Shown: positions 1 to 64,000 of the stretch, piece after piece
Layout of the letters: every line of letters begins with the position of its first letter
How positions within the stretch are numbered: position 1 is the first letter of the stretch
IMG/VR virus record: IMGVR_UViG_3300028025_001913
Span: 1 to 64,000 of that record
Length of the DNA: 64,000 nucleotides
Strand: one strand, 5' to 3'
Source of the DNA: a virus
The notes under the pieces: model-generated
Databases searched by the model: none
Seen by the model: only the letters and a program-made list of their open reading frames with translations
Told to the model about the DNA's origin: nothing
Program-made: the position numbers and the translations under genes

Positions 1-143
1 TATATAGGTAGTGCACAACTGTGGTAGACGCTTATTGTAAAAGGCTGAGAGGGTGTCAACATAGTGTCCACTATGCGTGTTTTGGTAGACTATTGTCAGG
101 CAACCCCTCAAACCACGATACCACAACGTGTTGCTGTATCTTA
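1..143 (-). promoter_or_regulatory. Left-edge noncoding leader with palindrome and -35-like box
   Basis: No gene was found here. A 7-bp inverted repeat with a 2-nt centre (CATAGTG-TC-CACTATG) lies at 60-75. On the minus strand it is followed directly by a consensus TTGACA (54-59), with a poor -10 candidate TACAAT at 34-39 (spacer only 14). A leftward promoter with an adjacent operator, serving a gene beyond the window edge, is possible. The -10 and its spacing are weak, so this is tentative. Confidence 0.3.
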
Positions 144-368
144 CTAGCATATCCCTTTCAATAGAGGTTGCAAGTCTGAGGTTATGTTGAGGCGTGAGCC
201 CAACGCAACGCTTGATACAGATGACCATCCATCGCCTAGTTTCTTGACAGTCTTAGTTGGATGGCATACGTATATCCTTACCTTGCCGTTGGCTGTGCGA
301 GCAAAGTCTACAACAACGCCGTCACGCTTGAAGATGATGACGATTGGATTGGCTGGAGTATATTTCAT
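144..368 (-). CDS. Small hypothetical protein (74 aa)
   Basis: Not recognised. The protein is 74 residues, basic, with alternating hydrophobic and charged stretches that look like a small beta-rich fold (VVVDFART, KVRIYVCHPT). It starts at an ATG preceded by AAGGGAATC. It is the last leftward gene before the window edge, 19 bp downstream of the 55-aa gene at 388-555, so it should be co-transcribed with it. There is no signal peptide or membrane segment. The opposite-strand frame at 184-375 is a shadow without a ribosome site. Confidence 0.6.
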   Translation of the reverse strand: MKYTPANPIVIIFKRDGVVVDFARTANGKVRIYVCHPTKTVKKLGDGWSSVSSVALGSRLNITSDLQPLLKGIC

Positions 369-387
369 GGTGTGATTCCCTTCTTGG

Positions 388-555
388 TTAGATTGATTTA
401 CTACGTTGATATTCGACTATGCTGAAAGCGTTGAAGGCTTCTAACATAGATACTTCCTTTACTACAGGTGCTACTACTTCTTTGGTGCAGGACTTCTGCA
501 CTTGAGGTGCAGGCTGTACTTGTTTGAGTAAAGCGCATTGGCTAGGGTTTAGCAT
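388..555 (-). CDS. Small hypothetical protein (55 aa) carrying a 17-bp palindrome
   Basis: I read this 55-residue frame from the sequence. The ATG at 553-555 has an ideal AAGGAG eight bases upstream and the stop is at 388-390. It overlaps the end of the upstream membrane-protein gene (549-716) by 7 bp, which suggests translational coupling. The protein has no recognised domain. The central part is Pro/Val/Gln-rich and includes V-Q-K-S-C-T, encoded by one of the five GTGCAG-N5-CTGCAC palindromes. Function unknown. Confidence 0.6.
   Translation of the reverse strand: MLNPSQCALLKQVQPAPQVQKSCTKEVVAPVVKEVSMLEAFNAFSIVEYQRSKSI
485..501. repeat. 17-bp palindrome GTGCAG-N5-CTGCAC, copy 1
   Basis: Perfect 6-bp arms around GACTT (plus strand). 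It lies 54-70 nt inside the leftward gene 388-555. It is one of five copies confined to the leftward block near the window edges. It could be a DNA-binding site or an RNA hairpin. Confidence 0.8.
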
Positions 556-716
556 TCGTCTTTCTCCTTCATAAAGAATAGTGATACAAGAGTGCCTGTG
601 CTACATATCAACAGGGCTAGGTGCAACCAACCCCCATCGTTACAGACGTGATACAACGCAAAGCAAAAGCCCATCGTGAATACAATGGCGAACATCAAGG
701 CTTCGTGGTATTTCAT
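549..716 (-). CDS. Small two-helix membrane protein (55 aa)
   Basis: I read this 55-residue frame from the sequence. It starts at the ATG at 714-716 and stops at 549-551, overlapping the next gene's start. Two hydrophobic segments are visible: residues 7-22 (MFAIVFTMGFCFALYH) and about 31-49, joined by a short Cys-Asn-Asp-Gly loop, with a charged C-terminal tail (MKEKDEC). The topology fits a small inner-membrane protein. Phage early regions often carry such proteins for host take-over or superinfection exclusion, but nothing here identifies which. Confidence 0.6.
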   Translation of the reverse strand: MKYHEALMFAIVFTMGFCFALYHVCNDGGWLHLALLICSTGTLVSLFFMKEKDEC

Positions 717-730
717 TGTGCTTCCTTTCT

Positions 731-913
731 TTAGTTAAGATGTGCAGTTGCTAACGCAACGGCTAGGTTTGCCAATAGTGGCTTGATTACTTCGGGTGCA
801 TCTACATACTTCACATCATCTACATAATCCAAGGCTAGAATGATGTGTGCTAACTCCTCCGTTGTTACTTGAAGGTATAACTTCGGTGCTACGGCTTGTG
901 GTTTGTTGCGCAT
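731..913 (-). CDS. Small hypothetical protein (60 aa)
   Basis: A 60-residue acidic, helix-prone protein (TTEELAHIILALDYVDDVKYVDAPEV in pieces) with no recognised family. I chose the ATG at 911-913 because AAAGGAAATATC sits at normal spacing. The frame is open to 928, but that earlier ATG has no ribosome site. A GTGCAG-N5-CTGCAC palindrome lies 30-46 nt upstream of the chosen start, in the leader. It belongs to the leftward early operon with its neighbours at 549-716 and 1024-1449. Confidence 0.6.
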   Translation of the reverse strand: MRNKPQAVAPKLYLQVTTEELAHIILALDYVDDVKYVDAPEVIKPLLANLAVALATAHLN

Positions 914-942
914 GATATTTCCTTTCATTGGTTGATTGTGTG

Positions 943-959
943 GTGCAGAAAACCTGCAC
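943..959. repeat. 17-bp palindrome GTGCAG-N5-CTGCAC, copy 2
   Basis: Arms GTGCAG and CTGCAC around AAAAC (plus strand). It sits in the 110-bp gap between the genes 1024-1449 and 731-913, upstream of the ribosome site of 731-913. A separate near-perfect 12-bp palindrome, ACAACGTGTTGT, lies at 1008-1019 in the same gap. Confidence 0.8.
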
Positions 960-1023
960 TTGACAGAAAAGCGAACAGCGTTGAAGCCTCGCTCTCTGTC
1001 TTGTTGTACAACGTGTTGTCAAA

Positions 1024-1449
1024 TTACTTGGCAAATGCCATCGCAACAGCCTTAAGCACTTGGGCTTTCGTCATGCCCCATGCCTTGATTGCTTTAGCCT
1101 TCTTTTCCACAACATCTACTTGCTTAGACGTTGTGCTACTCGTTGTGCTACTCGTAGGAAACATAGTGCGTAGCATCTCTCTAGCGTTATTCTGCGCCTT
1201 GCCTACTCTGCTAAAGCCAAGTGAGCCTTTGTAGATGCCCTTGGTAATCTTGATAGGCTTAACACCACCTTGCTTGATGCCAACAAGTTTTGCAACCTTA
1301 CTGCGTATATCAAGTTGTGTCTGTACGTCTGCCTTGTTGTACACAGGTATGAGTTTGCTCATTGCGTCTTGCAACTCGATACCCTTTGCAATGTACTGCT
1401 CTAACTTAGTGCAGAAAGTCTGCACCACAACTTTTTGATTCTGATTCAT
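1024..1449 (-). CDS. Basic hypothetical protein (141 aa), first gene of the leftward arm
   Basis: A Lys-rich, probably helical protein of 141 residues with a Thr/Ser-rich linker (SSTTSSTTS) near residue 101 and a C-terminal helix (KAKAIKAWGMTKAQVLKAVAMAFAK in pieces). The charge suggests nucleic-acid binding, but no family was recognised. It has a strong AAGGAG ribosome site, which directly abuts the U-tract of an upstream intrinsic terminator (1462-1491). It is the first gene of the leftward transcript seen here, and its fifth intercistronic palindrome partner is embedded at codons 9-14. Confidence 0.7.
   Translation of the reverse strand: MNQNQKVVVQTFCTKLEQYIAKGIELQDAMSKLIPVYNKADVQTQLDIRSKVAKLVGIKQGGVKPIKITKGIYKGSLGFSRVGKAQNNAREMLRTMFPTSSTTSSTTSKQVDVVEKKAKAIKAWGMTKAQVLKAVAMAFAK
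1409..1425. repeat. 17-bp palindrome GTGCAG-N5-CTGCAC, copy 3
   Basis: Arms GTGCAG and CTGCAC around AAAGT (plus strand). It lies 24-40 nt inside the leftward gene 1024-1449, where it encodes V-Q-T-F-C-T in the same reading phase as the other coding copies. Confidence 0.8.
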
Positions 1450-1461
1450 AATGCTCTCCTT

Positions 1462-1491
1462 AAAAACAAAAAGCCGAGCAAGTGGCTCGGC
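1462..1491 (-). terminator. Attenuator-like intrinsic terminator in the leader of the leftward operon
   Basis: On the minus strand, GCCGAGC (1485-1491) pairs with GCTCGGC (1473-1479) around a 5-nt loop, followed by TTTTTGTTTTT. It sits between the leftward promoter (1531-1557) and the first gene's AAGGAG (1456-1461). An upstream AGCCGA (1498-1503) can pair with TCGGCT (1472-1477) of the terminator, giving a mutually exclusive structure. This geometry suggests attenuation or antitermination. No leftward gene exists upstream whose end it could mark. Confidence 0.65.
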
Positions 1492-1530
1492 AACACGTCG
1501 GCTGATGTGTGCTTCTCAACCGATAACTCT

Positions 1531-1557
1531 ATTATACCAAATGGGGATTCCTGACTA
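1531..1557 (-). promoter_or_regulatory. Leftward sigma-70-type promoter with extended -10
   Basis: On the minus strand the extended -10 is TGGTATAAT (1531-1539), containing a perfect TATAAT. The upstream -35-like TAGTCA lies at 1552-1557 (4/6 matches, short spacer of 15). The predicted start is near 1524, giving a leader of about 75 nt that runs through the 1462-1491 terminator before the first gene. The strong extended -10 may compensate for the weak -35. Confidence 0.55.
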
Positions 1558-1661
1558 GGCTATATTGGATACCTGAAACCCCACGGGGTGGGTATAGACC
1601 TGTTTTGTGTGTGCCGTAGCGTAGACAGTACAACACTGTTCCTGACCCGCAAATTTAAAAA

Positions 1662-1707
1662 ATGTCAAATTTTGTAAAAAAATAGCAGACTCATGTCAAA
1701 CTTTATA
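1662..1707. repeat. Two near-identical 15-bp direct repeats, 31 bp apart
   Basis: ATGTCAAATTTTGTA at 1662-1676 and ATGTCAAACTTTATA at 1693-1707 differ at two positions and are spaced 31 bp, close to three helical turns, so a bound protein would face the same side of the DNA. They lie upstream of the rightward late block, which makes an activator or repressor site plausible. The second copy ends in TTTATAC, a weak -10 candidate. Confidence 0.5.
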
Positions 1708-1718
1708 CACTTCCACCC

Positions 1719-1746
1719 AAAAAAAGTCCCCGGGGTTGCCGGGGAC
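1719..1746 (-). terminator. Strong hairpin with minus-strand U-tract; 5' hairpin of the late leader
   Basis: An 8-bp stem GTCCCCGG / CCGGGGAC (1726-1733 with 1739-1746) and 5-nt loop. On the minus strand it is followed by seven T, so it would stop leftward transcripts coming from the terminase region. On the plus strand it lacks a U-tract and would form a 5' hairpin in the late mRNA leader. Either use is possible. Confidence 0.55.
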
Positions 1747-1795
1747 AATCAATCTAAATCAAGGAACACACCAACCAAACGAAGGAGAAAAGCCA

Positions 1796-1843
1796 GTGTT
1801 GCAATTATTATATAACAAATCTAAAAAATGCGTGATACAATAA
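1796..1843 (+). CDS. Possible 15-codon leader peptide overlapping the terminase start
   Basis: The only good ribosome site before the late operon, AAGGAG (1782-1787), is about 40 nt from the ATG at 1828 but eight bases from a GTG at 1796. That GTG opens a 15-codon frame (VLQLLYNKSKKCVIQ) whose stop (1841-1843) lies just past the ATG of the next gene, in a different frame. The ATG itself has no recognisable ribosome site. Translation of the leader could load or re-initiate ribosomes on the terminase gene. The peptide itself has no known function. Confidence 0.4.
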   Translation: MLQLLYNKSKKCVIQ

Positions 1844-2463
1844 AATTTAATCGTGCCCCCCACGCTACCAAGGAGGACTTGAATTTGTTTTTGGAACACC
1901 TAGTAAATCAGAATGCCGCAGATTTTGTACCAGAACTAGTTTCTGGCGAGGACTTCGTTTCCCTAGATAACCTAAACGCTTCTCAAACCCTCAACGCCCA
2001 GCTAAAGACAAGTGATTGGTTAAAGAGCCTGTCTGAAGATGATGACGATATACTTAATGATGCTCAAGAAAAAAGTGCCACCGACGCATTTAACGCTTTA
2101 GTCACAAACAGCCCCGACGCAAAAAACAAAGTACTAGCCCTAGAAGTGCCGGAAGAGATTCGGTCTATTGTGGGAATGGTGACGGCTTATCAGTGGAAGT
2201 TTGTCGAGCAAGCGCAAGAATTGCGGAGCATGGCGGTGACTAAAATAGTTAAAGATACGGACCACCCAGACGCACGGATTCGGCTAAAAGCCTTGGAGAT
2301 GCTGGGTAAAGTTACTGAGGTAGCCCTGTTTACAGAACGGGTACAAGTTAAGACTGAGGACATAAGCGACGAAGAGCTAGAAAAGCGTATTAAGGAAAAG
2401 CTTGGGCGTTACATGGGCAAGGCAGACGTAGTGGATGTTACGGCGAGCGAAGTAGATGATTGA
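1828..2463 (+). CDS. Terminase small subunit (putative)
   Basis: The 211-aa protein is placed directly before, and overlaps by 8 bp, the large terminase gene. The small subunit recognises phage DNA and feeds it to the motor. The C-terminal third (about residues 145-200) has the arrangement common in phage small terminases: a helical HPDARIRLKALEMLGKV stretch followed by a charged EELEKRIKEKLGR helix. The N-terminal third is acidic with a Ser/Asp-rich patch near residues 68-78. The assignment rests on position and helical character; no DNA-binding motif is obvious. Its ATG lacks a normal ribosome site (see the leader ORF at 1796). Confidence 0.7.
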   Translation: MRDTIKFNRAPHATKEDLNLFLEHLVNQNAADFVPELVSGEDFVSLDNLNASQTLNAQLKTSDWLKSLSEDDDDILNDAQEKSATDAFNALVTNSPDAKNKVLALEVPEEIRSIVGMVTAYQWKFVEQAQELRSMAVTKIVKDTDHPDARIRLKALEMLGKVTEVALFTERVQVKTEDISDEELEKRIKEKLGRYMGKADVVDVTASEVDD

Positions 2464-3988
2464 TATTCTGTCTCCTCAAGAAGCGATGGCTGCTCAACGG
2501 GCGATGGCCCACATGACGAAATTTGAGAAGCTAGCGTTTTTAGAAAATTTAGAGCAGAAAGAAAACAGGGCGCAGCTTAAAAAAGCTAAAAACGACCCGA
2601 TTGAGTTTGCTAAACGGATATACCCCGGGTTCAAAGTGGGACCCCATCATAGGAAACTAGCTAAAATATTTCAAGACGTAGTTGACGGGAACAAAAAACG
2701 GGTGATTATTAATATTGCGCCTCGTATGGGTAAGTCTGAGTTCAGCTCTTATCTGTTCCCTGCTTATTTTCTAGGTAATTACCCTGAGAAAAAGATTATT
2801 ATGGGCACCCACACTGCGGGGCTATCAGAAGATTTCGGTCGGCGAGTCCGGAATCTGATTGAAAGCGAGGAATACCATGACTTATTTCCAGAAACTGTGG
2901 TTGCGGATGACCAAAAAGCAGCGGGTAAGTGGTCGACCGGCGCTGGTGGACAGTATTATGCTGCTGGTGTTGGCGGTGCTCTTGCAGGTAGGGGTGCTGA
3001 TTTGTTTGTTATTGATGACCCACATTCTGAGCAAGATGTAAAGTCTAATTCACGTCTAGCGTTTGATACAGCTTGGTCTTGGTTTCAGACCGGACCACTA
3101 CAACGGCTTATGCCGGGTGGGGCGATTATCGTGATAATGACCAGATGGTCGTTGCTAGACTTGACAGGGCGCTTACTGGACTACCAGATTAAGAATCCGA
3201 ACACAATTCCGTGGGAGTTGGTTGAGTTACCAGCCATATTGCACGAAGATACGGATAAAGAGAAGTCGCTTTGGCCTGAGCAGTGGCCCCTTGAGGCGCT
3301 AAAGAACACTAAAGCCAGTATTGACCCAAGATATTGGAACGCCCAGTATATGCAGAACCCCACATCCGACATGTCGGCAGTTATTGGGCGTAAAGATTGG
3401 AAAATATGGGAGCAAGATGACCCACCTACAGTAGATTACATTATCCAGTCTTGGGATACGGCGTTTGAAACTAGTAATACAGCTGACTACTCCGCATGTA
3501 CCACATGGGGGGTTTGGTATAACAACGAGGACAAGGGTAGCCCTAACTTAATACTGCTAGATGCGTTTAAAGACAGGATGACATTCCCAGAATTAAAGGC
3601 TACGGCGCTAAAACACTATAAAGAATGGAACCCCGATGCGTTTATAGTTGAGAAAAAAGCGGCGGGGGCACCACTAATTCAAGAACTGCGGCGGGTGGGC
3701 ATTCCTGTACAAGAATTCTCCCCAAGCCGAGGTAACGACAAAATGGTCAGGCTTAACGCTGTAGCAGATTTATTTACCAGCGGTAAAGTATGGGCACCAG
3801 ATACAAGGTGGGCTAGAGAAGTAGTAGAAGAAGTGGCTAGTTTTCCTGTAGGCGAGAACGACGACTATGTGGATACGGTGTCCCAAGCACTATTGCGGTA
3901 TAGACAGGGTGGGTTTATTAGCCTTGACTCAGATGAAAAAGACGACGACCTCTTGTACAAGTACCGCCGTAAAGCGGCTTACTATTAA
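2456..3988 (+). CDS. terL: Terminase large subunit (packaging ATPase-nuclease)
   Basis: The 510-aa motor protein couples ATP hydrolysis to DNA packaging at the portal and cuts the concatemer. Visible ATPase signatures are a Walker A variant APRMGKS (residues 88-94), Walker B LFVIDD with acidic pair D187/D188, and the coupling motif TRW (229-231). The RNase-H-like nuclease half shows D333 in SWDTAF, E398 in FIVEKK, and D469/D472 in NDDYVDTV, the expected acidic triad. Length is normal for the family. It overlaps the small-subunit gene by 8 bp (ATG within its last codons) and precedes the portal region, the classical order. Confidence 0.95.
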   Translation: MIDILSPQEAMAAQRAMAHMTKFEKLAFLENLEQKENRAQLKKAKNDPIEFAKRIYPGFKVGPHHRKLAKIFQDVVDGNKKRVIINIAPRMGKSEFSSYLFPAYFLGNYPEKKIIMGTHTAGLSEDFGRRVRNLIESEEYHDLFPETVVADDQKAAGKWSTGAGGQYYAAGVGGALAGRGADLFVIDDPHSEQDVKSNSRLAFDTAWSWFQTGPLQRLMPGGAIIVIMTRWSLLDLTGRLLDYQIKNPNTIPWELVELPAILHEDTDKEKSLWPEQWPLEALKNTKASIDPRYWNAQYMQNPTSDMSAVIGRKDWKIWEQDDPPTVDYIIQSWDTAFETSNTADYSACTTWGVWYNNEDKGSPNLILLDAFKDRMTFPELKATALKHYKEWNPDAFIVEKKAAGAPLIQELRRVGIPVQEFSPSRGNDKMVRLNAVADLFTSGKVWAPDTRWAREVVEEVASFPVGENDDYVDTVSQALLRYRQGGFISLDSDEKDDDLLYKYRRKAAYY

Positions 3989-3995
3989 GGAAAAT

Positions 3996-4280
3996 ATGAC
4001 TACGCAGAAATACATGGGCAAAGGAGTTTTGTTAGAAAGATTAACAGAACAGATGCGTACTCAGAAAAATCCACCTAGTGACCCGGAAGCAGCGGCACGG
4101 GCAGTGTTAATATCAAGGGGTCATATGAAAGAAGATGGCTCATTTACAGAAGGCGGTGAGGTGCGTAATAATATGACTGCCGAAGAGCGAGCTAAAGATA
4201 GAGCGGCTAAACGTACGGGTAAACCGGCTAATGCGTTTAATTACAACCCAAAAACAAACATGGTTTTAAGGAAAAGATAA
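3996..4280 (+). CDS. Hypothetical protein between terminase and portal (94 aa)
   Basis: A 94-residue charged protein with no recognised family. I chose the ATG at 3996, which follows AAGGAAAAT; the upstream part of the open frame overlaps the terminase gene and is unlikely to be coding. It is hydrophilic, with a Glu/Arg/Lys-rich central helix (MTAEERAKDRAAKRTGK) and an Asn-rich tail. The stop overlaps the portal ATG (TAATG), so the two are translationally coupled. Position suggests a head-assembly accessory, without direct proof. Confidence 0.7.
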   Translation: MTTQKYMGKGVLLERLTEQMRTQKNPPSDPEAAARAVLISRGHMKEDGSFTEGGEVRNNMTAEERAKDRAAKRTGKPANAFNYNPKTNMVLRKR

Positions 4281-6736
4281 TGAGCATAGAAAAAAGTTTA
4301 TACGAAGCCCCACAAGGGTTAAGCGCTTTAGCCGAAGAAGAACCGGATATTGAGATTGAAATTGAAGACCCTGAGTCAGTAAATATTAAAATGGGGGATG
4401 TCGAGATAGAGATTGACCCCGACGCAGAAGACGAAGAAAACTTTAACCAAAACCTAGTTGAGGTAATGGACGCTGGGGACTTGCAGTTACTTGCAGGAGA
4501 ATTGACAGAAGACATTGACAACGACCTTGCATCCCGTAAAGACTGGGAGAAAATGTATAAGGACGGGATTACGCTTCTTGGTTTAAAGTTTGAAGAACGC
4601 ACGGAACCTTGGAGTGGGGCATGTGGTGTATTCCATCCCATGATTACCGAAGCCGTTGTGCGGTTTCAGTCCGACACCATTATGGAGACGTTTCCAGCCA
4701 AAGGACCCGCAAGAACGCAGATTATCGGGAAAGAGACTCCTGAAAAGAAAGAAGCGGCTATTCGTGTACAAGATGACATGAACTATCAGCTTACTGAAAA
4801 GATGCCTGAGTACAGACTTGAGCATGAAAAGATGCTGTGGAACTTGCCAAGTGCGGGCTCTGCTTTTAAAAAGGTGTATTTTGACCCAAGTTTAGATAGG
4901 CAAGTAGCGGTATTTATACCCGCAGAAGACGTAATTTTGCCGTATGGGGCTAGTGATATTGAGACTTGTTCACGGATTACGCACAGAATGCGTAAGAATA
5001 AGAACGAATTGATTAAGTTAATGAACGCTGGGTTCTACGCAGAAACCGACTTAGAAGATGAGCCAGATACATTTTTAAACGAAATTCAGCAGAAAAAAGA
5101 CAAAGAAACGGGTTTTTCAGCTTCTTTTGACGACCGCTATGAGTTATATGAAATTCATGCCGATTTAGATTTGCCGGGGTTTGAGGATGTAGATGAAGAC
5201 GGCGAACCAACAGGTATTGCGTTACCGTATGTAGTAACAATGCTACGTGGCACCGAAGAAATTATGGCTATTCGCCGTAACTGGAATGAAGACGATGAGC
5301 TAAAACTTAAAAGGCAACATTTTGTCCATTACCAGTACATTCCGGGATATGGTTCGTATGGCTTTGGGCTATTTCATTTAATAGGTGGATACGCTAAGAG
5401 TGCTACCAGTATTATGCGCCAATTGGTGGACGCCGGAACCTTATCAAACCTACCCGGCGGGCTTAAAGCTAGGGGCTTACGAATTAAGGGCGATGATACG
5501 CCAATAGCTCCGGGAGAGTTCCGTGATGTGGACTTAGGCTCTGGTAATATAAGAGATAACATATTACCTTTACCTTATAAAGAACCGTCAGTAGTTTTAT
5601 CTGGGTTAATGGATAAGATTGTTGAAGAGGGACGCAGATTTGCCGCTACTTCAGATATGAAGGTTGCGGACATGTCAAATCAAGCGCCAGTGGGTACTAC
5701 TCTGGCCATTTTGGAGCGAACTCTCAAGGTAATGTCCGCTGTTCAGGCCCGTGTGCACTACACAATGAAGCAGGAATTGCAGTTATTAGCTGCAATTATT
5801 AGGGATTACACAGACCCAGATTACACATACGAGCCAGAAGAAGGTCGGGCAAGTGCTAAGAAATCTGACTACAGCATGGTCGAAGTTATTCCTGTTAGTG
5901 ACCCTAATGCTGCTACGCTTTCACAAAGAGTTGTACAGTACCAAGCGGTTATTCAGTTGGCACAGATGGCACCACAGATTTATAACCTGCCGGTGCTACA
6001 TAGACAGATGCTAGACGTCCTTGGTATTAAGCATGCAGATAAGCTTGTGCCATTGGAAGAAGATCAGAAACCAACTGACCCAGTAACAGAGAACATGAAT
6101 GCGCTTAAGGGTAAACCCTTAAAAGCGTTTATTTACCAAGACCATGAATCACACATTAAGGTTCACCAGTCTGCTATGACGGACCCTATCGTACAGCAAC
6201 TCATTGGGCAGAATCCTCAAGCTCCTGTAATTATGGCGGCTATGCAGTCGCACATAGCTGAACACGTTGGGTATGCATACAGACAGAAGATTGAGTTGGC
6301 TCTCGGTGTTGCGTTGCCAAACCCAGAAGATGAAATGCCGGAAGACATGGAAAAAGAAATCAGTCGACTTATGGCTGAAGCTGCTCCGCAAGTCCTTGCG
6401 CAGAGTAAAGCAATGGTTGCGCAACAGCAAGCACAGCAGAATGCACAAGACCCGATACTACAGTTGCAGATGCAAGAGTTGCAGATTAAACAAAAAGAAG
6501 TTGAATTAAAAGAGAAGAAAGTTATGGCAGACGCAGCGGCTAAAGCTGACGAGCTTGAGATTCAGAAACAGAAAATTGAGTCAACAGAAAAAATAGCTGG
6601 TATGAATGCGACGCTAAAAGATTTACAGGCTAAGCAAGCGTTACAAGCTAGACAAGAAGAATCAGGAGCTAAGTTAGGTTTAGATTTAGCACATAAACGT
6701 GCGCTTTTACAACAACCTAAGAAAACGGAGAAATAA
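4280..6736 (+). CDS. Portal protein
   Basis: The 818-aa protein follows terminase and precedes scaffold and capsid genes, the usual place of the portal, the dodecameric ring at one capsid vertex that serves as packaging channel. The length and a long acidic N-terminal segment (residues 14-55, rich in Glu/Asp) followed by a TEPWSGACGVFHPMITEAVV-like region match large portals of podovirus-type phages. The last 130 residues are a Gln/Lys/Glu-rich coiled-coil helix (LQMQELQIKQKEVELKEKK), resembling the barrel extension of P22-like portals. The stop overlaps the next ATG (TAATG). Confidence 0.85.
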   Translation: MSIEKSLYEAPQGLSALAEEEPDIEIEIEDPESVNIKMGDVEIEIDPDAEDEENFNQNLVEVMDAGDLQLLAGELTEDIDNDLASRKDWEKMYKDGITLLGLKFEERTEPWSGACGVFHPMITEAVVRFQSDTIMETFPAKGPARTQIIGKETPEKKEAAIRVQDDMNYQLTEKMPEYRLEHEKMLWNLPSAGSAFKKVYFDPSLDRQVAVFIPAEDVILPYGASDIETCSRITHRMRKNKNELIKLMNAGFYAETDLEDEPDTFLNEIQQKKDKETGFSASFDDRYELYEIHADLDLPGFEDVDEDGEPTGIALPYVVTMLRGTEEIMAIRRNWNEDDELKLKRQHFVHYQYIPGYGSYGFGLFHLIGGYAKSATSIMRQLVDAGTLSNLPGGLKARGLRIKGDDTPIAPGEFRDVDLGSGNIRDNILPLPYKEPSVVLSGLMDKIVEEGRRFAATSDMKVADMSNQAPVGTTLAILERTLKVMSAVQARVHYTMKQELQLLAAIIRDYTDPDYTYEPEEGRASAKKSDYSMVEVIPVSDPNAATLSQRVVQYQAVIQLAQMAPQIYNLPVLHRQMLDVLGIKHADKLVPLEEDQKPTDPVTENMNALKGKPLKAFIYQDHESHIKVHQSAMTDPIVQQLIGQNPQAPVIMAAMQSHIAEHVGYAYRQKIELALGVALPNPEDEMPEDMEKEISRLMAEAAPQVLAQSKAMVAQQQAQQNAQDPILQLQMQELQIKQKEVELKEKKVMADAAAKADELEIQKQKIESTEKIAGMNATLKDLQAKQALQARQEESGAKLGLDLAHKRALLQQPKKTEK

Positions 6737-6942
6737 TGGATTTAGCAACACTTAATATTATGGAGTCGTTACGGGATAAGCTCCGTACAGACATGAATAA
6801 TTTCACTGACGATTTGGCTAATGGTCAGTGCACTAGCTTTGAGCAGTACAAAGAACTTTGCGGGGTGATTCGAGGTCTAGCCTTCGCAGAGCGTCATTTA
6901 ATAGACCTCGCTGAAAACCTAGAAAGAGCCGACAATGAGTGA
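6736..6942 (+). CDS. Hypothetical protein after portal (68 aa)
   Basis: A 68-residue acidic, all-helical protein (MESLRDKLRTDMNNFTDDLANG), not recognised. The ATG overlaps the portal stop, and its own 3' end overlaps the GroES-like gene by 8 bp, so it is coupled on both sides. Small helical proteins at this position are common in related phages and are probably morphogenesis helpers; that is inference from context only. Confidence 0.65.
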   Translation: MDLATLNIMESLRDKLRTDMNNFTDDLANGQCTSFEQYKELCGVIRGLAFAERHLIDLAENLERADNE

Positions 6943-7366
6943 AATACTTGATTTACCGGAAAAAGAATTGGTCTTGCCGCCGGGAGTAAAACCCCCAAAA
7001 ATAGACCATGAGTATGAAAATGCTGAACAGAAAGCCCAGTCAATACCTGACCCTAAAGGTTGGCGTGTTCTTTGCGCTTTGGTTGAAGCAGGCGATACGT
7101 TTGATAGTGGTATTTTAAAGTCTGAGCAAACAGTCAAGATTGAGGAAATTACTTCCCCTGTTTTGTTTGTTGTAAAGATGGGACCAGATGCCTATAACGA
7201 TACGGATAAGTTTCCTGATGGTCCGTGGTGTAAGGTTGGCGACTTTGTAATAACACGCCCATATACCGGAACACGCATCATGATTCACGGTAAGGAGTTT
7301 CGCTTGATTAACGACGATCAAGTTGAAGCAACAGTTGAAGACCCACGTGGCATTAGACGAGCTTAA
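6935..7366 (+). CDS. GroES-like co-chaperonin
   Basis: Residues from about 40 to 135 of this 143-aa protein match the GroES (Cpn10) fold order: GWRVLCALVEAGDTFDSGI at the first strand and mobile-loop region, then SPVLFVVKMGPDAY, a KVGDFVITRPYTGT strand pair, then GKEFRLINDDQVEATV at the C-terminus. GroES caps GroEL and helps fold capsid proteins; T4 gp31 is the classic phage replacement. The unusual 35-residue N-terminal extension is Pro/Glu-rich. It lies between portal and scaffold genes, which fits a role in folding the capsid or portal. Confidence 0.78.
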   Translation: MSEILDLPEKELVLPPGVKPPKIDHEYENAEQKAQSIPDPKGWRVLCALVEAGDTFDSGILKSEQTVKIEEITSPVLFVVKMGPDAYNDTDKFPDGPWCKVGDFVITRPYTGTRIMIHGKEFRLINDDQVEATVEDPRGIRRA

Positions 7367-7378
7367 TAGGAGAAACAT

Positions 7379-8341
7379 ATGGCAGAGAACGACGAATTTA
7401 AATTTCCTCATGAACTTGAGGAAGATGACAACGTAAATATCAATATTTCCGATGAAACGGACGTTGAGATTGAAATTGAAGACGATACCCCTGAAAGAGA
7501 TAGGAGAGCGGTACCCCTTGATCGTGAGGTAGAAGACCCTACTGATGAAGAGATTGAGTCTTACGGCAATAAAGCACAAAGTCGTATTAAACAATTAACT
7601 CATGCACGGCACGATGAAAGACGTGCTAAAGAGGCAATTTCTCGTGAAAAGGCAGAGCTAGAGAACATGACTCGGGCTATCATGGAGGAAAACCGTAGGC
7701 TTAAGGAGTATGTTAATTCTGGGCAAGCTAGTTATGCTGAGAATTTACAGGCTAGAGCTGAAGCAGATATGGAGATGGCACGCCGTAAATACAAGGAAGC
7801 ACAGGAAAGTTATGATTCCGACGCTATGCTTGATGCGCAAGAAAATTTGACAGAAGCTAAGATGAAACTCGAAGCTGCGAAAAATTTTAAGCCTACCCCT
7901 TTACAAACCGAAGAAAATGCTGTACAAATACAATCATCGGCACCGGAAGCACCACGACTCGACGAAAAAACCTTGCGCTGGCAAGCAAAAAACCAGTGGT
8001 TTGGGTCACCGGGATACGAAGAAGTTACGGCCTTTGCACTAGGGCTGCACCAAAAACTAGTTGCCACCGGGGTAGACCCCCGCTCTGATGGATATTTCGA
8101 CCAAGTAGATGGTCGCTTAAAGCAGGTGTTTCCTGAGATGTTTGGAAACTCTGATAGAAGTACTAAACCCGCTGAGTCAGGCAAAAAACCGGCAACGGTT
8201 GTTGCATCGGCTTCTCGATCTTCGGGGGCTAAAAAAGTGATTAAATTAACAGCTACGCAAGCACGATTAGCGGAGAAGTATGGTTTAACACACAGACAAT
8301 ATGCAGATGAAGTACTTAAATTGGAGAGAGCAAATGGCTAA
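7379..8341 (+). CDS. Capsid scaffold protein (putative)
   Basis: The 320-aa protein has a strongly acidic N-terminus (residues 1-55), a long charged coiled coil (about 60-175, rich in Glu/Arg/Lys/Ala) and a basic C-terminal helix (KKVIKLTATQARLAEKYGLTHRQY). Acidic plus coiled-coil plus basic C-terminus upstream of the capsid gene is the hallmark of phage scaffolding proteins, which drive procapsid assembly and bind the coat through the basic tail. The ribosome site AGGAGAAACAT precedes the ATG. There is no protease domain. Sequence similarity was not tested. Confidence 0.75.
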   Translation: MAENDEFKFPHELEEDDNVNINISDETDVEIEIEDDTPERDRRAVPLDREVEDPTDEEIESYGNKAQSRIKQLTHARHDERRAKEAISREKAELENMTRAIMEENRRLKEYVNSGQASYAENLQARAEADMEMARRKYKEAQESYDSDAMLDAQENLTEAKMKLEAAKNFKPTPLQTEENAVQIQSSAPEAPRLDEKTLRWQAKNQWFGSPGYEEVTAFALGLHQKLVATGVDPRSDGYFDQVDGRLKQVFPEMFGNSDRSTKPAESGKKPATVVASASRSSGAKKVIKLTATQARLAEKYGLTHRQYADEVLKLERANG

Positions 8342-8786
8342 TACTAGAACACCTCGGGAGTTAGAAACCCGCGAAAAAACACAAACTCGTTATGTTTATA
8401 AACCAGCGAGTACTTTACCGGAACCGGCACCGGACCCAGATTATGACTTCCATTGGATGGCTATAACTGTTAACGGGCAGGAGAATTCATCTAACATATC
8501 GCAAAAGCGACGTGATGGTTGGGTACCAGTAAAGGCAGTAGATTACCCTGAATTAGAAATAGACCCTAACAAGAATGGCGAAGTTGAAAATGGTGGTTTG
8601 CTTTTATGCAAAATACCAAAAGAAATGAACCAAGCTCGTAGAGAATATTTTGAGAAAAAGGCACAAAACCAGATGGATTCTGTGGACAATAGCTTTTTGA
8701 AACAGAGTAACCCAGATATGCCTTTGTTTGCTGAGCGTAAAAGCACAACAACTAGAGGACGTGGTTTTGGTGGTGGTGAAAAATGA
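8334..8786 (+). CDS. Hypothetical head-region protein (150 aa)
   Basis: I chose the ATG at 8334, after GGAGAG, rather than the earlier in-frame 8301 start, which would overlap the scaffold gene by 41 bp. The 150-residue protein is polar and basic. It has a DPDYDFHWMAITVNGQENSS stretch that looks like an entry into a compact domain, and a Gly/Arg-rich tail (TTRGRGFGGGEK). No family is recognised. It is coupled to the scaffold gene by an 8-bp overlap and may be a minor head component. Confidence 0.65.
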   Translation: MANTRTPRELETREKTQTRYVYKPASTLPEPAPDPDYDFHWMAITVNGQENSSNISQKRRDGWVPVKAVDYPELEIDPNKNGEVENGGLLLCKIPKEMNQARREYFEKKAQNQMDSVDNSFLKQSNPDMPLFAERKSTTTRGRGFGGGEK

Positions 8787-8811
8787 TTTTTAACTTTTAA
8801 TGGAGATTTAA

Positions 8812-9630
8812 ATGGCAGCTTATCCTGTTGTTTCAGGCCCGTATGGGTTTAAGCCCGTTAATCTTATCGGTGGTCAGGTTTTTTCTGGGTCGACTCGCAA
8901 TTTGCCGATTCAGTACAACTACGGCACCGCTATTTATTACGGCGATTTTGTAAAATTAACAGCTGGTTATGTAGAAATCCTAGCTAACACTATTTCCAGT
9001 AACGTGGCAGTAGGTGTTTTCTTGGGTTGTTACTATACCAATCCTACAACTAAAAACCGTCAGTTTTCGCAATACTATCCCGGCAATATAACAGCTGGCG
9101 ATATTACTGCAATTATTTGTGACGACCCAGACACCGTATTTAGGGTAGCAGTAACTACTACCGCAGGTGGTTCTACAATTGGCTCAGCTTCGTCAATTCT
9201 TGTTGGTCAAAACATGGCTGGTAACACAGCTACAGGTAACGCTACTTCTGGTAATTCTAACGGCGCTGTAGTTGGTGCTTCTAGTTCTACTGGTAATTTC
9301 CGTGTAATGAACTTAGTTCCTGACACACAAATTAGCGTTTCAGGAACCTATGTATCCGGTGGTGCTGCCGCAGCAACTTCTGTTGTTGTGTCTGGCTTAC
9401 CTGTTGGTACATTTTTGCCAATCGGCACTGATGTGTTTAACTTGGTAAGTGGTCAGTTGCAGTTTACTGGCGCTACATTAAGTGCTGCATCAACTGTTAC
9501 AACAACCGGCAACACAACTTTAACTGTTACTGCTATTACAACGCAAGTAGCTGGCACTGTTGCGTTAGTTGAAACCCCAGAGGTACTCGTTAAGATTACT
9601 TTTGGTGCTCACCGCTACTACGTAGCTTAA
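8812..9630 (+). CDS. Putative head decoration / structural protein
   Basis: The 272-aa protein is rich in Thr, Ser, Gly, Val and Ala and low in charge, as expected for a beta-rich capsid-surface protein. It opens with a short conserved-looking segment (PVVSGPYGFKPVNLIGG). The middle (residues 115-175) is low-complexity TGNATSGNSNGAVVGA, the later part Val/Thr-rich. It lies between scaffold and major capsid gene with a clear GGAG ribosome site. Decoration or head-fibre function is inferred from position and composition. Confidence 0.55.
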   Translation: MAAYPVVSGPYGFKPVNLIGGQVFSGSTRNLPIQYNYGTAIYYGDFVKLTAGYVEILANTISSNVAVGVFLGCYYTNPTTKNRQFSQYYPGNITAGDITAIICDDPDTVFRVAVTTTAGGSTIGSASSILVGQNMAGNTATGNATSGNSNGAVVGASSSTGNFRVMNLVPDTQISVSGTYVSGGAAAATSVVVSGLPVGTFLPIGTDVFNLVSGQLQFTGATLSAASTVTTTGNTTLTVTAITTQVAGTVALVETPEVLVKITFGAHRYYVA

Positions 9631-9647
9631 CCCTAGGAGATATTTAA

Positions 9648-10556
9648 ATGGCTATTTCACGTGCACAACTATTGAAAGAGTTGCTCCCGGGCTTGAACGC
9701 TTTGTTCGGTTTAGAATATAAGCGTTATGGAGAGCAACACAAAGAGATCTACGAAACAGAGAAATCTGAGCGTAGCTTTGAAGAAGAAACAAAACTGTCT
9801 GGTTTCTCAGCCGCTCCTGTTAAAAACGAAGGCTCTGCCATCGCTTATGACAATGCGCAGGAAGCTTTCACAGCTCGTTACAACCACGAAACAATCGCTT
9901 TAGGTTTCTCAGTAACTGAAGAAGCAATCGAAGATAACCTCTACGACGCTTTATCAGGACGCTACACTAAAGCATTAGCTCGTGCTATGGCTTACACCAA
10001 ACAGGTTAAAGCTGCTGCTGTATTAAACAACGGATTCTCCTCCGCTTATCCCGGTGGTGATGGTGTTGCTTTATTCAGCACATCTCACCCATTGGTTAAC
10101 GGCAGTACTAACAGCAACACTTTCACTACTCCTGCTGACTTGAATGAGACTTCTTTAGAAGCCGCTGTTATTCAAATCGCTGCTTGGACTGATGAGCGTG
10201 GTCTGTTAATCGCTGCAATGCCACGTAAGTTGATTATTCCGCCAGCATTACAGTTCGTTGCTACTCGTTTATTAGAAACTAACCTCCGTGTTGGTACTAC
10301 TGATAACGACATCAATGCATTGAAGAACAACGGTTCTATCCCAGAGGGTTATACAATCAATAACTATCTAACAGATACAAACGCTTGGTTTTTATGCACC
10401 GATGTACCTAACGGTATGAAGCATTTTGAACGTATGCCTTTGTCTAACAACATGGACGGCGACTTCGATACAGGTAACGTACGTTACAAGTCTCGTGAGC
10501 GTTATTCATTCGGTTGGTCAGACCCACTAGGAATGTTCGCTTCACCCGGAGCCTAA
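9648..10556 (+). CDS. Major capsid protein (Mu gpT-like)
   Basis: This is the main shell subunit, 302 aa. The order resembles Mu-type head subunit gpT: an N-terminal helical arm (SRAQLLKELLPGLNALFGLEY), a FEEETKLSGFSAAPVKNEGSAI stretch, a helix-rich FSVTEEAIEDNLYDALSGRYTKALARAM spine region, FSTSHPLVNGST in the E/P-loop zone, and a C-terminal ARERYSFGWSDPLGM-type end. Length is typical for uncleaved HK97-fold coats. Strong AGGAG, followed at once by a good intrinsic terminator (10558-10590), suits a highly expressed gene. Confidence 0.85.
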   Translation: MAISRAQLLKELLPGLNALFGLEYKRYGEQHKEIYETEKSERSFEEETKLSGFSAAPVKNEGSAIAYDNAQEAFTARYNHETIALGFSVTEEAIEDNLYDALSGRYTKALARAMAYTKQVKAAAVLNNGFSSAYPGGDGVALFSTSHPLVNGSTNSNTFTTPADLNETSLEAAVIQIAAWTDERGLLIAAMPRKLIIPPALQFVATRLLETNLRVGTTDNDINALKNNGSIPEGYTINNYLTDTNAWFLCTDVPNGMKHFERMPLSNNMDGDFDTGNVRYKSRERYSFGWSDPLGMFASPGA

Positions 10557-10557
10557 G

Positions 10558-10590
10558 AAAAAGGGGAGATAAAACTCCCCTTTTTTTATT
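10558..10590 (+). terminator. Intrinsic terminator after the capsid gene
   Basis: An 11-bp stem, AAAAAGGGGAG (10558-10568) with CTCCCCTTTTT (10575-10585), loop ATAAAA, then a T-rich tail. It starts right after the capsid stop. It may partly uncouple the capsid transcript from the downstream genes. Confidence 0.85.
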
Positions 10591-10598
10591 TTTTGTAG

Positions 10599-10692
10599 TA
10601 TGATTAGTTATCTGGGTAATTCCAGCTTATTAAACTGCCCCAGCAGACGATATACCGATTAATAGGCTTAACTTGTATATAGGAGAATCCTC
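10599..10692 (+). ncRNA. Structured 5' leader with possible pseudoknot
   Basis: No ORF fills the 136 bp between the capsid stop and the next ATG. Beyond the terminator lies a possible -10 (TATGAT, 10599-10604) and a fold-rich leader. GCTTATTAA (10625-10633) pairs with TTAATAGGC (10659-10667) over 9 bp with one U-G. Inside the loop CTGC-CCCA-GCAG (10635-10646) is a 4-bp hairpin. CTGGG (10612-10616) can pair with CCCAG (10639-10643), making a pseudoknot, or form CTGG-GTAATT-CCAG locally. ATATAC (10650-10655) can also pair with GTATAT just before the ribosome site AGGAG (10681-10685), which would alter start access. Confidence 0.5.
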
Positions 10693-11178
10693 ATGGGTTT
10701 CGCTTCGCACTTAGGTCCTTGGCTATTAGGTACCGTTAAAAACACAACTGGCACAACTGCTGGAACACTACGCAACATGGGTAACACCATAGTGTCTCAA
10801 TCTGTTGCGGTTCTTTACACCGATATTACTGCCGGAACAACCGCATTTACAATCCCTGCTGGTTCACAAATTTTATCTGCTTCGTTTAATACAACTGTCG
10901 CTTACGCAACTACTACACCTACATACGCTTTATTTGTAAACGGTACAGCTATTAACACCGCAGCTAACGGCAGCGTATTTACTAACACAGGTATTGTTAA
11001 CTTGTTGCTTGGTAATAACAACGCAGCTGGCGCAGTGCTTTGTGCTAACGTAGGTACAGGCGATGCGATTATTACATTTACTCAAGCTAACGTAACAGCT
11101 ACTTCAGGTGCTGGTATCTTAACTATGACTTATGTAGTTCGTGATTCTGACGGTAACGCTAATCCAAGTCAGGTTTAA
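10693..11178 (+). CDS. Putative virion structural protein (161 aa)
   Basis: Thr/Ala/Asn/Gly-rich, low-charge protein of 161 residues, predicted beta-rich. The opening GFASHLGPWLLGTVKNTTGTTAG resembles small head-surface proteins that follow coat genes in many aquatic phages. It is the first gene after the capsid terminator and has its own long structured leader, then a GGGGG-TTCG-CCCCC terminator. It thus looks like a separately controlled, probably abundant virion protein such as a head fibre or decoration. Exact role unknown. Confidence 0.55.
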   Translation: MGFASHLGPWLLGTVKNTTGTTAGTLRNMGNTIVSQSVAVLYTDITAGTTAFTIPAGSQILSASFNTTVAYATTTPTYALFVNGTAINTAANGSVFTNTGIVNLLLGNNNAAGAVLCANVGTGDAIITFTQANVTATSGAGILTMTYVVRDSDGNANPSQV

Positions 11179-11185
11179 TTAATCT

Positions 11186-11203
11186 GGGGGTTCGCCCCCT
11201 TTT
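11186..11203 (+). terminator. Intrinsic terminator with UUCG tetraloop
   Basis: GGGGG (11186-11190), TTCG, CCCCC (11195-11199), then TTTTATTTT. A 5-bp GC stem capped by the very stable UUCG loop. It lies between the 161-aa gene and the next ribosome site. Confidence 0.8.
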
Positions 11204-11220
11204 ATTTTAGGAGATTAATT

Positions 11221-11517
11221 ATGGGTATGCAAACCGATGTTTTATCAGCGCATCTTAGTGCTGCTGGTACTCTTTATACTGGTCGTACTCGTTTAAAAGG
11301 GATAATTGTTGCCCCTAAAGCTAGTACAGCCGCTACTTTTGAAATACGCACAACCAGCGCTACAGGCCCTGTTCTTTTTACAATGGACATAGCAAGCCTT
11401 GGTACACCAAACACAACTTGTATAATAGTTCCCGGTGAAGGCATTCTGGCAAGTGATGGATTGTATTTAACCACAAGCGTTGGTACTGTAACTGGTATTA
11501 CGGTGTTCTATGGCTAA
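11221..11517 (+). CDS. Hypothetical structural protein (98 aa)
   Basis: 98 residues, small beta-rich protein with Thr/Val/Ile-rich strands (GIIVAPKASTAATFEIRTTSATGPVLF in pieces) and few charges. Not recognised as a named family. A clear AGGAG precedes the ATG, and the stop overlaps the next gene's ATG by 8 bp. Position after the coat and before the adaptor suggests a small head or head-tail structural component. Confidence 0.6.
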   Translation: MGMQTDVLSAHLSAAGTLYTGRTRLKGIIVAPKASTAATFEIRTTSATGPVLFTMDIASLGTPNTTCIIVPGEGILASDGLYLTTSVGTVTGITVFYG

Positions 11518-11767
11518 GAAAAAAGGTCCGTCCCTCGCTATTGGTAGGGGTGAGAAGCTACCTGTATCTAAAGGGGCGGGCCTTACTGCCAAAGGCAGAG
11601 CTAAGTACAATGCGGCTACGGGGTCTAATCTAAAGGCTCCGCAACCACAAGGTGGCGCAAGAAAGCGTTCATTCTGCGCTAGGATGTCAGGGATGCCCGG
11701 ACCAATGAAAGACGAGAACGGCAAACCAACAAGGAAGGCTGCGAGTCTAAAGAGATGGAAATGCTAA
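11510..11767 (+). CDS. Small basic protein, DUF6321-like
   Basis: 85 residues, strongly basic. It carries the pattern GLTAKGRAKYNAATGSNLKAP, then RKRSFCARMSGMPGPMKD, and ends KRWKC. From memory this matches phage proteins of the DUF6321 type; the family name should be confirmed. The two Cys and the basic charge suggest nucleic-acid or head-interior association, but no activity is known. It overlaps its neighbours on both sides (8 bp upstream, 13 bp downstream), so expression is coupled to the late operon. Confidence 0.6.
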   Translation: MAKKKGPSLAIGRGEKLPVSKGAGLTAKGRAKYNAATGSNLKAPQPQGGARKRSFCARMSGMPGPMKDENGKPTRKAASLKRWKC

Positions 11768-12000
11768 ATAACATGCTGGAATTATGGACTGGTGGTTTAA
11801 CCGTTTTTATGGCGGTTATTGGATATATTGTGCATGAGAAGTTTGACAAAATTAAAGACTTAGACGATAAACTTAACACTACTAGAGTGGAGATAGCCCG
11901 TGACTATGCAACTAATTCAGAAGTCCAAAGAATTACTGACCACATTGACCAACGCTTTAACAAGCTTGAAGCAAAAATTGACCAGCTTATTTCAAGATAA
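11755..12000 (+). CDS. Small membrane-anchored coiled-coil protein (81 aa)
   Basis: One transmembrane segment at residues 11-27 (WTGGLTVFMAVIGYIV), then a charged helix to the C-terminus (KFDKIKDLDDKLNTTRVEIARD, RFNKLEAKIDQLIS). The same layout recurs in the lysis cluster (24866-25272). It could be a holin-like or spanin-like accessory, or a tail-associated membrane protein. Nothing decides between these. It overlaps the basic protein upstream by 13 bp. Confidence 0.6.
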   Translation: MEMLNNMLELWTGGLTVFMAVIGYIVHEKFDKIKDLDDKLNTTRVEIARDYATNSEVQRITDHIDQRFNKLEAKIDQLISR

Positions 12001-12002
12001 AG

Positions 12003-12308
12003 ATGCCAAGTAGCTCTAAAAAGCAGCACAATTTTATGGAAGCAATAGCTCACAATAAAGCTTTTGCTAAGAAGGTAGGTGTTCCACAGTCCGTGGGGCA
12101 AGATTTTTCAAAAGCCGATAAAGGCAAAACTTTTAAAAAGGGTGGTGAAACTATGGCAACTAAAAAAATGAATCCATTTATGGCAATGATTGCAAAGAAA
12201 AAAGAAGCTGCTGCTAAAAAGCCAGCTAAATCTGCTGCTATGCCTATGAAAAAAGGCGGCATGGCTAAAAAACCAATGAAGAAAATGACTATGGGCGGAA
12301 AGGCTTAA
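12003..12308 (+). CDS. Lys/Met-rich basic protein (101 aa)
   Basis: 101 residues dominated by Lys, Met, Ala and Gly, with repeated KKGGMAKKPMKKM-type motifs in the second half. An internal ATG in the same frame (at MATKKMNPF, codon 51) might also be used. There is no known fold. Such histone-tail-like composition suggests binding to DNA or acidic surfaces, perhaps inside the capsid. It belongs to a run of at least four similar small basic genes (12003-12897, 14463-14923). RBS is weak; the start is 2 bp after the previous stop. Confidence 0.55.
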   Translation: MPSSSKKQHNFMEAIAHNKAFAKKVGVPQSVGQDFSKADKGKTFKKGGETMATKKMNPFMAMIAKKKEAAAKKPAKSAAMPMKKGGMAKKPMKKMTMGGKA

Positions 12309-12313
12309 TAACT

Positions 12314-12508
12314 ATGAAACACGAAGACATTAAAAAAGATATGCCAATGATGAAAAAAGTAGCCAATAAGGCTGTTATGGGTCATGAGAAGCGTATGCAT
12401 AAGATGGCTAAGGGCGGTACAGCCTCAGCTAGAGCAGACGGTTGTGCGCAGCGTGGTAAAACCAAAGGCACAATGGTTGGTATGAACAAAGGTGGGATGA
12501 CCTGCTGA
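12314..12508 (+). CDS. Lys/Met/Gly-rich basic protein (64 aa)
   Basis: 64 residues, basic, with MAKGGTASARADGCAQRGKTKGT, a motif seen in many aquatic phage genomes near head genes, and a C-terminal Cys. It shares its Met/Lys/Gly-rich character with the proteins at 12003-12308 and 14463-14663. The stop overlaps the next ATG (TGATG). Function unknown; a capsid-interior role is a guess. Confidence 0.6.
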   Translation: MKHEDIKKDMPMMKKVANKAVMGHEKRMHKMAKGGTASARADGCAQRGKTKGTMVGMNKGGMTC

Positions 12509-12897
12509 TGAGAGCCTCTCGTGGGATGGGTGACATAAACCCATCCAAAATGCCGGGTGGTGTAAAGAAAGCTCGTAGAGATGATACGGACTTTACTGAG
12601 TTTAAAAAAGGTGGTTCGGTTACGATCACTAAAGGTGGTACTGCATCGGCTATGGCTAAGAAACTCTTATCTAAACCGGGGTCTTTAAAAGCATCTGATA
12701 TGTATAAAGAAGGTGGAAAAACTAAGTCTAAAGTTAATGAAGCCGGTAACTATACAAAACCAGAGTTGCGCAAACGGATATTTAATAGTGTCAAAGCAGC
12801 CGCAGTACAGGGTACGGGTGCAGGACAGTGGTCAGCTCGTAAAGCGCAGTTGATGGCTAAACGCTACAAAGCCGCAGGCGGAGGTTATCGTGATTGA
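12508..12897 (+). CDS. Basic phage protein (129 aa)
   Basis: A basic protein with a disordered first half (GGSVTITKGGTASAMAKKLL) and a compact C-terminal helical motif (residues about 85-129: KPELRKRIFNSVKAAAVQG, WSARKAQLMAKRYKAAGGGY). The C-terminal motif recurs widely in phages and looks like a small DNA- or RNA-binding helix pair. Start overlaps the previous stop, and the end overlaps the 43-aa gene by 8 bp. The product is probably made in the late phase. Confidence 0.65.
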   Translation: MRASRGMGDINPSKMPGGVKKARRDDTDFTEFKKGGSVTITKGGTASAMAKKLLSKPGSLKASDMYKEGGKTKSKVNEAGNYTKPELRKRIFNSVKAAAVQGTGAGQWSARKAQLMAKRYKAAGGGYRD

Positions 12898-13021
12898 AAA
12901 TAAACACAGTACAACTTGTTTTATATATGATGATGGTCCTTGTGATTGTGGACTGGATGAGTATATAACTGATGAACAAATTGATATGGAGCTTCTTGAA
13001 AAAGAAGAGGCAAAAGATTGA
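12890..13021 (+). CDS. Small acidic Cys-containing protein (43 aa, GTG start)
   Basis: Read directly from sequence. GTG at 12890 follows a good GGCGGAGG site and the frame stays open for 43 codons to TGA at 13019-13021. The stop overlaps the TTG start of the next gene. The product is acidic with three Cys (C10, C18, C20; the last two as CDC) and an EKEEAKD tail. No family is recognised. Its acidic charge contrasts with its very basic neighbours, so it might be a partner of one of them; that is speculation. Confidence 0.55.
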   Translation: MIENKHSTTCFIYDDGPCDCGLDEYITDEQIDMELLEKEEAKD

Positions 13022-13260
13022 AAGCGCCACAACAGTCTTTAAAGTCATGGGGTGAACAGAAGTGGACTACCAAGTCTGGTAAGAAATCATCAGAAACAGG
13101 TGAGCGGTACCTACCAAAGAAAGCAATTGAAGCGTTAAGTCCGCAGGAGTACGCAGCAACTACACGGGCAAAGCGGGCAGGTAAGGCAAAAGGTAAGCAG
13201 TTTGTTCCTCAGCCAAAAAGTGTTAAGTCTAAGGTTAAACCTTATAGGAAGATAGGATAA
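13018..13260 (+). CDS. DUF5872-like basic protein
   Basis: 80 residues. Pattern KSWGEQKWTTKSGKKSS, ETGERYLPKKAIEALS, EYAATTRAKRAGKAKGKQFV matches, from memory, phage proteins annotated with DUF5872. Strongly basic with Trp/Tyr anchors. Biochemical role unknown; nucleic-acid binding is likely. The only in-frame start is a TTG (13018-13020) that overlaps the previous stop, which implies coupled translation. The stop is followed by the adaptor-region gene after 3 bp. Confidence 0.65.
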   Translation: MKAPQQSLKSWGEQKWTTKSGKKSSETGERYLPKKAIEALSPQEYAATTRAKRAGKAKGKQFVPQPKSVKSKVKPYRKIG

Positions 13261-13263
13261 AAG

Positions 13264-14016
13264 ATGACCGTAGTTGCAAGCACCTCGTTTAACTTAGACC
13301 TAGCTGAAATGGTTGAGGAAGCCTTTGAGCGTTGTGGTTCACAGTTACGTACTGGTTATGACCTTAAGACTGCTAGGCGTAGTCTTAATTTGTTGTTTGC
13401 CGATTGGGCTAACCGTGGTATCAACTTGTGGACAATTGAGCAAGGTCAGATTAACTTAGTTCAAGGCGTAAACACGTACGATTTACCTATTGACACAGTT
13501 GATTTGTTAGAACACGTTATCCGTACTAACGCAGGTAGCACCGCTAATCAAACAGACTTATCAATAACAAGTATATCTGTGTCTACCTACGCAACAATAC
13601 CAAACAAGTTAACACAATCTAGACCTATTCAAGTCTGGTTTAATCGTCAGTCCGGTGCTGATTATGCAGGTACGGCAACGTCTTCTCCTCCGCTTGGTAT
13701 AGATTATCCTAAGATAGTTGTTTGGCCTACTCCAGACCAAGGTGCTGTCGGTGACCCATATTACACGTTTGTATACTGGCGTATGCGTAGAATTCATGAC
13801 GGCGGTAACGGCGTTAACACTATGGATATACCGTTTAGATTTATGCCTTGCTTGGTAGCAGGGCTTTCGTATTATTTGGCATTAAAAATTTCAGGGGCAG
13901 AGCAACGTATTCCTTTGTTAAAACAACAGTACGATGAGGCTTGGGAACTAGCCGCTACTGAAGATAGGGATAAGTCAGCTATTCGTTTTGTTCCTCGACA
14001 GATGTACATTTATTAA
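13264..14016 (+). CDS. Head-tail connector / tail-tube-A-like protein
   Basis: A 250-aa protein with an N-terminal helical segment typical of gp11/gp4-type connectors (LDLAEMVEEAFERCGSQ, ARRSLNLLFADWANRGINLWT), then a beta-rich centre (QGVNTYDLPIDTVDLLEHV) and C-terminal helices (PCLVAGLSYYLALKISG, EDRDKSAIRF). In T7- and P22-like podoviruses such proteins attach below the portal and begin the tail. It lies just upstream of the SU10-type adaptor gene, which supports a connector role. Exact homologue not tested. Confidence 0.65.
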   Translation: MTVVASTSFNLDLAEMVEEAFERCGSQLRTGYDLKTARRSLNLLFADWANRGINLWTIEQGQINLVQGVNTYDLPIDTVDLLEHVIRTNAGSTANQTDLSITSISVSTYATIPNKLTQSRPIQVWFNRQSGADYAGTATSSPPLGIDYPKIVVWPTPDQGAVGDPYYTFVYWRMRRIHDGGNGVNTMDIPFRFMPCLVAGLSYYLALKISGAEQRIPLLKQQYDEAWELAATEDRDKSAIRFVPRQMYIY

Positions 14017-14024
14017 AGGTTTAT

Positions 14025-14453
14025 GTGGGTAATAGATTTGCATCAGCTAAAAACTCAATTGCCCAGTGCGATAGGTGCGGGCAAAGATTTAAATTAGTTG
14101 AATTAAAGAAAGAAATAAAAAAGACCAAGATATATGATTTAAAAGTTTGTTCAGCGTGTTGGGACCCAGATCAGCCGCAGTTGCAGTTAGGTATGTATCC
14201 GGTAGATGACCCACAAGCGGTACGGGAACCAAGAACGGATAATACATACTACCAAGCAGGACGTACGGGTTTACAGACTAATGTAAATGGTGGCGATACA
14301 ACAGCAGGCTTAGGAGTTGTCTCAGTTGGTAGTAGAATATTTGAGTGGGGCTGGGCACCAGTAGGCGGCTCTAGCGGTTTTGATAGGATTTTAACTCCCA
14401 ATGCGCTTGTGGCAACGGGGACTGTAAATAGTGTAACAATCTCAACAACATAG
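14025..14453 (+). CDS. Zinc-ribbon structural protein (142 aa)
   Basis: Starts at GTG 14025; the overlapping ATG at 14023 is out of frame and hits a stop after 18 codons. Residues 15-45 hold a CxxC...CxxC zinc ribbon (CDRCGQRFKL ... VCSACW). The rest is Gly/Thr/Val-rich and ends VTISTT, like fibre or neck proteins. A DNA- or protein-binding knuckle fused to a structural tail is unusual but fits the head-tail joining region. No named family was recognised. Confidence 0.6.
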   Translation: MGNRFASAKNSIAQCDRCGQRFKLVELKKEIKKTKIYDLKVCSACWDPDQPQLQLGMYPVDDPQAVREPRTDNTYYQAGRTGLQTNVNGGDTTAGLGVVSVGSRIFEWGWAPVGGSSGFDRILTPNALVATGTVNSVTISTT

Positions 14454-14462
14454 GAGTGTATA

Positions 14463-14663
14463 ATGGGATATAAATCAGGCGCTGATGGCGTAACAAAAAA
14501 AGGTAAAACTAAAGGTACAAACTTAGGTGATACTGGACCTAGCGTTGGCATTAAGTCAGGTGCTAAGGGTGGTAAAGGTTCACTTAGAGGCGGCAAAACT
14601 AACGAAGCTATGAAATCTATGGGACGTAATATGGCTAAAGTAGCTGCACAAAGGGGTAGATAA
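14463..14663 (+). CDS. Gly/Lys-rich basic protein (66 aa)
   Basis: 66 residues, mostly Gly, Lys, Ser, Thr and Met (KGKTKGTNLGDTGPSVGIKSGAKGGKG in pieces), probably disordered, like the proteins at 12003-12508. AGGAGTGTATA ribosome site; stop overlaps the next ATG (TAATG). Likely a minor capsid-interior or DNA-associated protein; this is inferred from composition. Confidence 0.55.
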   Translation: MGYKSGADGVTKKGKTKGTNLGDTGPSVGIKSGAKGGKGSLRGGKTNEAMKSMGRNMAKVAAQRGR

Positions 14664-14923
14664 TGGCTAAATACAGCATGAAACAAAACGGTAAAGAAGT
14701 TGGGCCTGCGTCTGTTTACGCAGAACCACATACTATGGACGGTAAAAAGCTAACCGCTAAAGACGCTGGTAAACCTCAAAGTGTTAATTTTGCAGACGAG
14801 ATTAAAATGTCTGTTGGGCGTATTTCAAAAGGCCAAAACACAGAAGTTAAAACATCAGGCATTAAAATGCGTGGTGCAGGAGCGGCTACCAAAGGCTTTA
14901 TGTGCAGAGGGCCGATGGCATAA
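14663..14923 (+). CDS. Small basic hypothetical protein (86 aa)
   Basis: 86 residues, polar, ending in KMRGAGAATKGFMCRGPMA. A Gly-Thr-Lys-rich motif with a terminal Cys recurs in several small genes of this operon. Coupled to both neighbours: TAATG at its start and an ATAATG at its end that opens the adaptor gene. No family was recognised. Confidence 0.55.
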   Translation: MAKYSMKQNGKEVGPASVYAEPHTMDGKKLTAKDAGKPQSVNFADEIKMSVGRISKGQNTEVKTSGIKMRGAGAATKGFMCRGPMA

Positions 14924-15855
14924 TGAATTATGTGACGTTGTACCAAACAATCCAGAACTACGCTGAGAATACGGAATCGCTCTTTGTATCGAGCATTCCT
15001 ACGTTTGTACAACAGGCTGAAGAACGTATCTTTAACATGATACAGTTTCCTTCGTTACGCAAAAACGTAACAGGGACTTTAACTGCAAGTAATCAGTACC
15101 TCTCTTTACCAGATGACTTTTTATCTACCTACTCGCTGGCTGTAATAACATCTAATGGTTATGAGTATTTACTTAACAAAGATGTAAACTTTATTAGACA
15201 GGCTTACCCTAAAGCAACTGATACAGGTACTCCACAGTATTACGCTTTATTTGGTCCACAGTACACAGCAAACACTGAGTTATCAGCTATTTTAGGACCG
15301 ACTCCTGATTCTAATTATTCTGTAGAGCTACATTATTTCTTCTACCCAGCCTCTATTGTGCAGGGCATTATTACCTTACTAAACACCGCTTCTTTTACTG
15401 GTGGAACTTTATACACTAACGGCACTTACACAAATATCCCGTTAACAGGTGGTTCGGGTGCAGGAGCTGTAGCTACAATAACTATTGCTGGCGGTATAGT
15501 TACAACAGTAGCTTTGACTAATGGTGGCAACTTCTACAGAGTAGGCGACAACTTAAGTTTTGACGCAGCTAATATTGGCGTTGGTTCTGGTTCTGGGTTC
15601 TCTATACCCGTATTAACAATCAATAATGCTACTGGCACTTCTTGGCTCGGTGATAACTTTGACCCTGTTCTTCTTTATGGCTCGATGCGAGAAGCTATGA
15701 TATTTATGAAGGGTGAGCAGGATATGGTCACTTATTACGAGCAGAAGTTTACTGAAGCCGTAGCCCTAGCTAAACGTCTTGGTGATGGTCTGGAGCGTGG
15801 TGATGCGTACCGTGATGGTCAGACTAAACTTAATGTGAGCGGACCTAACTCGTGA
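14923..15855 (+). CDS. Phage adaptor protein (SU10-like)
   Basis: 310 aa. Residues 1-150 carry a pattern I associate with the SU10 adaptor family: a helical YQTIQNYAENTESLFVSSIP, QQAEERIFNMIQFPSLRKNV, then SLPDDFLSTYSLAVI and YLLNKDVNFIRQAYP. SU10 is a podovirus in which this protein forms the ring below the portal. The middle (about 165-235) is a Gly/Thr-rich insertion (TGGTLYTNGTYTNIPLTGG) resembling fibre repeats, and the last 70 residues are helical again. I chose ATG 14923 over 14902 because it is coupled to the previous stop (TAATG). Confidence 0.75.
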   Translation: MNYVTLYQTIQNYAENTESLFVSSIPTFVQQAEERIFNMIQFPSLRKNVTGTLTASNQYLSLPDDFLSTYSLAVITSNGYEYLLNKDVNFIRQAYPKATDTGTPQYYALFGPQYTANTELSAILGPTPDSNYSVELHYFFYPASIVQGIITLLNTASFTGGTLYTNGTYTNIPLTGGSGAGAVATITIAGGIVTTVALTNGGNFYRVGDNLSFDAANIGVGSGSGFSIPVLTINNATGTSWLGDNFDPVLLYGSMREAMIFMKGEQDMVTYYEQKFTEAVALAKRLGDGLERGDAYRDGQTKLNVSGPNS

Positions 15856-16283
15856 CCATAGTTCAAGGACAAACTACAAAGTTTAAGACTGATGCACTTA
15901 GTGGATTGGTTAATTTTGCTGTTGGAACTTCTTATACTTACAAAATTGCTTTGTATACTGCAAATGCTAATTTAGATAATTCAACGGCTGCATATACGAC
16001 TACGGGCGAGGTTGTTGGTACAGGATACACAGCTGGAGGGAAGCCGTTAGTCATATCAACTAGACCTACTGGGGACACCACAAACAATGTGGCTTACATA
16101 TCGTTTGACCCAGTAACTTGGACGGGGGCATCCTTTACTTGTAGAGGTGCGTTGATTTACAATAGTACAACGAGTGCAACAGTAGCAGTTTTAAACTTTG
16201 GGTCAGATAAAACAACAACGGGTACGTTTACAGTTACTTTCCCAACACCATCATCAACAACAGCAGTAATAACAATCTCTTAG
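15852..16283 (+). CDS. Tail fibre-region protein (143 aa)
   Basis: Thr/Ala/Gly-rich, 143 residues, beta-strand pattern with few charges. It opens with an IVQGQTTKFKTDALSGLVNF segment reminiscent of fibre-associated proteins in aquatic podoviruses. Overlaps the adaptor gene by 4 bp (ATGA-type in reverse order: GTGACC start within its stop). It is the first gene of a long fibre cassette that runs to 24864. No precise family named. Confidence 0.6.
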   Translation: MTIVQGQTTKFKTDALSGLVNFAVGTSYTYKIALYTANANLDNSTAAYTTTGEVVGTGYTAGGKPLVISTRPTGDTTNNVAYISFDPVTWTGASFTCRGALIYNSTTSATVAVLNFGSDKTTTGTFTVTFPTPSSTTAVITIS

Positions 16284-16291
16284 GAGTAAAT

Positions 16292-16891
16292 ATGCACAAA
16301 GAAATTCAAGGTTTTGGCGATAACGCTACAGCCACATTACAAGCAAACGCTGTTATTCCTGAAGGAATGGGCGTTGATGGTCAGTATATTGTTGAGTGCC
16401 GTGACGCTGCTGGCAATCTAAAGTGGGAAGAAGAGTTTCCTAACTTAGTTGTAGCTGTAGGTAAACAGCTAATGCTTGATACATTACTAAGAACATCTGG
16501 CACATACACAACAGTTGGACCGTTTTTAGGTCTAATTAATAACAGTACAACCTTTGCTGCCGCAGATACAATGAGTTCTAAAACATGGACTGAGCTAACA
16601 ACTTACACAGTTGGCGGTTCAGCGGTTCGTGGAACAGCAGTATTTGCAGCAGCAACCTCGTCTGGAACAACTCCATCAAACGTCACAACATCAACCGCAA
16701 CTGCAATTACCTACACAATGACGGGTTCTGCAACAGTTTATGGATGTTTCTTGGTTACAGGTTCAGGCGCTGTTAGCACAATCTCAAGCACAGCTGGAAC
16801 TTTGTACTCTGAAGGAAACTTTAGTACAGCCAAGACTGTGACTTCAGGTGATACTGTTACTGTTACATATAGTACAACCGCAACAAGTTAA
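16292..16891 (+). CDS. Tail fibre-region protein (199 aa)
   Basis: 199 residues. The N-terminal 60 residues are more ordered (GVDGQYIVECRDAAGNLKWEEEF, VAVGKQLMLDTLLRTSG), then a long Thr/Ser/Ala-rich beta-structured part. A short DAAGNLKW motif followed by a QLMLDTLL helix is seen in phage tail proteins that carry fibre attachment. Good AGGAGTAAAT ribosome site. Placed between a 143-aa gene and a 450-aa fibre, it is probably a baseplate- or fibre-attachment component. Confidence 0.6.
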   Translation: MHKEIQGFGDNATATLQANAVIPEGMGVDGQYIVECRDAAGNLKWEEEFPNLVVAVGKQLMLDTLLRTSGTYTTVGPFLGLINNSTTFAAADTMSSKTWTELTTYTVGGSAVRGTAVFAAATSSGTTPSNVTTSTATAITYTMTGSATVYGCFLVTGSGAVSTISSTAGTLYSEGNFSTAKTVTSGDTVTVTYSTTATS

Positions 16892-16901
16892 GGAGTCCTA
16901 A

Positions 16902-18254
16902 ATGGCTCTGGCGCTGTATAACCGGGTTCAAGAGACCACTAATACCACTGGTACGGGGACAATAACCCTTGCTGGTGCTGTATCTGGGTTTCAATCTTTT
17001 GCCGTAATTGGCAACGGAAATACAACGTATTACTGTATTACTAGTGGTTCCGCTTGGGAAGTTGGTCTTGGTACCTATACATCATCTGGAACTACTCTTG
17101 CTCGTACTTTAGTATATTCAAACTCTTTAGGGACTACATCACCAATTAGTTTGACAGGTACTTCTAACGTATTTGTTACTTTGCCAGCAGAGCAATATCC
17201 GGGCACATCTTACGCAAGAACTGCATTTACAGCAACAGCTTCACAAACAACATTTACCGTAAATTATACGGTTGGGTACGTTCAGGTTTATGTAAACGGG
17301 GTTTTACTAAATGCGGCAGACTATGTAGCGTCTACAGGTACAAGTGTAGTTTTATCAGTAGCTTGCGCCTCTGGTGATATTGTTGAAATCATTGCCTTTA
17401 ATGCGACTAATTTAACTGGCACTTCAAGAACGGTTACTGACTTTACAGCTACAGCATCACAGACTACATTTACTGTAACTTATACACCAAATTTTTTAGA
17501 TGTTTACAGGAACGGTTCTAAATTAGCTACTGCCGACTATACAGCAACTAATGGGACAACTGTTGTGTTGGTAAACGCATGTACTTCTGGAGATATAGTA
17601 CAGACTGTAGCATATAGCCCTTCGTTGATAAGTAGTGCTGCTGGTGGCTCAACTACACAGATTCAATATAACTCTGCCGGTGGATTAACAGGTTCTCCTA
17701 ATTTAACATTTGATGGCACTTATTTATCAAGCAATACAGGATTAGTTCCGGGGCAGTTAATCTATCGTTTAAATACTGCTTATGTAGGTTCAACAACAAC
17801 ATCCGCTCAATCATTTTTAGGTGTAGGTGTAACTGTTTCAACTTCTACTGTATACCAGTTTGAAGCTGTGTTTGCAATTTCAAAATCCGCAACCGCAAGC
17901 GCACATAACATTCAAGTAGGGTTTGGTGGTACGGCTACATTAAATAATATTGGGTATATATGGTATGGACCCCAGTCTAGTATTACATCATTTAACGATA
18001 CAACTAATGGTGCTTTATATGGCGGGTATATACAAACTGCAACTGCTACAACAGTAGCGGCTAGTTCCGCTGCGGCAGTGTATAAAATATTTTTTATTAA
18101 AGGTACAGTATCTATTAACGCAGGTGGTACATTAATTCCTCAATATACGACAAGTGTAGCTATTGGTCCGTACACCACAGCAATAGGAAGTTATTTTAAA
18201 CTATCTCCAATGAGTGCATCAGGTGCAAATACAAGTATAGGAACATGGGCATAA
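16902..18254 (+). CDS. Tail fibre protein (450 aa)
   Basis: Opens with a conserved-looking virion-binding module (ALALYNRVQETTNTTGTG, ITLAGAVSGFQSFAVIGNGN) that recurs in many aquatic phage fibres, then two tandem copies of a short unit: ARTAFTATASQTTFTVNYTVGYVQVYVNGVLL and RTVTDFTATASQTTFTVTYTPNFLDVYRNGSKL (each quoted in part only, residues about 105-205). A T/S/G-rich shaft and a C-terminal head follow. The duplicated unit looks like an elongated beta module. Receptor binding is inferred. Confidence 0.7.
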   Translation: MALALYNRVQETTNTTGTGTITLAGAVSGFQSFAVIGNGNTTYYCITSGSAWEVGLGTYTSSGTTLARTLVYSNSLGTTSPISLTGTSNVFVTLPAEQYPGTSYARTAFTATASQTTFTVNYTVGYVQVYVNGVLLNAADYVASTGTSVVLSVACASGDIVEIIAFNATNLTGTSRTVTDFTATASQTTFTVTYTPNFLDVYRNGSKLATADYTATNGTTVVLVNACTSGDIVQTVAYSPSLISSAAGGSTTQIQYNSAGGLTGSPNLTFDGTYLSSNTGLVPGQLIYRLNTAYVGSTTTSAQSFLGVGVTVSTSTVYQFEAVFAISKSATASAHNIQVGFGGTATLNNIGYIWYGPQSSITSFNDTTNGALYGGYIQTATATTVAASSAAAVYKIFFIKGTVSINAGGTLIPQYTTSVAIGPYTTAIGSYFKLSPMSASGANTSIGTWA

Positions 18255-18255
18255 T

Positions 18256-18627
18256 ATGACACAAGCAGCCAGTTTAGCATCCGTTGGGTCAAGTGCGTTA
18301 TCGTGGGGTGGAGCCCCCGCAGCCGCTTGGGTGAATTTTAATGGAACTTTAAGTGGAACAATAACACCAAGAGCATCACTTAATGTTTCGTCAATTACTG
18401 ATAACGGGGTTGGGGACTACATAATAAACTTTACAACTGCAATGCCTAACACAAATTATGCTACGTTATTAACATGTAGTACTGATTCAGAAAACCCAAC
18501 AATTATGAATTTACAAGGTACTACGGGTTCAGCTACAACGTCTAGTATAAGAATTCAAACTGCAAGACAAAATAATGGAGCTTCTGCTGATAGAACTACA
18601 ATATGTGTAGTTGTATTTAGCTTATAA
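18256..18627 (+). CDS. Fibre tip-like protein, paralogue A (123 aa)
   Basis: 123 residues. Contains AAWVNFNGTLSG, ASLNVSSITDNGVGDYIINFT and MPNTNYATLL, a pattern shared with 22905-23291 (AKAWVNYNG, ASFNVSSVTRSSAGRYVVNFT, MSNANYATQ) and 23302-23697 (VAWVNFYG, ASYNVSSITRNGAGDYTVNFT, LTDANYAV). The three are paralogues of one small beta domain, probably a receptor-binding or tip domain attached to long fibres. It starts 1 bp after the 450-aa fibre stop, with no room for a separate promoter. Confidence 0.7.
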   Translation: MTQAASLASVGSSALSWGGAPAAAWVNFNGTLSGTITPRASLNVSSITDNGVGDYIINFTTAMPNTNYATLLTCSTDSENPTIMNLQGTTGSATTSSIRIQTARQNNGASADRTTICVVVFSL

Positions 18628-18636
18628 GAGAAAATT

Positions 18637-20520
18637 ATGACAATATCTCGTAACTTATCTATTTTAGCTGACGGAGTAAGTGCTTCTGGTGTGCTTGATG
18701 TAGCTAGTGGCGGTACAGGCGTAACGGTTTCTTCAGGCGCTAGTTCGGTTATGTTGCGGGATACTAACCAGAACGTAGCTATTAATAGACTTAACCAAGC
18801 AAATACAAATACAGCGGCTGCTGGTGGCGTAACTACATTAACTGCGGCTTCTGCTTATTCACAGACTTTAACAGGTACGGGCGCTCAGACTTACAGGATG
18901 CCTGATGCAACTACCCTTTCTACAGGTGTAGCTTTTATATTTAACAATAACGCTACCGGCACATTAACACTTCAAGATAGCGCATCTGGCGCAATTGGTA
19001 CTATTACAGCTGGTGGTGCAGTTGAGCTAATTTGTGTGTCTACAGCAACTGTGGCTGGAACATGGGATTACCACGGGTTCTTACCTGAGAACGTCACTTG
19101 GGGCACAAACGCTTTAGCTATGGGTTCTACTGTAGTTACAGGCGGTACATGGCAAGGTGGGACAATCGCTTCTGCTTATGGTGGTACAGGACTAACTACA
19201 TTTACTGCGGCTAATAATGCTCTTTACTCTACATCCGCTAGTGCGTTAGTTGCTGGTACTTTACCTGCCGCTGCTGGTGGCACAGGTCAATCTTCTTATG
19301 CGGTGGGTGATGTACTGTACGCATCTACTACAACTGCCCTTTCTAAACTAGCAGACGTAGCTACAGGAAATGCTTTAATTTCGGGCGGTGTTGGAGTAGC
19401 TCCTAGTTACGGAAAAATTGGTTTAACGACACATGTATCGGGTACTTTACCTGTTGGTAATGGTGGTACAGGAGTTGCAACACTTACATCAAATGGTGTG
19501 TTATACGGCAACGGTACATCCGCTGCTGGCATAACCGCTGCTGGCACAACAGGTCAAGTTCTTATAGCTACAACAAGTGGCGCTCCATCTTGGGGTTCGG
19601 TACCTACTACTGCCGCAGTAACCTCAATTACTTTTGGTACAACAGGTTTAACTCCAGCAACTGCAACAACAGGTGCGGTAACTGTAGCAGGTACTTTAGC
19701 CGTAGCCAATGGTGGTACAGGTGTAACTACATCTACTGGTTCTGGAAGCAATGTATTAAGCACTTCACCTACTTTAGTATCCCCAGCTCTTGGAACACCT
19801 ACTGCGCTAGTAGGTACAAATATTACTGGAACAGCTTCAGGGTTATCTATCGGTGGTAATGCAGCAACTGCTACATTAGCAGCAAATACATCATCTATTA
19901 GTAGTGCAACTGGCGGAGCATATACTTGGACGGCAGCTAATTTCTTTCAGTCAAATTCAAACACTGGTACTACTACTGGTGGTACACCATTACAAGCGTA
20001 TTCAACTAGTAGCCTTGGAGCAATTATGTCGTTCCATCGTGCTGGTGTTTATGCCGTTAATATGGGTCTTGACTCAGACAACGTATTCCGCATAGGTGGT
20101 TGGTCTGCCCCAGCAAATCTGCTTCAGATGACAATGGGTGGTGCACTCACAATGGCATCGTCTGTAACCGCAACTTCATTTAGCGGTGCTGGTACAGGTC
20201 TAACAGGAACCGCATCTTCTTTATCTATTGGCGGTAACGCAGCTACAGCCACAACTGCGGCTAACGGTGGAGTAACTTCTATTGTTGCTGGTACTAACGT
20301 AACAATTTCAGGGGCTACTGGCGCAGTAACTATTAACGCTACAGCAGGTACAGCAACGGCTGTGACATTACCTTCGACCAATCCGTTTGTACAAAATGCT
20401 ACTACGTTGTCAGCTAACTTAACTATTTCAACCAATAACGCAATGGCAGCTGGTCCAATTACTATTAATACAGGCGTAACTCTAACTGTTTCTACCGGCT
20501 CTAGGGTGGTAATTGTATAA
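18637..20520 (+). CDS. Long tail fibre with GGTG repeats (627 aa)
   Basis: 627 residues of Thr/Ala/Gly/Ser-rich fibre shaft. The motif GGTGxT/GGTGxx recurs at least five times (for example SGGTGVTVS, YGGTGLTTF, GGTGQSSY, NGGTGVATL, NGGTGVTTS), and the paired motif TGTASxLSIGGNAATAT occurs twice. Such GGTG-type repeats are common in trimeric phage fibres. The C-terminus (TINTGVTLTVSTGSRVVIV) is a compact strand run. RBS GAGAAAATT; start 9 bp after paralogue A. Confidence 0.75.
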   Translation: MTISRNLSILADGVSASGVLDVASGGTGVTVSSGASSVMLRDTNQNVAINRLNQANTNTAAAGGVTTLTAASAYSQTLTGTGAQTYRMPDATTLSTGVAFIFNNNATGTLTLQDSASGAIGTITAGGAVELICVSTATVAGTWDYHGFLPENVTWGTNALAMGSTVVTGGTWQGGTIASAYGGTGLTTFTAANNALYSTSASALVAGTLPAAAGGTGQSSYAVGDVLYASTTTALSKLADVATGNALISGGVGVAPSYGKIGLTTHVSGTLPVGNGGTGVATLTSNGVLYGNGTSAAGITAAGTTGQVLIATTSGAPSWGSVPTTAAVTSITFGTTGLTPATATTGAVTVAGTLAVANGGTGVTTSTGSGSNVLSTSPTLVSPALGTPTALVGTNITGTASGLSIGGNAATATLAANTSSISSATGGAYTWTAANFFQSNSNTGTTTGGTPLQAYSTSSLGAIMSFHRAGVYAVNMGLDSDNVFRIGGWSAPANLLQMTMGGALTMASSVTATSFSGAGTGLTGTASSLSIGGNAATATTAANGGVTSIVAGTNVTISGATGAVTINATAGTATAVTLPSTNPFVQNATTLSANLTISTNNAMAAGPITINTGVTLTVSTGSRVVIV

Positions 20521-21428
20521 TGTTTGGCATATCTGCCTTTGCCCAAACAACCTTTGCCGGTTTGGCTGGAGGGGCAAACTTTATTTTTAGTGTTGATGAA
20601 AATATTGGAGTGGCTGACTCTAGTACTCAGCTTTCTGTTTTTTTACAAAACCAGATTGAAAACATTATTGTAGATGATGTAGATAATGACGCAGGTCTTA
20701 ATTATTTTGGTAGTGCTACAGAAACAATAGCATTTGACGACTCAAGTACCGCCCCTGCTCAGTTTGCTCAATCTATTACAGAAGACTCAACATTAGATAA
20801 TTCCCAAGAAATATCTGCCCAGTTTAATCCTAGTATTGCAGAAAACATCACAATAGAAGATTCTCAAGTAGTCTTTACTGCTATGTTACAAACAGACACC
20901 GAGCCATTTACTATGGCGGACTCAAATACTCAACAATCTGCTTTTGTTCAGACCCGTACAGAAGATTTTACATCAGAGGATAATATAGCAATAACAGCCC
21001 AGTTTATTGCAAGTATTACTGAAAACTTTACACCAGAGTCCTTACAGGACCTAACAGCCCAATTTGTGCAAAGTATTTCCGAAGCAATTACTGTTGAAAG
21101 CGTGCAGGACGCCATTCTTGAGTTTTATTTAAGTATTACCGAGAATATAACCGTAGATAACGCCCAAACAATAACTGCTCAATTTGTGCAAGCTATATCT
21201 GAAGCTGTTACTATGGCGGATTCTAGTACCCAGCAGTCTGCGTTTTTACAGTCAATAGTTGAGACTTTTGTTCTTTTAGATAGCACTTTTGTTACTGGAT
21301 GGATTACAATAAACGATGACCAAACAATAACTTGGAGTCAAGTTAACAATACTCAAGCTGATAGTTGGACGGAAGTTAATAATGCCCATACTAATGGCTG
21401 GACAGAAATAAATAATTTTCAGGGATAA
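20520..21428 (+). CDS. Repeat-built fibre-associated protein (302 aa)
   Basis: Acidic 302-aa protein made of about ten degenerate 20-24-residue units of the type ITENITVDNAQTITAQFVQ / SEAVTMADSSTQQSAFLQ, from residue 20 to about 255. The C-terminus switches to short W-x5-N-x4 repeats (TWSQVNNTQADSWTEVNN). Regular repeats suggest an extended stalk. The start overlaps the previous stop (TAATG). Charge and composition are quite different from the Thr/Gly-rich fibres around it. Possibly a fibre-stalk or a linker. No family recognised. Confidence 0.6.
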   Translation: MFGISAFAQTTFAGLAGGANFIFSVDENIGVADSSTQLSVFLQNQIENIIVDDVDNDAGLNYFGSATETIAFDDSSTAPAQFAQSITEDSTLDNSQEISAQFNPSIAENITIEDSQVVFTAMLQTDTEPFTMADSNTQQSAFVQTRTEDFTSEDNIAITAQFIASITENFTPESLQDLTAQFVQSISEAITVESVQDAILEFYLSITENITVDNAQTITAQFVQAISEAVTMADSSTQQSAFLQSIVETFVLLDSTFVTGWITINDDQTITWSQVNNTQADSWTEVNNAHTNGWTEINNFQG

Positions 21429-21431
21429 ATT

Positions 21432-22874
21432 ATGGCAACGTATTCAACCTCATTAAAACTAACCTTAATAGGTGATGGCGAGCAAACCGGTACTTGGGGT
21501 CAAACTACCAATACTAACTTAGGTACTTTACTTGAACAGGCTATTGTTGGGCAGACTACCATTACAATGGCTAATGCCGACTACACCTTAACAAACTTAA
21601 ATGGTGCTACGGACGAGGCAAGAAACGCAGTAATTATAGTTACAGGCAATCAAAATGCTACATATAGTGTAATAGTTCCAGCTGTTCCAAAGCTTTACAT
21701 GGTAACTAATAGTTTAAGTAGCTCTGCTATAGCCTATATCAAACCTTCAGGCGGCTCAACCATTCAAGTTCCTAACGGACGGACAATGTATTTGTACTGT
21801 ACCGGTACCGCATTTGTTGCTTTAGATTATGCGGCATACGCTCAAAACATTGTATCTGGCGGAACTATTACCACAGGCGCTATTAACTGTACGTCTCTTA
21901 CAAGCTCAGGCGCAGTATCTGGCACAACAATAGGCGGTACAACAATAACCGCAGCTACTCAATTCACTGGTCCGGGTACAGGTCTTACTGGCACAGCCGC
22001 TAGTTTAACTGCTGGTAATGCAACTACAGCCGCAACAGTATCAACTACCGTAGCAAGCGGAGCAGTTGGCACAACTCAGACTGCTGGGGATAACTCAACA
22101 AAAATAGCAACTACCGCTTATGTAGCTACAGCTGTAACTAACGCTACAGGTTCTTTGGGAACAATGTCTACCCAGAACGCTAATAACGTAGCTATTACTG
22201 GCGGAACTATAAATGGTGTTACAGGTACAAATGCTGGTATGACCGTAGGTACGGCTACAACAGCTACAACAGCTACAACAGCTACAACAGCCACAACAGC
22301 CACAACAGCTACTACAGCTAACGCCCTTAATACTTCTAACGCATATCAAGGTACTACGTTTACTGCAACTACACAGTTTTCAGGTCCGGGCACAGGGCTT
22401 ACTGGTACTGCCGCAAGTCTATCTATTGGCGGTAATGCGTCAACAGCTACTACAGCCACAAACGTATCAGGGACTGTAGCAATTGCAAATGGCGGTACAG
22501 GGTTAACTTCTGCTGGCACATCTGGGTATGTGTTAGCTTCTACTGGCTCTGCGTTAGCATATAAAAAACTAGGTCTTGGTATTACTGGCGAAGTTTGGAA
22601 TAGTGTTACAGGTAGCCGAAGCTTAAGTACTACTTATACAAATAGCAATGCTTATCCAATTATGGTTAGTGTTATTGTAGCTGGTAATGGTAATATTACA
22701 GTTTCTGGAACGCTAACAATAGGCAGTATTACTGTAGCTACTGGGCTTCAAGCTGTTGGTGGCAATCAAGGAACAACTACCACTATAACACTCCCCGGAA
22801 TTGTTCCGCCCGGAGTTACATATAGCGTTACTACATCTAATGCTTCAATATCTTCTTGGTCAGAACTTTATTAA
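21432..22874 (+). CDS. Tail fibre protein with T-A-T minisatellite (480 aa)
   Basis: Opens with a virion-attachment-like segment (STSLKLTLIGDGEQTGTWGQTTNTNLGTLLEQA) also common in podovirus fibres, then a Thr/Ala/Gly-rich shaft. Contains two copies of FxGPGTGLTGTAASLxxGNA (about residues 178 and 317), matching a motif in the 627-aa fibre, and the sequence A-T-T repeated over about 24 residues (22251-22323). The C-terminal 120 residues look like a distinct globular domain (GEVWNSVTGSRSLSTTYTNSN). Probably the main receptor-binding fibre. Confidence 0.75.
   Translation: MATYSTSLKLTLIGDGEQTGTWGQTTNTNLGTLLEQAIVGQTTITMANADYTLTNLNGATDEARNAVIIVTGNQNATYSVIVPAVPKLYMVTNSLSSSAIAYIKPSGGSTIQVPNGRTMYLYCTGTAFVALDYAAYAQNIVSGGTITTGAINCTSLTSSGAVSGTTIGGTTITAATQFTGPGTGLTGTAASLTAGNATTAATVSTTVASGAVGTTQTAGDNSTKIATTAYVATAVTNATGSLGTMSTQNANNVAITGGTINGVTGTNAGMTVGTATTATTATTATTATTATTATTANALNTSNAYQGTTFTATTQFSGPGTGLTGTAASLSIGGNASTATTATNVSGTVAIANGGTGLTSAGTSGYVLASTGSALAYKKLGLGITGEVWNSVTGSRSLSTTYTNSNAYPIMVSVIVAGNGNITVSGTLTIGSITVATGLQAVGGNQGTTTTITLPGIVPPGVTYSVTTSNASISSWSELY
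22251..22323 (+). repeat. Coding minisatellite (ACAACAGCT-type 9-mers)
   Basis: About eight in-frame 9-bp units of (A)CAACAGCTA type, encoding repeated Ala-Thr-Thr. Two units carry GCC in place of GCT. Tandem 9-mers can expand or contract without a frameshift, so fibre length may vary between related genomes. The long open frames on the minus strand here (22095-22349) are artefacts of this repeat. Confidence 0.85.
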
Positions 22875-22904
22875 TTTATGTGTGAAACAGCATAAGGAAA
22901 AATT

Positions 22905-23291
22905 ATGGCAGGTTCATTAGTAATAAGCACACTAAATAACGATACTGGGGTATTGGCTACTCAGAATGGCATGACGGGTATTGCTAAAGCGTGGGTTAAT
23001 TATAACGGGGCAACACAAACTATTAATGCTTCTTTTAATGTTTCTTCAGTTACTAGAAGTAGCGCCGGCAGATATGTAGTTAATTTTACAACGGCTATGT
23101 CTAATGCTAATTATGCAACTCAGGCGTTAGCCCGAAGAAGTGGTAATAATGCAGACATAAACACAGCACTTACAGGGGTGTCAGAAGGTGGTGTATATAC
23201 AACTGCTTCGGTTAGTATTACAACTGCAACTGCAACTGGGTATGCAGTAGTTGAGGCTGACATATTATGTGTATCAGTAGATGGAACTTAA
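22905..23291 (+). CDS. Fibre tip-like protein, paralogue B (128 aa)
   Basis: 128 residues, Thr/Ala/Asn-rich. The core (residues 25-75) follows the same AWVNYNG ... NVSSVTRSSAGRYVVNFT ... MSNANYATQ pattern as 18256-18627 and 23302-23697, so it is one of three paralogues. The N-terminus (SLVISTLNNDTGVLATQNGMTG) resembles that of paralogue C, which suggests a shared attachment segment. AGGAAAAATT ribosome site. Confidence 0.7.
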   Translation: MAGSLVISTLNNDTGVLATQNGMTGIAKAWVNYNGATQTINASFNVSSVTRSSAGRYVVNFTTAMSNANYATQALARRSGNNADINTALTGVSEGGVYTTASVSITTATATGYAVVEADILCVSVDGT

Positions 23292-23301
23292 AGGATAACT
23301 C

Positions 23302-23697
23302 ATGGCAGGGACAATCGTAGCGGATACAGTACAAAACGGTGTTGGTGCAAGTACGTCAATGACTAATGTGGTCAGCGGGGCTTGCGTTGCTTGGGTAAAT
23401 TTTTATGGGGTTACTACAACATCAATATATGCGTCTTATAATGTTTCTTCTATAACTAGAAATGGCGCTGGGGATTATACGGTAAACTTTACTAACGCCC
23501 TTACTGACGCAAACTATGCGGTAGCATTAATGGGAACAGTAGATATAGCAAATGCGGGATTACAATATTTTACGGGTATTAGAGCGTCTAGTGGCGTGCC
23601 GCAAACAAAAACGTCATCTGCTCTACGCATAGCAACTTTTTCATCAAGTACAGCATCGGTTGATTCACAAAATGAAAGCGTAATTATTCACAGATAA
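23302..23697 (+). CDS. Fibre tip-like protein, paralogue C (131 aa)
   Basis: 131 residues, third copy of the AWVNF-YG ... NVSSITRNGAGDYTVNFT ... LTDANYAVALM domain. It differs from B mainly in the C-terminal 45 residues (GIRASSGVPQTKTSSALRI), as expected if the tip surface diversifies while the core is kept. AGGATAACTC ribosome site, 10 bp after paralogue B. Confidence 0.7.
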   Translation: MAGTIVADTVQNGVGASTSMTNVVSGACVAWVNFYGVTTTSIYASYNVSSITRNGAGDYTVNFTNALTDANYAVALMGTVDIANAGLQYFTGIRASSGVPQTKTSSALRIATFSSSTASVDSQNESVIIHR

Positions 23698-23716
23698 TTT
23701 TTAAAAGGATTTTAAA

Positions 23717-24127
23717 ATGGCACAAGTAATTATATTTACAAACGACAATGGCGGTGTATCAGTTTGCACACCTACCGGAGAATTATCTATTGAAACTGTA
23801 CAAGAAAAAGATACTCCGGCTGGTTCAATTATTGTAGACTCATCCATACTGCCAAATTCTGATAATGACTTCTTTAATGCTTGGGAGTTAAGTGGCTCTA
23901 CTGTATCAGTCAATATTTCCAAGGCTAAAGAAATTACTAAAGCAAGACTACGAGCAGAAAGAGAGCCATTGTTACAAGCTCAAGATGTTTTATTTCAAAG
24001 AGCCTTAGAAACTGCCTCTGATACAACTGCAATTGTGGCTGAAAAGCAAAGACTAAGAGATATTACTAACCAAGTTGATTCAGCAACAACTACTGCGCAA
24101 CTTCGTGGGATGAAAGTAGAGGCTTAA
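23717..24127 (+). CDS. Tail fibre assembly chaperone-like protein (136 aa)
   Basis: 136 residues with an N-terminal beta part (VIIFTNDNGGVSVCTPTGEL) and a helical C-terminal half of basic-acidic composition (SKAKEITKARLRAEREPLLQ, VAEKQRLRDITNQVDSATT). This helical LRxxREPLLxxxDxLxxRALE pattern is typical of phage tail-fibre assembly / DUF4376-type proteins (family name from memory). These help fold fibres. It sits between the fibre tips and another fibre gene, in agreement. Good AAGGATTTTAAA ribosome site. Confidence 0.6.
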   Translation: MAQVIIFTNDNGGVSVCTPTGELSIETVQEKDTPAGSIIVDSSILPNSDNDFFNAWELSGSTVSVNISKAKEITKARLRAEREPLLQAQDVLFQRALETASDTTAIVAEKQRLRDITNQVDSATTTAQLRGMKVEA

Positions 24128-24128
24128 T

Positions 24129-24614
24129 ATGGCTGTTTCTTTGTATGGTAGTGGACAAACAATAGTTCAAGTTGTTCAAGTAACTAAACTTGATAGGTTT
24201 TCTACAACAAGTACGTCATATACTGCCATTACTGGAATGTCGGCATCTATTACTCCATTTAGTACATCTAATAAAATTTTAGTAATGGTTGATATGAAAG
24301 GTGGGGCAGCAAATTCTTCAGGTGGCGGTGTTCAGTTATTAAGAGGCGGTTCAGCTATTTATACACCAGCCGCTCAAGGCTCAAGAAGGTTAGCAAGTCT
24401 ATCTAGTGGGTATGATGTAAATACGTCTACAGTTGCACAAATGTCAGCAGTTTTTTTAGATTCTCCTGCTACAACAGCAGCAACAACTTATTCTTTACAA
24501 TGCGTTACTAATGGTGGTACTTTTGGCGTAAATAGTTCTTCCGCTTATACAGATTCAACAGATAATATGGCTACTGTAAGTTCAATTACTTTAATGGAGG
24601 TAGCATATGCTTGA
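24129..24614 (+). CDS. Fibre-associated protein (161 aa)
   Basis: 161 residues, Ser/Thr/Ala-rich, beta-type. The central part (DRFSTTSTSYTAITGMSASI, NKILVMVDMKGGA) resembles the fibre-distal domains seen in many marine phage proteins that share the opening VQVVQVTKLDRFST-type segment. It is distinct from the three paralogous tips. The last codons overlap the next gene by 8 bp. Likely a fourth tip or a minor fibre. Confidence 0.6.
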   Translation: MAVSLYGSGQTIVQVVQVTKLDRFSTTSTSYTAITGMSASITPFSTSNKILVMVDMKGGAANSSGGGVQLLRGGSAIYTPAAQGSRRLASLSSGYDVNTSTVAQMSAVFLDSPATTAATTYSLQCVTNGGTFGVNSSSAYTDSTDNMATVSSITLMEVAYA

Positions 24615-24864
24615 TTATCATTTAATACTTAGAATAAATTATTTAGACAAACAATGGTCAATGAATGGCGATGATTATGAAGGTTTAAATTGGTTAGATT
24701 CTTCACCAAAACCAACTCAAGAAGAATTAGATGTTTTATGGGAATCTACACAAGCAGCAATAACCGCACAAGCCGCACAAGCACAAGCAACAAAAAATTC
24801 TGCGTTAGCTAAACTAGCGGCACTTGGATTAACCCAAGATGAAGTTAAAGCACTACTAGGATAG
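24607..24864 (+). CDS. Tail fibre chaperone-like protein (85 aa)
   Basis: Short protein with an N-terminal Tyr/Trp-rich part (YHLILRINYLDKQWSMNGDDYEG) and an Ala/Gln-rich helix (AAITAQAAQAQATKNSALAKL) ending in a small LGLTQDEVKALLG helix. The last segment matches the C-terminal consensus of many phage assembly proteins (XkdW-like; from memory). Context and the C-terminal motif suggest a fibre chaperone, acting on 24129-24614 or the paralogous tips. Confidence 0.55.
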   Translation: MLDYHLILRINYLDKQWSMNGDDYEGLNWLDSSPKPTQEELDVLWESTQAAITAQAAQAQATKNSALAKLAALGLTQDEVKALLG

Positions 24865-24865
24865 T

Positions 24866-25012
24866 ATGGATTTGTTAGATACAATCTCTAAGATGTCTAG
24901 CCTTTTGATAGCGTTTGTTACGTTGGTTATTGTATTGGCTAAGATGCACAATCAAATTGCTGTTCTTGAGGAAAAAGTAAAAGCTTTATTTGACTTGGTA
25001 AACAAAAAATGA
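24866..25012 (+). CDS. Small single-TM lysis-cluster protein (48 aa)
   Basis: I read this 48-residue frame from sequence: ATG at 24866 one base after the previous stop, TGA at 25010-25012 overlapping the next ATG. It has one membrane segment (residues 10-25, MSSLLIAFVTLVIVLA) and a charged C-terminal helix (KMHNQIAVLEEKVKALFDLVNKK in pieces). Size, one TM and position right before other membrane genes and the endopeptidase suggest a pinholin or an antiholin. The evidence is only positional. Confidence 0.6.
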   Translation: MDLLDTISKMSSLLIAFVTLVIVLAKMHNQIAVLEEKVKALFDLVNKK

Positions 25013-25272
25013 ATATACAAGACATTTTAAAAGCAGTTTTACCTGTCATAGTGGCGGCACTTGCTTGGTTACTTGGTCAAGTGTCTGACTTCTCTACACG
25101 GCTGACTAAGATTGAAGGGCAGATGCCAGCACTAATTACTAAAGAAAACGTGCCGACTGACTCACCACTTTCAGCCGAAAAGCGCCATGCAATGAAAGAA
25201 GAAATTTATCGAGATATTCACCAGCTACAGGTTAAAGTGCAGTTACTTGAAGAAAGAGAAAAGAGGAAATAA
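25009..25272 (+). CDS. Membrane-anchored coiled-coil protein (87 aa)
   Basis: One TM segment at residues 8-24 (AVLPVIVAALAWLLGQV), then a long coiled coil with acidic and basic residues (EKRHAMKEEIYRDIHQLQVKV). The design is close to 11755-12000. Sits in the lysis cluster between the 48-aa protein and the holin, overlapping both. It may be a spanin-like or antiholin component; no lipobox or signal peptidase site is visible. Confidence 0.6.
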   Translation: MNIQDILKAVLPVIVAALAWLLGQVSDFSTRLTKIEGQMPALITKENVPTDSPLSAEKRHAMKEEIYRDIHQLQVKVQLLEEREKRK

Positions 25273-25670
25273 TGTTAGGACTCGATGCAATACTAAATAT
25301 TGGTGGTAAGTTAATTGATAAGCTGATACCCGACCCGGAAGCTAAGGCTAAAGCACAGCTAGAATTAGCAACATTAGCCCAAAACGGAGAGTTGGCTCAG
25401 TTACAAGCAGATGTAAGCGAGCAACAAGAACTGACTAAACGGGTTCAAGCCGACATGATGTCAGACTCTTGGCTATCTAAGAACATTCGCCCAATGACGC
25501 TAGTATTTATCTTGGTAACTTACACTACTTTTGGTATGATGTCTGCATGGGATGTTGAGGTAAACAATAACTATGTTGAGCTGCTAGGTCAGTGGGGTAT
25601 GCTCATTATGTCCTTTTACTTTGGCGGCAGGACCCTCGAGAAAATCATGGATATGAAAGGTAAAAAATGA
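25272..25670 (+). CDS. Holin (3-TM GTA-holin-like)
   Basis: 132 residues. The pattern matches the holin type found in gene-transfer agents and many phages: N-terminal amphipathic region (LDAILNIGGKLIDKLIPDPEAKAKAQLELA), a QQELTKRVQADMMSDSWLSKNIRPM middle and two hydrophobic segments at about 75-93 (RPMTLVFILVTYTTFGMMSA) and 106-122 (LGQWGMLIMSFYFGGRTL). It forms membrane lesions that let the endolysin reach the wall. Immediately upstream of the M15 peptidase with a 4-bp overlap. Confidence 0.72.
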   Translation: MLGLDAILNIGGKLIDKLIPDPEAKAKAQLELATLAQNGELAQLQADVSEQQELTKRVQADMMSDSWLSKNIRPMTLVFILVTYTTFGMMSAWDVEVNNNYVELLGQWGMLIMSFYFGGRTLEKIMDMKGKK

Positions 25671-26113
25671 ATCTAACTGCTCACTTTACCCTTGATGAAT
25701 TAACACATACTGACCACCGCACGTTAGATAACACACCAAATGATGATGAACTTAAAAACCTCACCCGTCTTGCAGAGTTTTTGGAGCAAGTTAAAACACT
25801 TTTGGGAAACAAGCCCATTATGGTTAATAGTGCTTTCCGCTCTAAACTGGTTAATGATGCTGTTGGTTCTAAAGATACTAGTCAGCATCGGATTGGTTGC
25901 GCTGCCGACATAAGAGTTCCGGGCGTAACTCCGGATGAAGTTGTGCAAGCCGTAATTGCTTCAGACTTAGCGTATGACCAGATTATCCGTGAGTTTGACA
26001 GATGGACTCACATTAGTATCCCTAATTCTATTCATAACTCACCCCGTAAACAAGCGTTAATTATTGACAAACAGGGAACTCGGTTGTATGCCACTGCAAA
26101 AACTACAGTTTAA
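25667..26113 (+). CDS. Peptidase M15-family endolysin
   Basis: 148 residues. Zinc-peptidase M15 signature: SAFRSKLVN then SQHRIGCAADI with H74 and D81, and WTHIS with H115, preceded by a QIIREFD acidic stretch (E109). These are the zinc ligands and catalytic residues of D-Ala-D-Ala carboxypeptidase/endopeptidase-type lysins (Peptidase_M15_3). It cleaves peptidoglycan cross-links at lysis. No signal peptide, so it depends on the holin. Overlap of 4 bp with the holin gene; its last 26 bp overlap the downstream tail gene. Confidence 0.82.
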   Translation: MNLTAHFTLDELTHTDHRTLDNTPNDDELKNLTRLAEFLEQVKTLLGNKPIMVNSAFRSKLVNDAVGSKDTSQHRIGCAADIRVPGVTPDEVVQAVIASDLAYDQIIREFDRWTHISIPNSIHNSPRKQALIIDKQGTRLYATAKTTV

Positions 26114-28181
26114 ACCCGGAATTAATCGAGAGGGTACTAACTACTCTAATGAGGGTGGCTGGTATGACTGCGACAAGATTCGGTTCCGTTCAGGCTTTCC
26201 TGAAAAAATAGGTGGTTGGTCACAACAAAATACAGCTCAGTTTTTAGGTACGGCTCGTTCTTTATGGACTTGGGTTGACTTAGCTGGTAACAACTATATA
26301 GGCGTTGGGACTAACCTTAAGTACTATATTCAGCTTGGTAGCTATTATGATATAACACCTATTATTACAACTAGCACTTTAGTTAATAAATGCGCCACGG
26401 CTTTTTCTACACTTAATGGTGGTATTACAGCTACTGCTACGTCCTTAGTTCTTACTTCTGCCGCAAGCTTTCCTACAACAGGCGGTATTATACGGATTGA
26501 TTCTGAAGATATTTCTTACACAGGTGTAAGTACTAATACATTAACAGGTCTAGTTCGTGGTATAAACGGCACAACTGCCGCTATTCATAACACAGGCGCT
26601 AACGTAGGCGCATATACAGTAACCATAACCGATGTTGGTTATAACCCTTTTGCTGGGGATTACTTAACTATTACAGGTGGTTCGGCTTTTGGTGGCATTA
26701 CACTTAGCGGTGAGTATGTTGTTACTGGGGTACCTACTTCTACTACCTATACAATTACTGCGGCTACATTTGCTACTTCTCAAGTAAGTGCTACGGGGGG
26801 TACTATTGTTGTTGCCTATCAACTTCCTGTAGGTACAAACATAGCTACGTTTGGTACAGGTTGGGGTACGGGTGGATGGAGCCGAGGTTCATGGGGTTCT
26901 GGCTATTCTTCTGTATTAAGTGCGCAATTACGCCTTTGGTCTAATGATAACTATGGGCAAAACTTATTTATTGCCCCCCGTACTGGCGCTGTATATTATT
27001 GGTTAGCTGCTGGTGGTACAGGTACAAGAGCGCAACCGTTAGATACTTTGGCTACTGCGGCTGGAGAAGACGGCACTTATGTACCTAACAATACGTTGCA
27101 AGTATTAACTGCGCCTATTCAACAATTTGTTATTTGTATGGGGGCAAACCCATATGTTTCTGGTACTCCTAATACAACATTTAATCCGCTACTTGTACGC
27201 TGGTCTGACCAAGCAAATGAATATCAATGGGTGCCAGAAGTAACTAATCAGTCAGGTGAGTTTGCGTTGTCTAATGGCTCAGAGATTATTGGTGCTAAAT
27301 CAACACGACAAGAAATACTTATTTGGACAGATACCGCCCTGTATTCAATGCAATACTTAGGCGCTCCATATGTTTGGGGTTTTCAAATGCTAATGGACAA
27401 CTTGTCTATTATGTCGCCTAATGCCATGATTACAGTCAATAACGTAACGTACTGGATGGGGCGTGATAAGTTCTATATGTATACAGGTCGAGTAGAAACC
27501 CTACCTTGTACCATCCGTCAGTATGTTTTCCAAGACGTTAACTTAGACCAGAATTATCAAATATTTGCGGCTTCTAACGAGGGGTATAACGAAGTCTGGT
27601 GGTTCTATGTAAGTAACGATACTGAAGGTAGTACGGTTATAGACAAGTATGTTATTTTTAATTACTTAGACCAAGTTTGGTATTTTGGTTCTATGTCCAG
27701 AACTGCTTGGTTAGATTCTAGTTTACAGTCTTACCCAATTGCTACTGACTATAACAACAGGATTCTTTTCCATGAGAGCAGTGTAAACGACAACGCAACT
27801 TCAGCTACTTTACCAATAACAGCGTACATACAATCTTCTGACTTTGATATTGGCGATGGGCATAACTTTGGTTTTGTATGGCGGATTCTGCCTGACCTTA
27901 ATTTTAACGGCTCTAATGTTGACTCCCCGTCTGTAACAATGACTGTAAAACCTAGAGTTAACTCTGGTACGCCTTATGGTGCGGCTAATAACCCAACTGT
28001 ACAAAGCTCTAACGTCTACAGCAACACACAGAACTTCTATAACATTCAAGAGTTTACTGGACAGGTTTATACCCGCATTCGTGGTAGACAGATGGCGTTT
28101 AAGATTGAGTCAAACACCGTTGGGGTGGCTTGGCAACTAGGTGCGCCTCGTATTGATATTAGACCTGACGGCAGAAGATAA
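26088..28181 (+). CDS. Large tail structural protein (697 aa)
   Basis: I chose ATG 26088, which follows AGGGAACTCGG; the frame is open to 26064, but only to a TTG. The N-terminus (FKPGINREGTNYSNEGGWYD, KIRFRSGFPEKIGGWSQ) is a hallmark of a common family of podovirus tail proteins near P22 gp10 / T7 gp12-type tail-nozzle proteins. The rest is Tyr/Asn/Thr-rich with beta structure and a WGFQMLMDNLSIMSPNAMI region around residue 430. Inferred to be the tail nozzle or tube. It overlaps the endolysin gene by 26 bp. Confidence 0.65.
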   Translation: MPLQKLQFKPGINREGTNYSNEGGWYDCDKIRFRSGFPEKIGGWSQQNTAQFLGTARSLWTWVDLAGNNYIGVGTNLKYYIQLGSYYDITPIITTSTLVNKCATAFSTLNGGITATATSLVLTSAASFPTTGGIIRIDSEDISYTGVSTNTLTGLVRGINGTTAAIHNTGANVGAYTVTITDVGYNPFAGDYLTITGGSAFGGITLSGEYVVTGVPTSTTYTITAATFATSQVSATGGTIVVAYQLPVGTNIATFGTGWGTGGWSRGSWGSGYSSVLSAQLRLWSNDNYGQNLFIAPRTGAVYYWLAAGGTGTRAQPLDTLATAAGEDGTYVPNNTLQVLTAPIQQFVICMGANPYVSGTPNTTFNPLLVRWSDQANEYQWVPEVTNQSGEFALSNGSEIIGAKSTRQEILIWTDTALYSMQYLGAPYVWGFQMLMDNLSIMSPNAMITVNNVTYWMGRDKFYMYTGRVETLPCTIRQYVFQDVNLDQNYQIFAASNEGYNEVWWFYVSNDTEGSTVIDKYVIFNYLDQVWYFGSMSRTAWLDSSLQSYPIATDYNNRILFHESSVNDNATSATLPITAYIQSSDFDIGDGHNFGFVWRILPDLNFNGSNVDSPSVTMTVKPRVNSGTPYGAANNPTVQSSNVYSNTQNFYNIQEFTGQVYTRIRGRQMAFKIESNTVGVAWQLGAPRIDIRPDGRR

Positions 28182-28474
28182 TGGTTACTCCTAATAAAAC
28201 GATACGCCCATTACCGTTAAAAGCCCCGAACTTACCTATTGGTCCGCTTAACTATAATCAAGAATACATAAACCAGTTGCTCAACGTATTGCGGCTTTAC
28301 TTTACTCAGGTAGATAACTTTTCTTTATCTTCATCTACACCTAATTCTGGAACAACAGCAAGTAGACCAACTGAGTATCTTTCTGTAGGACAGTTTTACT
28401 ATGACACAACGCTTGTAAAACCAATTTATTGGAACGGAACTGTATGGAAAGATTCCGCCGGAACAACGGTTTAA
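28181..28474 (+). CDS. Small tail protein (97 aa)
   Basis: 97 residues. LPIGPLNYNQEYINQLLNVLRLYF then a Ser/Thr-rich middle and WNGTVWKDSAGTTV. A short helix plus a beta tail of this type is often found downstream of the tail-nozzle gene in aquatic podoviruses. TAATGG overlap with the preceding stop, so coupled. Exact role unknown. Confidence 0.6.
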   Translation: MVTPNKTIRPLPLKAPNLPIGPLNYNQEYINQLLNVLRLYFTQVDNFSLSSSTPNSGTTASRPTEYLSVGQFYYDTTLVKPIYWNGTVWKDSAGTTV

Positions 28475-28509
28475 TATGATACTATATGAGAAATTAAACG
28501 AGGTCTAAT

Positions 28510-30132
28510 ATGAGTTTACACGCAGCTGCTAAACATATGGCTACTAAAGGACGTGGGTCCGATAGTATGCTGGTGCACATGACTCCAAAAGAAGTAAATG
28601 GATTGCAAGCGCTTGCTAAAGCTAGTGGTGGCTCGTTGACTATTAACCCTGATACTGGCTTAGTTGAAGCTGGGTTTTTATCTGATATTCTTCCTGTTAT
28701 TGCCGCTGCTGGATTAACATATTTGACTGCTGGAGCCGCTGCCCCTGCTCTTGCTGGCGCTTTAGGTACTGCTGGTATGGGTGCCGCCGCCGCTACAACA
28801 GCTGGTGGTATCTTAGCAGGCGCTGGTTCTGGTGCTTTAATTAATGGCGGTATGGCTGCTTTGCAAGGTAAAGATGTTGGTAAAGCTGCATTGTCTGGTG
28901 GAATTGGTGGTGCTATATCTGGTGGTCTCGGTGCTTACGGAGATGCTAACGTATTTGGAGTTGGTGCTCCAACCCCTCCAACAGGCGAACTTGCTGGTGT
29001 AGGAAGTGCTGCTGTACCAGACTATAGCAGCGCTTTATACCAAAATCCACCCACTGCGGCTGCAATACCGCCTGTTGCGGCACCACCGGTACCAACACCA
29101 AACGCAGCGCAGTTGGTAGATAGTAGTATTTATGGTGGACAGGGCATGTCTCCCACCGATGCATTGACACAAAATGTTGGGCAAGCAGCACAACCCGCAA
29201 TACCTAATGCCGTTAGTGCTGTTCCAAAACTAGACCCTTATGAAGTTGAAGGGTTGTCCGGAATGGCTAGAGATACCAATACTGCTTTAAATCCGGGCGG
29301 TATGACAAAACCCGGAGTTCTATCAGGCAACTATTACCAAGGTCTTGGCGAGGGTGGTGTAGACACAGCAAAAAAACTAGGTATTCAAGCATTACCTGTT
29401 ATGTCTATGTTAGATGAACAACAAAGTCTTGTACCTACCGCAGAAGACCCTAGTAGATTAAAGCGTATATCTCCTAACTTCCGAGCACAAGAAGCAGTAA
29501 AACCAGACCCTTATTACAGAGCAAAATATGCGGCAGGTGGCGGTTTAATGGACCTACGCCCTCAAACAAACTTTGCTAATCCCGCAGCTTCTGAAATGGG
29601 CACTTCGCAGTATTCTATGGCTACAGACCCAATGAGCGGAAACATTGCACAACGCATGGCGGTGGGCGGAAGTACGACTAAAAAGAAAAGAGCAACATTA
29701 ACTTCTGACAGAAGTTTAGCGGCAATGGACCCATATGAAGCTGGGCTTGCAAATCTTAATAACGCTCGTTATGGCGCAAACATGGCTGGTATTAGTAGCC
29801 CAACTGCAATGACTAGACTTGGTGAAATACCCACTGCGGCTGGTGGCGGTTTATCCCATTTAGGAAGTTATTCGGATGGTGGGCGTATGCTTAAAGGTCC
29901 GGGCGATGGTATGAGCGACAATATTCCAGCTATGATTGGTAAGAAACAACCTGCTCGTTTAGCTGACGGTGAATTTGTTGTACCCGCAGATGTAGTTAGT
30001 CATTTAGGTAATGGTTCTACCGATGCTGGAGCCAAGAGGTTATACGCTATGATGGACAAAGTAAGGCGTGCAAGAACAGGTAAAAAGAAGCAAGCTCCTG
30101 CGGTTAATACTGGCAGGTTAATGCCAGCATGA
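28510..30132 (+). CDS. Internal virion / tail-associated protein (540 aa)
   Basis: 540 residues. It begins with a helical motif (LHAAAKHMATKGRGSDSMLVHMTPKEVNGLQALA), then a Gly/Ala-rich membrane-like region (residues about 55-140: VIAAAGLTYLTAGAAAPALAGALG, glycine zipper), a Pro/Ala linker, and a C-terminal module (SDNIPAMIGKKQPARLADGEFVV, ADVVSHLGNGSTDAGAKRLYAMM) that recurs in internal virion or structural proteins of many aquatic phages. A glycine-zipper region suits DNA-ejection proteins that enter the cell envelope. Function inferred. Confidence 0.65.
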   Translation: MSLHAAAKHMATKGRGSDSMLVHMTPKEVNGLQALAKASGGSLTINPDTGLVEAGFLSDILPVIAAAGLTYLTAGAAAPALAGALGTAGMGAAAATTAGGILAGAGSGALINGGMAALQGKDVGKAALSGGIGGAISGGLGAYGDANVFGVGAPTPPTGELAGVGSAAVPDYSSALYQNPPTAAAIPPVAAPPVPTPNAAQLVDSSIYGGQGMSPTDALTQNVGQAAQPAIPNAVSAVPKLDPYEVEGLSGMARDTNTALNPGGMTKPGVLSGNYYQGLGEGGVDTAKKLGIQALPVMSMLDEQQSLVPTAEDPSRLKRISPNFRAQEAVKPDPYYRAKYAAGGGLMDLRPQTNFANPAASEMGTSQYSMATDPMSGNIAQRMAVGGSTTKKKRATLTSDRSLAAMDPYEAGLANLNNARYGANMAGISSPTAMTRLGEIPTAAGGGLSHLGSYSDGGRMLKGPGDGMSDNIPAMIGKKQPARLADGEFVVPADVVSHLGNGSTDAGAKRLYAMMDKVRRARTGKKKQAPAVNTGRLMPA

Positions 30133-30545
30133 CGTTAAGTGTAAGGGTTATCCCTAGTAATAGTGTTAGCCAAAACTGGCATTTAGTTGAGGCGTTTATT
30201 AAAAGTGCGGAAGAAAAGTTTGGTGGGGCTGAGTATACAACTGAACAGATTAAAGTTTACTTAGTACAAGGGCAGTGGATGTTGTTGGTAGCAGTTGATG
30301 AAAGTAACGAAATACACGGCGCAGCTACCGCATCATTTATTAATTACCCTAATGATAGAGTTGCATTTGTAACTGCTGTTGGTGGAAAATTAATGATAAA
30401 CCCAGAAACTGTTTTGCAGATGTGTGAAATATTTAAAGCTAACGGCGCTACCAAAGTTCAAGGTGTAGCAAAAGAATCGGTAGCAAGGTTATGGAAACGG
30501 TTTGGCTTTGAAGAGAAAGCAATTTTAGTGGAAACTAAACTATGA
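30129..30545 (+). CDS. GNAT-like gp13-type protein (138 aa)
   Basis: 138 residues with the order of a GNAT fold: N-terminal helix (SWHLVEAFIKSAEEKFGGAEYT-like), a strand pair (WMLLVAVDESNEIHGAATASFI), then VAFVTAVGGKLMI and a C-terminal LWKRFGFEEKAILV segment typical of acetyltransferases. T7 gp13 and relatives are related proteins needed for assembly of the internal core. No acetyl-CoA P-loop (Q/RxxGxG/A) is clear, so it may be non-catalytic. It overlaps its neighbours by 4 bp each. Confidence 0.6.
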   Translation: MTLSVRVIPSNSVSQNWHLVEAFIKSAEEKFGGAEYTTEQIKVYLVQGQWMLLVAVDESNEIHGAATASFINYPNDRVAFVTAVGGKLMINPETVLQMCEIFKANGATKVQGVAKESVARLWKRFGFEEKAILVETKL

Positions 30546-32083
30546 ATATGTTAAAACTTTTTACGTGGTTACTAGTAGACCAATTTAAACTCAGCTTTGG
30601 TGGCGGAGGTGGGGGCGGTCCGCAAACTTCTACAACCAATACAGCTAACGTACCTGAATACGCTAGACCGTATGTAGAGAACATGTTGGGGTCTGCACAG
30701 ACGCAGATTTATAACGATGACATGACGACTTTTCGTCCGTATACACCATTTAGCAAAGACCCTAACGACTATACGGCAAGTTATTCGCCTTTACAACAAA
30801 ACGCACAACAAGGTGCTGCTAATTTACAAACTCCAAGTCAATTTGGTGCAGCTACTAATTTAACAGGTCAAGCAGCGTTAGGTTCTTTAGGTGCAGCCGA
30901 CCAATCAACTGGTTTACAACAACAAGCGTTGGGTTACGGCAATGCTGGCGCTTTATATGGTGGGGCTGGAGCTGAATACGGCGCACAAGGTTCACAACAA
31001 GCTGCACAAGCAGCTCAACAAGCGGCACTAGGCGCAGGACAATACGGTGCTCAAGGCAATAGAGCTGCTGGACAAGCGGCTGGTTTATCTAGTTTATACG
31101 GTAATTTAGGTTCACAAGCTGGGCAACAGGCTTCGGGTTTATCTAATATGTATGGCGGGTTAGGTGCGCAAACTGGGTTAAGTTATGGTCAACAAGCGCA
31201 AGACCCCAGCGCAGTTCAAGGGTTTATGAACCCGTATATTCAAGCTTCATTACAGCCACAACTTGCTGAGATGGAACGGCAGTATGGTATTAGTGGCGCA
31301 CAGCAACAAAGTCAAGCCGCTAAGTCTGGTGCTTTTGGTGGAAGCCGTGAAGCATTAATGGCTGCGGAGAATCAGCGTAATAAAAATACAGCTATGAATC
31401 AAGTAATTGGTCAAGGCTATAACCAAGCATTTAACAATGCTCAGCAACAAATGGCTCAAGCCGCTCAGCTTGGTATGCAAGGCGCTGGTATGGGGTTACA
31501 AGGCGCTGGACAGGCTGGTTCTCAAGCTATGCAAGGCTACGGCATGGGTTTAACAGGAGCTAATCAAGCTGGTAATTTACGTTTACAAGGTGCTCAAACT
31601 GGACTTCAAGGAATAGGGCAACAGCTTGCTGCTGGTAATTTAGGTCTTGCCGGTACTGCGCAAGGTATGCAAGGTGCTGGTTTAGGTATGCAAGGTGCGC
31701 AAGCTGGTATGCAAGGCGTTCAAGGTGCGATTGGTGCTGGGCAGTATGGTTTACAAGGTTTAGGTCAAGCTGGGCAAATGGGTAATCAGCTTGCTAATAT
31801 TGGTCAGCAACAGCTAGCTGCTCAACAAGGTATTATTAGTACACAGAATCAAATGGGTGCGCAGATGCAAGCTCAAGAACAACAGAAGATTAATCAACAG
31901 ATTCAAGATTACGCTACACAACAGCAGTATCCGTTTATGCAGTTGGGTATTATGAACTCGTTGCTACGTGGATTACCACTGCAAACAACCACAACTCAAT
32001 CGTATCAGGCACAACCCGCTTTAGGACAACAAGCTCTTGGTTTAGGACTTGGTGCTTTGGGCGCATCTAAAGCGTTTGCTTAA
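30542..32083 (+). CDS. Gln/Gly/Ala-rich internal virion protein (513 aa)
   Basis: 513 residues. Short hydrophobic N-terminus (LKLFTWLLVDQFKLSF) then a seven-Gly run, a YARPYVENMLGSAQ module, and a very long region (residues about 90-420) of degenerate Gln-Gly-Ala repeats (MQGAGLGMQGAQAGMQGVQGAIGAG in pieces). The C-terminus (QQYPFMQLGIMNSLLRGLPL) is a known ending in phages. The repeats suggest an extended helical or beta-helical ejection protein. ATGA overlap with the GNAT-like gene. Confidence 0.65.
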   Translation: MNMLKLFTWLLVDQFKLSFGGGGGGGPQTSTTNTANVPEYARPYVENMLGSAQTQIYNDDMTTFRPYTPFSKDPNDYTASYSPLQQNAQQGAANLQTPSQFGAATNLTGQAALGSLGAADQSTGLQQQALGYGNAGALYGGAGAEYGAQGSQQAAQAAQQAALGAGQYGAQGNRAAGQAAGLSSLYGNLGSQAGQQASGLSNMYGGLGAQTGLSYGQQAQDPSAVQGFMNPYIQASLQPQLAEMERQYGISGAQQQSQAAKSGAFGGSREALMAAENQRNKNTAMNQVIGQGYNQAFNNAQQQMAQAAQLGMQGAGMGLQGAGQAGSQAMQGYGMGLTGANQAGNLRLQGAQTGLQGIGQQLAAGNLGLAGTAQGMQGAGLGMQGAQAGMQGVQGAIGAGQYGLQGLGQAGQMGNQLANIGQQQLAAQQGIISTQNQMGAQMQAQEQQKINQQIQDYATQQQYPFMQLGIMNSLLRGLPLQTTTTQSYQAQPALGQQALGLGLGALGASKAFA

Positions 32084-32092
32084 GGAAAGAAC

Positions 32093-33667
32093 ATGATTAA
32101 TCCGTCTTCAGCCCCTACTTCCCCTAACGCTATGCCAGCAGGTTTAGGAGCGTTAACTCAAATGGGACCAACGCCTAGAGGTAAAAGCCCTAGTAATATG
32201 GGTCAAGTTATGGCACTGGCTCGTAAAATGAGCGACATGCAGTTAGCGGATGTTTTACAAGGTAAAAGTTTAGCTGTTCCACAGTTTGCAGCGATGACCG
32301 AAGCTATGGGGCGCAAGAGCTTGCGCAACGCTATGCAAGGGGCTGAAGCACAAATGCAGGCTAAACAGCCTAGCGTTAAAGATAAATTACTTGCCGAAGA
32401 AGCCGCACAACAACTACCTGAAGCTAGCGGCATAGGTCAAATACCTGCTCCTAATATGGAGTCAATGGGTATGGCTGGTGGCGGTATTATTGCGTTTGAT
32501 GATGGTGGCGAAGTCCCTCGTTTTCAAAACAGAGGGGCTGTTAGTTTAGACGAGTTAACTGATGAAGAAATTAGAGCGCTATCAAAACCGGCTATGTTTA
32601 ACGCAGAGAAACCTTTTCCTGCATTAAAAAGGCGTGTTGCAAGTGAAAAAGAACGGCAGATGCTTGACCCGTATGGTATGGCAGCTAATGCGCCTAAAGC
32701 ACCACCGGGGGGAGTTCCATTAGTATCAGAACCTGCCGGTGCTGAAGTAGCTGTTCCTCCAGTAGCCCTTAATGCTCCCCCTGTTCCTAATGCTGCCGTT
32801 CCTAATGCAGCTACTCGTCCTACTGGTGGTGGCGGTGGTTCTCCTGTAGTTGACCCTTTTGCGGCTTTAAATTTTGATACGTCAAAATACGATGAAAAAT
32901 ACAAAGCGTTATTTGGCGCAGACCCTACGTTTACAAAACGAGATAGTCCTTATTACGGCATGAAATATGAAGGCGAAGACGCTGGCAAAGTAAAAGAACA
33001 AGGTATTGGTTTTGGTTTAATGAAAGCTGGACAAGCATTACTTAAAAATCCTACGTTTGCTGGTGGTTTGGGCGATGCTATAGGTGCGTTTGGTGACCAA
33101 GGCTGGTTAACTGCTAAAGAAATTAAAGCCGCTAAGAAAGATGAGCGTGACTACAACTTTAATATGGCTAAAGCAAATGAGTTGTTTGAGCAAGGTGAAG
33201 GAGACAGAGCACTTAAAATTCAAACATTAGCTCAAGCTAAACAAGCAAAAGTAGCAGAACTAGGACTTAGCGCATTAAAGAATGAAATTGAAGGACTCAG
33301 CGCAAAAGATTTAGCTAAATACAGAAAAGACTCTTTAGACGTACAAAGAATGCAAATTAACCAACAAACGCCCGAAATACGCAATGCTTTGTTTGCTTAT
33401 CAAAACCCAAATGTAGCTCCTTTTATGTCTTCTGTTGCTAGAGCGCAAGGTACGTATACAATCGAAAAAGCAGTTGATGATTTTAATAGATTAAAAAAAG
33501 AAGCGGCTGAAAATCCAACACTAGCAAAAGACCTTAAAAGTTTAGGAATAAATTCACCATATGAATATCAACAATACGTACTGCGACAAGGTACAATGGG
33601 AAGTGGCGGTAGTACACCACAAAGCCAAGCGCTTGCTATAGCAAAAGAACGTGGTCTTATTAAATAA
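32093..33667 (+). CDS. Internal virion protein (524 aa)
   Basis: 524 residues. Contains MGMAGGGIIAFDDGGEVPRFQNRG near residue 125, a motif common in aquatic phage internal proteins, a Pro/Ala linker (about 190-255) and a helical, charged C-terminal half (FGDQGWLTAKEIKAAKKDERD, LKNEIEGLSAKDLAKYRKDSL). It lies between the Gln/Gly-rich protein and the giant polyvalent protein, the usual place for T7 gp15/gp16-like core proteins. No enzymatic motif visible. Confidence 0.65.
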   Translation: MINPSSAPTSPNAMPAGLGALTQMGPTPRGKSPSNMGQVMALARKMSDMQLADVLQGKSLAVPQFAAMTEAMGRKSLRNAMQGAEAQMQAKQPSVKDKLLAEEAAQQLPEASGIGQIPAPNMESMGMAGGGIIAFDDGGEVPRFQNRGAVSLDELTDEEIRALSKPAMFNAEKPFPALKRRVASEKERQMLDPYGMAANAPKAPPGGVPLVSEPAGAEVAVPPVALNAPPVPNAAVPNAATRPTGGGGGSPVVDPFAALNFDTSKYDEKYKALFGADPTFTKRDSPYYGMKYEGEDAGKVKEQGIGFGLMKAGQALLKNPTFAGGLGDAIGAFGDQGWLTAKEIKAAKKDERDYNFNMAKANELFEQGEGDRALKIQTLAQAKQAKVAELGLSALKNEIEGLSAKDLAKYRKDSLDVQRMQINQQTPEIRNALFAYQNPNVAPFMSSVARAQGTYTIEKAVDDFNRLKKEAAENPTLAKDLKSLGINSPYEYQQYVLRQGTMGSGGSTPQSQALAIAKERGLIK

Positions 33668-33692
33668 TTTAGCTTTTGAGAAAGCCTAAAAC

Positions 33693-36600
33693 ATGGATTT
33701 GAGCAAACTCTCAGACAGTGACATACTTGCGCTAAGTAATAATAATTTAAGGGCTATGTCGGATGCTGGATTAAAACTTCTTGCATCTGATGAAGACAAA
33801 CCAAAAGCTAGAAAAGGACTTGGCGCTGCTCTAAGTAAAGGTACAGAAGCTACAGTAGGTGGTTTAGGAACCGGTTTTAAAGGACTTTTTAGTCCCGAAG
33901 AAGCCGCTAAACAAGGTTTAGAACGTAGTAAAGCACTTAACGAAAAATACGAAGAACAAGTTAGTTTAGATAAACTAAAAGAAGCCTACGAGAAACGTGG
34001 GTTTACTGGTGCAGGCGGCGAATTATTACGTCAAATTCCTTTAGCTATTGCTGAACAAGCGCCTAACATAGCTACTACTGTTGGTGGTGCAAGAATTGGT
34101 GCTGGTTTAGGTTCATTTTTTGGTCCTGTTGGCGCTGGTATCGGTGCTTTAGGCGGTGCAGTTGCCCCTAGTTTATTGCAGATGTTTGGTAGTAACATAG
34201 AACGCCAAGCTGCTACACAAGAAGAAGCTGGTCAACCAATAGATATTAGCCGTGCCCGTGCATTGAGCGCTGCTGTACCGCAAGCTGCGTTGGAAACAGC
34301 CGCTAGTGTTATACCACTAGGTGGTAGAGTTGCTGGCAAAATATTTGGTCCGGAAGTTGAAAAGCTATTGGCTCGTGGTGGTACTAAAGCGGCTGAGAAA
34401 CTAGCCCAAGAAAAGTTTGCAACAACAGTAGGTAAAGGTCTAGCTACCGGCGCTATTGCAGAGATACCGACTGAGATTGCACAACAGGTTTTGGAAAGAG
34501 CGCAGGCTGGGCTAGACTTAACAAGTAAAGACGCATTAAAAGAATACGGCGAGACAGCATATCAAGTTGGGTTGTTAGCCCCGATTGGTGCTGGTGGGCG
34601 TTTTATAGATAAGTCTGGCGCTAAAACTAAAATAGCCGCCGAAAATAAAGAAAAAGAAGCTAAGCTAGCCCAAGAACAACAAGCGCTTAAAGAACAAGAG
34701 TTATTAGCTAAACAAGCTGAAGAACAGCAACTAGCGCTACAGCAAAGACAACAAGAAACAGGTGATTTATTTGGTGATGCTGCTTTACAGACCGAAGCTA
34801 CAGGTAAAAAATTAGTTGAAGGGGCGGTAAGTCCGTTAGCTAACCAACCTGAGTTATTTCAAATAGGCGTAAATGAGAAAAACGAACCAATATATGGCGC
34901 TAGACAAACTGCTCCCGATACTCGCACAGTAGCAGAACGTGAAACTGAAGCCAACAAACCGCCTGAAATTACACCTCAAGAAATATTTAAACAACATGAC
35001 TCACTTAAAAAATATGTAGATGACTTACAAGATAGGATAGCTAAAGCTGCAACTAACGGCGAAACAGATGTTCTTCCTGATTTAAGTGCGCAGTTATCTA
35101 ATGCACAGAAAGCGTTAGTAGAATCTAACAAGCGTGTTAAACAAACAGCGCCCGTAGAACAGGCTGGTGAATTAAAAACTGCTGAATTAAAAGGTCAATT
35201 ACGTAATAAAATTGCTGCGCTTAAAAAAGCAGGCGAGCTTGGCGACTTTACAGCTATTGGTAAAATAAGTAACGAAATTAAAGAAATTCAAACTAAGCTT
35301 AAGGACTTACCTCAAGGTGAAGATTTAATTGCTCAAGCAGAACGCTTAAAAACAGAAGCCGTAGCTCAACAAGGCGAACAACTACAGCAACAACAAGAAG
35401 ATTTGTTTGCTCAGGTAGCTAAACCAGAGCCTAAAAAAGAACAGGCAAACCAAGAAGTTTTAGACCGTTATCAAAAAGGCGTACAAGATATTGAAGATGC
35501 GTATGCTGCTGGCGCAACTGAAAGAACTATTAATAATTTAATAGACGAGCTACGTAAAACTGCTGTTGAAAAAGAAGCAAGTAAAGCCAGCATTGTATCG
35601 GGCGAAACAGTAGAACAACAAGCACAACGGGTTGATAGAGTAAACAAAGCTCTTGAAGCAGAAAAAGTTAGATACAACGAAGCTAAATCCGATGAAGAAA
35701 GAGCCGATGCGCTTAAAAATATAGGCGTTTTACAAGATAGGTTAGCTACTGCTGAAACTGAACGTGCGCAGGGTAGACCCGAAGTTGCTGAGAAAGACGC
35801 ATTTACCCGACAAGAAGAAGCTAAACTTAATGCTATTGAAACAGTAAGACAGCTTTTAAGTGGCGAATACTTTAATAGTAAAAACGTAGACGTAGCATCG
35901 TCTATGAAACCCCAGTTAGAAACAAAAATACAAGAAGCTGGTAATGAATATGCTAAAGCAGCTATTGATGAAATTAACGCTGTACGTGCGCAATCTAAAC
36001 AACAGTCGCTTTCAACTGATGACGGGTTAAAACTTACAACTGCTATACAAGATATATTTGATAGTATTGCTAGAGACCCTACGTTTTTTGCAAACAGAAC
36101 TACAAAACTAAGACAAGACTTAGCAGTATCGGAACAGTCTTTAAAAAATAGCAATTCTCCAGAAATAAAAATTTTATTAAACGCTAAAATTAACGCTATT
36201 AAAGCGCAAATAGAAGACGCAAGTAAAAAGCAACAAGCTAACATAAAGACTTTTGAAGACTCTCTTGAACGTGTTAAAGCAGACTTTTTTAAAGGCGCTA
36301 GTAAAGTACAACGTGGACCAGAAGTATTACGTCAAGAACGCAACCCTATTGAGATGTTGCGTACAGAACAGGCTAAGAAAAAACCTAATCCTAATGTTGT
36401 TGCAGGGTTAAAACGTGAAATTGAAGCTGGTAAAAAAGAAGATGACCGTATAGCAGCTGAAAAAGATAAGCAAGAAAAAATAGCTACGGAACAAAAAACT
36501 CCGTCAGGCGTTAACCCCGACCAGCTTAGTTTATTTGGCGAAAAAGCGCTTGAGCCACTTGCTACCGTTCGTGCTACTCCTGAAAATTTTAGAAAGTTTT

Positions 36601-39600
36601 TAAGTTCAAAAGCTGTATTTAGGCTAAGAGAGTTAATTAAACAAGCTCAAGAAAAAACACAAGAAATTATAGCAAAAGTTAAACAAAAAGAAACGCAGCC
36701 AAACCAAGGTAAAGTACGTCAGCTAGAAGCGTTACGTTTAAAAATAGAAAACATAAAGCTTGGTCGTCCTCCCGAAGTTTACGTGCCTACCGCTAAAGAT
36801 AAAAAGCGGTTACCAGCTGCCCGCATTACTGCAAATATTGAGCGCTCTAAGAAAGAACTTGAAAAATACACTAGTAATTTAAAAAGTTTACAAGAACAAG
36901 AAAAGCAACTTGCAGGGGAAATTCGTGGTAGCGGAGCAGAAATTACTACTTTGTTTGATGACTTGCAAGCGCAGCGTTCTTTTGTTGAAGAACTTTTTAA
37001 AGTAGAAGAAAACGCTAAAAACTTACAAGATAATGCTGCACAGCTATTTAATCAAAGACAAAACTTACTTAAAACAATACAGAATATTAAAGGGGATATG
37101 CGAAGAGCATATCAAGGCATATCTGTAAGTGCCGATATTATTAAAACTAGAAAAGCGTTAAAAAAAGAAAAAAATATTGAGCAAATAAACAGTTTAAATA
37201 AATTTTTAACTTCCTTGTTAGCAAAGAAAGAAGACAAAAATGACACACTTTCAAATTACAGAGCTAGGCTAAAAGAAGCTGAAAGTACGTTAAAGGAATT
37301 AGATGAGGGCGGTCCAGAAGTTAGAGCTAAAGTTTTAGCAGAAGTAGATAGTCTACACGCTCGAGCAAGACAGTTACTAGACGCAAACGTAACAGAAGAA
37401 AAAGCTTTATTGGATAGGCTAGAAAAAAGATTTGAAAAAACAAAACAACTTTCTCCTGAAAACAAAGAGTTTATTAATAAACTAGAAGAAGAACGTAAAA
37501 AAACTGGAATTAACGAAATTGCTGCTGAAAATTTATTGGCAAAACGCTCAAAAGAAAGAAGAGAAGCCGAACAAAAAGCAGCAGAAAACTTAGCTAAACT
37601 GCCAAGCATACGTCAAGAAATTATTACAACTAACATTAAAGCTCCCGGTTCTGATGTAAAAGGTACACGTAAACAAATTATTAAAAAAGCGGCAGCTAAA
37701 ACAAAAGAAGAAATAGCTGAAGACTTTAAGCAAACGGCTATTGAAGCTGCTCGCCAAATGGCTGAACTTAAAAAGATGCAAAACAACAGCCTTAAGTTAA
37801 AAGAAGTTAAAAAAATTGAGTCACAACTTAAAAAAGATTTAGCTGCTAAAAAAGAAGAAATTCAAAAAGATATTACTAACCTTAGCGCTTTAACAAAAGC
37901 ACTAGAAACAACTAAAACGTCTAAAGGTAAAGCCGAGTTACAAACGCAATTAAATACGCTTAATAAAAATATTGAAACTAAACAGCTTGGTAAAGCTGTT
38001 GATATTATTGAAGGTAATTTAAAACTACTTAAGAGTGTTGGGTCAGATGTTGAAAGAGCGTTAACTGTTTTGGGCAATATGCCTGCTAGAACTGAACGTA
38101 AAAAACCATTAAAAACTGGCGTTTCTAAAGTTGAAAAAGATTTTGAAGAATCGGGTGCTCTTAAACGCTATGGCGATGAAAAGTACGTAGATTCAGGGTT
38201 AGAAAAAGAACAATACGACAGTATGTTTAACGACATTCGTAACAGAGATGTTGATTTCCGTATTGAAGAAACTGATAAAAACGCTACGCCATTAACTAAA
38301 GTTCAAGTTGTAGACGTTCTTTCTAGAATAAAAATGCCTAAAGGGCTAAATGTTCTTGTACTAAACAAAGTACCTGCTGAATTAAAAGCTCAGTTTGAAG
38401 CTATGGGGCATGATGCAAGTAAAGTTAAAGGGTGGGTATCCCCTAACGGTACTGTGTTTATTGTTGCTGAAAATCATACAAGTATTCCAGACGTTAACGA
38501 AACAATTGCGCACGAACTTATTGGGCACCTTGGTGTTGAGGCGTTGCTTGGTGAAAAGGGTATGCGCTCTTTAATATCTAAAATTGTAGACCAAGATGGC
38601 GGTATAATAGAGTTAGCTAAAAAACTTGGCATAATTCCGGAAGTTTACGGTACATATCATGCCGCTAAAAACCAAGGGCTATCTGAGTTTGAAGCTCAAT
38701 CTGCGGCTGTACGTGAACTGCTTGCGCATACTGCTGAAAAAGAACCTAACAAGTCAACGACTCAAAAAGCTAAAGATTTTATTAAGCTAGTTGTTGCATA
38801 TGTACGTGATGGGTTACGTAGACTTGGCGTTAAGCTAGACGTATCTACAAGCGATGTGTACAAAATAATTTACAAAGCACGTAAGAGTTTTGACTCCATT
38901 ACGCCCGGAGCGTTTGTTAATACTGACGGCGCTATTAGATTTAATGTAGCTCGCCCTAAAGCTACCCCTGCGTTTGAAGGCGTATTAAACTCTACTAAAG
39001 GTATTGTTGCAGAACAAAAAAGTTTAAAAGATAAAATTCTTGGTGAGGCTGCGGGTTTAATTTTTGAAACTAAATATATTGATAGATTTGCTCCTGTACA
39101 AAAAGTATTTGAGCATATGAAAGAATCTTTAAGAGCTACGCAAGTAATGTACTTCTTGCGTATGGCAGACCAGCGTATGGCTTTTACGTCTGAAGTATTG
39201 TCTAAAGGACCGCTTGACCTTGTACCGGCTAAAGATGGTAAAGGTTTTATGATTGAAAGCCAAAAAGGAACTAGCTTTATAGACGTAGTTAATGCATTAA
39301 AGCCTGCTAATGTTGGAGATGTTAACGCTACTAACCGTGTATTTACAATGTATTTGCTTGCTAAACGTGCGGCTGACCCTAAAGTAGGCTTAGCTAAACT
39401 AAATTTCTCAGGCAAAATAACACAAAAAATGCTTGATGATGCAATATCAACAGTTAACAGCGACCCTGCTACTAAGGCTGCGTTTGAAAATGCGGCGGCT
39501 ATTTATGCTAAGTACAACGAAGGGTTAATTAATTTTGTAGTTAAGTCGGGCGCAATTAGTAAAGACATAGCTGACATAATGCTTAAGAACAAAAATTACG

Positions 39601-41540
39601 TTCCGTTCTATCGTCAAAAAGAAGACGGCTCGGTAATGTTAGAGATTGGTGGGGCGCCTGCTATTAAGATTGGTAACTTAGCAGACCAGCCATACTTGCA
39701 TGAACTTATTGGAGGAGACCAACCAATATTTGACGTGTTTACCAGCGCATTACAGAACACATCTATGCTTACCGATATGGCGTTGCGTAATATAGCTACT
39801 AAGAATACAGCTAATGCGCTTGCTGAACTTGGGTTACTAGATTCAACTAAAACCGGCAAAGATAACGGCATACACAAGGCAACTAAAGATAGCCAAGGAC
39901 CAACAGGACCTGATGTTATACACTTTAAAGAAAACGGCATAAACTATTGGGCACGAGTAAAATCAGAATCCGCAGGTGTGCCGTCTCAGTTATTGGTTAA
40001 AGGGCTAGAAGGCGTTAATACTTCGTTACCAAACATAGTTAAAATTATGGGCGGTTTCTCAACTACTCTACGTAAATGGGTTACTCGCAACCCTGCTTAT
40101 AACTTACGTCAGCTTGTACGTGACCCGCTAAACGGCGTAATTGTTGCCGGTCTTGACACAACGCCTATTGCAAGTTCGTTAAAAGAAGTTTACAAAATGG
40201 TTAGGGGTAAGAGCGAAGGCGAAGCTATTTTGGGAAGTCGTGGTATTTTAGGCGGTCAAGTACTGACTGGTACGGCAGAAGATATGCAGCTTATGCTTAA
40301 GTCAATAATGTCAGGCGAAAAGGGCTGGGATTACCGTATGGCTCAGTTAGATATGCTGGCTGTTAAAGGTGATGCCGCTACTCGTGTTGTTATGTACAAC
40401 AACTACCTCAAGCAAGGGCTTTCAGAAATAGAAGCCACGTTGGCTACGCTAGAGTCTATGAACTTTAGTAAGCGTGGTATTTCGTCTAGTTTATTTATGG
40501 TATCTACAATGGTGCCGTTTATGAATGCACAGATTCAAGGTTTGAATGTTTTGTATAAGGCGTTTACTGGCAAGATGCCGTTTAACGAAAAGCTACAGAT
40601 TAAGAACAAGTTAGTACAACGTGCGTCTATGCTGTTTGCTTCTTCTGTTATGTATGCATTAATGATGCAAGACGATGAGGCTTATCAAAATGCAAACGAT
40701 GATGAGAAGTATGGCAACTGGTTTATGTACTCACCGTTCTCTGATGAACCACTTAAAATACCTATTCCGTTTGAGGTAGGTTTCTTGTTTAAAGCTGTTC
40801 CCGAAGCGCTTGTTAATTTAATGTACGGTGATGATAAAGCTAGAGATGTAGGAAAAGCGATTGCTAAACAAGCATTTAATGCCGTGCCTAATATAACTCC
40901 GCAAGGTATTAAGCCTGCTGTTGAGGCTTTATTTAACTACTCGTTATTTACAAACAGAGAAATTGATTCCGATAGAATGATGCGGTATGAGCCGGGCGAA
41001 CGCTATAACGAACGTACTACTGAACTAGCCAAACTTGTTGGTGGGGCGTTTAACATATCACCAAACAAAATTGAGTATTTAATGCGTGGTTATTTTGGTT
41101 CTGTTCCAATAGCGCTTGCCTCGATGGCTAACCCTATTCTTCGTACAGGCGAAACTGGTGAACAGCCTGAGAGCCGTGGTATTGCAAGTAGCGAGACTCC
41201 TATTATTGGTACGTTCTTCCAACCTAAAGATGCCGGTGGACTTATTAACCGTGCTTACAAAGACATGGAAGAAATTGAGCAGTTTAAACAAACGTACAAA
41301 AAAATGGTTGATGAAAACCGTATGAGTGAAGCCGAAGCATACTTAGACGCAAATGCCGATGCTATTTCTATGGGGTCTATGGCAGGCAGATTCCGTAAAC
41401 AAATGGGCAATTTAACTAACCAAGAACGTGCTATTAGAACAGACCCTGATATGTCCGCAGGTCAAAAACGTGAAGCGCTTGATGAACTTAGACAGATTAA
41501 AATAGAAACAGCTAAATTTTTCTCTAGCGCACGCGGGTGA
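33693..41540 (+). CDS. Giant polyvalent internal virion protein with HExxxH metallopeptidase
   Basis: 2,615 residues, the largest protein here. Order: short helix (LSDSDILALSNNNLRAMSDAG), a Gly/Ala-zipper membrane-like block (about 110-215), very long coiled coils rich in Gln/Glu/Lys (about 300-1500), then a zincin-type HELIGH at H1607-H1612 in the form HExxxH, characteristic of metallopeptidases in phage polyvalent proteins, and a C-terminal region with NPAYNLRQLVRDP at about 2133, resembling domain LPD38. Such proteins ride in the virion and are ejected with the DNA. Closes the rightward operon. Confidence 0.8.
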   Translation: MDLSKLSDSDILALSNNNLRAMSDAGLKLLASDEDKPKARKGLGAALSKGTEATVGGLGTGFKGLFSPEEAAKQGLERSKALNEKYEEQVSLDKLKEAYEKRGFTGAGGELLRQIPLAIAEQAPNIATTVGGARIGAGLGSFFGPVGAGIGALGGAVAPSLLQMFGSNIERQAATQEEAGQPIDISRARALSAAVPQAALETAASVIPLGGRVAGKIFGPEVEKLLARGGTKAAEKLAQEKFATTVGKGLATGAIAEIPTEIAQQVLERAQAGLDLTSKDALKEYGETAYQVGLLAPIGAGGRFIDKSGAKTKIAAENKEKEAKLAQEQQALKEQELLAKQAEEQQLALQQRQQETGDLFGDAALQTEATGKKLVEGAVSPLANQPELFQIGVNEKNEPIYGARQTAPDTRTVAERETEANKPPEITPQEIFKQHDSLKKYVDDLQDRIAKAATNGETDVLPDLSAQLSNAQKALVESNKRVKQTAPVEQAGELKTAELKGQLRNKIAALKKAGELGDFTAIGKISNEIKEIQTKLKDLPQGEDLIAQAERLKTEAVAQQGEQLQQQQEDLFAQVAKPEPKKEQANQEVLDRYQKGVQDIEDAYAAGATERTINNLIDELRKTAVEKEASKASIVSGETVEQQAQRVDRVNKALEAEKVRYNEAKSDEERADALKNIGVLQDRLATAETERAQGRPEVAEKDAFTRQEEAKLNAIETVRQLLSGEYFNSKNVDVASSMKPQLETKIQEAGNEYAKAAIDEINAVRAQSKQQSLSTDDGLKLTTAIQDIFDSIARDPTFFANRTTKLRQDLAVSEQSLKNSNSPEIKILLNAKINAIKAQIEDASKKQQANIKTFEDSLERVKADFFKGASKVQRGPEVLRQERNPIEMLRTEQAKKKPNPNVVAGLKREIEAGKKEDDRIAAEKDKQEKIATEQKTPSGVNPDQLSLFGEKALEPLATVRATPENFRKFLSSKAVFRLRELIKQAQEKTQEIIAKVKQKETQPNQGKVRQLEALRLKIENIKLGRPPEVYVPTAKDKKRLPAARITANIERSKKELEKYTSNLKSLQEQEKQLAGEIRGSGAEITTLFDDLQAQRSFVEELFKVEENAKNLQDNAAQLFNQRQNLLKTIQNIKGDMRRAYQGISVSADIIKTRKALKKEKNIEQINSLNKFLTSLLAKKEDKNDTLSNYRARLKEAESTLKELDEGGPEVRAKVLAEVDSLHARARQLLDANVTEEKALLDRLEKRFEKTKQLSPENKEFINKLEEERKKTGINEIAAENLLAKRSKERREAEQKAAENLAKLPSIRQEIITTNIKAPGSDVKGTRKQIIKKAAAKTKEEIAEDFKQTAIEAARQMAELKKMQNNSLKLKEVKKIESQLKKDLAAKKEEIQKDITNLSALTKALETTKTSKGKAELQTQLNTLNKNIETKQLGKAVDIIEGNLKLLKSVGSDVERALTVLGNMPARTERKKPLKTGVSKVEKDFEESGALKRYGDEKYVDSGLEKEQYDSMFNDIRNRDVDFRIEETDKNATPLTKVQVVDVLSRIKMPKGLNVLVLNKVPAELKAQFEAMGHDASKVKGWVSPNGTVFIVAENHTSIPDVNETIAHELIGHLGVEALLGEKGMRSLISKIVDQDGGIIELAKKLGIIPEVYGTYHAAKNQGLSEFEAQSAAVRELLAHTAEKEPNKSTTQKAKDFIKLVVAYVRDGLRRLGVKLDVSTSDVYKIIYKARKSFDSITPGAFVNTDGAIRFNVARPKATPAFEGVLNSTKGIVAEQKSLKDKILGEAAGLIFETKYIDRFAPVQKVFEHMKESLRATQVMYFLRMADQRMAFTSEVLSKGPLDLVPAKDGKGFMIESQKGTSFIDVVNALKPANVGDVNATNRVFTMYLLAKRAADPKVGLAKLNFSGKITQKMLDDAISTVNSDPATKAAFENAAAIYAKYNEGLINFVVKSGAISKDIADIMLKNKNYVPFYRQKEDGSVMLEIGGAPAIKIGNLADQPYLHELIGGDQPIFDVFTSALQNTSMLTDMALRNIATKNTANALAELGLLDSTKTGKDNGIHKATKDSQGPTGPDVIHFKENGINYWARVKSESAGVPSQLLVKGLEGVNTSLPNIVKIMGGFSTTLRKWVTRNPAYNLRQLVRDPLNGVIVAGLDTTPIASSLKEVYKMVRGKSEGEAILGSRGILGGQVLTGTAEDMQLMLKSIMSGEKGWDYRMAQLDMLAVKGDAATRVVMYNNYLKQGLSEIEATLATLESMNFSKRGISSSLFMVSTMVPFMNAQIQGLNVLYKAFTGKMPFNEKLQIKNKLVQRASMLFASSVMYALMMQDDEAYQNANDDEKYGNWFMYSPFSDEPLKIPIPFEVGFLFKAVPEALVNLMYGDDKARDVGKAIAKQAFNAVPNITPQGIKPAVEALFNYSLFTNREIDSDRMMRYEPGERYNERTTELAKLVGGAFNISPNKIEYLMRGYFGSVPIALASMANPILRTGETGEQPESRGIASSETPIIGTFFQPKDAGGLINRAYKDMEEIEQFKQTYKKMVDENRMSEAEAYLDANADAISMGSMAGRFRKQMGNLTNQERAIRTDPDMSAGQKREALDELRQIKIETAKFFSSARG

Positions 41541-41656
41541 ACATAACGCCTAGCCGTCCGTCTATAGTGCCGTACTCGGCTTTGCCTAAACATCCATGAT
41601 GTATTGCCGCACTTAGTCCGTTTTGTTTTGTCTCGTCTAGCTTTAATGTAGGTACA

Positions 41657-41685
41657 AAAAATACCCCTTTGATAGGGGTATTTTT
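41657..41685. terminator. Bidirectional terminator between converging operons
   Basis: AAAAATACCCC (41657-41667) pairs with GGGGTATTTTT (41675-41685) around a 7-nt loop, giving 11 bp with A-runs and T-runs on both strands. It lies between the stop of the rightward block (41540) and the stop of the leftward block (41702), so it can end both transcripts. Confidence 0.9.
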
Positions 41686-41701
41686 CCAAGGGTAAAACAC
41701 T

Positions 41702-44554
41702 TTAATCTTCGATGTCATTCTCGCTAATGGGTCGTGATATGTGCATTACGTTTACCCGCATGGTAGGACCACGAGTCTTAGATAACATGTCTTTGCGCAT
41801 GTATTTAACCTTGTAGTTTGGTAGCTTCTCAAGCCCGTCTTTAAAGTCGGAGTACCCATAACTCATGCCTACGCAATGGTTCTTAAGCAACTGCTCTTCA
41901 ATAAAGTAATCTATGTGTCCGGGTATCATATTATGCTCAACCCGTCCTGCTACATCTGACCTCGTTAACGACTGGTCTACTTCTTTACCACCGCCTAGCA
42001 TAGCGCTTATAGTACCTTCAACTGCTTTTACCACAACGAATTTACCAAAGAACTCCCTAGTGTATGCGTTCAATATGTCTTCTGGCGTGCGCACACTGCC
42101 ATGAATAATCCCACGGGCGCCGTATACCATTAAACGTAGGACATCCATAATTGGACCTTTGGGTACATCAATTAAGTTAGCGTAGTTCTTGCCAAGCAGT
42201 TGTAGTACGGTTAAGATGCACGCATTACCCGCAATCCAGTAACGCTCGTCTGCATTAGCCTCAAACTCAACCTTGATACGATCTTGGTTTTCTTTAACTA
42301 GAGCCTTGGCAACCTCATGGTTTTTTACCAACCAACGAATCAATTCACGACCTACCACACCATAGTTTTCTTTTAGTAATCCAAGCGTAGCCTCTTCTTC
42401 GGGATTCCACTTTAGCTTTTTGGTTAGCTGTAACTCAAGCAGACGGAACATCTCGCCCTGTGATGCGTGCTTACGAGAACCCGACAGAAAGTCCATGACG
42501 TGCGTATTGGATGATAAAAGAACTAGTAATTTCCATGTTGAGGTATTGATGCGTTCTTCGTTAGAGCCTTGCTTCATCCTGTCTTTGCCTTTACCCTGCG
42601 TTAAATCGAGTAAAAACTCAGGCAACCATTCAAAATCTTCACGGCTCTTGCTAGTTGTTTCATCAATAATAAACGGCAGACTGTTAAGTAAACCCTGTCT
42701 TTGTTGCGATGCAACAATAGATGTGCTTTGAGTTACACGATACCCTTCGGGATGTCCAAAGAAACTAGCCGCTAACTCTAGCGAAAGTGACTTACCTGTA
42801 CCTGATTCAGAAGAACCCAAGTGATATACACAGCCGTTAAACTTGGTAAAGTTCATCAGCAAGGATGCCGGTCCAACTAAAGCCATTGCCAATACCTGCC
42901 ACTCCCCACGAGCAATCAACATGTTAAATACTTTTTTCCAGTTGTCTATTGTGCCAACGGGTTTGGTTGACTGATTGATGTTGTCTAAGGCAGGAGTTGG
43001 TACATACGTTTCTTTGCCGTTGGGGTAAAAGACGGTGCTACTATAAACAAACGATTTATCGCTTTGCCACCCACAGTTATTGGGTATTTTGATTGGGCGT
43101 TTATTGGCGCTAGCATACTCAACGCAGGCACGGACGTACTCAAACAAGTGTTTATCGTTACCTGAACCATACGCAGCTATGATATTTTGATTGGCTAAAT
43201 GCTTAACTGTCTCATCTTTACTCACCACAGCACGTTGTGGAATTAAAATATCAATCGGTCCTTCCGGTCTGAACGCAACCATGTGCGCTAGATGGTCGCC
43301 ACCATTATTAAGAATATCCATCGCAAACAAGTCATACGGCAACAACATAGTCTGTTTACGTGCTTTCTTGCCGTCCTCGTCTTCAAGCATCCTGTCCATA
43401 AAAATACCGCCTTTAGCGCCATAAGTGTACCCCTTCGGTGGAATAGGTTTGCTTATGACAATCTGCTCGGCTTGTGGCTCGGCTGATTCAATTATAATTT
43501 CTTTGGCTTCGGTATTGGTATTTATTTCTCGCCCAAGGGCTAGTGGGTTAGTGATTTTGTTGAAGTGTGGGCACGTTTCGCACACACCCGGATTTGCTTC
43601 ATCTAGCTTAATACATGCATAAGGACCTTTAATAGCGTGCCACTTCTGCGCATGTCTTTCGGGTTCATAAGGGTGTAGGGCTGATAAAGCTAAGCCTTCA
43701 TCCTCGCCGTCTTCACAATACTTGGCTATGCTTAGTATGCCACGCCACAACGGCTCCATGCCATCTTGACTTGCGTGTTCACGATAATAATTAATCTGAC
43801 CGCACTTGTCCCCAATATTAGACATCAAGGTAAAACTATTTTCTATTAACGTAACGCTATTGGCGTTGGGTATAGCTTTCGGACGTTTGCCTGTTAACTG
43901 CAATGCGGGTAAACCCTCATACGCTGAGCCGTTCATTTTTTCTTTAAGCGCACCAGCTATGGTTTCAAAGTTAAAAGTCTTGGGCGATGACTCCACCATA
44001 ATCTTAACTTTGCGTGGCTTAGCTTGTTTGTAGTTACTTGTGTCGGGCACACGTAGAATACGAGCCGCATCGCCTGTAACCATAGCGTCAATCTTAAGCC
44101 CTTGTTTAACGCACAAACGCTTTAAATTCTCAGCAACAGGTTTCCAAACAGCTATATCGACTTCTTCTGCAAAAGCCCAATATACATGCAAGCCACCACC
44201 ACTAGAAATAATCCAAGGCGTGCCTAACTCAGCCAAAGCCGTTGTGGAGAGGAACGTGTCCAAAGCCTCTGCCGCTTCTGCCTTAGTTGCGTAGCCCTTA
44301 CCATCACCACAATCAATATCCAAGAATAAAGACTTAATCTTTAGGGCGTTCTCGGTTAAGCGTTTGCCCTTGTCGTTGAACGTGGCTAGTGCGTAAAATG
44401 AGTTGTATCCTTTTGAATCAAACGCCATAGCGGCGTTGTACAGCTCGTCAATCGTTTGCACGAAGACGTGTTCTTTTTTAGCTGTGCTAATTTCAACTGC
44501 GCAATACGCACCCGAAGTAGGTAGCACAGTCGCTAGGAATTCCTGCGACGTCAT
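41702..44554 (-). CDS. Primase-helicase (AEP primase + DUF927-like ATPase)
   Basis: 950 residues. The N-terminal 200 residues show the archaeo-eukaryotic primase signature: FLDID (D79, D81), SSGGGLHVYW (H123), and GDAARILRVPDTSN with D162. A Cys cluster near residue 330 (GVCETCPHF) may bind zinc. The C-terminal half carries a P-loop GSSESGTGKS (about 577-586) followed by LPFIIDETTSKSRED and LLVLLSSNTHVMD, as in DUF927-type helicase domains. It would prime and unwind DNA for the family A polymerase. Closest to the terminator, last gene of the leftward block. Confidence 0.85.
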   Translation of the reverse strand: MTSQEFLATVLPTSGAYCAVEISTAKKEHVFVQTIDELYNAAMAFDSKGYNSFYALATFNDKGKRLTENALKIKSLFLDIDCGDGKGYATKAEAAEALDTFLSTTALAELGTPWIISSGGGLHVYWAFAEEVDIAVWKPVAENLKRLCVKQGLKIDAMVTGDAARILRVPDTSNYKQAKPRKVKIMVESSPKTFNFETIAGALKEKMNGSAYEGLPALQLTGKRPKAIPNANSVTLIENSFTLMSNIGDKCGQINYYREHASQDGMEPLWRGILSIAKYCEDGEDEGLALSALHPYEPERHAQKWHAIKGPYACIKLDEANPGVCETCPHFNKITNPLALGREINTNTEAKEIIIESAEPQAEQIVISKPIPPKGYTYGAKGGIFMDRMLEDEDGKKARKQTMLLPYDLFAMDILNNGGDHLAHMVAFRPEGPIDILIPQRAVVSKDETVKHLANQNIIAAYGSGNDKHLFEYVRACVEYASANKRPIKIPNNCGWQSDKSFVYSSTVFYPNGKETYVPTPALDNINQSTKPVGTIDNWKKVFNMLIARGEWQVLAMALVGPASLLMNFTKFNGCVYHLGSSESGTGKSLSLELAASFFGHPEGYRVTQSTSIVASQQRQGLLNSLPFIIDETTSKSREDFEWLPEFLLDLTQGKGKDRMKQGSNEERINTSTWKLLVLLSSNTHVMDFLSGSRKHASQGEMFRLLELQLTKKLKWNPEEEATLGLLKENYGVVGRELIRWLVKNHEVAKALVKENQDRIKVEFEANADERYWIAGNACILTVLQLLGKNYANLIDVPKGPIMDVLRLMVYGARGIIHGSVRTPEDILNAYTREFFGKFVVVKAVEGTISAMLGGGKEVDQSLTRSDVAGRVEHNMIPGHIDYFIEEQLLKNHCVGMSYGYSDFKDGLEKLPNYKVKYMRKDMLSKTRGPTMRVNVMHISRPISENDIED

Positions 44555-44569
44555 ATATACCCCTCGAGT

Positions 44570-44722
44570 TTAGTATTTTAGTTTGTCACTTAGCCGTTTA
44601 ATTAACTCTTTTTGGTAGTCTTCGTTTAATCCACCATTGTTAACATACTCCTCAGCGAATCGCACAAGTTCTTTGTCTGAGAGGGTTCTTGGGTGTATTG
44701 TTGTTACTTGTTCGCTATGCAT
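44570..44722 (-). CDS. Small hypothetical protein (50 aa)
   Basis: I read this 50-residue frame from the sequence: ATG at 44720-44722 overlaps the 3' end of the HTH gene by 19 bp, stop at 44570-44572. GAGGCAATGAGAAA precedes the ATG. The product is charged and helical (LSDKELVRFAEEYVNNGGLNEDYQKELIK in pieces), like short two-helix phage proteins. It could be a partner of the HTH regulator. No known domain. Confidence 0.6.
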   Translation of the reverse strand: MHSEQVTTIHPRTLSDKELVRFAEEYVNNGGLNEDYQKELIKRLSDKLKY

Positions 44723-44970
44723 TTTCTCATTGCCTCTTCAACTGTACGGCTAGATTGTAGTATGTTCAACAAAGACTGAACGCTGTTTCTGTATGCGGGT
44801 GTTACATCCGTTCCGCTAAACCAGTTGTAAACAGTTTGCCTTGTTGCGCCTGTAAATTTTGCTATCTCAATAACTGGGAAGTTTAAACTAATTGCCCAAC
44901 GTCCTAGCTGATTGCCTAGCGTTTTGGGTGCTACTTTTGTAGTCTGTTTTATTGTATCTGAATAAGCCAT
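44704..44970 (-). CDS. HTH DNA-binding regulator (88 aa)
   Basis: 88 residues. A helix-turn-helix of the Cro/CI-type is visible at about residues 27-60: ISLNFPVIEIAKFTGATRQ then TVYNWFSGTDVTPAYRN, where IEIAKFTGATRQTVYNWF is the HTH core with the recognition helix RQTVYNWF. It probably binds an operator as a dimer. The lack of a sensor or peptidase domain means it is not a full lysogeny repressor. Gene upstream of the primase; its own leader (44971-45079) carries a copy of AACACGTCGGCT also present in the divergent region. Confidence 0.72.
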   Translation of the reverse strand: MAYSDTIKQTTKVAPKTLGNQLGRWAISLNFPVIEIAKFTGATRQTVYNWFSGTDVTPAYRNSVQSLLNILQSSRTVEEAMRKCIANK

Positions 44971-45079
44971 GATTTTCTCGTTAAGTTGTGGGTGGGGGTA
45001 CTAGCGTGCGAATTGATAAAACTACAGGCTGTTTAGCGTCGCCGAGCCGACGTGTTCCCCGCTTTCCCCCCGTAACTAT

Positions 45080-45325
45080 CTACTCATAATAATACGCAGA
45101 ATATGGTACGTCAAAGTTATCCCTAGGCTTATGCATAAAAACCCTATACGGTAACTCGCTTTCAGTTAAAAAAGCTGACGGGTTTTGCTCTTTAATAAAC
45201 TTTATAGTTTCATCCAACAACTCGTTTGGTTTCCCAAACAGTGGATTATCCATGTTATTTATCCTAGGGCTACGTGCAACTGCCTTTAACCTATCCATTT
45301 GCTCTTGCGTAAGTTTACTCATCAT
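45080..45325 (-). CDS. Hypothetical protein (81 aa)
   Basis: 81 residues, charged. N-terminal helix (KLTQEQMDRLKAVARSPRIN), FGKPNELLDETIKFIKEQNPS and a polar Tyr-rich end (DNFDVPYSAYYYE). No recognised family. It overlaps the 299-aa gene upstream by 11 bp, so it is read in the same operon as the putative ssDNA-binding protein. The stop is followed by about 110 bp of noncoding DNA before the HTH gene. Confidence 0.6.
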   Translation of the reverse strand: MMSKLTQEQMDRLKAVARSPRINNMDNPLFGKPNELLDETIKFIKEQNPSAFLTESELPYRVFMHKPRDNFDVPYSAYYYE

Positions 45326-46214
45326 CCCACTCCGATACAGTAGCCGCTAAACTACCAGCTTTCTTTTGCGGAACAGCGTTAGCTTTTACGGCAGGCTTGC
45401 GCTTCTCAGGCTCGTCTACCTCAGCTTCTTCCTCAGCCATCGGCTTTAGTTTAGGCAAGCTAGGCTTTTTGCCCTCTAATGCTAGCGGCTTATCAGTCTT
45501 TGCAAACGTAACTGCTACTGCGTTCTTGGCTTCTACTGACGCACCCTTGGCAACAGTAACCTCATACTCCTCATCTTCTAACCAACGTGCAGGTTGAAAG
45601 AACAGCTTGGGCACAGCCGCTTTAGTATCAAAACGTAGACGTGTAACTAGTGTCTCAGGGTTGATGTTTTGAGCCGCTAAGTAACGAGCGTATGCCTGTA
45701 ACGGACGCTTGTCGCCTTCTTCTTTACCAAAGATTGACGTAGCCGCTAGAGTTAACTGCATAACATCACCTTCAATGTCGTTAGCTAATACCACAGCAAG
45801 TCGTTGTGAAAACCGGCAAGCCTTGGAATCGCCCTGACCAGACCCTTTTACATTCATTGGGCATGATGCGCAGTTGCTATGCTGTGGCTCATCAATTGAT
45901 GCGTCGGGTGTATCGCCATCGGCTGACCAACAATCAGGGCTCTTAGTCTCGCCCTCAACGTACTGTGATGCGTAGAACGTACGGCTGATTTTTGGTGCCG
46001 CATTAACAATAACAACATCTAAATGGCGGTCGTCGATAGATGTGATTTCTTTACCATCTGCCATCAGACGGAATACACCGCCCTTGATAGAGATACGTTT
46101 ACTACTGCCAGTGTTTATTCCACCCCCTGCAAGGCTCTTGGCTAGTGTTGATATTTCCCCTTTTTTAGCAAATGCGGGGGTTTTGGCAGGATTAAAGTTG
46201 GCTAGTTCGCCCAT
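45315..46214 (-). CDS. Putative ssDNA-binding protein (299 aa)
   Basis: 299 residues. A N-terminal part rich in strands (ISIKGGVFRLMADGKEITS) with four Cys at 95, 115, 118 and 133 (C-x19-C-x2-C-x14-C), probably a metal site, then a Pro/Lys-rich linker (about 230-285) and an acidic tail (VSEWDDE). An OB-like beta core plus a flexible acidic C-terminus is how phage and bacterial single-strand-binding proteins work, and the gene lies between helicase and primase. The fold is not proven. Confidence 0.45.
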   Translation of the reverse strand: MGELANFNPAKTPAFAKKGEISTLAKSLAGGGINTGSSKRISIKGGVFRLMADGKEITSIDDRHLDVVIVNAAPKISRTFYASQYVEGETKSPDCWSADGDTPDASIDEPQHSNCASCPMNVKGSGQGDSKACRFSQRLAVVLANDIEGDVMQLTLAATSIFGKEEGDKRPLQAYARYLAAQNINPETLVTRLRFDTKAAVPKLFFQPARWLEDEEYEVTVAKGASVEAKNAVAVTFAKTDKPLALEGKKPSLPKLKPMAEEEAEVDEPEKRKPAVKANAVPQKKAGSLAATVSEWDDE

Positions 46215-46226
46215 TTGTACAGCTCC

Positions 46227-46637
46227 TTAGTTAGTTGGTTTACGTACCGTTACTGCATACTCCGACATAGAATTTAACCCCGCCGGTACACTTCCGGGGT
46301 TCTCTTCCAAAAACATAGACATGTTCTTTTGTGCAATCCGTTTCTCAAACAAGTCTAATGCATCATGCTCTATTACAAACTGCTTGAACGAATCCCAGTC
46401 GTTTGTGTAGTAGCGTGTTTTCTGTGACAAGATAATAGTGCCCTCGTCTGTTCTCACAGATGAAGTACCTAGCGCCATCATTTGGTCTTTCATGGCGTTC
46501 TTAATCTCGTCTTGTTTTGCTTTAAGTTCTTCAATCTGACTCTCATACTCTTTTGTCAAGTCTTGAACTTTGGTGTATATCTTGCGATATACCCTTGCTA
46601 GTTTATCTAGCGGTATAACTTCGTTTTCATCATTCAT
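46227..46637 (-). CDS. Coiled-coil early protein (136 aa)
   Basis: 136 residues: N-terminal long coiled coil (LDKLARVYRKIYTKVQDLTKE, ESQIEELKAKQDEIKNAM) and a C-terminal part with an aromatic strand (TIILSQKTRYYTNDWDSFKQF). The coil-plus-strand layout resembles gp157-like or other recombination-helper proteins, but the match is weak. Placed between the SNF2 helicase and the ssDNA-binding candidate, it could be a loader or spacer protein. A 16-bp palindrome sits in its leader. Confidence 0.6.
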   Translation of the reverse strand: MNDENEVIPLDKLARVYRKIYTKVQDLTKEYESQIEELKAKQDEIKNAMKDQMMALGTSSVRTDEGTIILSQKTRYYTNDWDSFKQFVIEHDALDLFEKRIAQKNMSMFLEENPGSVPAGLNSMSEYAVTVRKPTN

Positions 46638-46651
46638 TATTTTAGGTTCCT

Positions 46652-46667
46652 TGTAAAATATTTTACA
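46652..46667. repeat. Perfect 16-bp palindrome TGTAAAATATTTTACA
   Basis: It lies in the 69-bp gap between the SNF2 helicase gene and the coiled-coil gene, 15-30 bp before the ATG at 46637. A perfect 16-mer palindrome is expected by chance about once in 64 kb, so the location near a start is what makes it interesting. It may be an operator or an RNA hairpin. Confidence 0.4.
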
Positions 46668-46706
46668 TCATAAAAGACAGCAATACAGCAGAACATAGGG
46701 TTTTCC

Positions 46707-48266
46707 TTATAAATTAAGTTCTTCTTTATATAGGTTAAGCAAGAGATCATGCCCTTCAACACGTTTCTCTAAGCGGTCAAACATTTTCTTCTCTATGTCA
46801 CTACCTTGTAAGTGTATCACAGTTACATTGGTCGATGTCTGACCAATCCTATCTGCTCTTGCGATACATTGCAAGTACGTCTCTACGGAGAACACCGGAC
46901 CATAAAACACAACGGTGTCAGCCGCAGTTAATGTTACGCCATGTGATGCGGCTTGTGGCTGAATCACTAATACTTTTGGCGCATCTGTTGTTTGAAAGCG
47001 TTTAAATATATCCGTGCGTTTGTTAACAGACACATCACCATGTATAACTTCACAGGCAATGTTATGTTTTAGCAAGTGCATGTTAATTGTGTCGATGCTA
47101 TGCCTAAACGGCGCAAATATAATTACCTTACGGCTTGTTTCCTCTAATACTTCTTGCAAGACGCTAAGCCTTGGTGCGCAATCAAACTCTACTACCTCAT
47201 GGTTGTCTGAATAAGCCGCCCCTGCGCTTATCTGCAACAACTTACTTACTCCTGCGGCGGCATTGATAGCCGTAATTGTTTCGCCCGATGTCTGCACTAG
47301 CATGCGGTCTTTAAGCATCCTGTAATACTTAATCTGTTGCGGTGTTAGCGGTACGTGCCTTGTCTCGGTTAACACAGGGGGCAGGTCTGTACATTCTTCT
47401 TTGGTGTAACGTATGGCAGGCTGTAGCGCATCGTATACGTCCTGTTGCGAATTAGCTTTTGGTAGCCACTTAAACTTAGTTAGCTTGTTCATCACCTTAT
47501 CACGCCATGCAGTAGCAAACTTAGGTACACCTGTTGGGTTGACTAGTTTAGCCAAGCCGTATGCATCTACAGGCGACTGAGCCGCAGGCGTACCCGTCAT
47601 CATCCACAACATAGTGTCAGGCTTTAGCACCTTATTAAGAGACTTCCAGCGTTGCGTTGTTGGGTTCTTGTAAGCGTTAGCTTCGTCAACAATAACTAAA
47701 TCAAACCGACCATCGTTAGCTACTTCGTTTGCCACTAAGTTTAAGCCATCGTAGTTAATAACAACAAACTCGTAGTCGCCTTGAATCATCTCAATACGTC
47801 GTGATGCTTTGGAATGGTGCGCCGCAACAGCCGACCTATGTATGATGCTCTTGCCAATACTGCTCATCCAAGCGTCGTGCATGATGGATAGCGGACACAG
47901 GATAAGGCAACGTCTTACTTGCTTTAGCTTCATCAAATAGTCAGCCGCCCATAACGCTGAGAATGTTTTACCAGTCCCCGGGTCATTGAAAACAAAGGCT
48001 CTGCGGTTCATTGTCAAGAAACATGACGTATCAATCTGATGTGCAAAGGGTTTAAAGCGTCCGGGCCAATTGTACTGCTTAGTGATAGGCGATGGTACGT
48101 TCTTAACTCCTAGGTTGCGCAACACTCTTGCTTCGTCAAGACCCCAGTAAACAGCTACGTCATACCCACCATCCATGCGCTCAACAATCTTGTGCCTTGG
48201 GATGATTTTGTATTTGCTTGGGTCTCTTGTACGCAGTACGAGCGCCTTGTTATCAATTATCTGCAT
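46707..48266 (-). CDS. SNF2-family helicase (519 aa)
   Basis: Superfamily 2 ATPase. Motif I is NDPGTGKT (94-101), motif II DEAN at 194-197 (VIVDEANAYKN), motif III is MTGTPA near 220, and motif VI is ARADRIGQ at about 467-474. It has no extra domain, so it is probably a translocase moving along duplex DNA during replication, recombination or fork repair. The order helicase, coil, ssDNA-binding protein fits a replication cluster. It overlaps the 62-aa gene by 1 bp. Confidence 0.88.
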   Translation of the reverse strand: MQIIDNKALVLRTRDPSKYKIIPRHKIVERMDGGYDVAVYWGLDEARVLRNLGVKNVPSPITKQYNWPGRFKPFAHQIDTSCFLTMNRRAFVFNDPGTGKTFSALWAADYLMKLKQVRRCLILCPLSIMHDAWMSSIGKSIIHRSAVAAHHSKASRRIEMIQGDYEFVVINYDGLNLVANEVANDGRFDLVIVDEANAYKNPTTQRWKSLNKVLKPDTMLWMMTGTPAAQSPVDAYGLAKLVNPTGVPKFATAWRDKVMNKLTKFKWLPKANSQQDVYDALQPAIRYTKEECTDLPPVLTETRHVPLTPQQIKYYRMLKDRMLVQTSGETITAINAAAGVSKLLQISAGAAYSDNHEVVEFDCAPRLSVLQEVLEETSRKVIIFAPFRHSIDTINMHLLKHNIACEVIHGDVSVNKRTDIFKRFQTTDAPKVLVIQPQAASHGVTLTAADTVVFYGPVFSVETYLQCIARADRIGQTSTNVTVIHLQGSDIEKKMFDRLEKRVEGHDLLLNLYKEELNL

Positions 48267-48454
48267 TACTTTTTAATCCGTTCTAAATTTTTTACTAGTA
48301 CACCTTTGTTGTGATACCCAAGAAATTTAATTTTTTTTCTTTTAATGTCATAAACAAGCTTTATGTTTGCTGTACTCTCACATTCAAAGTCGGTTAGGAA
48401 TTTTTTACTTATTGGTTCATACCAAAAATATAAAGTTTCTTGATACTTGTTCAT
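48266..48454 (-). CDS. Small basic protein (62 aa)
   Basis: 62 residues, Lys/Phe/Tyr-rich (YKQETLYFWYEP..., IKLVYDIKRKKIKFLG), no recognised family. It belongs to an A+T-rich stretch (about 48266-50160) that differs in composition from the flanking helicase and nuclease genes. ATGA overlap with the 32-aa gene upstream. Confidence 0.55.
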   Translation of the reverse strand: MNKYQETLYFWYEPISKKFLTDFECESTANIKLVYDIKRKKIKFLGYHNKGVLVKNLERIKK

Positions 48455-48549
48455 TTCTCATGCCTCCACGCTACAAAATCTTTTGTTGACGAACAACAAC
48501 ATTGACTAGGTATTCTGTGGCATTTGCTACAAAAAATATTTTGGTTCAT
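48451..48549 (-). CDS. Tiny Cys-rich peptide (32 aa)
   Basis: I read this 32-codon frame from sequence: ATG at 48547-48549, stop TGA at 48451-48453 sharing bases with the next ATG (ATGA overlap). It encodes FCSKCHR and QCCCSS, that is C7, C10 and C17-C19, which looks like a one-site zinc ribbon or disulfide-rich peptide. It has a modest ribosome site (GAGTGAGAA). The ATGA coupling and Cys pattern are the evidence. It could also be a remnant. Confidence 0.4.
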   Translation of the reverse strand: MNQNIFCSKCHRIPSQCCCSSTKDFVAWRHEK

Positions 48550-48565
48550 TTCTCACTCGCTTTCT

Positions 48566-49582
48566 TTATTTAAATGTACCGTCTAGATTCCGCTCTCTTA
48601 AATACCAAGGGGTTGTTAATTTCTTTCTTTCTTGCGCATAGTAATTATCTCTGCAAGGGATAGAACAATACTTGGCTTTTCCCATTGGGGTTGACTGGGT
48701 AAATTCTATACGACATGCTTCACAAATACGCTGTGGTCCACTACCCATAAATATTCTACTTTTTCTTGCGTGTTCTTTTGACTCGTTAGATTTATAAAAA
48801 CCTTTAGCCGAGGCTTTTAGTTTTTCTATGTTATCAAGCCTGTATGGGTTGTGTACTGCTATTCCAACTTTCTCACGATTACTTAAAGTTTCACATAAAT
48901 CTTTTGATATTACACCTGTATGTAAATTAAACCCCGCCGCTTTTTTAAAGTCTTTTGCTTCAATACCGTGTGCTTGATTTACGTGAATAGATAAATGTTT
49001 TCCTGTCCATTCACACCCCTCTATTAAACAGTTAAGTTCTACCCTATCTAAAAAGCCATCATATCCTTGGGGTAAAGCTAATTGGTCAGGGTTAGCTATC
49101 TGCCTATCAAATCTTTTATTTAAATAAGACCTATAGCATGGCTTTGTACAAAATCTTTTTTTACCTATTAAACCCTTCTTACAATAAAATAATTTCTTAC
49201 ATTCTAAACACTCAATATCAACTCCTGTTTTTATAGTCGTAGCTTGTTTTGCCCTTGAGTCAGCACTTAAAGATATATCCCTAGCTTTTTTTGATACTAC
49301 CTTAAACTGTTCAGACTTTGTATAACAATCCATACTACAAAATTTAGGGTTATTTCTACGAGTAAAAAATGTTTTACCGCATGTTTTACAAGGCCCTCTA
49401 TTAGGAACAGGAGTGCTAAATTTATTTTTTAAAAAGGCATACCTACAAACATCTGTACAAAATAAATTTGAGTTGTTATAAACATAGTGTTCAGCTTGTT
49501 TCTGTGTACCAACAAACATAGAAGCGCAATGAGCGCAAACTAGTTTGTCTTTGATTGAAGTAGCATACGCTCGTTTACTCAT
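48566..49582 (-). CDS. Multi-zinc-finger protein (338 aa)
   Basis: At least four treble-clef-like knuckles of CxxC...CxxxC type: CAHC...FCTDVC, CKTC...FCSMDC, CLEC...FCTKPC and CEAC...YCSIPC, plus a ROS/MucR-like finger (CLIEGCEWTGKHLSIHVNQAHG-type, C-x4-C...H-x4-H, about residues 195-215). Such multi-ribbon proteins bind nucleic acid. MucR/Ros proteins are alphaproteobacterial regulators, so this fusion is unusual. A+T-rich sequence, so perhaps acquired. Overlaps the 78-aa gene upstream by 1 bp. Confidence 0.7.
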   Translation of the reverse strand: MSKRAYATSIKDKLVCAHCASMFVGTQKQAEHYVYNNSNLFCTDVCRYAFLKNKFSTPVPNRGPCKTCGKTFFTRRNNPKFCSMDCYTKSEQFKVVSKKARDISLSADSRAKQATTIKTGVDIECLECKKLFYCKKGLIGKKRFCTKPCYRSYLNKRFDRQIANPDQLALPQGYDGFLDRVELNCLIEGCEWTGKHLSIHVNQAHGIEAKDFKKAAGFNLHTGVISKDLCETLSNREKVGIAVHNPYRLDNIEKLKASAKGFYKSNESKEHARKSRIFMGSGPQRICEACRIEFTQSTPMGKAKYCSIPCRDNYYAQERKKLTTPWYLRERNLDGTFK

Positions 49583-49818
49583 TAATCACTTGCCTCATAG
49601 TACTCTACTAGTTTATCCATATTTTGAAACAAATAGGCGCTTCCTAGTTTGTGTAATGAAAATATTTTCATAACAGTTTGGCCCCCAGTCAGCCAAGAAT
49701 ACAGTTGTACTAGATAAAACCCATTTTCTAATGCATCTAAAATCTGACCTTGGTTTTCTCTTTCCCCATCAGGGGTGTGCGTAACAAAACATAATCCAAC
49801 TAACATATCTTTTTTCAT
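49582..49818 (-). CDS. Hypothetical protein (78 aa)
   Basis: 78 residues, beta-rich with a charged turn (VTHTPDGERENQGQIL) and a SWLTGGQTVMKIFSL region. Unknown family. The gene is coupled to both sides: ATGA at its start with 49815-50009, TAATG at its end with the zinc-finger gene. It belongs to the A+T-rich accessory block. Confidence 0.55.
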   Translation of the reverse strand: MKKDMLVGLCFVTHTPDGERENQGQILDALENGFYLVQLYSWLTGGQTVMKIFSLHKLGSAYLFQNMDKLVEYYEASD

Positions 49819-50009
49819 CTACTACTCCTCATTTGTTTAGCTTCTTCACATAATTTAGCGTAATCCTTGGGAACATCAGGATGCCACCCACCTAACAACA
49901 ATTCACAATTTAACTTATATACTTCTTCTCTACGGCTTAGTTCTGTTAGGTAAACAATTAACCCGCAGAACACAATCCACATGCATATAGCCCAACTAAA
50001 ATGGCGCAT
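49815..50009 (-). CDS. Small membrane protein (64 aa)
   Basis: N-terminal hydrophobic helix (residues 4-22, FSWAICMWIVFCGLIVYL), then a charged cytoplasmic or periplasmic helix. Single-pass membrane protein with no signal peptidase site. Overlaps the 50-aa gene upstream by 14 bp. Function unknown; may affect the host envelope. Confidence 0.55.
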   Translation of the reverse strand: MRHFSWAICMWIVFCGLIVYLTELSRREEVYKLNCELLLGGWHPDVPKDYAKLCEEAKQMRSSR

Positions 50010-50148
50010 CTTCTAACTCCACTTGTTGTTTTGGTTCTTCTTTAAAAAACTTCTTAGTCCAGCCATACGTTTCAACAAAGTATTCAGCTTCTTCTTTGCG
50101 TTTGACCATGCGTATTAATTCGTCGTATTCGTTATATATTTTGTACAT
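49996..50148 (-). CDS. Small charged protein (50 aa)
   Basis: I read this 50-codon frame from the sequence, ATG at 50146-50148, stop at 49996-49998. AAGGATAGT precedes the ATG. The product is a charged helix-rich protein (YDELIRMVKRKEEAEYFVETYG), a pattern common in short phage proteins. It overlaps 49815-50009 by 14 bp, which suggests coupling. Confidence 0.6.
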   Translation of the reverse strand: MYKIYNEYDELIRMVKRKEEAEYFVETYGWTKKFFKEEPKQQVELEDAPF

Positions 50149-50161
50149 ACTATCCTTCGTT

Positions 50162-50353
50162 TTATACAAAGTCCTCCTTCTTGTATTTTTCGTTAATTAA
50201 ATGCTTTAGCTTTCTTATTGCTTTCTTTTCGACTGCATCAACTTGGCTCCTTGACATACCAAGCGCTTGTGCTACTTCGAGTTGTGACATGTAGTTATTG
50301 TTGTTCTGTATAAGTCTTTCTGTGTTGTACCACTCTTCGTCTCTGTACATCAT
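50162..50353 (-). CDS. Sigma-70 region-4-like mini-protein (63 aa)
   Basis: The last 45 residues read MSQLEVAQALGMSRSQVDAV, EKKAIRKLKHLIN, which closely follows the sigma-70 region 4 helix-turn-helix (consensus LTLEEVGKRLGVTRERVRQIE, AKALRKLRH). It lacks regions 1-3, so it cannot be a full sigma factor. It could bind -35 DNA or the RNA polymerase beta flap, as T4 AsiA and other appropriators do. It overlaps the 122-aa gene by 4 bp. Confidence 0.65.
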   Translation of the reverse strand: MMYRDEEWYNTERLIQNNNNYMSQLEVAQALGMSRSQVDAVEKKAIRKLKHLINEKYKKEDFV

Positions 50354-50718
50354 TCTATAATCCTATAAACAAGTCCTTGTTGGTTCATCTTGTAGTGCTT
50401 TTCAACTTTGTTAACTGATAGCAACCTCAACAAAACTAACCGCCAAAAATCATCAATCAAAAGGTCTTTTTCTGCTACCCAGTCGCCACCCCAACGCACT
50501 GTCCACATATCAACTACCGCCGATAACGGCGCTAGCATAGCCTCGCTTTGCAGGTCGCTTTCTGTTACTGCGTAACTACTACCTGTAAATACAGGTGGCG
50601 GTGCTATCATAGCGTTTGCTACTGTTATTCCTAAAACTCCTCGATGGTCAGTCCAGCCGACTACATGTTTATCTCTTTTTGCTATAGCATCAGCCATATC
50701 TTTATCTGATATGCCCAT
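50350..50718 (-). CDS. Hypothetical protein (122 aa)
   Basis: 122 residues, mixed helical and strand, with AVVDMWTVRWGGDWVAEKDLL and DFWRLVLLRLLSVNKVEKHYK. No family recognised. Coupled upstream to the HNH gene (1-bp overlap) and downstream to the sigma-like protein (4-bp overlap). Confidence 0.55.
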   Translation of the reverse strand: MGISDKDMADAIAKRDKHVVGWTDHRGVLGITVANAMIAPPPVFTGSSYAVTESDLQSEAMLAPLSAVVDMWTVRWGGDWVAEKDLLIDDFWRLVLLRLLSVNKVEKHYKMNQQGLVYRIIE

Positions 50719-50975
50719 TATTTAATAGCCCCTTTAGACGTGCGTTTGTATGAACGGTTCTCGCTAGCTGGCACGGCTTTTAGATTAGAACGTGTTGTAG
50801 TACCGCCCTTGCTTAGTGGCTTCTTATGGTCTACGTCTTTACCATCGCCCTTATGTACAACTCCTTCACGCTCTAGCATGCGCCTAGCTTTATTACGTTG
50901 GGCACGTTTCTTCTTTACTGCCTCAGTACCATCGTAGCTTGCGTACTCAGCTTTGTAATCTCTTTTGTAAGGCAT
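50718..50975 (-). CDS. HNH endonuclease-like protein (85 aa)
   Basis: 85 residues. The HNH core DVDHKKPLSKGG then TTTRSNLKAVPASENRSY follows the D-H...N...N order of small HNH nucleases; the first His-type position is replaced by the DH pair. The N-terminal 35 residues are very basic (KKKRAQRNKARRML). Small HNH proteins in phages cut DNA near the terminase or in replication. Catalysis is not proven. Confidence 0.7.
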   Translation of the reverse strand: MPYKRDYKAEYASYDGTEAVKKKRAQRNKARRMLEREGVVHKGDGKDVDHKKPLSKGGTTTRSNLKAVPASENRSYKRTSKGAIK

Positions 50976-50984
50976 TTCAATCTC

Positions 50985-51650
50985 CTAATGATTGGGGTTA
51001 AATTCACAACTCTTTACTTGACACCATCCACAGAGCGGTGTGCTTGTGGGATTCCACACGTCGTTGGCATGAGCCTGTTCTAGCCTAGCAACCCTCTCCC
51101 GATACATCGACCAGTGGAAGTCCTTCTGATCTACGGTCATCGTTTGCGTAACCATAGAACCTTTTACTACGAACAGCAGGGCTGAGTTAACTTGACGTAT
51201 GTGTGGGAAGTGGGTAAACACCATGAGAGACATTAGCGTTAGTTGGTCTCTGTCAGGATACTTGTCGTTACCTGTCTTGTAGTCCAACACCTTAGCCTTA
51301 AGCCCATCGTCGTCAATGATAAGCAAGTCAGCAATACCACGTACCCATACGTTCTCATCATCAAAGCTACATGGCTTTAAGTCCACAGTAACTCCCATCA
51401 AATGCTCAGTTAGCTTACGCCCTGTCTTCTTCTTAAGTGCGTCAAGTGTTGGCTGTATGTAGTCATGCTCAGGGGGTAGGGGTGTACCGTCCTTGATATA
51501 TTGCTCAGCCGAGTCATGTACTTGTTTACCATAGATGGTGTGCTTGTTCTCAGTAAAGGGGTAGTTCTTTAGAACCTTAACCTCATGGAAACGTCTTGCA
51601 CAACCTTCAAAGTCTTTGAGTCCTGAGTGACTCCACTTGATTGGCTTCAT
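50985..51650 (-). CDS. Cas4/RecB-like Fe-S exonuclease (221 aa)
   Basis: PD-(D/E)XK nuclease: GIADLLIID then VLDYKTG gives the D...(D/E)xK active site. A four-Cys iron-sulfur site is formed by C17 and C207, C210 and C215 (PLCGWCQVKSC) at the two ends, as in Cas4 and AddB nucleases. Likely a 5'-3' or dual-direction exonuclease for recombination or host DNA degradation. It overlaps the metallopeptidase gene by 4 bp. Confidence 0.82.
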   Translation of the reverse strand: MKPIKWSHSGLKDFEGCARRFHEVKVLKNYPFTENKHTIYGKQVHDSAEQYIKDGTPLPPEHDYIQPTLDALKKKTGRKLTEHLMGVTVDLKPCSFDDENVWVRGIADLLIIDDDGLKAKVLDYKTGNDKYPDRDQLTLMSLMVFTHFPHIRQVNSALLFVVKGSMVTQTMTVDQKDFHWSMYRERVARLEQAHANDVWNPTSTPLCGWCQVKSCEFNPNH

Positions 51651-51937
51651 TCGAATTTCGCAGTCTTGATTGCTTTATGTAGTCGGTCAGAAAAGTCAGC
51701 AACAAACTCTTCGTCATATGCTAAGCCACTACCCATGTCATGCAAGATAGCGTGCGTAAGCTCATGCCAAAATGTATTACTGCGCTCGTCATCGGTGTAC
51801 GTACCATAGGTGTTGCCCTTGCCTATTTTGATAACACGCCTGTCGTAGTGTATCTTGCCGTGACAACTTGCTACTCTGTCAGGCTCTTGTATTACGTAGA
51901 CTGAATCGCCTACTGTTACTTGCTTTGGTATCTTCAT
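51647..51937 (-). CDS. SprT/IrrE-type zincin (96 aa)
   Basis: 96 residues with the HExxH motif HELTH (H58-H62) followed by an acidic EEFVADFSDRL helix, as in SprT- and IrrE-like minimal metallopeptidases. The first half is a small beta sheet (DSVYVIQEPDRVASCHG). Possible roles are cleaving a host DNA-binding or repressor protein. 4-bp overlaps on both sides, so co-translated with the nuclease and the polymerase. Confidence 0.7.
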   Translation of the reverse strand: MKIPKQVTVGDSVYVIQEPDRVASCHGKIHYDRRVIKIGKGNTYGTYTDDERSNTFWHELTHAILHDMGSGLAYDEEFVADFSDRLHKAIKTAKFE

Positions 51938-53910
51938 TTCGCTTCTCCGTATCGTTTGTTACAACCTGTCTCGGCACCTAGTGGGATGCCTTTCATGTAC
52001 TTCGGTTCCTTAATCATCTGCTCTAAAACCCATTGCTCTGCTTCTATGGCTTCGTCCTCGGGCACTAGACATACGACTTCATCGTGGACGGTTAATACAC
52101 AGGAATACCTCTTTTGTATCCTGAGCATGCCATCCGTCATCACACATCTTGCTACTGCTTGTACTACGTTCTCTACTATCTTACCGCCATACAACTTCTT
52201 GTTATCGTCACCATAAGACCACTGCACTCTGCCTTTAACATCTGCCGAGCCTGTTAAGTTCGGATAACGTAATGATAAGCCATTTGGTAATATTATTCTT
52301 TCCTTGGAAAAAGTCAAGCACTTGTATTCAAAATCTTTACCGCCTACTAAACTACGTTGTATTAGGTGGTTACACATTTCCCAAAAGTCAGTTACGTTAT
52401 GCGCCGCCTCACGATACTTATCAATAATCTTCTTGGCTGCCAAACAATGGATTATTAATTCGCTCTCCTTACATGTGTGCGGTATCTTGTTAAGTAGTTC
52501 TACGTTGGTTTCCCAAGACAGGAAGTCATTGGCATACATCTTATCTACCCCAAGCTGTTTTGCAAACGTCTTGTCATACATGGTAGGTGGCGCACCTAGA
52601 AACCCAGTAAGTAACTGCGCTGAGAAGCTAGCCCAACCCATACCATAGCCACACCCTAGCAAGGCTGATTTGGCTGACTGTCTAAGCGTCGGATGGCTTT
52701 CTTTAGTGAGGTCGGGTATTCCAAACATTTGTGCCCCAAACCTTGAATAAGCGTCCTGCCCTGATGCAAAGATTTGTATAAGGCTCTCTGAGCCTGCAAG
52801 GTATGCGAGGACTCTTGGTTCGATTTGGGAGAGGTCACAGACCACGAGGGTATAACCTTCCGGCGCCTGTATAGCTTTACGTAGGAAAGACCCCCTCTTG
52901 AGGTTTTGTAAATTAAGCCCCGAGCCTTTGGACGCAGACCAACGACCGGTGTGTGCGCCGTAATAGTTGAGTGGTACAGGGAGCGTACCTCTGCCAGCAA
53001 TGTCGACAAAGCGTTGCGCTCTCGTACGCTCAAGTGTGCTCTTAACCTTGAGGCGTGCCTCGCAAACAATGGATACGTCTTCGTTGTCGTTATTAAGAAG
53101 GGCTTGGAATAGCGCATCGTTCTTGGCAAACGCATAGGCTTCTTTACCAGTTGTCTTGCTAATTTTCTTAGGGGGTATACATCCGAGTCCAATAAGAACA
53201 TTTGCAAATTGATCGTTACTTGCCAATGCCGTTTCTTCAACGCCAATCTTTGCCAAGATTGTTTCTCGCTTTTCTTTCTCATCTTTAATCGCTTCACGTA
53301 ACATATCCTCGTCTAGTTCTAGCACAGGGTTGGTAAACATCCTGAGCGTCATATCAATTAGTTTAAGTTCCTTAACAGGAAACCCGCCCTCAACTTCTTT
53401 GATTAGCCTTACAAATATTTCCTCACATAAGAACACATCGTGCGCACAATACTCGGCAAGCTCTTGCTCTACTTCATAGCTTAGGTCTGTTAAACCGTTT
53501 GTACTATGCACAGCAGTGCCTTTCGGCGGTAGCTCATAGTGTTCAGCTAACTTAGCTAGGCTATTGCCTACTTCCACCCCACGTAATGCTCGAGCCATAG
53601 ACAGGCTATCGAATATGAAGCAAGGCTTAGCACCATACACCCATGAAAGAATCGCTATATCAAACTGCGCATTGTGCGCAAGCACGGCAGTCCTACTCCA
53701 ATCCTGTTCATCTACCCACCCTTGTATGTCATCGTGTGATACCCATTGTGGTGGTACATTTACGTCTAGTGGTTTAAAGCACAAGCCAAAGGCTTTGAAA
53801 CGTGGGTCTCTGATGTACTCTTCCGTAGTCATCTTGGATAGCGTGTACTCTTTGCTATCCCACCTCGTCTCAAAGTCTATGACAAGTATTTTGTCAAATG
53901 GGTCACTCAT
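51934..53910 (-). CDS. polA: Family A DNA polymerase (658 aa) with Leu at position 762
   Basis: Proofreading and polymerase domains. The 3'-5' exonuclease starts with IDFET (D12, E14). Polymerase motif A is VCDLSQIEPRVLAYLAG at about 355-371; motif B RQSAKSALLGCGYG at about 408-421; motif C VHDEVVC at about 608. In motif B the residue equivalent to E. coli F762 is Leu (R-x3-K-x3-L-x3-Y-G). Leu762 is associated in viral-ecology work with slower, more accurate polymerases. There is no 5' nuclease domain. 4-bp overlap with the zincin gene. Confidence 0.93.
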   Translation of the reverse strand: MSDPFDKILVIDFETRWDSKEYTLSKMTTEEYIRDPRFKAFGLCFKPLDVNVPPQWVSHDDIQGWVDEQDWSRTAVLAHNAQFDIAILSWVYGAKPCFIFDSLSMARALRGVEVGNSLAKLAEHYELPPKGTAVHSTNGLTDLSYEVEQELAEYCAHDVFLCEEIFVRLIKEVEGGFPVKELKLIDMTLRMFTNPVLELDEDMLREAIKDEKEKRETILAKIGVEETALASNDQFANVLIGLGCIPPKKISKTTGKEAYAFAKNDALFQALLNNDNEDVSIVCEARLKVKSTLERTRAQRFVDIAGRGTLPVPLNYYGAHTGRWSASKGSGLNLQNLKRGSFLRKAIQAPEGYTLVVCDLSQIEPRVLAYLAGSESLIQIFASGQDAYSRFGAQMFGIPDLTKESHPTLRQSAKSALLGCGYGMGWASFSAQLLTGFLGAPPTMYDKTFAKQLGVDKMYANDFLSWETNVELLNKIPHTCKESELIIHCLAAKKIIDKYREAAHNVTDFWEMCNHLIQRSLVGGKDFEYKCLTFSKERIILPNGLSLRYPNLTGSADVKGRVQWSYGDDNKKLYGGKIVENVVQAVARCVMTDGMLRIQKRYSCVLTVHDEVVCLVPEDEAIEAEQWVLEQMIKEPKYMKGIPLGAETGCNKRYGEAK

Positions 53911-54128
53911 CTTATCCTTAGTAAAATTATTGCCACAACAACGAATAGTATTGTTGCTATGGTAGCCCTGATGTTGTATCGCATTTGAAGCAACTCAGGG
54001 TCTTTGATAAGACATTGCTGTAGCTTAAGCATGTCTCGGTCGTTCTCAATGTAGCGTGGCTTTAATGGGTTCATGTAATACGATGAGCCAATCTTAACCT
54101 TGCCGTTGTTATAGGATAGGTCGTCCAT
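53907..54128 (-). CDS. Small C-terminally anchored membrane protein (73 aa)
   Basis: The frame is open to 54155, but I chose ATG 54126-54128, which has a perfect GGGAGGA upstream and overlaps the previous stop (TAATGG). The product has a polar, Lys/Asp-rich N-terminus and one C-terminal TM helix (ATIATILFVVVAIILL, about residues 55-70) ending in RIR. A tail-anchored membrane protein with unknown role, coupled to the polymerase gene by a 4-bp overlap. Confidence 0.65.
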   Translation of the reverse strand: MDDLSYNNGKVKIGSSYYMNPLKPRYIENDRDMLKLQQCLIKDPELLQMRYNIRATIATILFVVVAIILLRIR

Positions 54129-54307
54129 TATTCCTCCCAACGTGTTGGTGTCCATAGACTTGGTACTTTCTTTTCCTCTAGCATGCGTTGTGCATACGGA
54201 TGAGGCTTAGGTTTGTACTCTGTTATGGGTGGGTAAGTTCTCGATTGTGCAATCTTGAACTCATCAGGTTTAGGTTTGTATGCGTTAAAGCCTTTATGTT
54301 CTTTCAT
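54128..54307 (-). CDS. Pro/Tyr-rich small protein (59 aa)
   Basis: I read this 59-codon frame from the sequence, ATG at 54305-54307 overlapping the previous stop (TAATG), stop at 54128-54130 overlapping the next ATG. The product is Pro-, Tyr- and Lys-rich (HKGFNAYKPKPDEFKI, YPPITEYKPKPHPYAQ) and carries two YKPKP motifs. Likely disordered; the repeated YKPKP could bind a partner. Function unknown. Confidence 0.6.
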   Translation of the reverse strand: MKEHKGFNAYKPKPDEFKIAQSRTYPPITEYKPKPHPYAQRMLEEKKVPSLWTPTRWEE

Positions 54308-54540
54308 TAGTTCAATGTCCTATTTTTAAGTTGTTTTTCATGCGCCATTACGTTGGATGCCGCTTCTATTAATAACTCAGGGACGTCATGCCCATCTAGA
54401 TTTAAGCCGTATATCTTCACGGTGTTTTCTACGTTATCTACTGATACTATTACTGCTGAGTGATGCGAGTTCTCCACAACGCATAGCTCTAGTGCTTTCT
54501 GTACTAACTTATAGCCCTCCTCTTTTAGATTGTTGTCCAT
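54307..54540 (-). CDS. Hypothetical protein (77 aa)
   Basis: 77 residues, helical N-terminus (LKEEGYKLVQKALELCVVE) and strand-rich centre (SAVIVSVDNVENTVKIYGL). No family recognised. It overlaps the VRR-NUC gene by 16 bp and is coupled downstream by TAATG. Confidence 0.55.
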   Translation of the reverse strand: MDNNLKEEGYKLVQKALELCVVENSHHSAVIVSVDNVENTVKIYGLNLDGHDVPELLIEAASNVMAHEKQLKNRTLN

Positions 54541-54827
54541 TCGTTTGCCTTCATCCTTTCTTCTACTTCGTTTACGTTATCTTCGTTAATAACGATTGCT
54601 TCGCCACCTGCAAGGCGTATGCATTTCATTTCATGTTCTTGCAAGGGGGTTGGCTTTCTAGTACCTGCCTTGCACTCTACTGCTAAGAACTTACCGCAGT
54701 AGCAGATGATAATGTCGGGCACACCACTACGCCCATAGCCACCTGTTGCAGGAAAGAAGTAATACGCAGTAGGAAACTTCTTGATAATAGCAACTACTTG
54801 CTTTTTAACTTTTGCTTCGGGGGTCAT
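54525..54827 (-). CDS. VRR-NUC nuclease (100 aa)
   Basis: A minimal PD-(D/E)XK nuclease of the VRR-NUC type: GVPDIIICYCGKFLAVECKAG gives D38, E51 and K53. Such stand-alone VRR-NUC proteins in phages cut branched or duplex DNA, probably to resolve replication intermediates. 100 aa is the normal size. It overlaps neighbours by 16 and 23 bp. Confidence 0.82.
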   Translation of the reverse strand: MTPEAKVKKQVVAIIKKFPTAYYFFPATGGYGRSGVPDIIICYCGKFLAVECKAGTRKPTPLQEHEMKCIRLAGGEAIVINEDNVNEVEERMKANEWTTI

Positions 54828-55008
54828 AGCGTTTCCTTATATTGTCAATGTGTTCTAAACACATAATGATTTTGCCAATCTGTTCCTCTAACATAGTCGT
54901 GTCAGCAACAGCGTTAGCTTTCACAGCCAAGATAACCTCAGCTTCTAGGTTAGACAAAGCCGCATTTTCATGCATCATAAATAATAATTCCGCATCACTG
55001 ATTGACAT
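54805..55008 (-). CDS. Small helical protein (67 aa)
   Basis: 67 residues, all helical, acidic to basic (SDAELLFMMHENAALSNLEAE, IGKIIMCLEHIDNIRKRYDP). Unknown. It lies between two DNA-related genes with overlaps on both sides. Confidence 0.55.
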   Translation of the reverse strand: MSISDAELLFMMHENAALSNLEAEVILAVKANAVADTTMLEEQIGKIIMCLEHIDNIRKRYDPRSKS

Positions 55009-55270
55009 TGTTTAAGTCCTTAAAAAAGTTAACGGCTTTGTTTGTCAGTACAAGTATATGGTTTGGTTTAGCAACATACTTCTTCTTGCTTAACGACGTC
55101 AGATACTTATGCGTAGTTGCGTGTGACATGACCTTACGTTTCTTAGCGGTGCTAAGCACGCTCATGGTCGTAGGGTTTTCTTCCTTGGCTATCATACCTA
55201 GGATGTACTCCTCACTCCATGATAAGTCATGCTTATCTCTTACTGCCTGTGTTGTGTATATATTACTCAT
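54995..55270 (-). CDS. Winged-helix-like DNA-binding protein (91 aa)
   Basis: 91 residues. Helices SEEYILGMIAKEENPTTMS, AKKRKVMSHATTHKYLTSLS and a basic wing (KKKYVAKPNHILVL) match a small winged helix (MarR-like). It may regulate early genes or bind origin DNA. Coupled to the 57-aa gene by ATGA overlap. Confidence 0.6.
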   Translation of the reverse strand: MSNIYTTQAVRDKHDLSWSEEYILGMIAKEENPTTMSVLSTAKKRKVMSHATTHKYLTSLSKKKYVAKPNHILVLTNKAVNFFKDLNNVNQ

Positions 55271-55440
55271 TCGTCTTCCTCCTCCTCACCTATTTCACCT
55301 AGGTATTCCATGCGAACACCACCTTCCATAAACTTATCCCAAAATTCTTTATCTATCATTGGGTTTGGTTCATTTACCAATGTCGACATAAAAATTTCGT
55401 CATCCCCATCCAACAATGTGTAGCTATAGTAAGTACCCAT
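55267..55440 (-). CDS. Acidic small protein (57 aa)
   Basis: I read this 57-codon frame from sequence, ATG at 55438-55440 with AAGGGGGG upstream, stop at 55267-55269 overlapping the next ATG. The product is acidic (LLDGDDEIFMSTLV, GEEEEDE tail). DNA-mimic or partner protein is possible. No family was recognised. Confidence 0.6.
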   Translation of the reverse strand: MGTYYSYTLLDGDDEIFMSTLVNEPNPMIDKEFWDKFMEGGVRMEYLGEIGEEEEDE

Positions 55441-55449
55441 AAACCCCCC

Positions 55450-56322
55450 TTAAAAATTAAACTTAGACAGGATGTCATCGACGTCTGCCTTAACGCTATT
55501 ACGTGTACCCATATCCTTGCGCAAGTCTTTGAGGTCTACGCCGTTAAGGGTTCTCTTTAGTGCGATGCGTGCTTCTTCTATTAGTGGGTCGTTGATTATA
55601 TTCAAGGACTCTGCCAACTCACACAACTCATGCGCAGTATCTAGCAACGTGTAGTTGAACACTCTAGGCTTTACTTCCCCTGCAACAACATCAACACCTA
55701 GTCTGTCTGACATACGCTTGAGGTGGTCAACAACCTTGAACTTAAACGAACCGATAGCGTGTTCGACTCGCTCGTCAGCAAACTTAGATAGCTTAGCTTT
55801 CAAGTCCTCCTGTGCATCGTTACCTACGTCAACCCTAAAGTCACCCGATGATGGCACAGGCATGTAGTTGACGCTGAACCTAAAGCGATGCGCTATATCA
55901 TCAGGTGCGGGGTAGTCGGTACGGTTAAACATATCACCTAGTGCCATAGCTTGTGCAGTAATTAAGGACGGATACACACTAACAAACTCAGTAACAAGCC
56001 CGAAGAACTTGTCCTCAGCTTCTTGTATCTTGCCATTAAACTCCATAAACTTAATGCTTGGCAATAAGCGAATACCCGAGTCACTCCACGGCAACGTGTT
56101 GTCGTACAGATAGCTTCGTGTCTCCGTCACGTACTGGTTGATGGTTTCTAACTCACTACGTCCTGCAAACAAGTTCTTGTTAACTCGAGCCGCACCTTTC
56201 TCGGATGCGTTCTTGTTGCTAACAAGTTCATCGGTGGTAGACCTGTCTAGTTTCCTAGCAGTCCATTGTGATACGCTAAGTTCCACCAACATAGCGCATG
56301 TATCTATGTTATATCTTGCCAT
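55450..56322 (-). CDS. DUF3150-like protein of the AAA/VWA module (290 aa)
   Basis: 290 residues, helical, with LVELSVSQWTARKLDRSTTDELV at the start and KAKLSKFADERVEHAIGSF, LDTAHELCELAESLN later. The opening and the neighbours resemble DUF3150 proteins that occur with MoxR-type ATPase and VWA genes in phages. The assignment is partly from context. It may be the substrate or adapter of the ATPase. The AAA (57949-59064) and VWA (56732-57940) genes lie upstream on the same strand. Confidence 0.55.
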   Translation of the reverse strand: MARYNIDTCAMLVELSVSQWTARKLDRSTTDELVSNKNASEKGAARVNKNLFAGRSELETINQYVTETRSYLYDNTLPWSDSGIRLLPSIKFMEFNGKIQEAEDKFFGLVTEFVSVYPSLITAQAMALGDMFNRTDYPAPDDIAHRFRFSVNYMPVPSSGDFRVDVGNDAQEDLKAKLSKFADERVEHAIGSFKFKVVDHLKRMSDRLGVDVVAGEVKPRVFNYTLLDTAHELCELAESLNIINDPLIEEARIALKRTLNGVDLKDLRKDMGTRNSVKADVDDILSKFNF

Positions 56323-56714
56323 TATTTAATCCCTAGTTGTGAAAACAAATCTCCCAAATCATCTAGCTTCTCATGTCTAGTGATAAGTACCTTACCATCC
56401 TTCGTTGTAATCGAATGGCTACCAGTACCCCATGACTTACTAGCGTTGGATGATACTGAACGATAGACAGTAGCTAAATCAAACTTACCAACAGGTATCT
56501 CAACTGTGGTGTTGACCTTGATGTTATCTATATACGGCTTAATGTGTTTAACAACTGCACCATGAGGATACAAAGCTTTGCGTCTCTTGATTTTTGTTAC
56601 TACTTCTAAGTTACCTGTCTTGTTGCCATCTGAATCTATGATGGCGTACTGAAAGCCAACTGCGTCAAGTAATTTAACTGCGTTTATTAATACTCTTGTT
56701 TGTATTGTGTTCAT
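56322..56714 (-). CDS. Hypothetical protein of the AAA/VWA module (130 aa)
   Basis: 130 residues, basic, mixed alpha/beta (TRVLINAVKLLDAVGFQYAII, KIRRRKALYPHGAVVKHIKPY). No family recognised. Overlaps the DUF3150-like gene by 1 bp and follows the VWA gene by 17 bp, so it is part of the same operon. Confidence 0.55.
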   Translation of the reverse strand: MNTIQTRVLINAVKLLDAVGFQYAIIDSDGNKTGNLEVVTKIKRRKALYPHGAVVKHIKPYIDNIKVNTTVEIPVGKFDLATVYRSVSSNASKSWGTGSHSITTKDGKVLITRHEKLDDLGDLFSQLGIK

Positions 56715-56731
56715 AAATCTCTTTCGTTTGG

Positions 56732-57940
56732 TTAGTTTGAATAAATACGTACTGCCTTACCTTGTGGTGGTACGAAGTGGTCGTTGTCTACTACACCCCA
56801 TAACGCAGGCACTTCGACTACTGCGTTGTCACCATCAAGATACCCATCAGTCAACCATATGACACCTTTCGGTTGATACTTCTTCTCCCGAATGTATTGC
56901 ACAACGCACTCAGGAGACGTGCCACCCCCACCGCTAGGCTTGAGGAGTGACGCAATGTTTGCGAACTCATGTGGTTTGAAGTATTGCTCGCCACATACTG
57001 AGCTATCCCACCATATCAAGCGGACACCATCAGGGTTTACGTTCTGTGCGATGCGTGCTATCTCACCGAACACAGTAGGATAGATACCCATCATTGAACC
57101 TGACGTATCGCATGCCACAATCAACTCGCCTGTTGACTCCGAGAAGTGTGACGGCATGACAATGCCTAATGGTAGTAAGCGTTTGTTAGGTGGTGCAAAG
57201 CGAGAGTAGTCGTCGCCCTCACATAGCGCAGTAATCCACTCAGTCATATGCTCACGCCAGTTGGTGTCACGCTTCTGTGTTGCCCTGTCAAGCGGATTGT
57301 TTGCTGACTTGTTGCCTGCTATCTTGTCGGCAAGAAGCTTACCCTGACGTATAGCGTCGTCAATCTGTCTGCCTAACTCGTTGCCCTCTTGCTCGCTTAG
57401 CTTGTCACCGAACACGTGCTTGTCTAACGGCTCGCCACCCTCGCCACCACTCTGTAAGATATACGACTGAACAGGAACTTTTGTAGCGTTGCGTAGCAAG
57501 TCCTGTAACACCTCGATGAATGACCAACCCTTGTACTTGATGTTGTATAAAGGCTTAGGCTCAGTAGTGAACTCGATGAAGGTATGCGTTGGGTCAATCT
57601 CTTGTATCGTGCCGTTGACTACAAAGTCCATCGCAATACCTGTCAACTCAGGATGTTTCTTATCTACCTCAGCATAGATAACGCAATGGTGCAACGCCTT
57701 GTGCAACGCTTCATGTGCTACAACAAAGCGTAACTGCTTACGAGTAAGCGTGTTGACAAACTCATTGCTATAGATAACGTCACGTCCGTTGGTGCAAGCT
57801 GTACCAACAGAGTCGTCAAACTTGACTGCACCTACATACACTACACCTGATAACCCTGCGAACAATGCGTTGTTGCTCAGGTCTACGTGAACGGCAACCA
57901 CCTTATCGTGTGCCGATAATTTCTCCCATGTCTTTGACAT
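56732..57940 (-). CDS. VWA-like protein with metallopeptidase domain (402 aa)
   Basis: The N-terminal 120 residues hold an HExxH zincin motif HEALH (H76-H80, in FVVAHEALHKALHH), and the C-terminal half a VWA domain with the MIDAS start VACDTSGSM (about 272-280). This order is that of DUF2201-type proteins. In MoxR/VWA systems the ATPase remodels a target presented by the VWA partner. A protease domain suggests it can also cut it. The start follows ATATG after the AAA gene with 8 bp between. Confidence 0.78.
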   Translation of the reverse strand: MSKTWEKLSAHDKVVAVHVDLSNNALFAGLSGVVYVGAVKFDDSVGTACTNGRDVIYSNEFVNTLTRKQLRFVVAHEALHKALHHCVIYAEVDKKHPELTGIAMDFVVNGTIQEIDPTHTFIEFTTEPKPLYNIKYKGWSFIEVLQDLLRNATKVPVQSYILQSGGEGGEPLDKHVFGDKLSEQEGNELGRQIDDAIRQGKLLADKIAGNKSANNPLDRATQKRDTNWREHMTEWITALCEGDDYSRFAPPNKRLLPLGIVMPSHFSESTGELIVACDTSGSMMGIYPTVFGEIARIAQNVNPDGVRLIWWDSSVCGEQYFKPHEFANIASLLKPSGGGGTSPECVVQYIREKKYQPKGVIWLTDGYLDGDNAVVEVPALWGVVDNDHFVPPQGKAVRIYSN

Positions 57941-57948
57941 ATAGTTCC

Positions 57949-59064
57949 TTATTTAGTTGTGAAGTAAATCTTGTTGTCGTTGAGTAAGCCTTGGAACGGC
58001 TTGAGTGTAATGAACAACGTAGCCCTTGATGACTCGGCTATGTTGTGGCAGAACATACTCTGTAACTCACGACGATTGCGTAATACATACTCAGTCGCCG
58101 CCTCTGCTTCGTCCCTATCGTTAGCCTGTGTAATACACTTGAGCACAGTAATAATCTGTGCAACAGGGTTAGTAGGGATAGGACAAGTGCTAGGGCTAGC
58201 GACAATCTTAGAGAACGATGGTGTCTCATCACCGAAGCGAATGTATGCACCGAGTATCTCTGCCCCTGCCCGACCAATCGTACCCTCTAAGCAAGCGTGT
58301 AGGGTATCGGCATCCATGTACTCACGCTCAGATACGATGTCGCTTGCTGAGTGTAAAGAACGTGGGCTGATGTAAGCTGACTGCGCTAGCTTGGGGTTGA
58401 AGATAACATCGTTGTGCTTGTCCTGTGGTGTGCCTGCATACTTGCCACCTACCTCGTAGTCAAGGAATGAGTCGAACCATTGTGGATTCTCTTCTGTGCA
58501 AGCAAGGATAATAGGGTCAATGCCATTGTCGATACCCCATTGATACCACTCTTGTTGTGTAGGCTTGCGCATGTACAAGAACACTAGCCTGTTGCGTAAG
58601 TGCGCCTGTATGCTATCGCCTAACCCCTCGGTCGCTAGGTTAGTAGCACAGAACACAACGCTACCCTCCGTCATCTCATAGCTACCAACACGTTGCTCGT
58701 ATACGATGGGTGCTAGCACGTCCTTGATGTACTGCTTAGCCTTGGCTATCTCATCTAAGAATACTAGCGATGGTCTAGAACCATTGACACCCTTCTGATT
58801 GACCTTGCTCACACCGAACCGCTCGTTAGGTAACTCACGTGACACGCCTGCGTCTCGGTCGATATCAGGCATCCATACAGAACCATCGGACAACTGCGTA
58901 CAGTCAAGCTTGACTGATACATGGTTAGCGAAGTGTGGGTCACGCTCTAGTGTGTGGAAGATGCCCGTCTTACCAACGCCATTCTCACCACAGATAACGA
59001 TAGTACGCTTGTGACCAATAGTCTTAACAGCGTTTGCAATTCTTGAAGCATTTAATAATCTCAT
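57949..59064 (-). CDS. MoxR/CobS-like AAA+ ATPase (371 aa)
   Basis: AAA+ P-loop GENGVGKT (26-33), Walker B VFLDEIAKA (D104, E105), and sensor 1 VFCATN (N142). The C-terminal half holds a MoxR-type lid. It would form a hexamer and, with the VWA-metallopeptidase and DUF3150-like proteins, remodel a protein complex. A promoter with an inverted repeat lies in front (59113-59140). Confidence 0.85.
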   Translation of the reverse strand: MRLLNASRIANAVKTIGHKRTIVICGENGVGKTGIFHTLERDPHFANHVSVKLDCTQLSDGSVWMPDIDRDAGVSRELPNERFGVSKVNQKGVNGSRPSLVFLDEIAKAKQYIKDVLAPIVYEQRVGSYEMTEGSVVFCATNLATEGLGDSIQAHLRNRLVFLYMRKPTQQEWYQWGIDNGIDPIILACTEENPQWFDSFLDYEVGGKYAGTPQDKHNDVIFNPKLAQSAYISPRSLHSASDIVSEREYMDADTLHACLEGTIGRAGAEILGAYIRFGDETPSFSKIVASPSTCPIPTNPVAQIITVLKCITQANDRDEAEAATEYVLRNRRELQSMFCHNIAESSRATLFITLKPFQGLLNDNKIYFTTK

Positions 59065-59112
59065 AAGATTCCTTGTTTGTTTTAGATAATATAATTATGA
59101 TTTATAGATACT

Positions 59113-59140
59113 AATATAGCATAGTTTTTAGAAACTGTAA
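59113..59140 (-). promoter_or_regulatory. Leftward promoter with inverted repeat
   Basis: On the minus strand TTACAG (59135-59140) and TATATT (59113-59118) are 16 bp apart, close to sigma-70 elements. Between them lies AGTTT-CTAA-AAACT (59123-59136), an inverted repeat that could be a repressor site. It precedes the AAA+ gene by 49 bp; the whole gap 59065-59174 is noncoding. Confidence 0.5.
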
Positions 59141-59174
59141 TACTTTTTGCACCTCCTTTCATTAGGACTTACCC

Positions 59175-60152
59175 TTAGTAACTGAACTTAGCTGGCAACT
59201 TGTTGGGGAACTGTGGTATGGCAACACGTTGTGAACCTTTAGATAACCCTGCCAACTTTAATAAGTTTGCAACCAGACTCTTCTTAAGTTCGTCTGGCAC
59301 GATGTTATGCACGACCTCGTATATTAATTTCCCTGCGCTATCTTTGAGTGCTTGGTCATCGCCGTAGTTATGAACAGCAAACAGATTCCTACTACGCCAC
59401 CCATTTTTGTTGAGTTCAGGTGGAACAGGGTAGTCGTGTATCTTCTTGCTCGCCAACATATCAAACGCACTCTGCGCTAAATCATTGAAGCACGCCATAA
59501 ACTTGGGGTCATCTGTCTGCACAACCTCTTCTGCTAGAAAGTTCTGTAAATCACGTGCCGTGCCTCTGTCTAACTCTGACTCACCAAACGCACGCCCCAT
59601 ACTCTCGTTAACAGTAGCGTTATCTATGAGTGAACCTAGCTTGAACATCTGAAGCGTGACGAATGCATCGAGCTGTTCTTTGAGTGCCTTGCGCTTGCGC
59701 TTATCTTCTTCGCTAGACTTGTATGTGAATACATCGCAGTGCCACGACTTATCTATAATAAGTTTGCCGTCCTTGTCGAAGGTTAAGACTGCTGAGTAAT
59801 CTTCGTCTTGTCCCTTGTAGAACGGATTGTATGGCACTTGCACTCTATCGCCTGTCGTAGTCTCGAACGTCTGCCCACTATGTAGCCCTGTGTATTTGTA
59901 CATCTGCTGAATATCAAACGTAGCGTATAGCCCACGCACTAATACCTCAGCCTCACCTAAATCATTGGGTTCACAGAATCTACCCACTTCATTGCCGTTG
60001 ATGATGTATGCGTAGCTATGGTTGTCCTTCTGTAACATGAGCCATGACTCAGTAACCCTACGTAGTGGGCGTTGGAACTCATTGTATTTCTTACTGCGTG
60101 GTGGCTTCTTGGTTTTGTTGTATCGTGCTTCTGCGTCATTGTATGTAATCAT
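59175..60152 (-). CDS. Hypothetical early protein (325 aa)
   Basis: 325 residues. The frame extends to 60185, but the ATG at 60150-60152 is coupled to the stop of the upstream gene (ATGA overlap), with GAGGAG 11 bp earlier. Charged and helical, with AYIINGNEVGRFCEPNDLGEAEV and YEVVHNIVPDELKKSLVAN; no motif recognised. Its middle part (about 150-260) is charged coil. Perhaps partner of the following AAA/VWA module, which lies right downstream. Confidence 0.6.
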   Translation of the reverse strand: MITYNDAEARYNKTKKPPRSKKYNEFQRPLRRVTESWLMLQKDNHSYAYIINGNEVGRFCEPNDLGEAEVLVRGLYATFDIQQMYKYTGLHSGQTFETTTGDRVQVPYNPFYKGQDEDYSAVLTFDKDGKLIIDKSWHCDVFTYKSSEEDKRKRKALKEQLDAFVTLQMFKLGSLIDNATVNESMGRAFGESELDRGTARDLQNFLAEEVVQTDDPKFMACFNDLAQSAFDMLASKKIHDYPVPPELNKNGWRSRNLFAVHNYGDDQALKDSAGKLIYEVVHNIVPDELKKSLVANLLKLAGLSKGSQRVAIPQFPNKLPAKFSY

Positions 60153-60322
60153 GATGCTGTAATCTCCTCTATGGTGTATGTACATGGGCTATGCTTATCA
60201 TCGCCCTCTTCTAATCTAAACAACACATCCTTTGCTAAGTCATACGTTAGAAATGTACCTACCACTTCTACGTTGCCTAGCATATCTACTGCCAGTATTT
60301 GAAACGCTTCTTTGTTAATCAT
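60149..60322 (-). CDS. Small hypothetical protein (57 aa)
   Basis: I read this 57-codon frame from sequence, ATG 60320-60322 with GGAGTGAGC upstream, stop overlapping the next start. The fold looks like a small beta-alpha unit (FQILAVDMLGNVEVVGTFLTYD). Unknown function. Confidence 0.6.
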   Translation of the reverse strand: MINKEAFQILAVDMLGNVEVVGTFLTYDLAKDVLFRLEEGDDKHSPCTYTIEEITAS

Positions 60323-60324
60323 GC

Positions 60325-60501
60325 TCACTCCTTTGTATTAATAATCCAATCTAAATAATCTTGCGCACGCTTTTCTGTGTCAAACCATTCATTGTCTACA
60401 ACGGTATCCGTTTCATTGTCATAAACATACCAATGATTGACCTCATTGTCGTACTCATCGCTTGGCAATTCTTCTTCTTTTACTTCATATCTATCAGTCA
60501 T
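60325..60501 (-). CDS. Acidic small protein (58 aa)
   Basis: I read this 58-codon frame from sequence, ATG 60499-60501, GGGAGG ribosome site, stop 60325-60327. Acidic with Trp/Tyr (VNHWYVYDNETDTVVDNEW, AQDYLDWIIN), typical of small phage inhibitors or DNA mimics, but unproven. Confidence 0.6.
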   Translation of the reverse strand: MTDRYEVKEEELPSDEYDNEVNHWYVYDNETDTVVDNEWFDTEKRAQDYLDWIINTKE

Positions 60502-60515
60502 CTTACTAACCTCCC

Positions 60516-60983
60516 TTAATCAAATGATATTTTAATGTTCTCAAACTTCTCTTCTACTTGCTCACGCACCATGTCGTTGATGTCAACGTGGTCGCTCAGT
60601 TGAAACTCGTAGCTGAAGTAGTTCTCAACTATGCTACTAACTTCATCGCTGACAGCATCTTTGATGGCATCTTCAAAGTCCACACCCTCTACTGCCTTGT
60701 TAACCTTTTCGGTAAACCAACTACCCTGTTGCAATACAGTTGTAACGCAGTCTTGCAGGGATTGTTGCTCAGCTAGGGAATTCCCTTGGGCTTGCTTGAT
60801 GACCGAAGTAAGCAGTTGTAGTTGGCTACAGATTGTATTGATGATGCCCTCGATGCTGACCTCGGGTTGCGTGGTTGTGGTGCAGACTTCCTGCACGTGG
60901 GTGTTGAGTAGTCGTTGCATGGCTTCTTCCTCTTCGTTAGTTACAGGCATTGTATTAATTTCTTGTGAAGTTAGTGTGTTCAT
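60516..60983 (-). CDS. Acidic coiled-coil protein (155 aa)
   Basis: 155 residues, acidic, with helical segments (EEEEAMQRLLNTHVQEV, VDFEDAIKDAVSDEVSSIVEN, MVREQVEEKFENIK). One GTGCAG-N5-CTGCAC palindrome sits at codons 30-35 and encodes V-Q-E-V-C-T. ATGA overlap with the upstream membrane-protein gene. Function unknown. Confidence 0.6.
   Translation of the reverse strand: MNTLTSQEINTMPVTNEEEEAMQRLLNTHVQEVCTTTTQPEVSIEGIINTICSQLQLLTSVIKQAQGNSLAEQQSLQDCVTTVLQQGSWFTEKVNKAVEGVDFEDAIKDAVSDEVSSIVENYFSYEFQLSDHVDINDMVREQVEEKFENIKISFD
60880..60896. repeat. 17-bp palindrome GTGCAG-N5-CTGCAC, copy 4
   Basis: Arms around ACTTC (plus strand). It lies 87-103 nt inside the leftward gene 60516-60983 and keeps the same reading phase (V-Q-x-x-C-T) as copies 1 and 3. 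Confidence 0.8.
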
Positions 60984-61201
60984 TGTGGTATCTTTCCTAG
61001 TTTGATTATTACGTCTTCGTCTTCAAATACAACCCTACCCCCTTCGTTGGTAACAGTTGCTTTCTTTAATGCTAGCTGGCATAACATGCCACCCAAACCA
61101 ACGGCTACTTTCATAACCGTCCAGTATCTATAGTGGTAGTAAACGGCACAAGCCGTAGCCACCACACCCCATGCAATCAGGTATATCTCTGCAATACTCA
61201 T
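60980..61201 (-). CDS. Small membrane protein next to the amidotransferase (73 aa)
   Basis: 73 residues. N-terminal TM (IYLIAWGVVATACAVYY) and a second weakly hydrophobic segment (MKVAVGLGGMLCQLAL), then a polar end (EGGRVVFEDEDVIIKLG). ATGA overlaps on both sides couple it to the glutamine-amidotransferase gene. It may tether the amidoligase/amidotransferase pair to the membrane; this is an inference from the operon. Confidence 0.55.
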   Translation of the reverse strand: MSIAEIYLIAWGVVATACAVYYHYRYWTVMKVAVGLGGMLCQLALKKATVTNEGGRVVFEDEDVIIKLGKIPQ

Positions 61202-62223
61202 TTTGCTACTCCTTTCTTATCTTCTAACCAAGGGAATGACTCACGTGCTTTGGCAAAGTCTGACATCACACGCACGAACCAAGACTCATCTATGTAGTCG
61301 TCCTTGAGCAGATAAGTAATCTCGAAGAACGAGTCAAGCCCGAACTTGTTGACGAACTCCCCTGCCTGACGTCTACTCATGTTGCCTGCCTTCTCATACC
61401 CATCGAGACCTAACTCGACAAGCGCATCGTCTATATCTAACTCAGTATCTACGATGTCATCCACCCACTTGGTGTCGTCCCACTCAGAACCATAGCCATG
61501 CGTGTGGTATGGATAGTTGTTATAGTTGCCGTATGTGCTATACGAACTGCCTGCCATAGGTGCTGTGTATGTATACGGCTCAGGCTCAGCGTTGACTTGG
61601 CTACGTGCTAGCTTCATGTCAAGCATGTCCTTTGCCTTGGTAGTCGTCAGGGTAGGTGCTGACCATGCGTAGGTGTTGGACATCCAACGTCCACCCCAAT
61701 ACACACCTTGACTCTGATTGACCACAGTCTTGCGCCCTAGGTTATCCATGATGACGAAGCGATTGTTGCCGATGTGACCACTGATAAGATACTCGAACGA
61801 TGTGGTAAACGCATAGTTAGGATTCTTGGCAAGCATAGGGCGCAGTATGTCATTGATGTAGTGCCATGTATCTGATTTGGTTACATCTGCCTTGTTGCCT
61901 GTGCTGAGCACACCATTGTGCATCATCCACATATCAACGCCATGCTCTTCCTTGTTGAGTATCTCGTATGGGTGGCAGTTGAGCATATCAATATCACCAT
62001 GCGTCTTCATGCGCAAGTGAAAGGCACAGTCCTTGCCGTCGATGTGCTTGGTGTAGAACTCGTACAACTCTGCATCAGTCTTGGGCAATGCCTTCTCTAC
62101 ATACAGCGTGCCATCTACTGCATACATAACACCGATACCATCAGCGTTGTAGTCATAGAAGTCTGACAACCAATGCTCAGGTAGTGACGGGGATGATACG
62201 GATTGGGTAACTAATAAACACAT
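61198..62223 (-). CDS. Class II glutamine amidotransferase (341 aa)
   Basis: Ntn-hydrolase fold. Cys2 after the initiator Met is the nucleophile. GATase-II motifs follow: FHLRMKTHG (R71, H75), NCHPYEI, and MMHNGVL with N103/G104. It releases ammonia or transfers an amide from glutamine. The C-terminal third (about 215-341) has no known domain and is Tyr/Trp/Asn-rich. It directly follows the amidoligase gene (30 bp), a pairing known from phages and bacteria in which the two act on one substrate. Confidence 0.8.
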   Translation of the reverse strand: MCLLVTQSVSSPSLPEHWLSDFYDYNADGIGVMYAVDGTLYVEKALPKTDAELYEFYTKHIDGKDCAFHLRMKTHGDIDMLNCHPYEILNKEEHGVDMWMMHNGVLSTGNKADVTKSDTWHYINDILRPMLAKNPNYAFTTSFEYLISGHIGNNRFVIMDNLGRKTVVNQSQGVYWGGRWMSNTYAWSAPTLTTTKAKDMLDMKLARSQVNAEPEPYTYTAPMAGSSYSTYGNYNNYPYHTHGYGSEWDDTKWVDDIVDTELDIDDALVELGLDGYEKAGNMSRRQAGEFVNKFGLDSFFEITYLLKDDYIDESWFVRVMSDFAKARESFPWLEDKKGVAK

Positions 62224-62253
62224 ATGTAATTCTCCTTGATTTGATTGGGTTGG

Positions 62254-63723
62254 TTAGGCTACACGCTTCTCGATGGGTTGGGATGGTGGGTTGTCCATGC
62301 GTGGGTTAGGCTTGACCAAGGCAAGCGTAGGTAGTGAGTACCCCTTCTCACGTAGGTACTGCCGTAAGAACTTGGTATCCTTACGCTGATTGGGCTGGCA
62401 TATGAACTTGATGAAGTTCTCAGTCGTCAACTCGGTAACCCCTGCATCACGACAGAAGAACCACGTTGCGTAGGTAAACTCTAAGCACGCCATCTGTGTC
62501 TCGTAGCGTAGCGTGCCTTTGAATATCCTAAACTCTACAGTCGCAGGGTTGTTGAAGTTAACTGCCTCAGTCCTATCAGGGTTGAGCCGTCGCAGTTGCT
62601 CGTTCTTATTGTTGTAACCCTTAGCGTTCTTGAGCCAATCATACGATGCCTTCTTGTTGTGTATCTTGGCATAGTGGTGGTCGCTACGTCTTGCGATGTC
62701 CCTGATTAACTTCTGATTGTTGCTGTCGTTGATGAAGAAGACTATCTTGCACCCATGAAACATCGTCATGTCACCCTTGGATATGTGAACGTGTAGCCCA
62801 CAAGTCCTAGTATCGTGTGACTTGACGTAACGCCAAGGCTTCTTGAAGAACTGTAGCATCTGAGCATGAACGTCTAGCCCTGTCCAACCTGTAACCATCT
62901 CGAAGCCGTAGTCAAGAGAGCCGTCGTCCTCGATGTGTATGTACTGATGCTCAGTACCATCGTCATGCGTGTAGTGCTTGAGTTGACCATACAACTCCTC
63001 GGCTTTGTCATACCTACTAACCTCATCCCTGTTGACCTCGACCTCTAACTCCATGCCTAGGAATATCTTGGGGTTGCGCTCATCGAAGGCTGATGGGATA
63101 TGTTGCAGTATGTCCTTGCCCGAGTGTCGTCCACCTATCGGATAACCATCGTCGTCATCATCGTTATTGCGCTCGTTCTCTTCTTCCTCTTCGTAATAGT
63201 CTTCCTCTGTTACGTATGTGCCACGTCCCTCAGACCAACGATAGTTATTGTCACGACAACTATCGCATACCCAATAGTCGCCATCGTAGCACCAACTACC
63301 ATTATCTACGTGGTCAATGTGATTGCAATCCTCGCAACACTTGGCGTCTTCGTTAAACTTATCCTCTATGACATCAGCCCAATCGGTGCGCATACCATCA
63401 CGCACGAAACGAAACTGCTCTGAGTTAACTAACGAATACATACTATCCACGTCTTCGTCTCTGATATACGAACGTACCATGACACCAAAGGCTGATACTA
63501 GGCGCATCTTCTCAGCAAGAGTCGCTTGGTCAAGCCTATGAGTCGCACTAAACCTATTGCTACGAAAGCGATAGTAGAAGTCGTTGTTGCTTCGAATGGT
63601 CTCACGACACCGAGACATCAAGTCCTCCCTAGTGAAGTAACTAGGGTCTCTTTCAATACGTGCAACGCCTTCGTTGAAGGACACAAGCACAGGCACTAAT
63701 GTTGTAGCAGTTGATATGGGCAT
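62254..63723 (-). CDS. ATP-grasp-like amidoligase (COOH-NH2 ligase) (489 aa)
   Basis: The pattern of Amidoligase_2: GMELEVE (about 222-228), DDGSLDYGFEMVTG, CGLHVHIS (about 306-313) and TVEFRIFKGT (about 392). The N-terminal third carries a zinc ribbon CCEDCNH...CYDGDYWVCDSC (about 128-160). The family forms amide or peptide bonds between carboxyl and amino groups. The ATG 63721-63723 has GAGGAAAAG upstream; a GTG frame extends to 63762 into the 17-bp palindrome. Substrate unknown: cell-wall peptide, host protein or metabolite. Confidence 0.8.
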   Translation of the reverse strand: MPISTATTLVPVLVSFNEGVARIERDPSYFTREDLMSRCRETIRSNNDFYYRFRSNRFSATHRLDQATLAEKMRLVSAFGVMVRSYIRDEDVDSMYSLVNSEQFRFVRDGMRTDWADVIEDKFNEDAKCCEDCNHIDHVDNGSWCYDGDYWVCDSCRDNNYRWSEGRGTYVTEEDYYEEEEENERNNDDDDDGYPIGGRHSGKDILQHIPSAFDERNPKIFLGMELEVEVNRDEVSRYDKAEELYGQLKHYTHDDGTEHQYIHIEDDGSLDYGFEMVTGWTGLDVHAQMLQFFKKPWRYVKSHDTRTCGLHVHISKGDMTMFHGCKIVFFINDSNNQKLIRDIARRSDHHYAKIHNKKASYDWLKNAKGYNNKNEQLRRLNPDRTEAVNFNNPATVEFRIFKGTLRYETQMACLEFTYATWFFCRDAGVTELTTENFIKFICQPNQRKDTKFLRQYLREKGYSLPTLALVKPNPRMDNPPSQPIEKRVA

Positions 63724-63745
63724 AACTTTTCCTCGTTTGATTGAT

Positions 63746-63762
63746 GTGCAGGTTTTCTGCAC
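63746..63762. repeat. 17-bp palindrome GTGCAG-N5-CTGCAC, copy 5
   Basis: Arms around GTTTT (plus strand). It lies 23-39 nt upstream of the amidoligase start, in the leader. The TTGTGATAC direct repeats (63780-63788, 63792-63800) are just upstream. Confidence 0.8.
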
Positions 63763-63779
63763 TTATGTTGTCAAGCATC

Positions 63780-63800
63780 TTGTGATACTTGTTGTGATAC
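63780..63800. repeat. Direct repeat TTGTGATAC, 12 bp apart
   Basis: Two identical 9-mers with a 12-bp period lie upstream of the amidoligase leader and palindrome copy 5. They may be a regulator site. No clear -10/-35 pair was found in this gap. Confidence 0.4.
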
Positions 63801-63815
63801 GTTGTTGTTTTCTTT

Positions 63816-64000
63816 TTACTCCTTTCTTAATAAATTAATACTAACATCCAACTCAAATACTTCACCCTCCCTCGCACGTGCCATCAAGTCTTTCTTAATC
63901 TGTTTGGCTAAAGTGTAGTTCTTGCTATGCTGTTCTAGTAGGGCGTGATGTGTGGTCTCATGCTTTTCTAGACTAGCCTTTAGTTTGCTCTTGGTATTAC
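63816..64000 (-). CDS. Partial gene at the right edge (61 codons visible)
   Basis: Open minus-strand frame without its start, stop TAA at 63816-63818, running off the right edge. The visible C-terminus is basic and helical (KLKASLEKHETTHHALLEQH, YTLAKQIKKDLMARARE). It shows that the leftward block continues past 64000. No family named. Confidence 0.6.
   Translation of the reverse strand, partial: NTKSKLKASLEKHETTHHALLEQHSKNYTLAKQIKKDLMARAREGEVFELDVSINLLRKE

Follow-up and report, generated by a model that had tools for sequence, protein, structure and literature searches.

The window (the whole 64,000-nt stretch analysed, within a viral record of 64,604 bases, 604 of them beyond it) carries a leftward early operon whose first gene (1024-1449) encodes a 141-residue protein, proposed here as the regulator cognate to a set of palindromes of the form GTGCAG-N5-CTGCAC. 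The features concerned are listed below; L088 is a related record.

1409-1425, unstranded: putative operator copy 1, GTGCAG-AAAGT-CTGCAC within regulator codons 9-14
943-959, unstranded: putative operator copy 2, in the gap separating the regulator from gene 731-928, whose first ATG lies 14 nt further on
485-501, unstranded: putative operator copy 3, within gene 388-555; L088 has TTTGGGACACCTGTCCCAAA at the equivalent position
64366-64382 of the record, beyond the window: putative operator copy 4
63746-63762, unstranded: putative operator copy 5, 22 nt before the ATG (63723) of the amidoligase-like gene
60880-60896, unstranded: putative operator copy 6, within gene 60516-60983; unchanged in L088
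1024-1449, minus strand: 141-aa protein proposed as the cognate regulator, encoded by the gene that opens the leftward early operon
1162-1200, minus strand: codons of the final predicted N-domain helix (residues 84-96), in which residue 87 (N) covaries with base 4 of the operator
1531-1536, minus strand: TATAAT, -10-like box of a candidate regulator/early operon promoter, identified by eye; a -35 match is absent and the promoter scan did not list it
1462-1491, minus strand: hairpin with a T run that resembles an intrinsic terminator; it separates the -10 box from the SD
731-928, minus strand: small gene 3' of operator copy 2; a second ATG at 913 may be the start
388-555, minus strand: small gene with an operator inside its coding sequence
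62254-63723, minus strand: amidoligase-like gene 3' of operator copy 5 (PF12224, 24.9 bits, cut-off 22)
60516-60983, minus strand: early gene, function not assigned, with an operator inside its coding sequence

The palindrome in the window and record

All five copies reported in the initial annotation are present, each with perfect GTGCAG/CTGCAC arms and a 5-nt spacer, and its contention that such a number is not due to chance is borne out: 0.12 would be expected with the spacer free between 0 and 15 nt, and at least five occurred in 0 of 100 shuffles. Across 200 order-3 Markov surrogates of the record GTGCAG-N5-CTGCAC appeared once in total, and in 40 surrogates every palindrome class with 6-bp arms (spacer 0-8) was present at two copies or fewer. 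The observation was right and even understated, as a motif scan of the whole record located a sixth perfect copy at 64366-64382. A mismatch scan revealed no copies with one mismatch, one with two (8034) and 12 with three; the copies with up to three mismatches (18) are fewer than the 25.7 expected by chance. All six spacers conform to R-N3-Y. All six copies fall in the leftward early operon, no further than 5.2 kb from its beginning, and the late block has none, as had been noted previously. Since the relative L088 spans the two contig ends with a 4-nt gap, these ends adjoin in the operon, and the copies therefore constitute one 5.2-kb cluster. A common coding phase (V-Q-x-x-C-T) had also been proposed; the shared phase is real, the peptide being in our reading the operator read as amino acids in one frame, but the copy at 63746 is most likely non-coding because an SD-like GAGGAAA and the ATG at 63723 come after it. 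Rfam and tRNA scans, and a megablast comparison of window positions 1-24000 with phage records, yielded nothing useful.

Related records: other arms in the same layout

Relatives were scanned as 111 records, comprising 31 joined or single records (G) and 80 loci (L) kept out of at least 599 terminase loci. Conservation of GTGCAG itself was rejected, the motif occurring in only two of 50 and two of 36 additional records, with a single copy in three of those four. This loss resembled a refutation, an impression overturned because de novo palindrome scans revealed other arms: a repeated palindrome is present in 78 of the 111 records. Operators were defined for 65 of them under 28 arm/spacer definitions, whose arms were picked by eye from the scans and which three times include the same palindrome in two registers. 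The other 13 records with a repeat were left out as near copies or the same contig (G028, L217, L231, L232, L234, L243, L257, L267), as having two copies at 6-bp arms (L268, L275, L277, L283), or as distant (G082). No repeat was judged convincing in 25 loci and in G006, G010, G053, G062, G064, G065, G073 and G083. A regulator match was found despite the want of a convincing repeat in L229, L252 and L274; L274 has four copies of TTCAC-N-GTGAA, with 5-bp arms, the contig of L252 shows one GGACAG copy (L323), and the part of L229 that was read held no repeated palindrome. A terminase-based scan of genome contigs, whose reach is limited to close relatives, gave 34 pattern matches and no relatives.

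The initial annotation had held that genes conserved without their arms would tell against its claim. Literally, this is what the relatives display; yet the arrangement of the sites is conserved, as is the match to gene 1024-1449. In all ten records longer than 58 kb with a defined operator, treated as circularised, every perfect site falls between positions -67 and +5905 relative to the point where the regulator ORF begins. A site occurs within -200 to +300 of the regulator start in 55 of the 65 defined records (random placement: mean 11.6, maximum 23), and no more than 150 nt 3' of the regulator stop in 49 of them. In L088, one of six sites (the 60880 equivalent) keeps GTGCAG arms and the five others differ, with three sites at homologous positions showing other arms within flanks about 85-93% identical. 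L220, L221 and L222, whose terminases are 100% identical (rounded), have the operators GTGCAG, GGAGAG and GGGAAC.

The proposed regulator family and its covariation with putative operators

A single protein family occupies the equivalent locus in all 65 defined records, 60 recognized by HMM and five by position and a shared motif. The window protein combines a variable N-terminal domain (about residues 1-98) with an exchangeable C-terminal tail (about 108-141). The 76% BLAST match of the window regulator to that of G007, despite their different operators, is no argument against the regulator, because alignment places the similarity mainly in the C-terminal tail. Searches of Pfam and PHROG provided no match to the regulator at usable scores, no helix-turn-helix was recognized, and tblastn with the window regulator and a type B regulator gave no match among phage records. 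AlphaFold models were middling (mean pLDDT 74 and 72); no convincing fold match came from Foldseek (best E 3.4 and 0.43 in PDB, 0.62 in BFVD), which does not imply a novel fold, or from a VIA fold search (best Z 6.7 and 6.3). By hhalign, type A was weakly linked to the L266-type (E 1.2e-5, probability 81) and to type B (E 1.5e-4, probability 51) and to type C by the tail only, with no link between the L266-type and type B; because these links are weak, tail-only or missing, a single fold for all N-domains is not established.

In a Mantel comparison of 57 non-redundant records, regulator and operator were correlated with a rho of 0.31, which none of 2000 permutations reached (maximum 0.09), and of 0.29 once terminase similarity was removed; the overall correlation is thus modest (rho 0.31-0.34). 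The regulator N-domain tracked the operator better than each of nine other families on the same genomes, the labels of these control genes (portal, small terminase, zinc finger) being guesses from position or cysteine pairs. Among pairs of records with terminases at 88% or above, the median N-domain score was 0.46 for pairs sharing an operator definition (n=62) versus 0.05 for pairs with different definitions (n=121); 11 same-definition pairs have unlike regulators.

Individual residues follow individual operator bases. In type B, residue 90 corresponds to operator base 4 as K with C (10/10), M with T (3/3) and S, N or D with G (8/8), giving an AMI of 0.81 that was matched in 0 of 300 shuffles, which ignore phylogeny; the type B C/T pairs for this test were picked by eye rather than via a tree, and two tail columns follow three C/T pairs equally well. 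In type A, residue 87 corresponds to the same base as N with C (8/8) and E with G (4/4), although 21 of 131 columns tell the two classes apart, residue 15 as cleanly as residue 87, and several such columns lie in or beside the codons holding the operator. All 17 further loci that have repeats, mostly near copies, obeyed the residue-base rule: among 18 further loci compared with known regulators, 12 are at least 99% identical, L306, L326 and L327 are 89-95% identical, and the only clearly new ones, L330/L331 and L332, are 62-63% identical.

Proposed operator function, alternatives and implications

These comparisons of sequence lead us to favor, as the probable explanation, that the 1024-1449 protein, a putative dimeric and self-regulated early repressor, recognizes the palindromes as operators in double-stranded DNA. 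The operator of a dimeric regulator was one of three candidates in an initial interpretation that is partly supported overall, and it gains support from the covariation of the arms with the N-domain of this protein. The regulator would bind as a dimer, with one N-domain per arm, spanning about one helical turn, and could repress its own promoter wherever the operator overlaps +1, as in nine type B sites, where a -10-like hexamer ends exactly 8 nt 5' of the palindrome. In the window, simple promoter occlusion does not fit, since about 105 nt separate the -10 box from the nearest copy, which lies 3' of it. Operators further down may block or slow RNA polymerase, and build-up of the regulator would then shut the early operon off.

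The same protein-DNA pair may instead act as an activator, an antiterminator or an organizer of early-region DNA, for example by aiding polymerase past the leader terminator or by marking DNA for replication. Many operator copies away from promoters would suit such roles, as would the terminator-like hairpin found close to where the regulator begins in 45 of 65 records (versus 25 of 650 random segments), the operator itself being the stem in two of the 45. We consider these roles rather unlikely, however, as the 8-nt spacing 3' of the -10 box in the nine type B sites would obstruct initiation, and sites around the regulator's own gene fit repressor autoregulation, such an arrangement being typical of repressors.

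It is a good deal less likely that the operators belong to another phage or host protein, with the regulator associated through hitch-hiking by linkage, even though the regulator adjoins the sites and recombination could move both. Two binders had been suggested previously. Homologues of the helix-turn-helix protein 44704-44970 are 100% identical across G002, G003 and G004, although two different operators occur among these records. For the product of 54995-55270, which we take to be a MarR-like winged helix, the presumed recognition helix does not differ between G004 and G007, whose operators do; this winged helix was not found in G018, G022, G029 and G035. Both are rejected as binders. On the same 13 genomes, covariation with the operator gave a rho of 0.41 for the winged helix versus 0.76 for the regulator, and other early-cluster families also correlate less with the operator. 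The residue-base rules stand across divergent backgrounds and in L330-L332, and a host protein would not explain different operators in near-identical phages.

Recognition of the palindromes as RNA hairpins in early transcripts, bound by the regulator in a boxB/nut-like manner or for translational control, appears improbable. The arms could form stems of 6-7 bp with loops of 3-5 nt, and some spacers lean on the sense strand: GATT 16 versus AATC 4 (GGACAG and GGATAG classes), GTTT 7 versus AAAC 1 (GGGGAG class) and AAAAC 4 versus GTTTT 1 (GTGCAG class). However, no lean is seen for AAAC 21 versus GTTT 19 (GGACAG and GGATAG) or for AAGTT 5 versus AACTT 5. Of 271 outermost spacer pairs, 60 are G-U and 66 A-C; one-mismatch arms near clusters, partly inherited copies, are 12 A-C, five G-U and three other; and some classes are symmetric to the center (GGAGAGAATTCTCTCC; GGGAAC-N-GTTCCC), where RNA pairing is impossible. 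Because spacers occur both ways and mismatches are not G-U biased, DNA is favored over RNA. Lambda N likewise heads a leftward operon behind a terminator, and the regulator resembles it in this position, as well as in having a site near the promoter, a nearby terminator and phage-specific site-protein pairs; lambda nut acts as RNA, whereas here the evidence favors DNA. The remaining candidate, mobile or recombinogenic short palindromes spreading by copying with no cognate protein, is very improbable: single foreign-class palindromes do sit inside clusters, but arms agree with regulator type and residue, and in L088 they were replaced, not added, at three homologous places within conserved flanks, a change matched to one protein.

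Among known systems, the closest in layout to the proposed DNA operators are the stoperators of cluster A mycobacteriophages (L5, Bxb1), which sections of one account (PMC6550527) describe as many sites, some at the early promoter and most not, with genome-specific motifs that vary with the repressor. The palindromes described here likewise are dispersed early-operon sites mostly away from promoters, with a putative repressor role. The L5/Bxb1 sites lack symmetry and mostly point along transcription, whereas those described here are palindromes with spacers both ways (some classes leaning); the L5/Bxb1 sites are bound by an immunity repressor that has a helix-turn-helix domain, unlike our putative binder without a recognized domain; and the L5/Bxb1 phages form lysogens, whereas searches of ten records here gave no integrase, resolvase or ParB domain (PF00589, PF00239 and PF02195 in 0/10; controls positive in 14/14, 10/14 and 10/14). 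With ParABS/N15-type dispersed centromeres also in view, the ParB family PF02195 was missing from all ten. The palindromes resemble lambda-type 17-bp dyad operators in being near-17-bp dyads with half-site centers about one helical turn apart; lambda-type operators are few, at divergent promoters, and bound by dimeric repressors, whereas here a helix-turn-helix was not recognized.

Among isolates, Planktothrix phage Pag-Yong1 (OL906435) has GGTTCA-N3-TGAACC at 16 places within the 41 kb read, and the product of its first leftward gene, UMO76074.1, matches the regulator profile (E 2e-4, eight records searched), the sole match among isolate records searched; it differs in that the match is to the C-terminal tail only and sites occur in late genes too. 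Palindromes lie in late genes of RHph_TM3_14A as well, and these two are the ones with a palindrome clearly above three copies among seven part-read isolate records. HTVC027P and HTVC023P lack the system as far as seen, because the parts read gave neither palindrome nor profile match. Titles and abstract openings in the literature contained no recognized prior description of this palindrome/regulator system.

A regulator that recognizes the operators of a superinfecting relative would silence that relative, and such mutual silencing would favor new specificities and could explain rapid coordinated swapping. Tentatively, the system might represent self/non-self recognition among strictly lytic phages, in which one DNA-binding scaffold with about two dozen operators is swapped as a unit among near-identical phages, operators are then replaced singly across the early operon, related phages of one type silence one another on coinfection, and the advantage goes to rare types. 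If true, phages without lysogeny would possess superinfection immunity, with a residue-to-base code that can be read. Short synthetic genes and operators make exclusion among lytic phages a testable question. Regulator/operator pairs are expected to evolve slowly because all sites must change together; phages with rounded-identical terminases nevertheless carry unrelated operators. These phages, together with left-over single sites of another class in some genomes, could provide a natural series showing the rewiring of a whole regulon. The family also offers small proteins, putatively DNA-binding, along with about 25 operator sequences that match them. As to the left-over sites, all 15 such palindromes found lie no more than 3 kb from their own cluster, two of them being register variants and three occurring in L282.

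The palindrome cluster and its divergence among relatives

A motif scan recovered, exactly as described, the five GTGCAG-N5-CTGCAC palindromes that the initial annotation had reported in the window, and its view that they are not fortuitous was borne out: 0.12 copies were expected (with any spacer of 0-15) versus 5 found, and one occurrence in total arose across 200 Markov surrogates, so that a chance origin is excluded. No one-mismatch copies were detected in the window by mismatch scan. A sixth copy lies at 64366-64382 of the source record (G000; 64,604 bases, the window being 1-64000), and the spacers of all six copies have a purine first and a pyrimidine last. Because the alignment of a related locus, L088, spans both contig ends with a gap of 4 nt, the six copies constitute one cluster, positioned at +33, +499, +957, +1680, +2300 and +5166 nt from the start of gene 1024-1449 (-), the first gene of the leftward early operon and the proposed cognate regulator.

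Among relatives the arms of this repeated palindrome (hereafter, the operator) change, while its layout stays. Exact GTGCAG-N5-CTGCAC was present in just 4 of the 86 further relative records first checked (2/50 and 2/36). De novo scans of relatives revealed instead repeated palindromes of the types GGACAG-N4-CTGTCC, GGATAG-N4, GGGGAG-N4, GGAGAG-N4, GGGACA-N2, GGGAACA-N2, TGTGTG-N4, GTGGAG-N5 and more. Of 111 scanned records, 78 show a repeated palindrome and 65 have defined operators, amounting to 290 sites under 28 arm/spacer definitions, of which three are register variants. All perfect sites in the 10 records >58 kb with a defined operator fall between -67 and +5905 nt relative to the start of the regulator ORF. 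In L088/G051, a close relative with ~85-93% identity in the site flanks, TTTGGGACACSTGTCCCAAA occupies the places of the copies at 485-501, 64366-64382 and 63746-63762, and GTGCAG persists at the site inside the 60516-60983 homologue. Left-over sites of another class numbered 15, all ≤3 kb from the record's own cluster, a span representing 42% of the bases searched; more occur in L308, L315, L316, L318, L326 and L332. A further locus, L282 (1-9881), contains two palindrome classes in one region, GGGAAC-N1 (4) and GGGACA-N3 (3), and may be in mid-switch between operators or have two regulators.

Correspondence between the proposed regulator and operator

The family to which the first leftward gene, 1024-1449, belongs was identified by iterative HMM in 60 of the 65 operator records, and the other five have an ORF of similar size and motifs at the same place. 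The N-terminal 100 residues are highly variable; the tail of ~35 residues comes by eye in a few kinds, combined with N-domains in a shuffled fashion, as in the regulators of the window and G007, which have a common tail and N-domains of different type. No Pfam or PHROG family matched the regulator at usable scores. AlphaFold models (mean pLDDT 74 and 72) predict three helices, then two short strands, then another helix, followed by a poorly placed two-helix tail, and fold searches with them gave no convincing match.

N-domain similarity correlates with operator similarity (rho 0.31, 57 records, 0/2000 permutations), also given terminase (partial rho 0.29, 57 records), and none of nine other families from the same genomes (terminase, DNA polymerase, 1828-2463, 4280-6736, 63816-64436, 144-368, 60516-60983 and both HTH proteins) tracks operators as well as the N-domain does. 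Loci L220, L221 and L222, with terminases 100% identical (rounded), carry three unrelated regulator/operator pairs.

Among N-domains of type B and related proteins, residue 90 (G021 numbering) was the best of 127 columns tested for the fourth arm base, K occurring with C (10), M with T (3), and S, N or D with G (8), in 21 non-redundant proteins (three of 24 left out as near copies); its AMI was 0.81 versus 0.53 for the next column, with 0/300 label shuffles. Three pairs of similar type B proteins differing in C or T all differ in K or M at this residue, and two tail columns separate these pairs equally. In type A, the class of the window, residue 87 is N in 8/8 GTGCAG and E in 4/4 GTGGAG proteins; 21 of 131 columns separate these groups, residue 15 as cleanly as residue 87, and several of them lie in or beside operator-holding codons. 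Residue 87 is modeled in the helix that closes the predicted N-domain, and by an approximate profile alignment type B residue 90 falls one position away within this helix. On 18 further loci the residue rule was correct for all 17 that have a repeated palindrome; the remaining locus has a single copy of the rule-predicted class. Since 12 of the 18 regulators are 99-100% identical to known ones, this is mostly a consistency check; the real additions are L330, L331 and L332 (62-63% identical to known regulators).

Proposed mode of action

The regulator is most likely a DNA-binding dimer that controls its own gene and turns down the early operon; its binding, its dimerisation and the direction of its control are inferred. 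At operators that overlap +1 it would occlude the promoter, and at operators elsewhere in the early operon it would act as a roadblock. Nine type B sites, from related and hence not independent genomes, start 8 nt past a -10-like hexamer (TATACT or TATAAT), which puts them near +1 of the promoter presumed for the regulator. Simple occlusion is weakened in the window, since no operator occurs at the promoter there; the first operator sits inside codons 9-14 of gene 1024-1449. The window leader runs in the order TATAAT, terminator-like hairpin, SD and gene:

1536-1531, minus strand: -10-like TATAAT of the regulator, found by eye and not listed by promoter scan
1491-1462, minus strand: terminator-like hairpin (hairpin 1491-1473), downstream of the -10 box and ahead of the regulator start

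Terminator-like structures near the regulator start were found in 45/65 records versus 25/650 random segments, the operator itself forming the structure in 2 of those 45. Such leader hairpins, in the window and these records, suggest an attenuator or antitermination step. An SD-preceded ATG follows 140 of the 290 sites within 70 nt, in a count made without control. Upstream of the TATAAT there is a second leftward terminator-like hairpin (1746-1726, minus strand), with 8 pairs, of which 7 are GC, and a T-rich tail.

Action of the operators as DNA rather than RNA is favoured from their sequence patterns. Among 271 distinct sites read on the transcript strand, the outermost pair of the spacer is G-U in 60 and A-C in 66. 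In the GGACAG and GGATAG classes together, AAAC and GTTT spacers are balanced (21 and 19) and GATT exceeds AATC (16 to 4); in the GGGGAG class, GTTT exceeds AAAC (7 to 1). Single arm mismatches near clusters comprise A-C (12), G-U (5) and others (3), several being inherited copies, and the dyad of some operator classes extends to the centre.

Related systems, lifestyle and other genes

In its working, this system most closely resembles the stoperator system of Cluster A mycobacteriophages (PMC6550527). Two stoperator features, asymmetric oriented sites and lysogeny functions (the latter sought as integrase, resolvase and ParB domains in 10 records), were not found here, and the system is therefore not classed with them. 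In the cultured phage Pag-Yong1, 16 palindromes lie dispersed, and the tail of its first-gene protein matches that of the regulator family. Its sites (L300; GGTTCA-N3-TGAACC, 16 in 41 kb) extend across early and late genes, as do those of isolate RHph_TM3_14A (L295; GTTACC-N6-GGTAAC, 15 copies in 50 kb).

Tyrosine integrase, resolvase and ParB domains were absent from 10/10 records of 58-68 kb, and a scan of the species-genome collection, which reaches close relatives only, revealed no terminase relative. Phage HTVC027P (terminase 52% identical) is described as obligately lytic in PMC12753301; the part of the HTVC027P record scanned has neither palindrome repeat nor regulator, and this phage thus lends weak support to a lytic lifestyle. 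If these phages are lytic, fast regulator/operator switching among near-identical phages would suggest selection in coinfection.

Records OQ594354, OL906435 and PP438419, assigned to different cyanobacterial hosts, are each 65,014 long with an identical regulator-like protein; they are probably one phage, with host labels in need of checking. Within the window, the MarR-like winged-helix protein at 54995-55270 (-), put forward by the initial annotation for binding tests, diverges more than many neighbours and is without the D/R-rich wing stretch present in most relatives. A 2615-aa protein (33693-41540, +) has an LPD38 domain close to its C-terminus (PF18857, E 2.6e-29). A VWA/metallopeptidase-like protein (DUF2201) adjoins an AAA-like ATPase (56732-57940 and 57949-59064, -), and proteins bearing such names also appear in the Pag-Yong1 and RHph_TM3_14A annotations. 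The product of 8812-9630 (+) shows 33-49% identity in most relatives, versus mostly 56-97% for its neighbours, and 91% in G051.

Follow-up and report, generated by a model that had tools for sequence, protein, structure and literature searches.

Organization of the Locus

The window, a stretch of 64,000 bases, is taken from an IMG/VR phage record of 64,604 bases. On its minus strand an amidoligase gene is followed by genes for a class II amidotransferase, a small membrane protein, and a further protein:

63746-63762, no strand assigned: 17-bp palindrome GTGCAGGTTTTCTGCAC, immediately upstream of the amidoligase ribosome-binding site
62254-63723, minus strand: Amidoligase_2 coding sequence, 489 amino acids, ATG at 63723 (Pfam, PHROG, AlphaFold2 model)
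61198-62223, minus strand: class II glutamine amidotransferase-fold (Ntn) coding sequence, 341 amino acids (PurF/GlmS profile match, model)
60980-61201, minus strand: small single-helix membrane protein, 73 amino acids, in ATGA overlap with the amidotransferase stop
60516-60983, minus strand: 155-residue protein of unknown function, in four-nucleotide overlap with the membrane protein gene

An operon of amidoligase, amidotransferase, and membrane protein had been proposed in an earlier note on this DNA; all three genes were found where it placed them, with the motifs, catalytic residues, and ATGA overlap it described. The amidoligase and amidotransferase genes form the 5′ end of a leftward unit that also holds primase, helicase, polymerase, and exonuclease genes. 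This layout is consistent with the proposal that the pair lies among early genes, which is plausible, and the operon position suggests that the pair may act early in infection. The palindrome that was said to adjoin the pair occurs six times in the record, against 0.21 copies expected by chance when up to three mismatches are allowed, and the copies recur at the same relative sites in one relative (L018).

The membrane protein has a single hydrophobic stretch at residues 2-20. Its homologues, found at nine dereplicated loci, all have one N-terminal hydrophobic stretch, and because only this subset of relatives carries the protein, it is regarded as accessory. Its coupling to the operon through the ATGA overlap stands, but it is not a constant member and is absent from most relatives. 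Homologues of the 155-residue protein occur at 10 dereplicated loci.

The Amidoligase

The 489-residue protein matches Pfam Amidoligase_2 (PF12224) above the curated cut-off (E = 2e-5; 25 bits, cut-off 22), as well as PHROG 16683 (7.5e-25) and PHROG 2443, annotated "amidoligase" (2.7e-8). The GMELEVE, CGLHVHIS, and EFRIFKG motifs reported earlier are all present, and their GxExE, HxH, and ExR cores are kept in all 93 amidoligase relatives, across which 13 catalytic-type residues are invariant. In the AlphaFold2 model (mean pLDDT 88.3) the motifs fall on successive strands, at residues 222-230, 310-315, and 395-401. The principal elements, all on the minus strand, are as follows:

63256-63336, minus strand: four-cysteine zinc-ribbon-like motif, C130-x2-C133 ... 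C153-x2-C156, recognized by cysteine conservation
63043-63057, minus strand: GxExE (G223, E225, E227), predicted catalytic strand 1, invariant in 93 sequences; model strand 222-230
62899-62925, minus strand: D267-G-S-L...G273-x-E275, with D267, G273, and E275 invariant in 93 sequences; strand 273-278
62785-62793, minus strand: H311-x-H313 (TCGLHVH), predicted counterpart of GSGMHxH of glutamine synthetase (GS), invariant; aligned to GS and GCS2 by hhalign
62527-62541, minus strand: T395-x-E397-x-R399, predicted counterpart of RIExR of GS, invariant; aligned to GS by hhalign

In the PDB, the 17 highest-ranking matches of the model all belong to the GS superfamily (GS, γ-glutamylmethylamide synthetase, YbdK, and PafA/Dop), although the matches are weak, with E from 0.002 to 0.2 and none below 0.001, probabilities up to 0.99, and TM-scores of 0.2-0.4. 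In local mode, hhalign pairs GLHVHI with GMHVHQ and VEFR with IETR of GS, and GMELEVE with GVEEEF and CGLHVH with WGVHVH of GCS2. The model and these alignments indicate that the amidoligase is a ligase of the GS superfamily with a GS-like predicted fold. Its earlier description as "ATP-grasp-like" is not borne out: that identity was rejected on the PDB matches and aligned motifs, and ATP-grasp proteins appear neither among the PDB matches listed nor among the Pfam or PHROG matches.

The zinc ribbon had been called an extra. The N-terminal four-cysteine motif is indeed there, but about 89 of the 93 relatives share it, so that it characterizes the clade; each of C130, C133, C153, and C156 is kept in 89-90 of them. 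Such a motif hints at a macromolecular acceptor, either protein or nucleic acid, but is no proof of one.

The Class II Amidotransferase

The partner protein scores below threshold against Pfam GATase_4 (E = 0.0055), and its family profile matches PurF (2.4e-12) and GlmS (5e-11) in the PDB. Foldseek comparison of its AlphaFold2 model (mean pLDDT 84.9) returns the glutaminase domain of GlmS (2e-6), EgtC (1.4e-4), and PurF. From these matches it is predicted to have the class II Ntn αββα fold. Its putative catalytic residues were compared among 80 relatives:

62218-62220, minus strand: Cys2, predicted N-terminal nucleophile, C in 80/80
62011-62013, minus strand: Arg71 (RxxTHG), predicted to bind the glutamine carboxylate, R in 80/80
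61912-61920, minus strand: H102-N103-G104, predicted oxyanion hole, N and G in 80/80, H in 79/80

C2, R71, G76, N103, and G104 are each kept in all 80 relatives; Asp118, the presumed contact for the amino group of glutamine, is less constant and retained in only 62. The catalytic set expected of an Ntn-type amidotransferase with intact Cys2 and HNG is therefore present, as had been claimed, and the fold matches agree with it.

The best profile and fold matches of this protein are the ammonia-producing enzymes GlmS and PurF. Together with the metal/ATP strand motifs of the GS superfamily in the ligase, the intact glutaminase set, and the back-to-back arrangement and co-inheritance of the genes, they form the basis for reading the pair as a split glutamine-dependent amidating enzyme (a carboxylate-amine ligase) of mobile elements, a reading that, resting on sequence and models, we hold with even confidence. 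The amidotransferase would split glutamine and hand the ammonia to the ligase, which would activate a carboxylate with ATP and form an amide on it. The GS fold as such does not call for a glutaminase partner, since GS itself works with free ammonia.

The same catalytic residues would, however, suit a γ-glutamyl hydrolase such as EgtC, which is also a structural match. It is possible, if somewhat unlikely, that the pair builds and trims γ-glutamyl compounds in the manner of EgtA/EgtC or PuuA/PuuD. In that case the ligase would couple an amino acid, such as glutamate, to an amine or peptide, and its partner would be a hydrolase of the amidotransferase fold that removes or edits the γ-glutamyl group. 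Within the GS superfamily, EgtA falls in the GCS2 branch; with the EgtC match, the two folds of the pair therefore already form a known pathway, that of ergothioneine, in which a GS-superfamily ligase likewise works with a class II amidotransferase-fold hydrolase. EgtC removes a γ-glutamyl group, whereas the family described here is closer in sequence to GlmS and PurF; GlmS, PurF, and AsnB rank among its profile matches, with no EgtC model among them. Related published phage cassettes also hold a γ-glutamyl cyclotransferase (PMC5498523, PMC3890496; phiM6), but none was detected in this phage or in 15 relatives, most of them fragments.

Linkage of the Pair

Linkage was counted with an iterated amidotransferase profile and a six-frame search of the loci. 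The amidotransferase gene lies directly downstream of the amidoligase gene at all 44 dereplicated viral loci and at 56 of the 59 dereplicated bacterial and archaeal contig loci with enough sequence. The distance matrices of the two proteins are correlated (r = 0.82 for viral and 0.93 for bacterial sequences), with 0 of 1000 permutations as high. Part of the viral linkage reflects shared descent, because close relatives dominate that sample. Given the near-constant adjacency and co-variation of the trees, the genes are therefore not unlinked in relatives, a point on which the original proposal had been made to depend. A 681-residue frame that seemed to be a natural fusion of the two proteins (L152) was rejected; a frameshift or an error of assembly is the likeliest cause, because the amidoligase C-terminus continues in another frame and the amidotransferase has its own ATG-TGC start.

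In relatives the pair adjoins genes for terminase and replication proteins or else integrases, resolvases, YqaJ, Rad52, and Prim-Pol. The pair thus occurs on phages, on prophages, and on what are likely integrative elements; it is shared cargo of bacterial viruses and other bacterial mobile DNA, and probably of their archaeal counterparts. One Lokiarchaeota contig (L160) also has the pair but was set aside as archaeal evidence, being a 4-kb metagenome contig from 1 of 99 genomes of the phylum. The adjoining early recombination and replication genes would fit an early establishment or counter-defence factor whose target, a host protein or small molecule able to stop incoming DNA, is inactivated or tagged; the structural matches of the ligase include PafA/Dop, which tag proteins and have the GS fold. 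Position by itself, however, does not establish such a role, neither enzyme matches a PADLOC model, and we consider this explanation quite unlikely. Amide-bearing bases are known in phages, and DNA hypermodification was considered for this reason; base-modification genes were not found in the subset of window proteins scanned.

Natrialba and Halobacterium lack murein. Their viruses PhiCh1 and ChaoS9 carry the same gene order, with the archaeal ligase assigned by motif only, and this weakens the idea that the pair acts on peptidoglycan. A modification of peptidoglycan or the cell surface that blocks superinfection was reportedly proposed by Iyer et al. (2009) and Hardies et al. (2013), and has been repeated for RIO-1, phiM6, and OM43 phages (PMC5498523, PMC6256558, PMC10580990). 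The membrane protein coupled to the pair in this phage would suit such a role but, as noted, most relatives lack it. Moreover, the hosts of the pair have very different walls, and Pfam identifies no wall-binding domain in either enzyme. The host-surface or cell-wall role suggested for this locus is a published hypothesis for related cassettes; it is weakened by the haloarchaeal gene order, and we consider it unlikely.

Comparison with Known Cassettes and Enzymes

The folds of MurT, a Mur ligase, and of GatD, a class I amidotransferase, are unrelated to those of the pair. MurT-GatD is nevertheless alike in being a split amidating enzyme with ligase and glutaminase encoded by separate adjacent genes, and it makes peptidoglycan amidation by a split amidotransferase a known reaction (PMC5871853, PMC3267633). 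Within the GS superfamily, the ligase shares its catalytic strand motifs and predicted fold with GS, YbdK, and PafA/Dop, to which it adds an N-terminal helical region, the zinc ribbon, and a near-constant amidotransferase-fold partner.

Phage cassettes of a related kind have been published for LUZ24, RIO-1, phiM6, and OM43 phages (PMC5498523, PMC6256558, PMC10580990). The "peptidoglycan modification cassette" of podoviruses (RIO-1, phiEco32, LUZ24, tf, CW02, UFV-P2 (PMC3890496), and phiM6) likewise places Amidoligase_2 and a class II amidotransferase together in an early cassette, but adds an ATP-grasp protein, a γ-glutamyl cyclotransferase, and in many cases a second COOH-NH2 ligase; the phiM6 ligase, unlike the present one, has no zinc ribbon. 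The present record contains no match to PF06094, to PF14243, or to the ATP-grasp profile of the relatives. From its sequence, this phage appears to carry a minimal version of the cassette, with neither ATP-grasp nor γ-glutamyl cyclotransferase detectable. The OM43 phages MEP401 and MEP402 (PMC10580990) also have adjacent Amidoligase_2 and class II amidotransferase genes close to where the early region begins; their ligase core is about 28%, and their amidotransferase 33%, identical to that of the present phage. In mycobacteriophage Marvin, amidoligase gene 105 (profile E 9.7e-54) precedes amidotransferase gene 106 (E 6.9e-38), and the amidoligase has a cysteine-rich N-terminus like that described here; Marvin differs in its mycobacterial host, and in several deposited relatives both genes are labelled "glutamine amidotransferase domain protein."

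Phage-ZRK32 carries amidoligase, amidotransferase, glutathione synthase, and cyclotransferase genes and is reported to promote host growth on ammonium or nitrate (PMC10945688). An auxiliary nitrogen or amino-acid metabolism feeding the infected host, as proposed for that phage, is very improbable for the pair. The link to nitrogen in that report appears to be drawn from gene presence rather than single-gene tests; furthermore, the pair also occurs next to recombination genes on what are probably integrative elements, and its amidotransferase would use up glutamine rather than supply it.

Implications

The split amidating enzyme remains the best explanation of the pair. Its most likely role is to couple ammonia or an amine, soon after infection begins, to a molecule of the host or of the phage itself; this acceptor need not be peptidoglycan. 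A more specific version, which we regard as doubtful, is that a GS-fold, two-protein, glutamine-dependent amidating enzyme uses its zinc ribbon for docking and marks a macromolecule (protein or nucleic acid) common to bacteria and haloarchaea; many unrelated mobile elements would then employ it early, for establishment or counter-defence, and not as a cell-wall enzyme.

Phage amidoligase cassettes have repeatedly been annotated as cell-wall or nitrogen genes, and no direct test of substrate or reaction was found in the literature cited here on them; the expectation that the locus encodes a poorly described biochemical system has held up in that it is poorly understood. The present analysis defines ligase plus amidotransferase as the minimal unit, which is hardly ever split in viruses, in prophages, or in what are likely integrative elements. 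It corrects the fold of the ligase, and it identifies in the haloarchaeal viruses grounds for questioning peptidoglycan as the general target. Genes 105-106 of Marvin, in Mycobacterium smegmatis, provide a tractable test system.

Organization of the Locus

The IMG/VR virus record comprises 64,604 bases, and the window covers all but 604 of them. An earlier note, made from the sequence alone, had described an amidoligase gene followed by genes for a class II amidotransferase and a small membrane protein, and this gene set is confirmed. Four left-pointing genes follow one another in transcription order:

62254-63723, minus strand, amidoligase
61198-62223, minus strand, class II amidotransferase-fold protein
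60980-61201, minus strand, membrane protein of 73 aa; ATGA overlap with the amidotransferase gene
60516-60983, minus strand, 155-aa protein; 4-nt overlap with the membrane-protein gene

Farther downstream on the same strand lie genes for a MoxR-type ATPase (56732-57940) and then a metallopeptidase-VWA (DUF2201) protein (57949-59064), together with replication genes. The terminase genes are on the opposite strand near the opposite end of the record, and the pair is divergent from terminase in many relatives too. In three related loci (L016, L054, L057) the proteins at the same place match the MoxR/VWA pair in size, a likeness by size alone; the MoxR-vWA pair of jumbo phages is a proposed virion-assembly chaperone (PMC7824862). 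Upstream of the amidoligase, at the record end (upstream of 63816, minus strand), is a gene for a cysteine-pair protein that has homologues in 16 dereplicated loci; two of these homologues were scanned against Pfam, and neither gave a match.

The record contains six copies of a 17-bp palindrome, GTGCAGN5CTGCAC, at window positions 485, 943, 1409, 60880, and 63746 and at record position 64366. Each copy lies no more than 1.5 kb from one record end or 3.8 kb from the other, and several are inside genes, in frame as VQxxCT. The related locus L018, whose ligase is 52% identical, carries seven copies, three of them at sites that correspond to those in the window phage, namely within the upstream gene, ahead of the amidoligase, and within the 155-aa gene. 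Judged from sequence, the palindrome may be an operator or a replication site that is present in several copies.

Identity of the Two Enzymes

The earlier note's interpretation survives in part. Its assignment of the ligase as an amidoligase is borne out by a Pfam Amidoligase_2 score above the cut-off, by a comparison with predicted viral structures, where most of the named matches are amidoligases, those of phages tf and CW02 among them, and by residues that are invariant across 93 aligned relatives found in phages and on bacterial contigs (G223, E225, E227, D267, G273, E275, G309, H311, H313, N389, T395, E397, and R399). A zinc ribbon is present in about 89 of these sequences. Its description of the fold as ATP-grasp-like is incorrect, because the 17 best PDB matches of the AlphaFold2 model (mean pLDDT 88.3, main motifs on successive strands), though weak (E = 0.002 at best), all belong to the glutamine synthetase (GS) superfamily, and profile alignment pairs the same motifs with GS and GCS2 proteins. 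The matches include GS, gamma-glutamylmethylamide synthetase, YbdK, and the Pup ligase/deamidase PafA/Dop, with no ATP-grasp proteins among them.

The model of the partner (mean pLDDT 84.9) has the GlmS glutaminase domain as its first match, ahead of EgtC and PurF, and a PDB search with the family profile recovers PurF and GlmS at 1e-12 to 1e-11. Cys2, Arg71, Asn103, and Gly104 are invariant across 80 sequences; Asp118 is variable, being kept in 62.

Linkage and Mechanism

Scans of viral and genome collections gave 153 loci via the ligase and 80 via the amidotransferase, some overlapping earlier ones; neighbors were counted by six-frame search with iterated profiles at dereplicated loci with enough sequence. 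In 44 of 44 viral loci, a sample drawn from the best 80 of 268 matches, so that close relatives are over-represented, the amidotransferase directly follows the ligase on the same strand. The same holds for 56 of 59 bacterial and archaeal loci; of the three exceptions, two place the amidotransferase behind a tandem pair of ligases. In the reverse direction, a ligase adjoins the amidotransferase in 69 of 70 newly fetched amidotransferase-found loci. The distances of one protein track those of the other (r = 0.82 viral, 0.93 bacterial), and the arrangement is also kept in phages Marvin and MEP402, which are more distant. Clostridioides phage AR1086-1 (L013) has a ligase relative with no amidotransferase downstream; the next gene there encodes an RlaP-like RNA-repair protein. 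In many deposited records of mycobacteriophages related to Marvin the amidoligase gene is labelled "glutamine amidotransferase domain protein," a name apparently carried over from the neighboring gene.

Packaging or replication genes adjoin the pair in phage contigs. Its neighbors in bacterial contigs include integrases, resolvases, YqaJ exonuclease, Rad52 annealase, and Prim-Pol, which suggests that the bacterial loci, part of which were classified, are prophages and integrative elements. A protein of the uncharacterized DUF960 family is a recurrent neighbor, found beside the pair at 17 dereplicated bacterial loci (L106, L111, L125, and other clostridial loci).

With middling confidence, we favor a mechanism in which the amidotransferase would free ammonia from glutamine and feed it to an ATP-dependent GS-fold ligase, which would amidate a carboxylate. 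The two genes are nearly inseparable, and in both sequence and modeled fold the ammonia-producing enzymes GlmS and PurF rank above or level with EgtC. We consider less likely a gamma-glutamyl ligation followed by trimming by an EgtC-like hydrolase, which would also fit the parts of the pair. Cell-wall change, counter-defense, and metabolism are rival accounts of the biological role; they do not answer the question that the two mechanisms answer, and the confidences therefore overlap and do not sum to one.

Relation to Known Cassettes

Published phage cassettes combine an amidoligase, a class II amidotransferase, an ATP-grasp protein, and a gamma-glutamyl cyclotransferase, with roles given as peptidoglycan modification or nitrogen metabolism; the available portions of these papers contain no reaction tests of the enzymes (PMC5498523, PMC3890496, PMC6256558, PMC10580990, PMC10945688). 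The window phage, in contrast, has only the two-gene core and the membrane protein, and a search of it for ATP-grasp and gamma-glutamyl cyclotransferase found neither. In six dereplicated viral loci an ATP-grasp-like protein, a label with weak Pfam backing (R2K_3, E = 0.009), follows the pair at a distance of a few genes; where the homologue of the membrane protein is present, it comes immediately before this ATP-grasp-like protein. The pair is a variant of a known phage module whose reaction, as far as those portions of the literature extend, remains a proposal.

In the haloarchaeal viruses PhiCh1 and ChaoS9 a class II amidotransferase lies 4 nt behind gp41 and gp45, respectively, which are 89% identical. 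PhiCh1 gp41 is recognized neither by Pfam nor by the ligase family profile. It carries the ordered motifs G-x-E-x-E, H-x-H, and T-x-E-x-R, an order found in 0 of 20,000 shuffles with a pattern composed only after the sequences had been inspected. On these motifs gp41 is a probable amidoligase. Haloarchaea have no murein, so this assignment, if correct, would rule out peptidoglycan as the general target of the pair.
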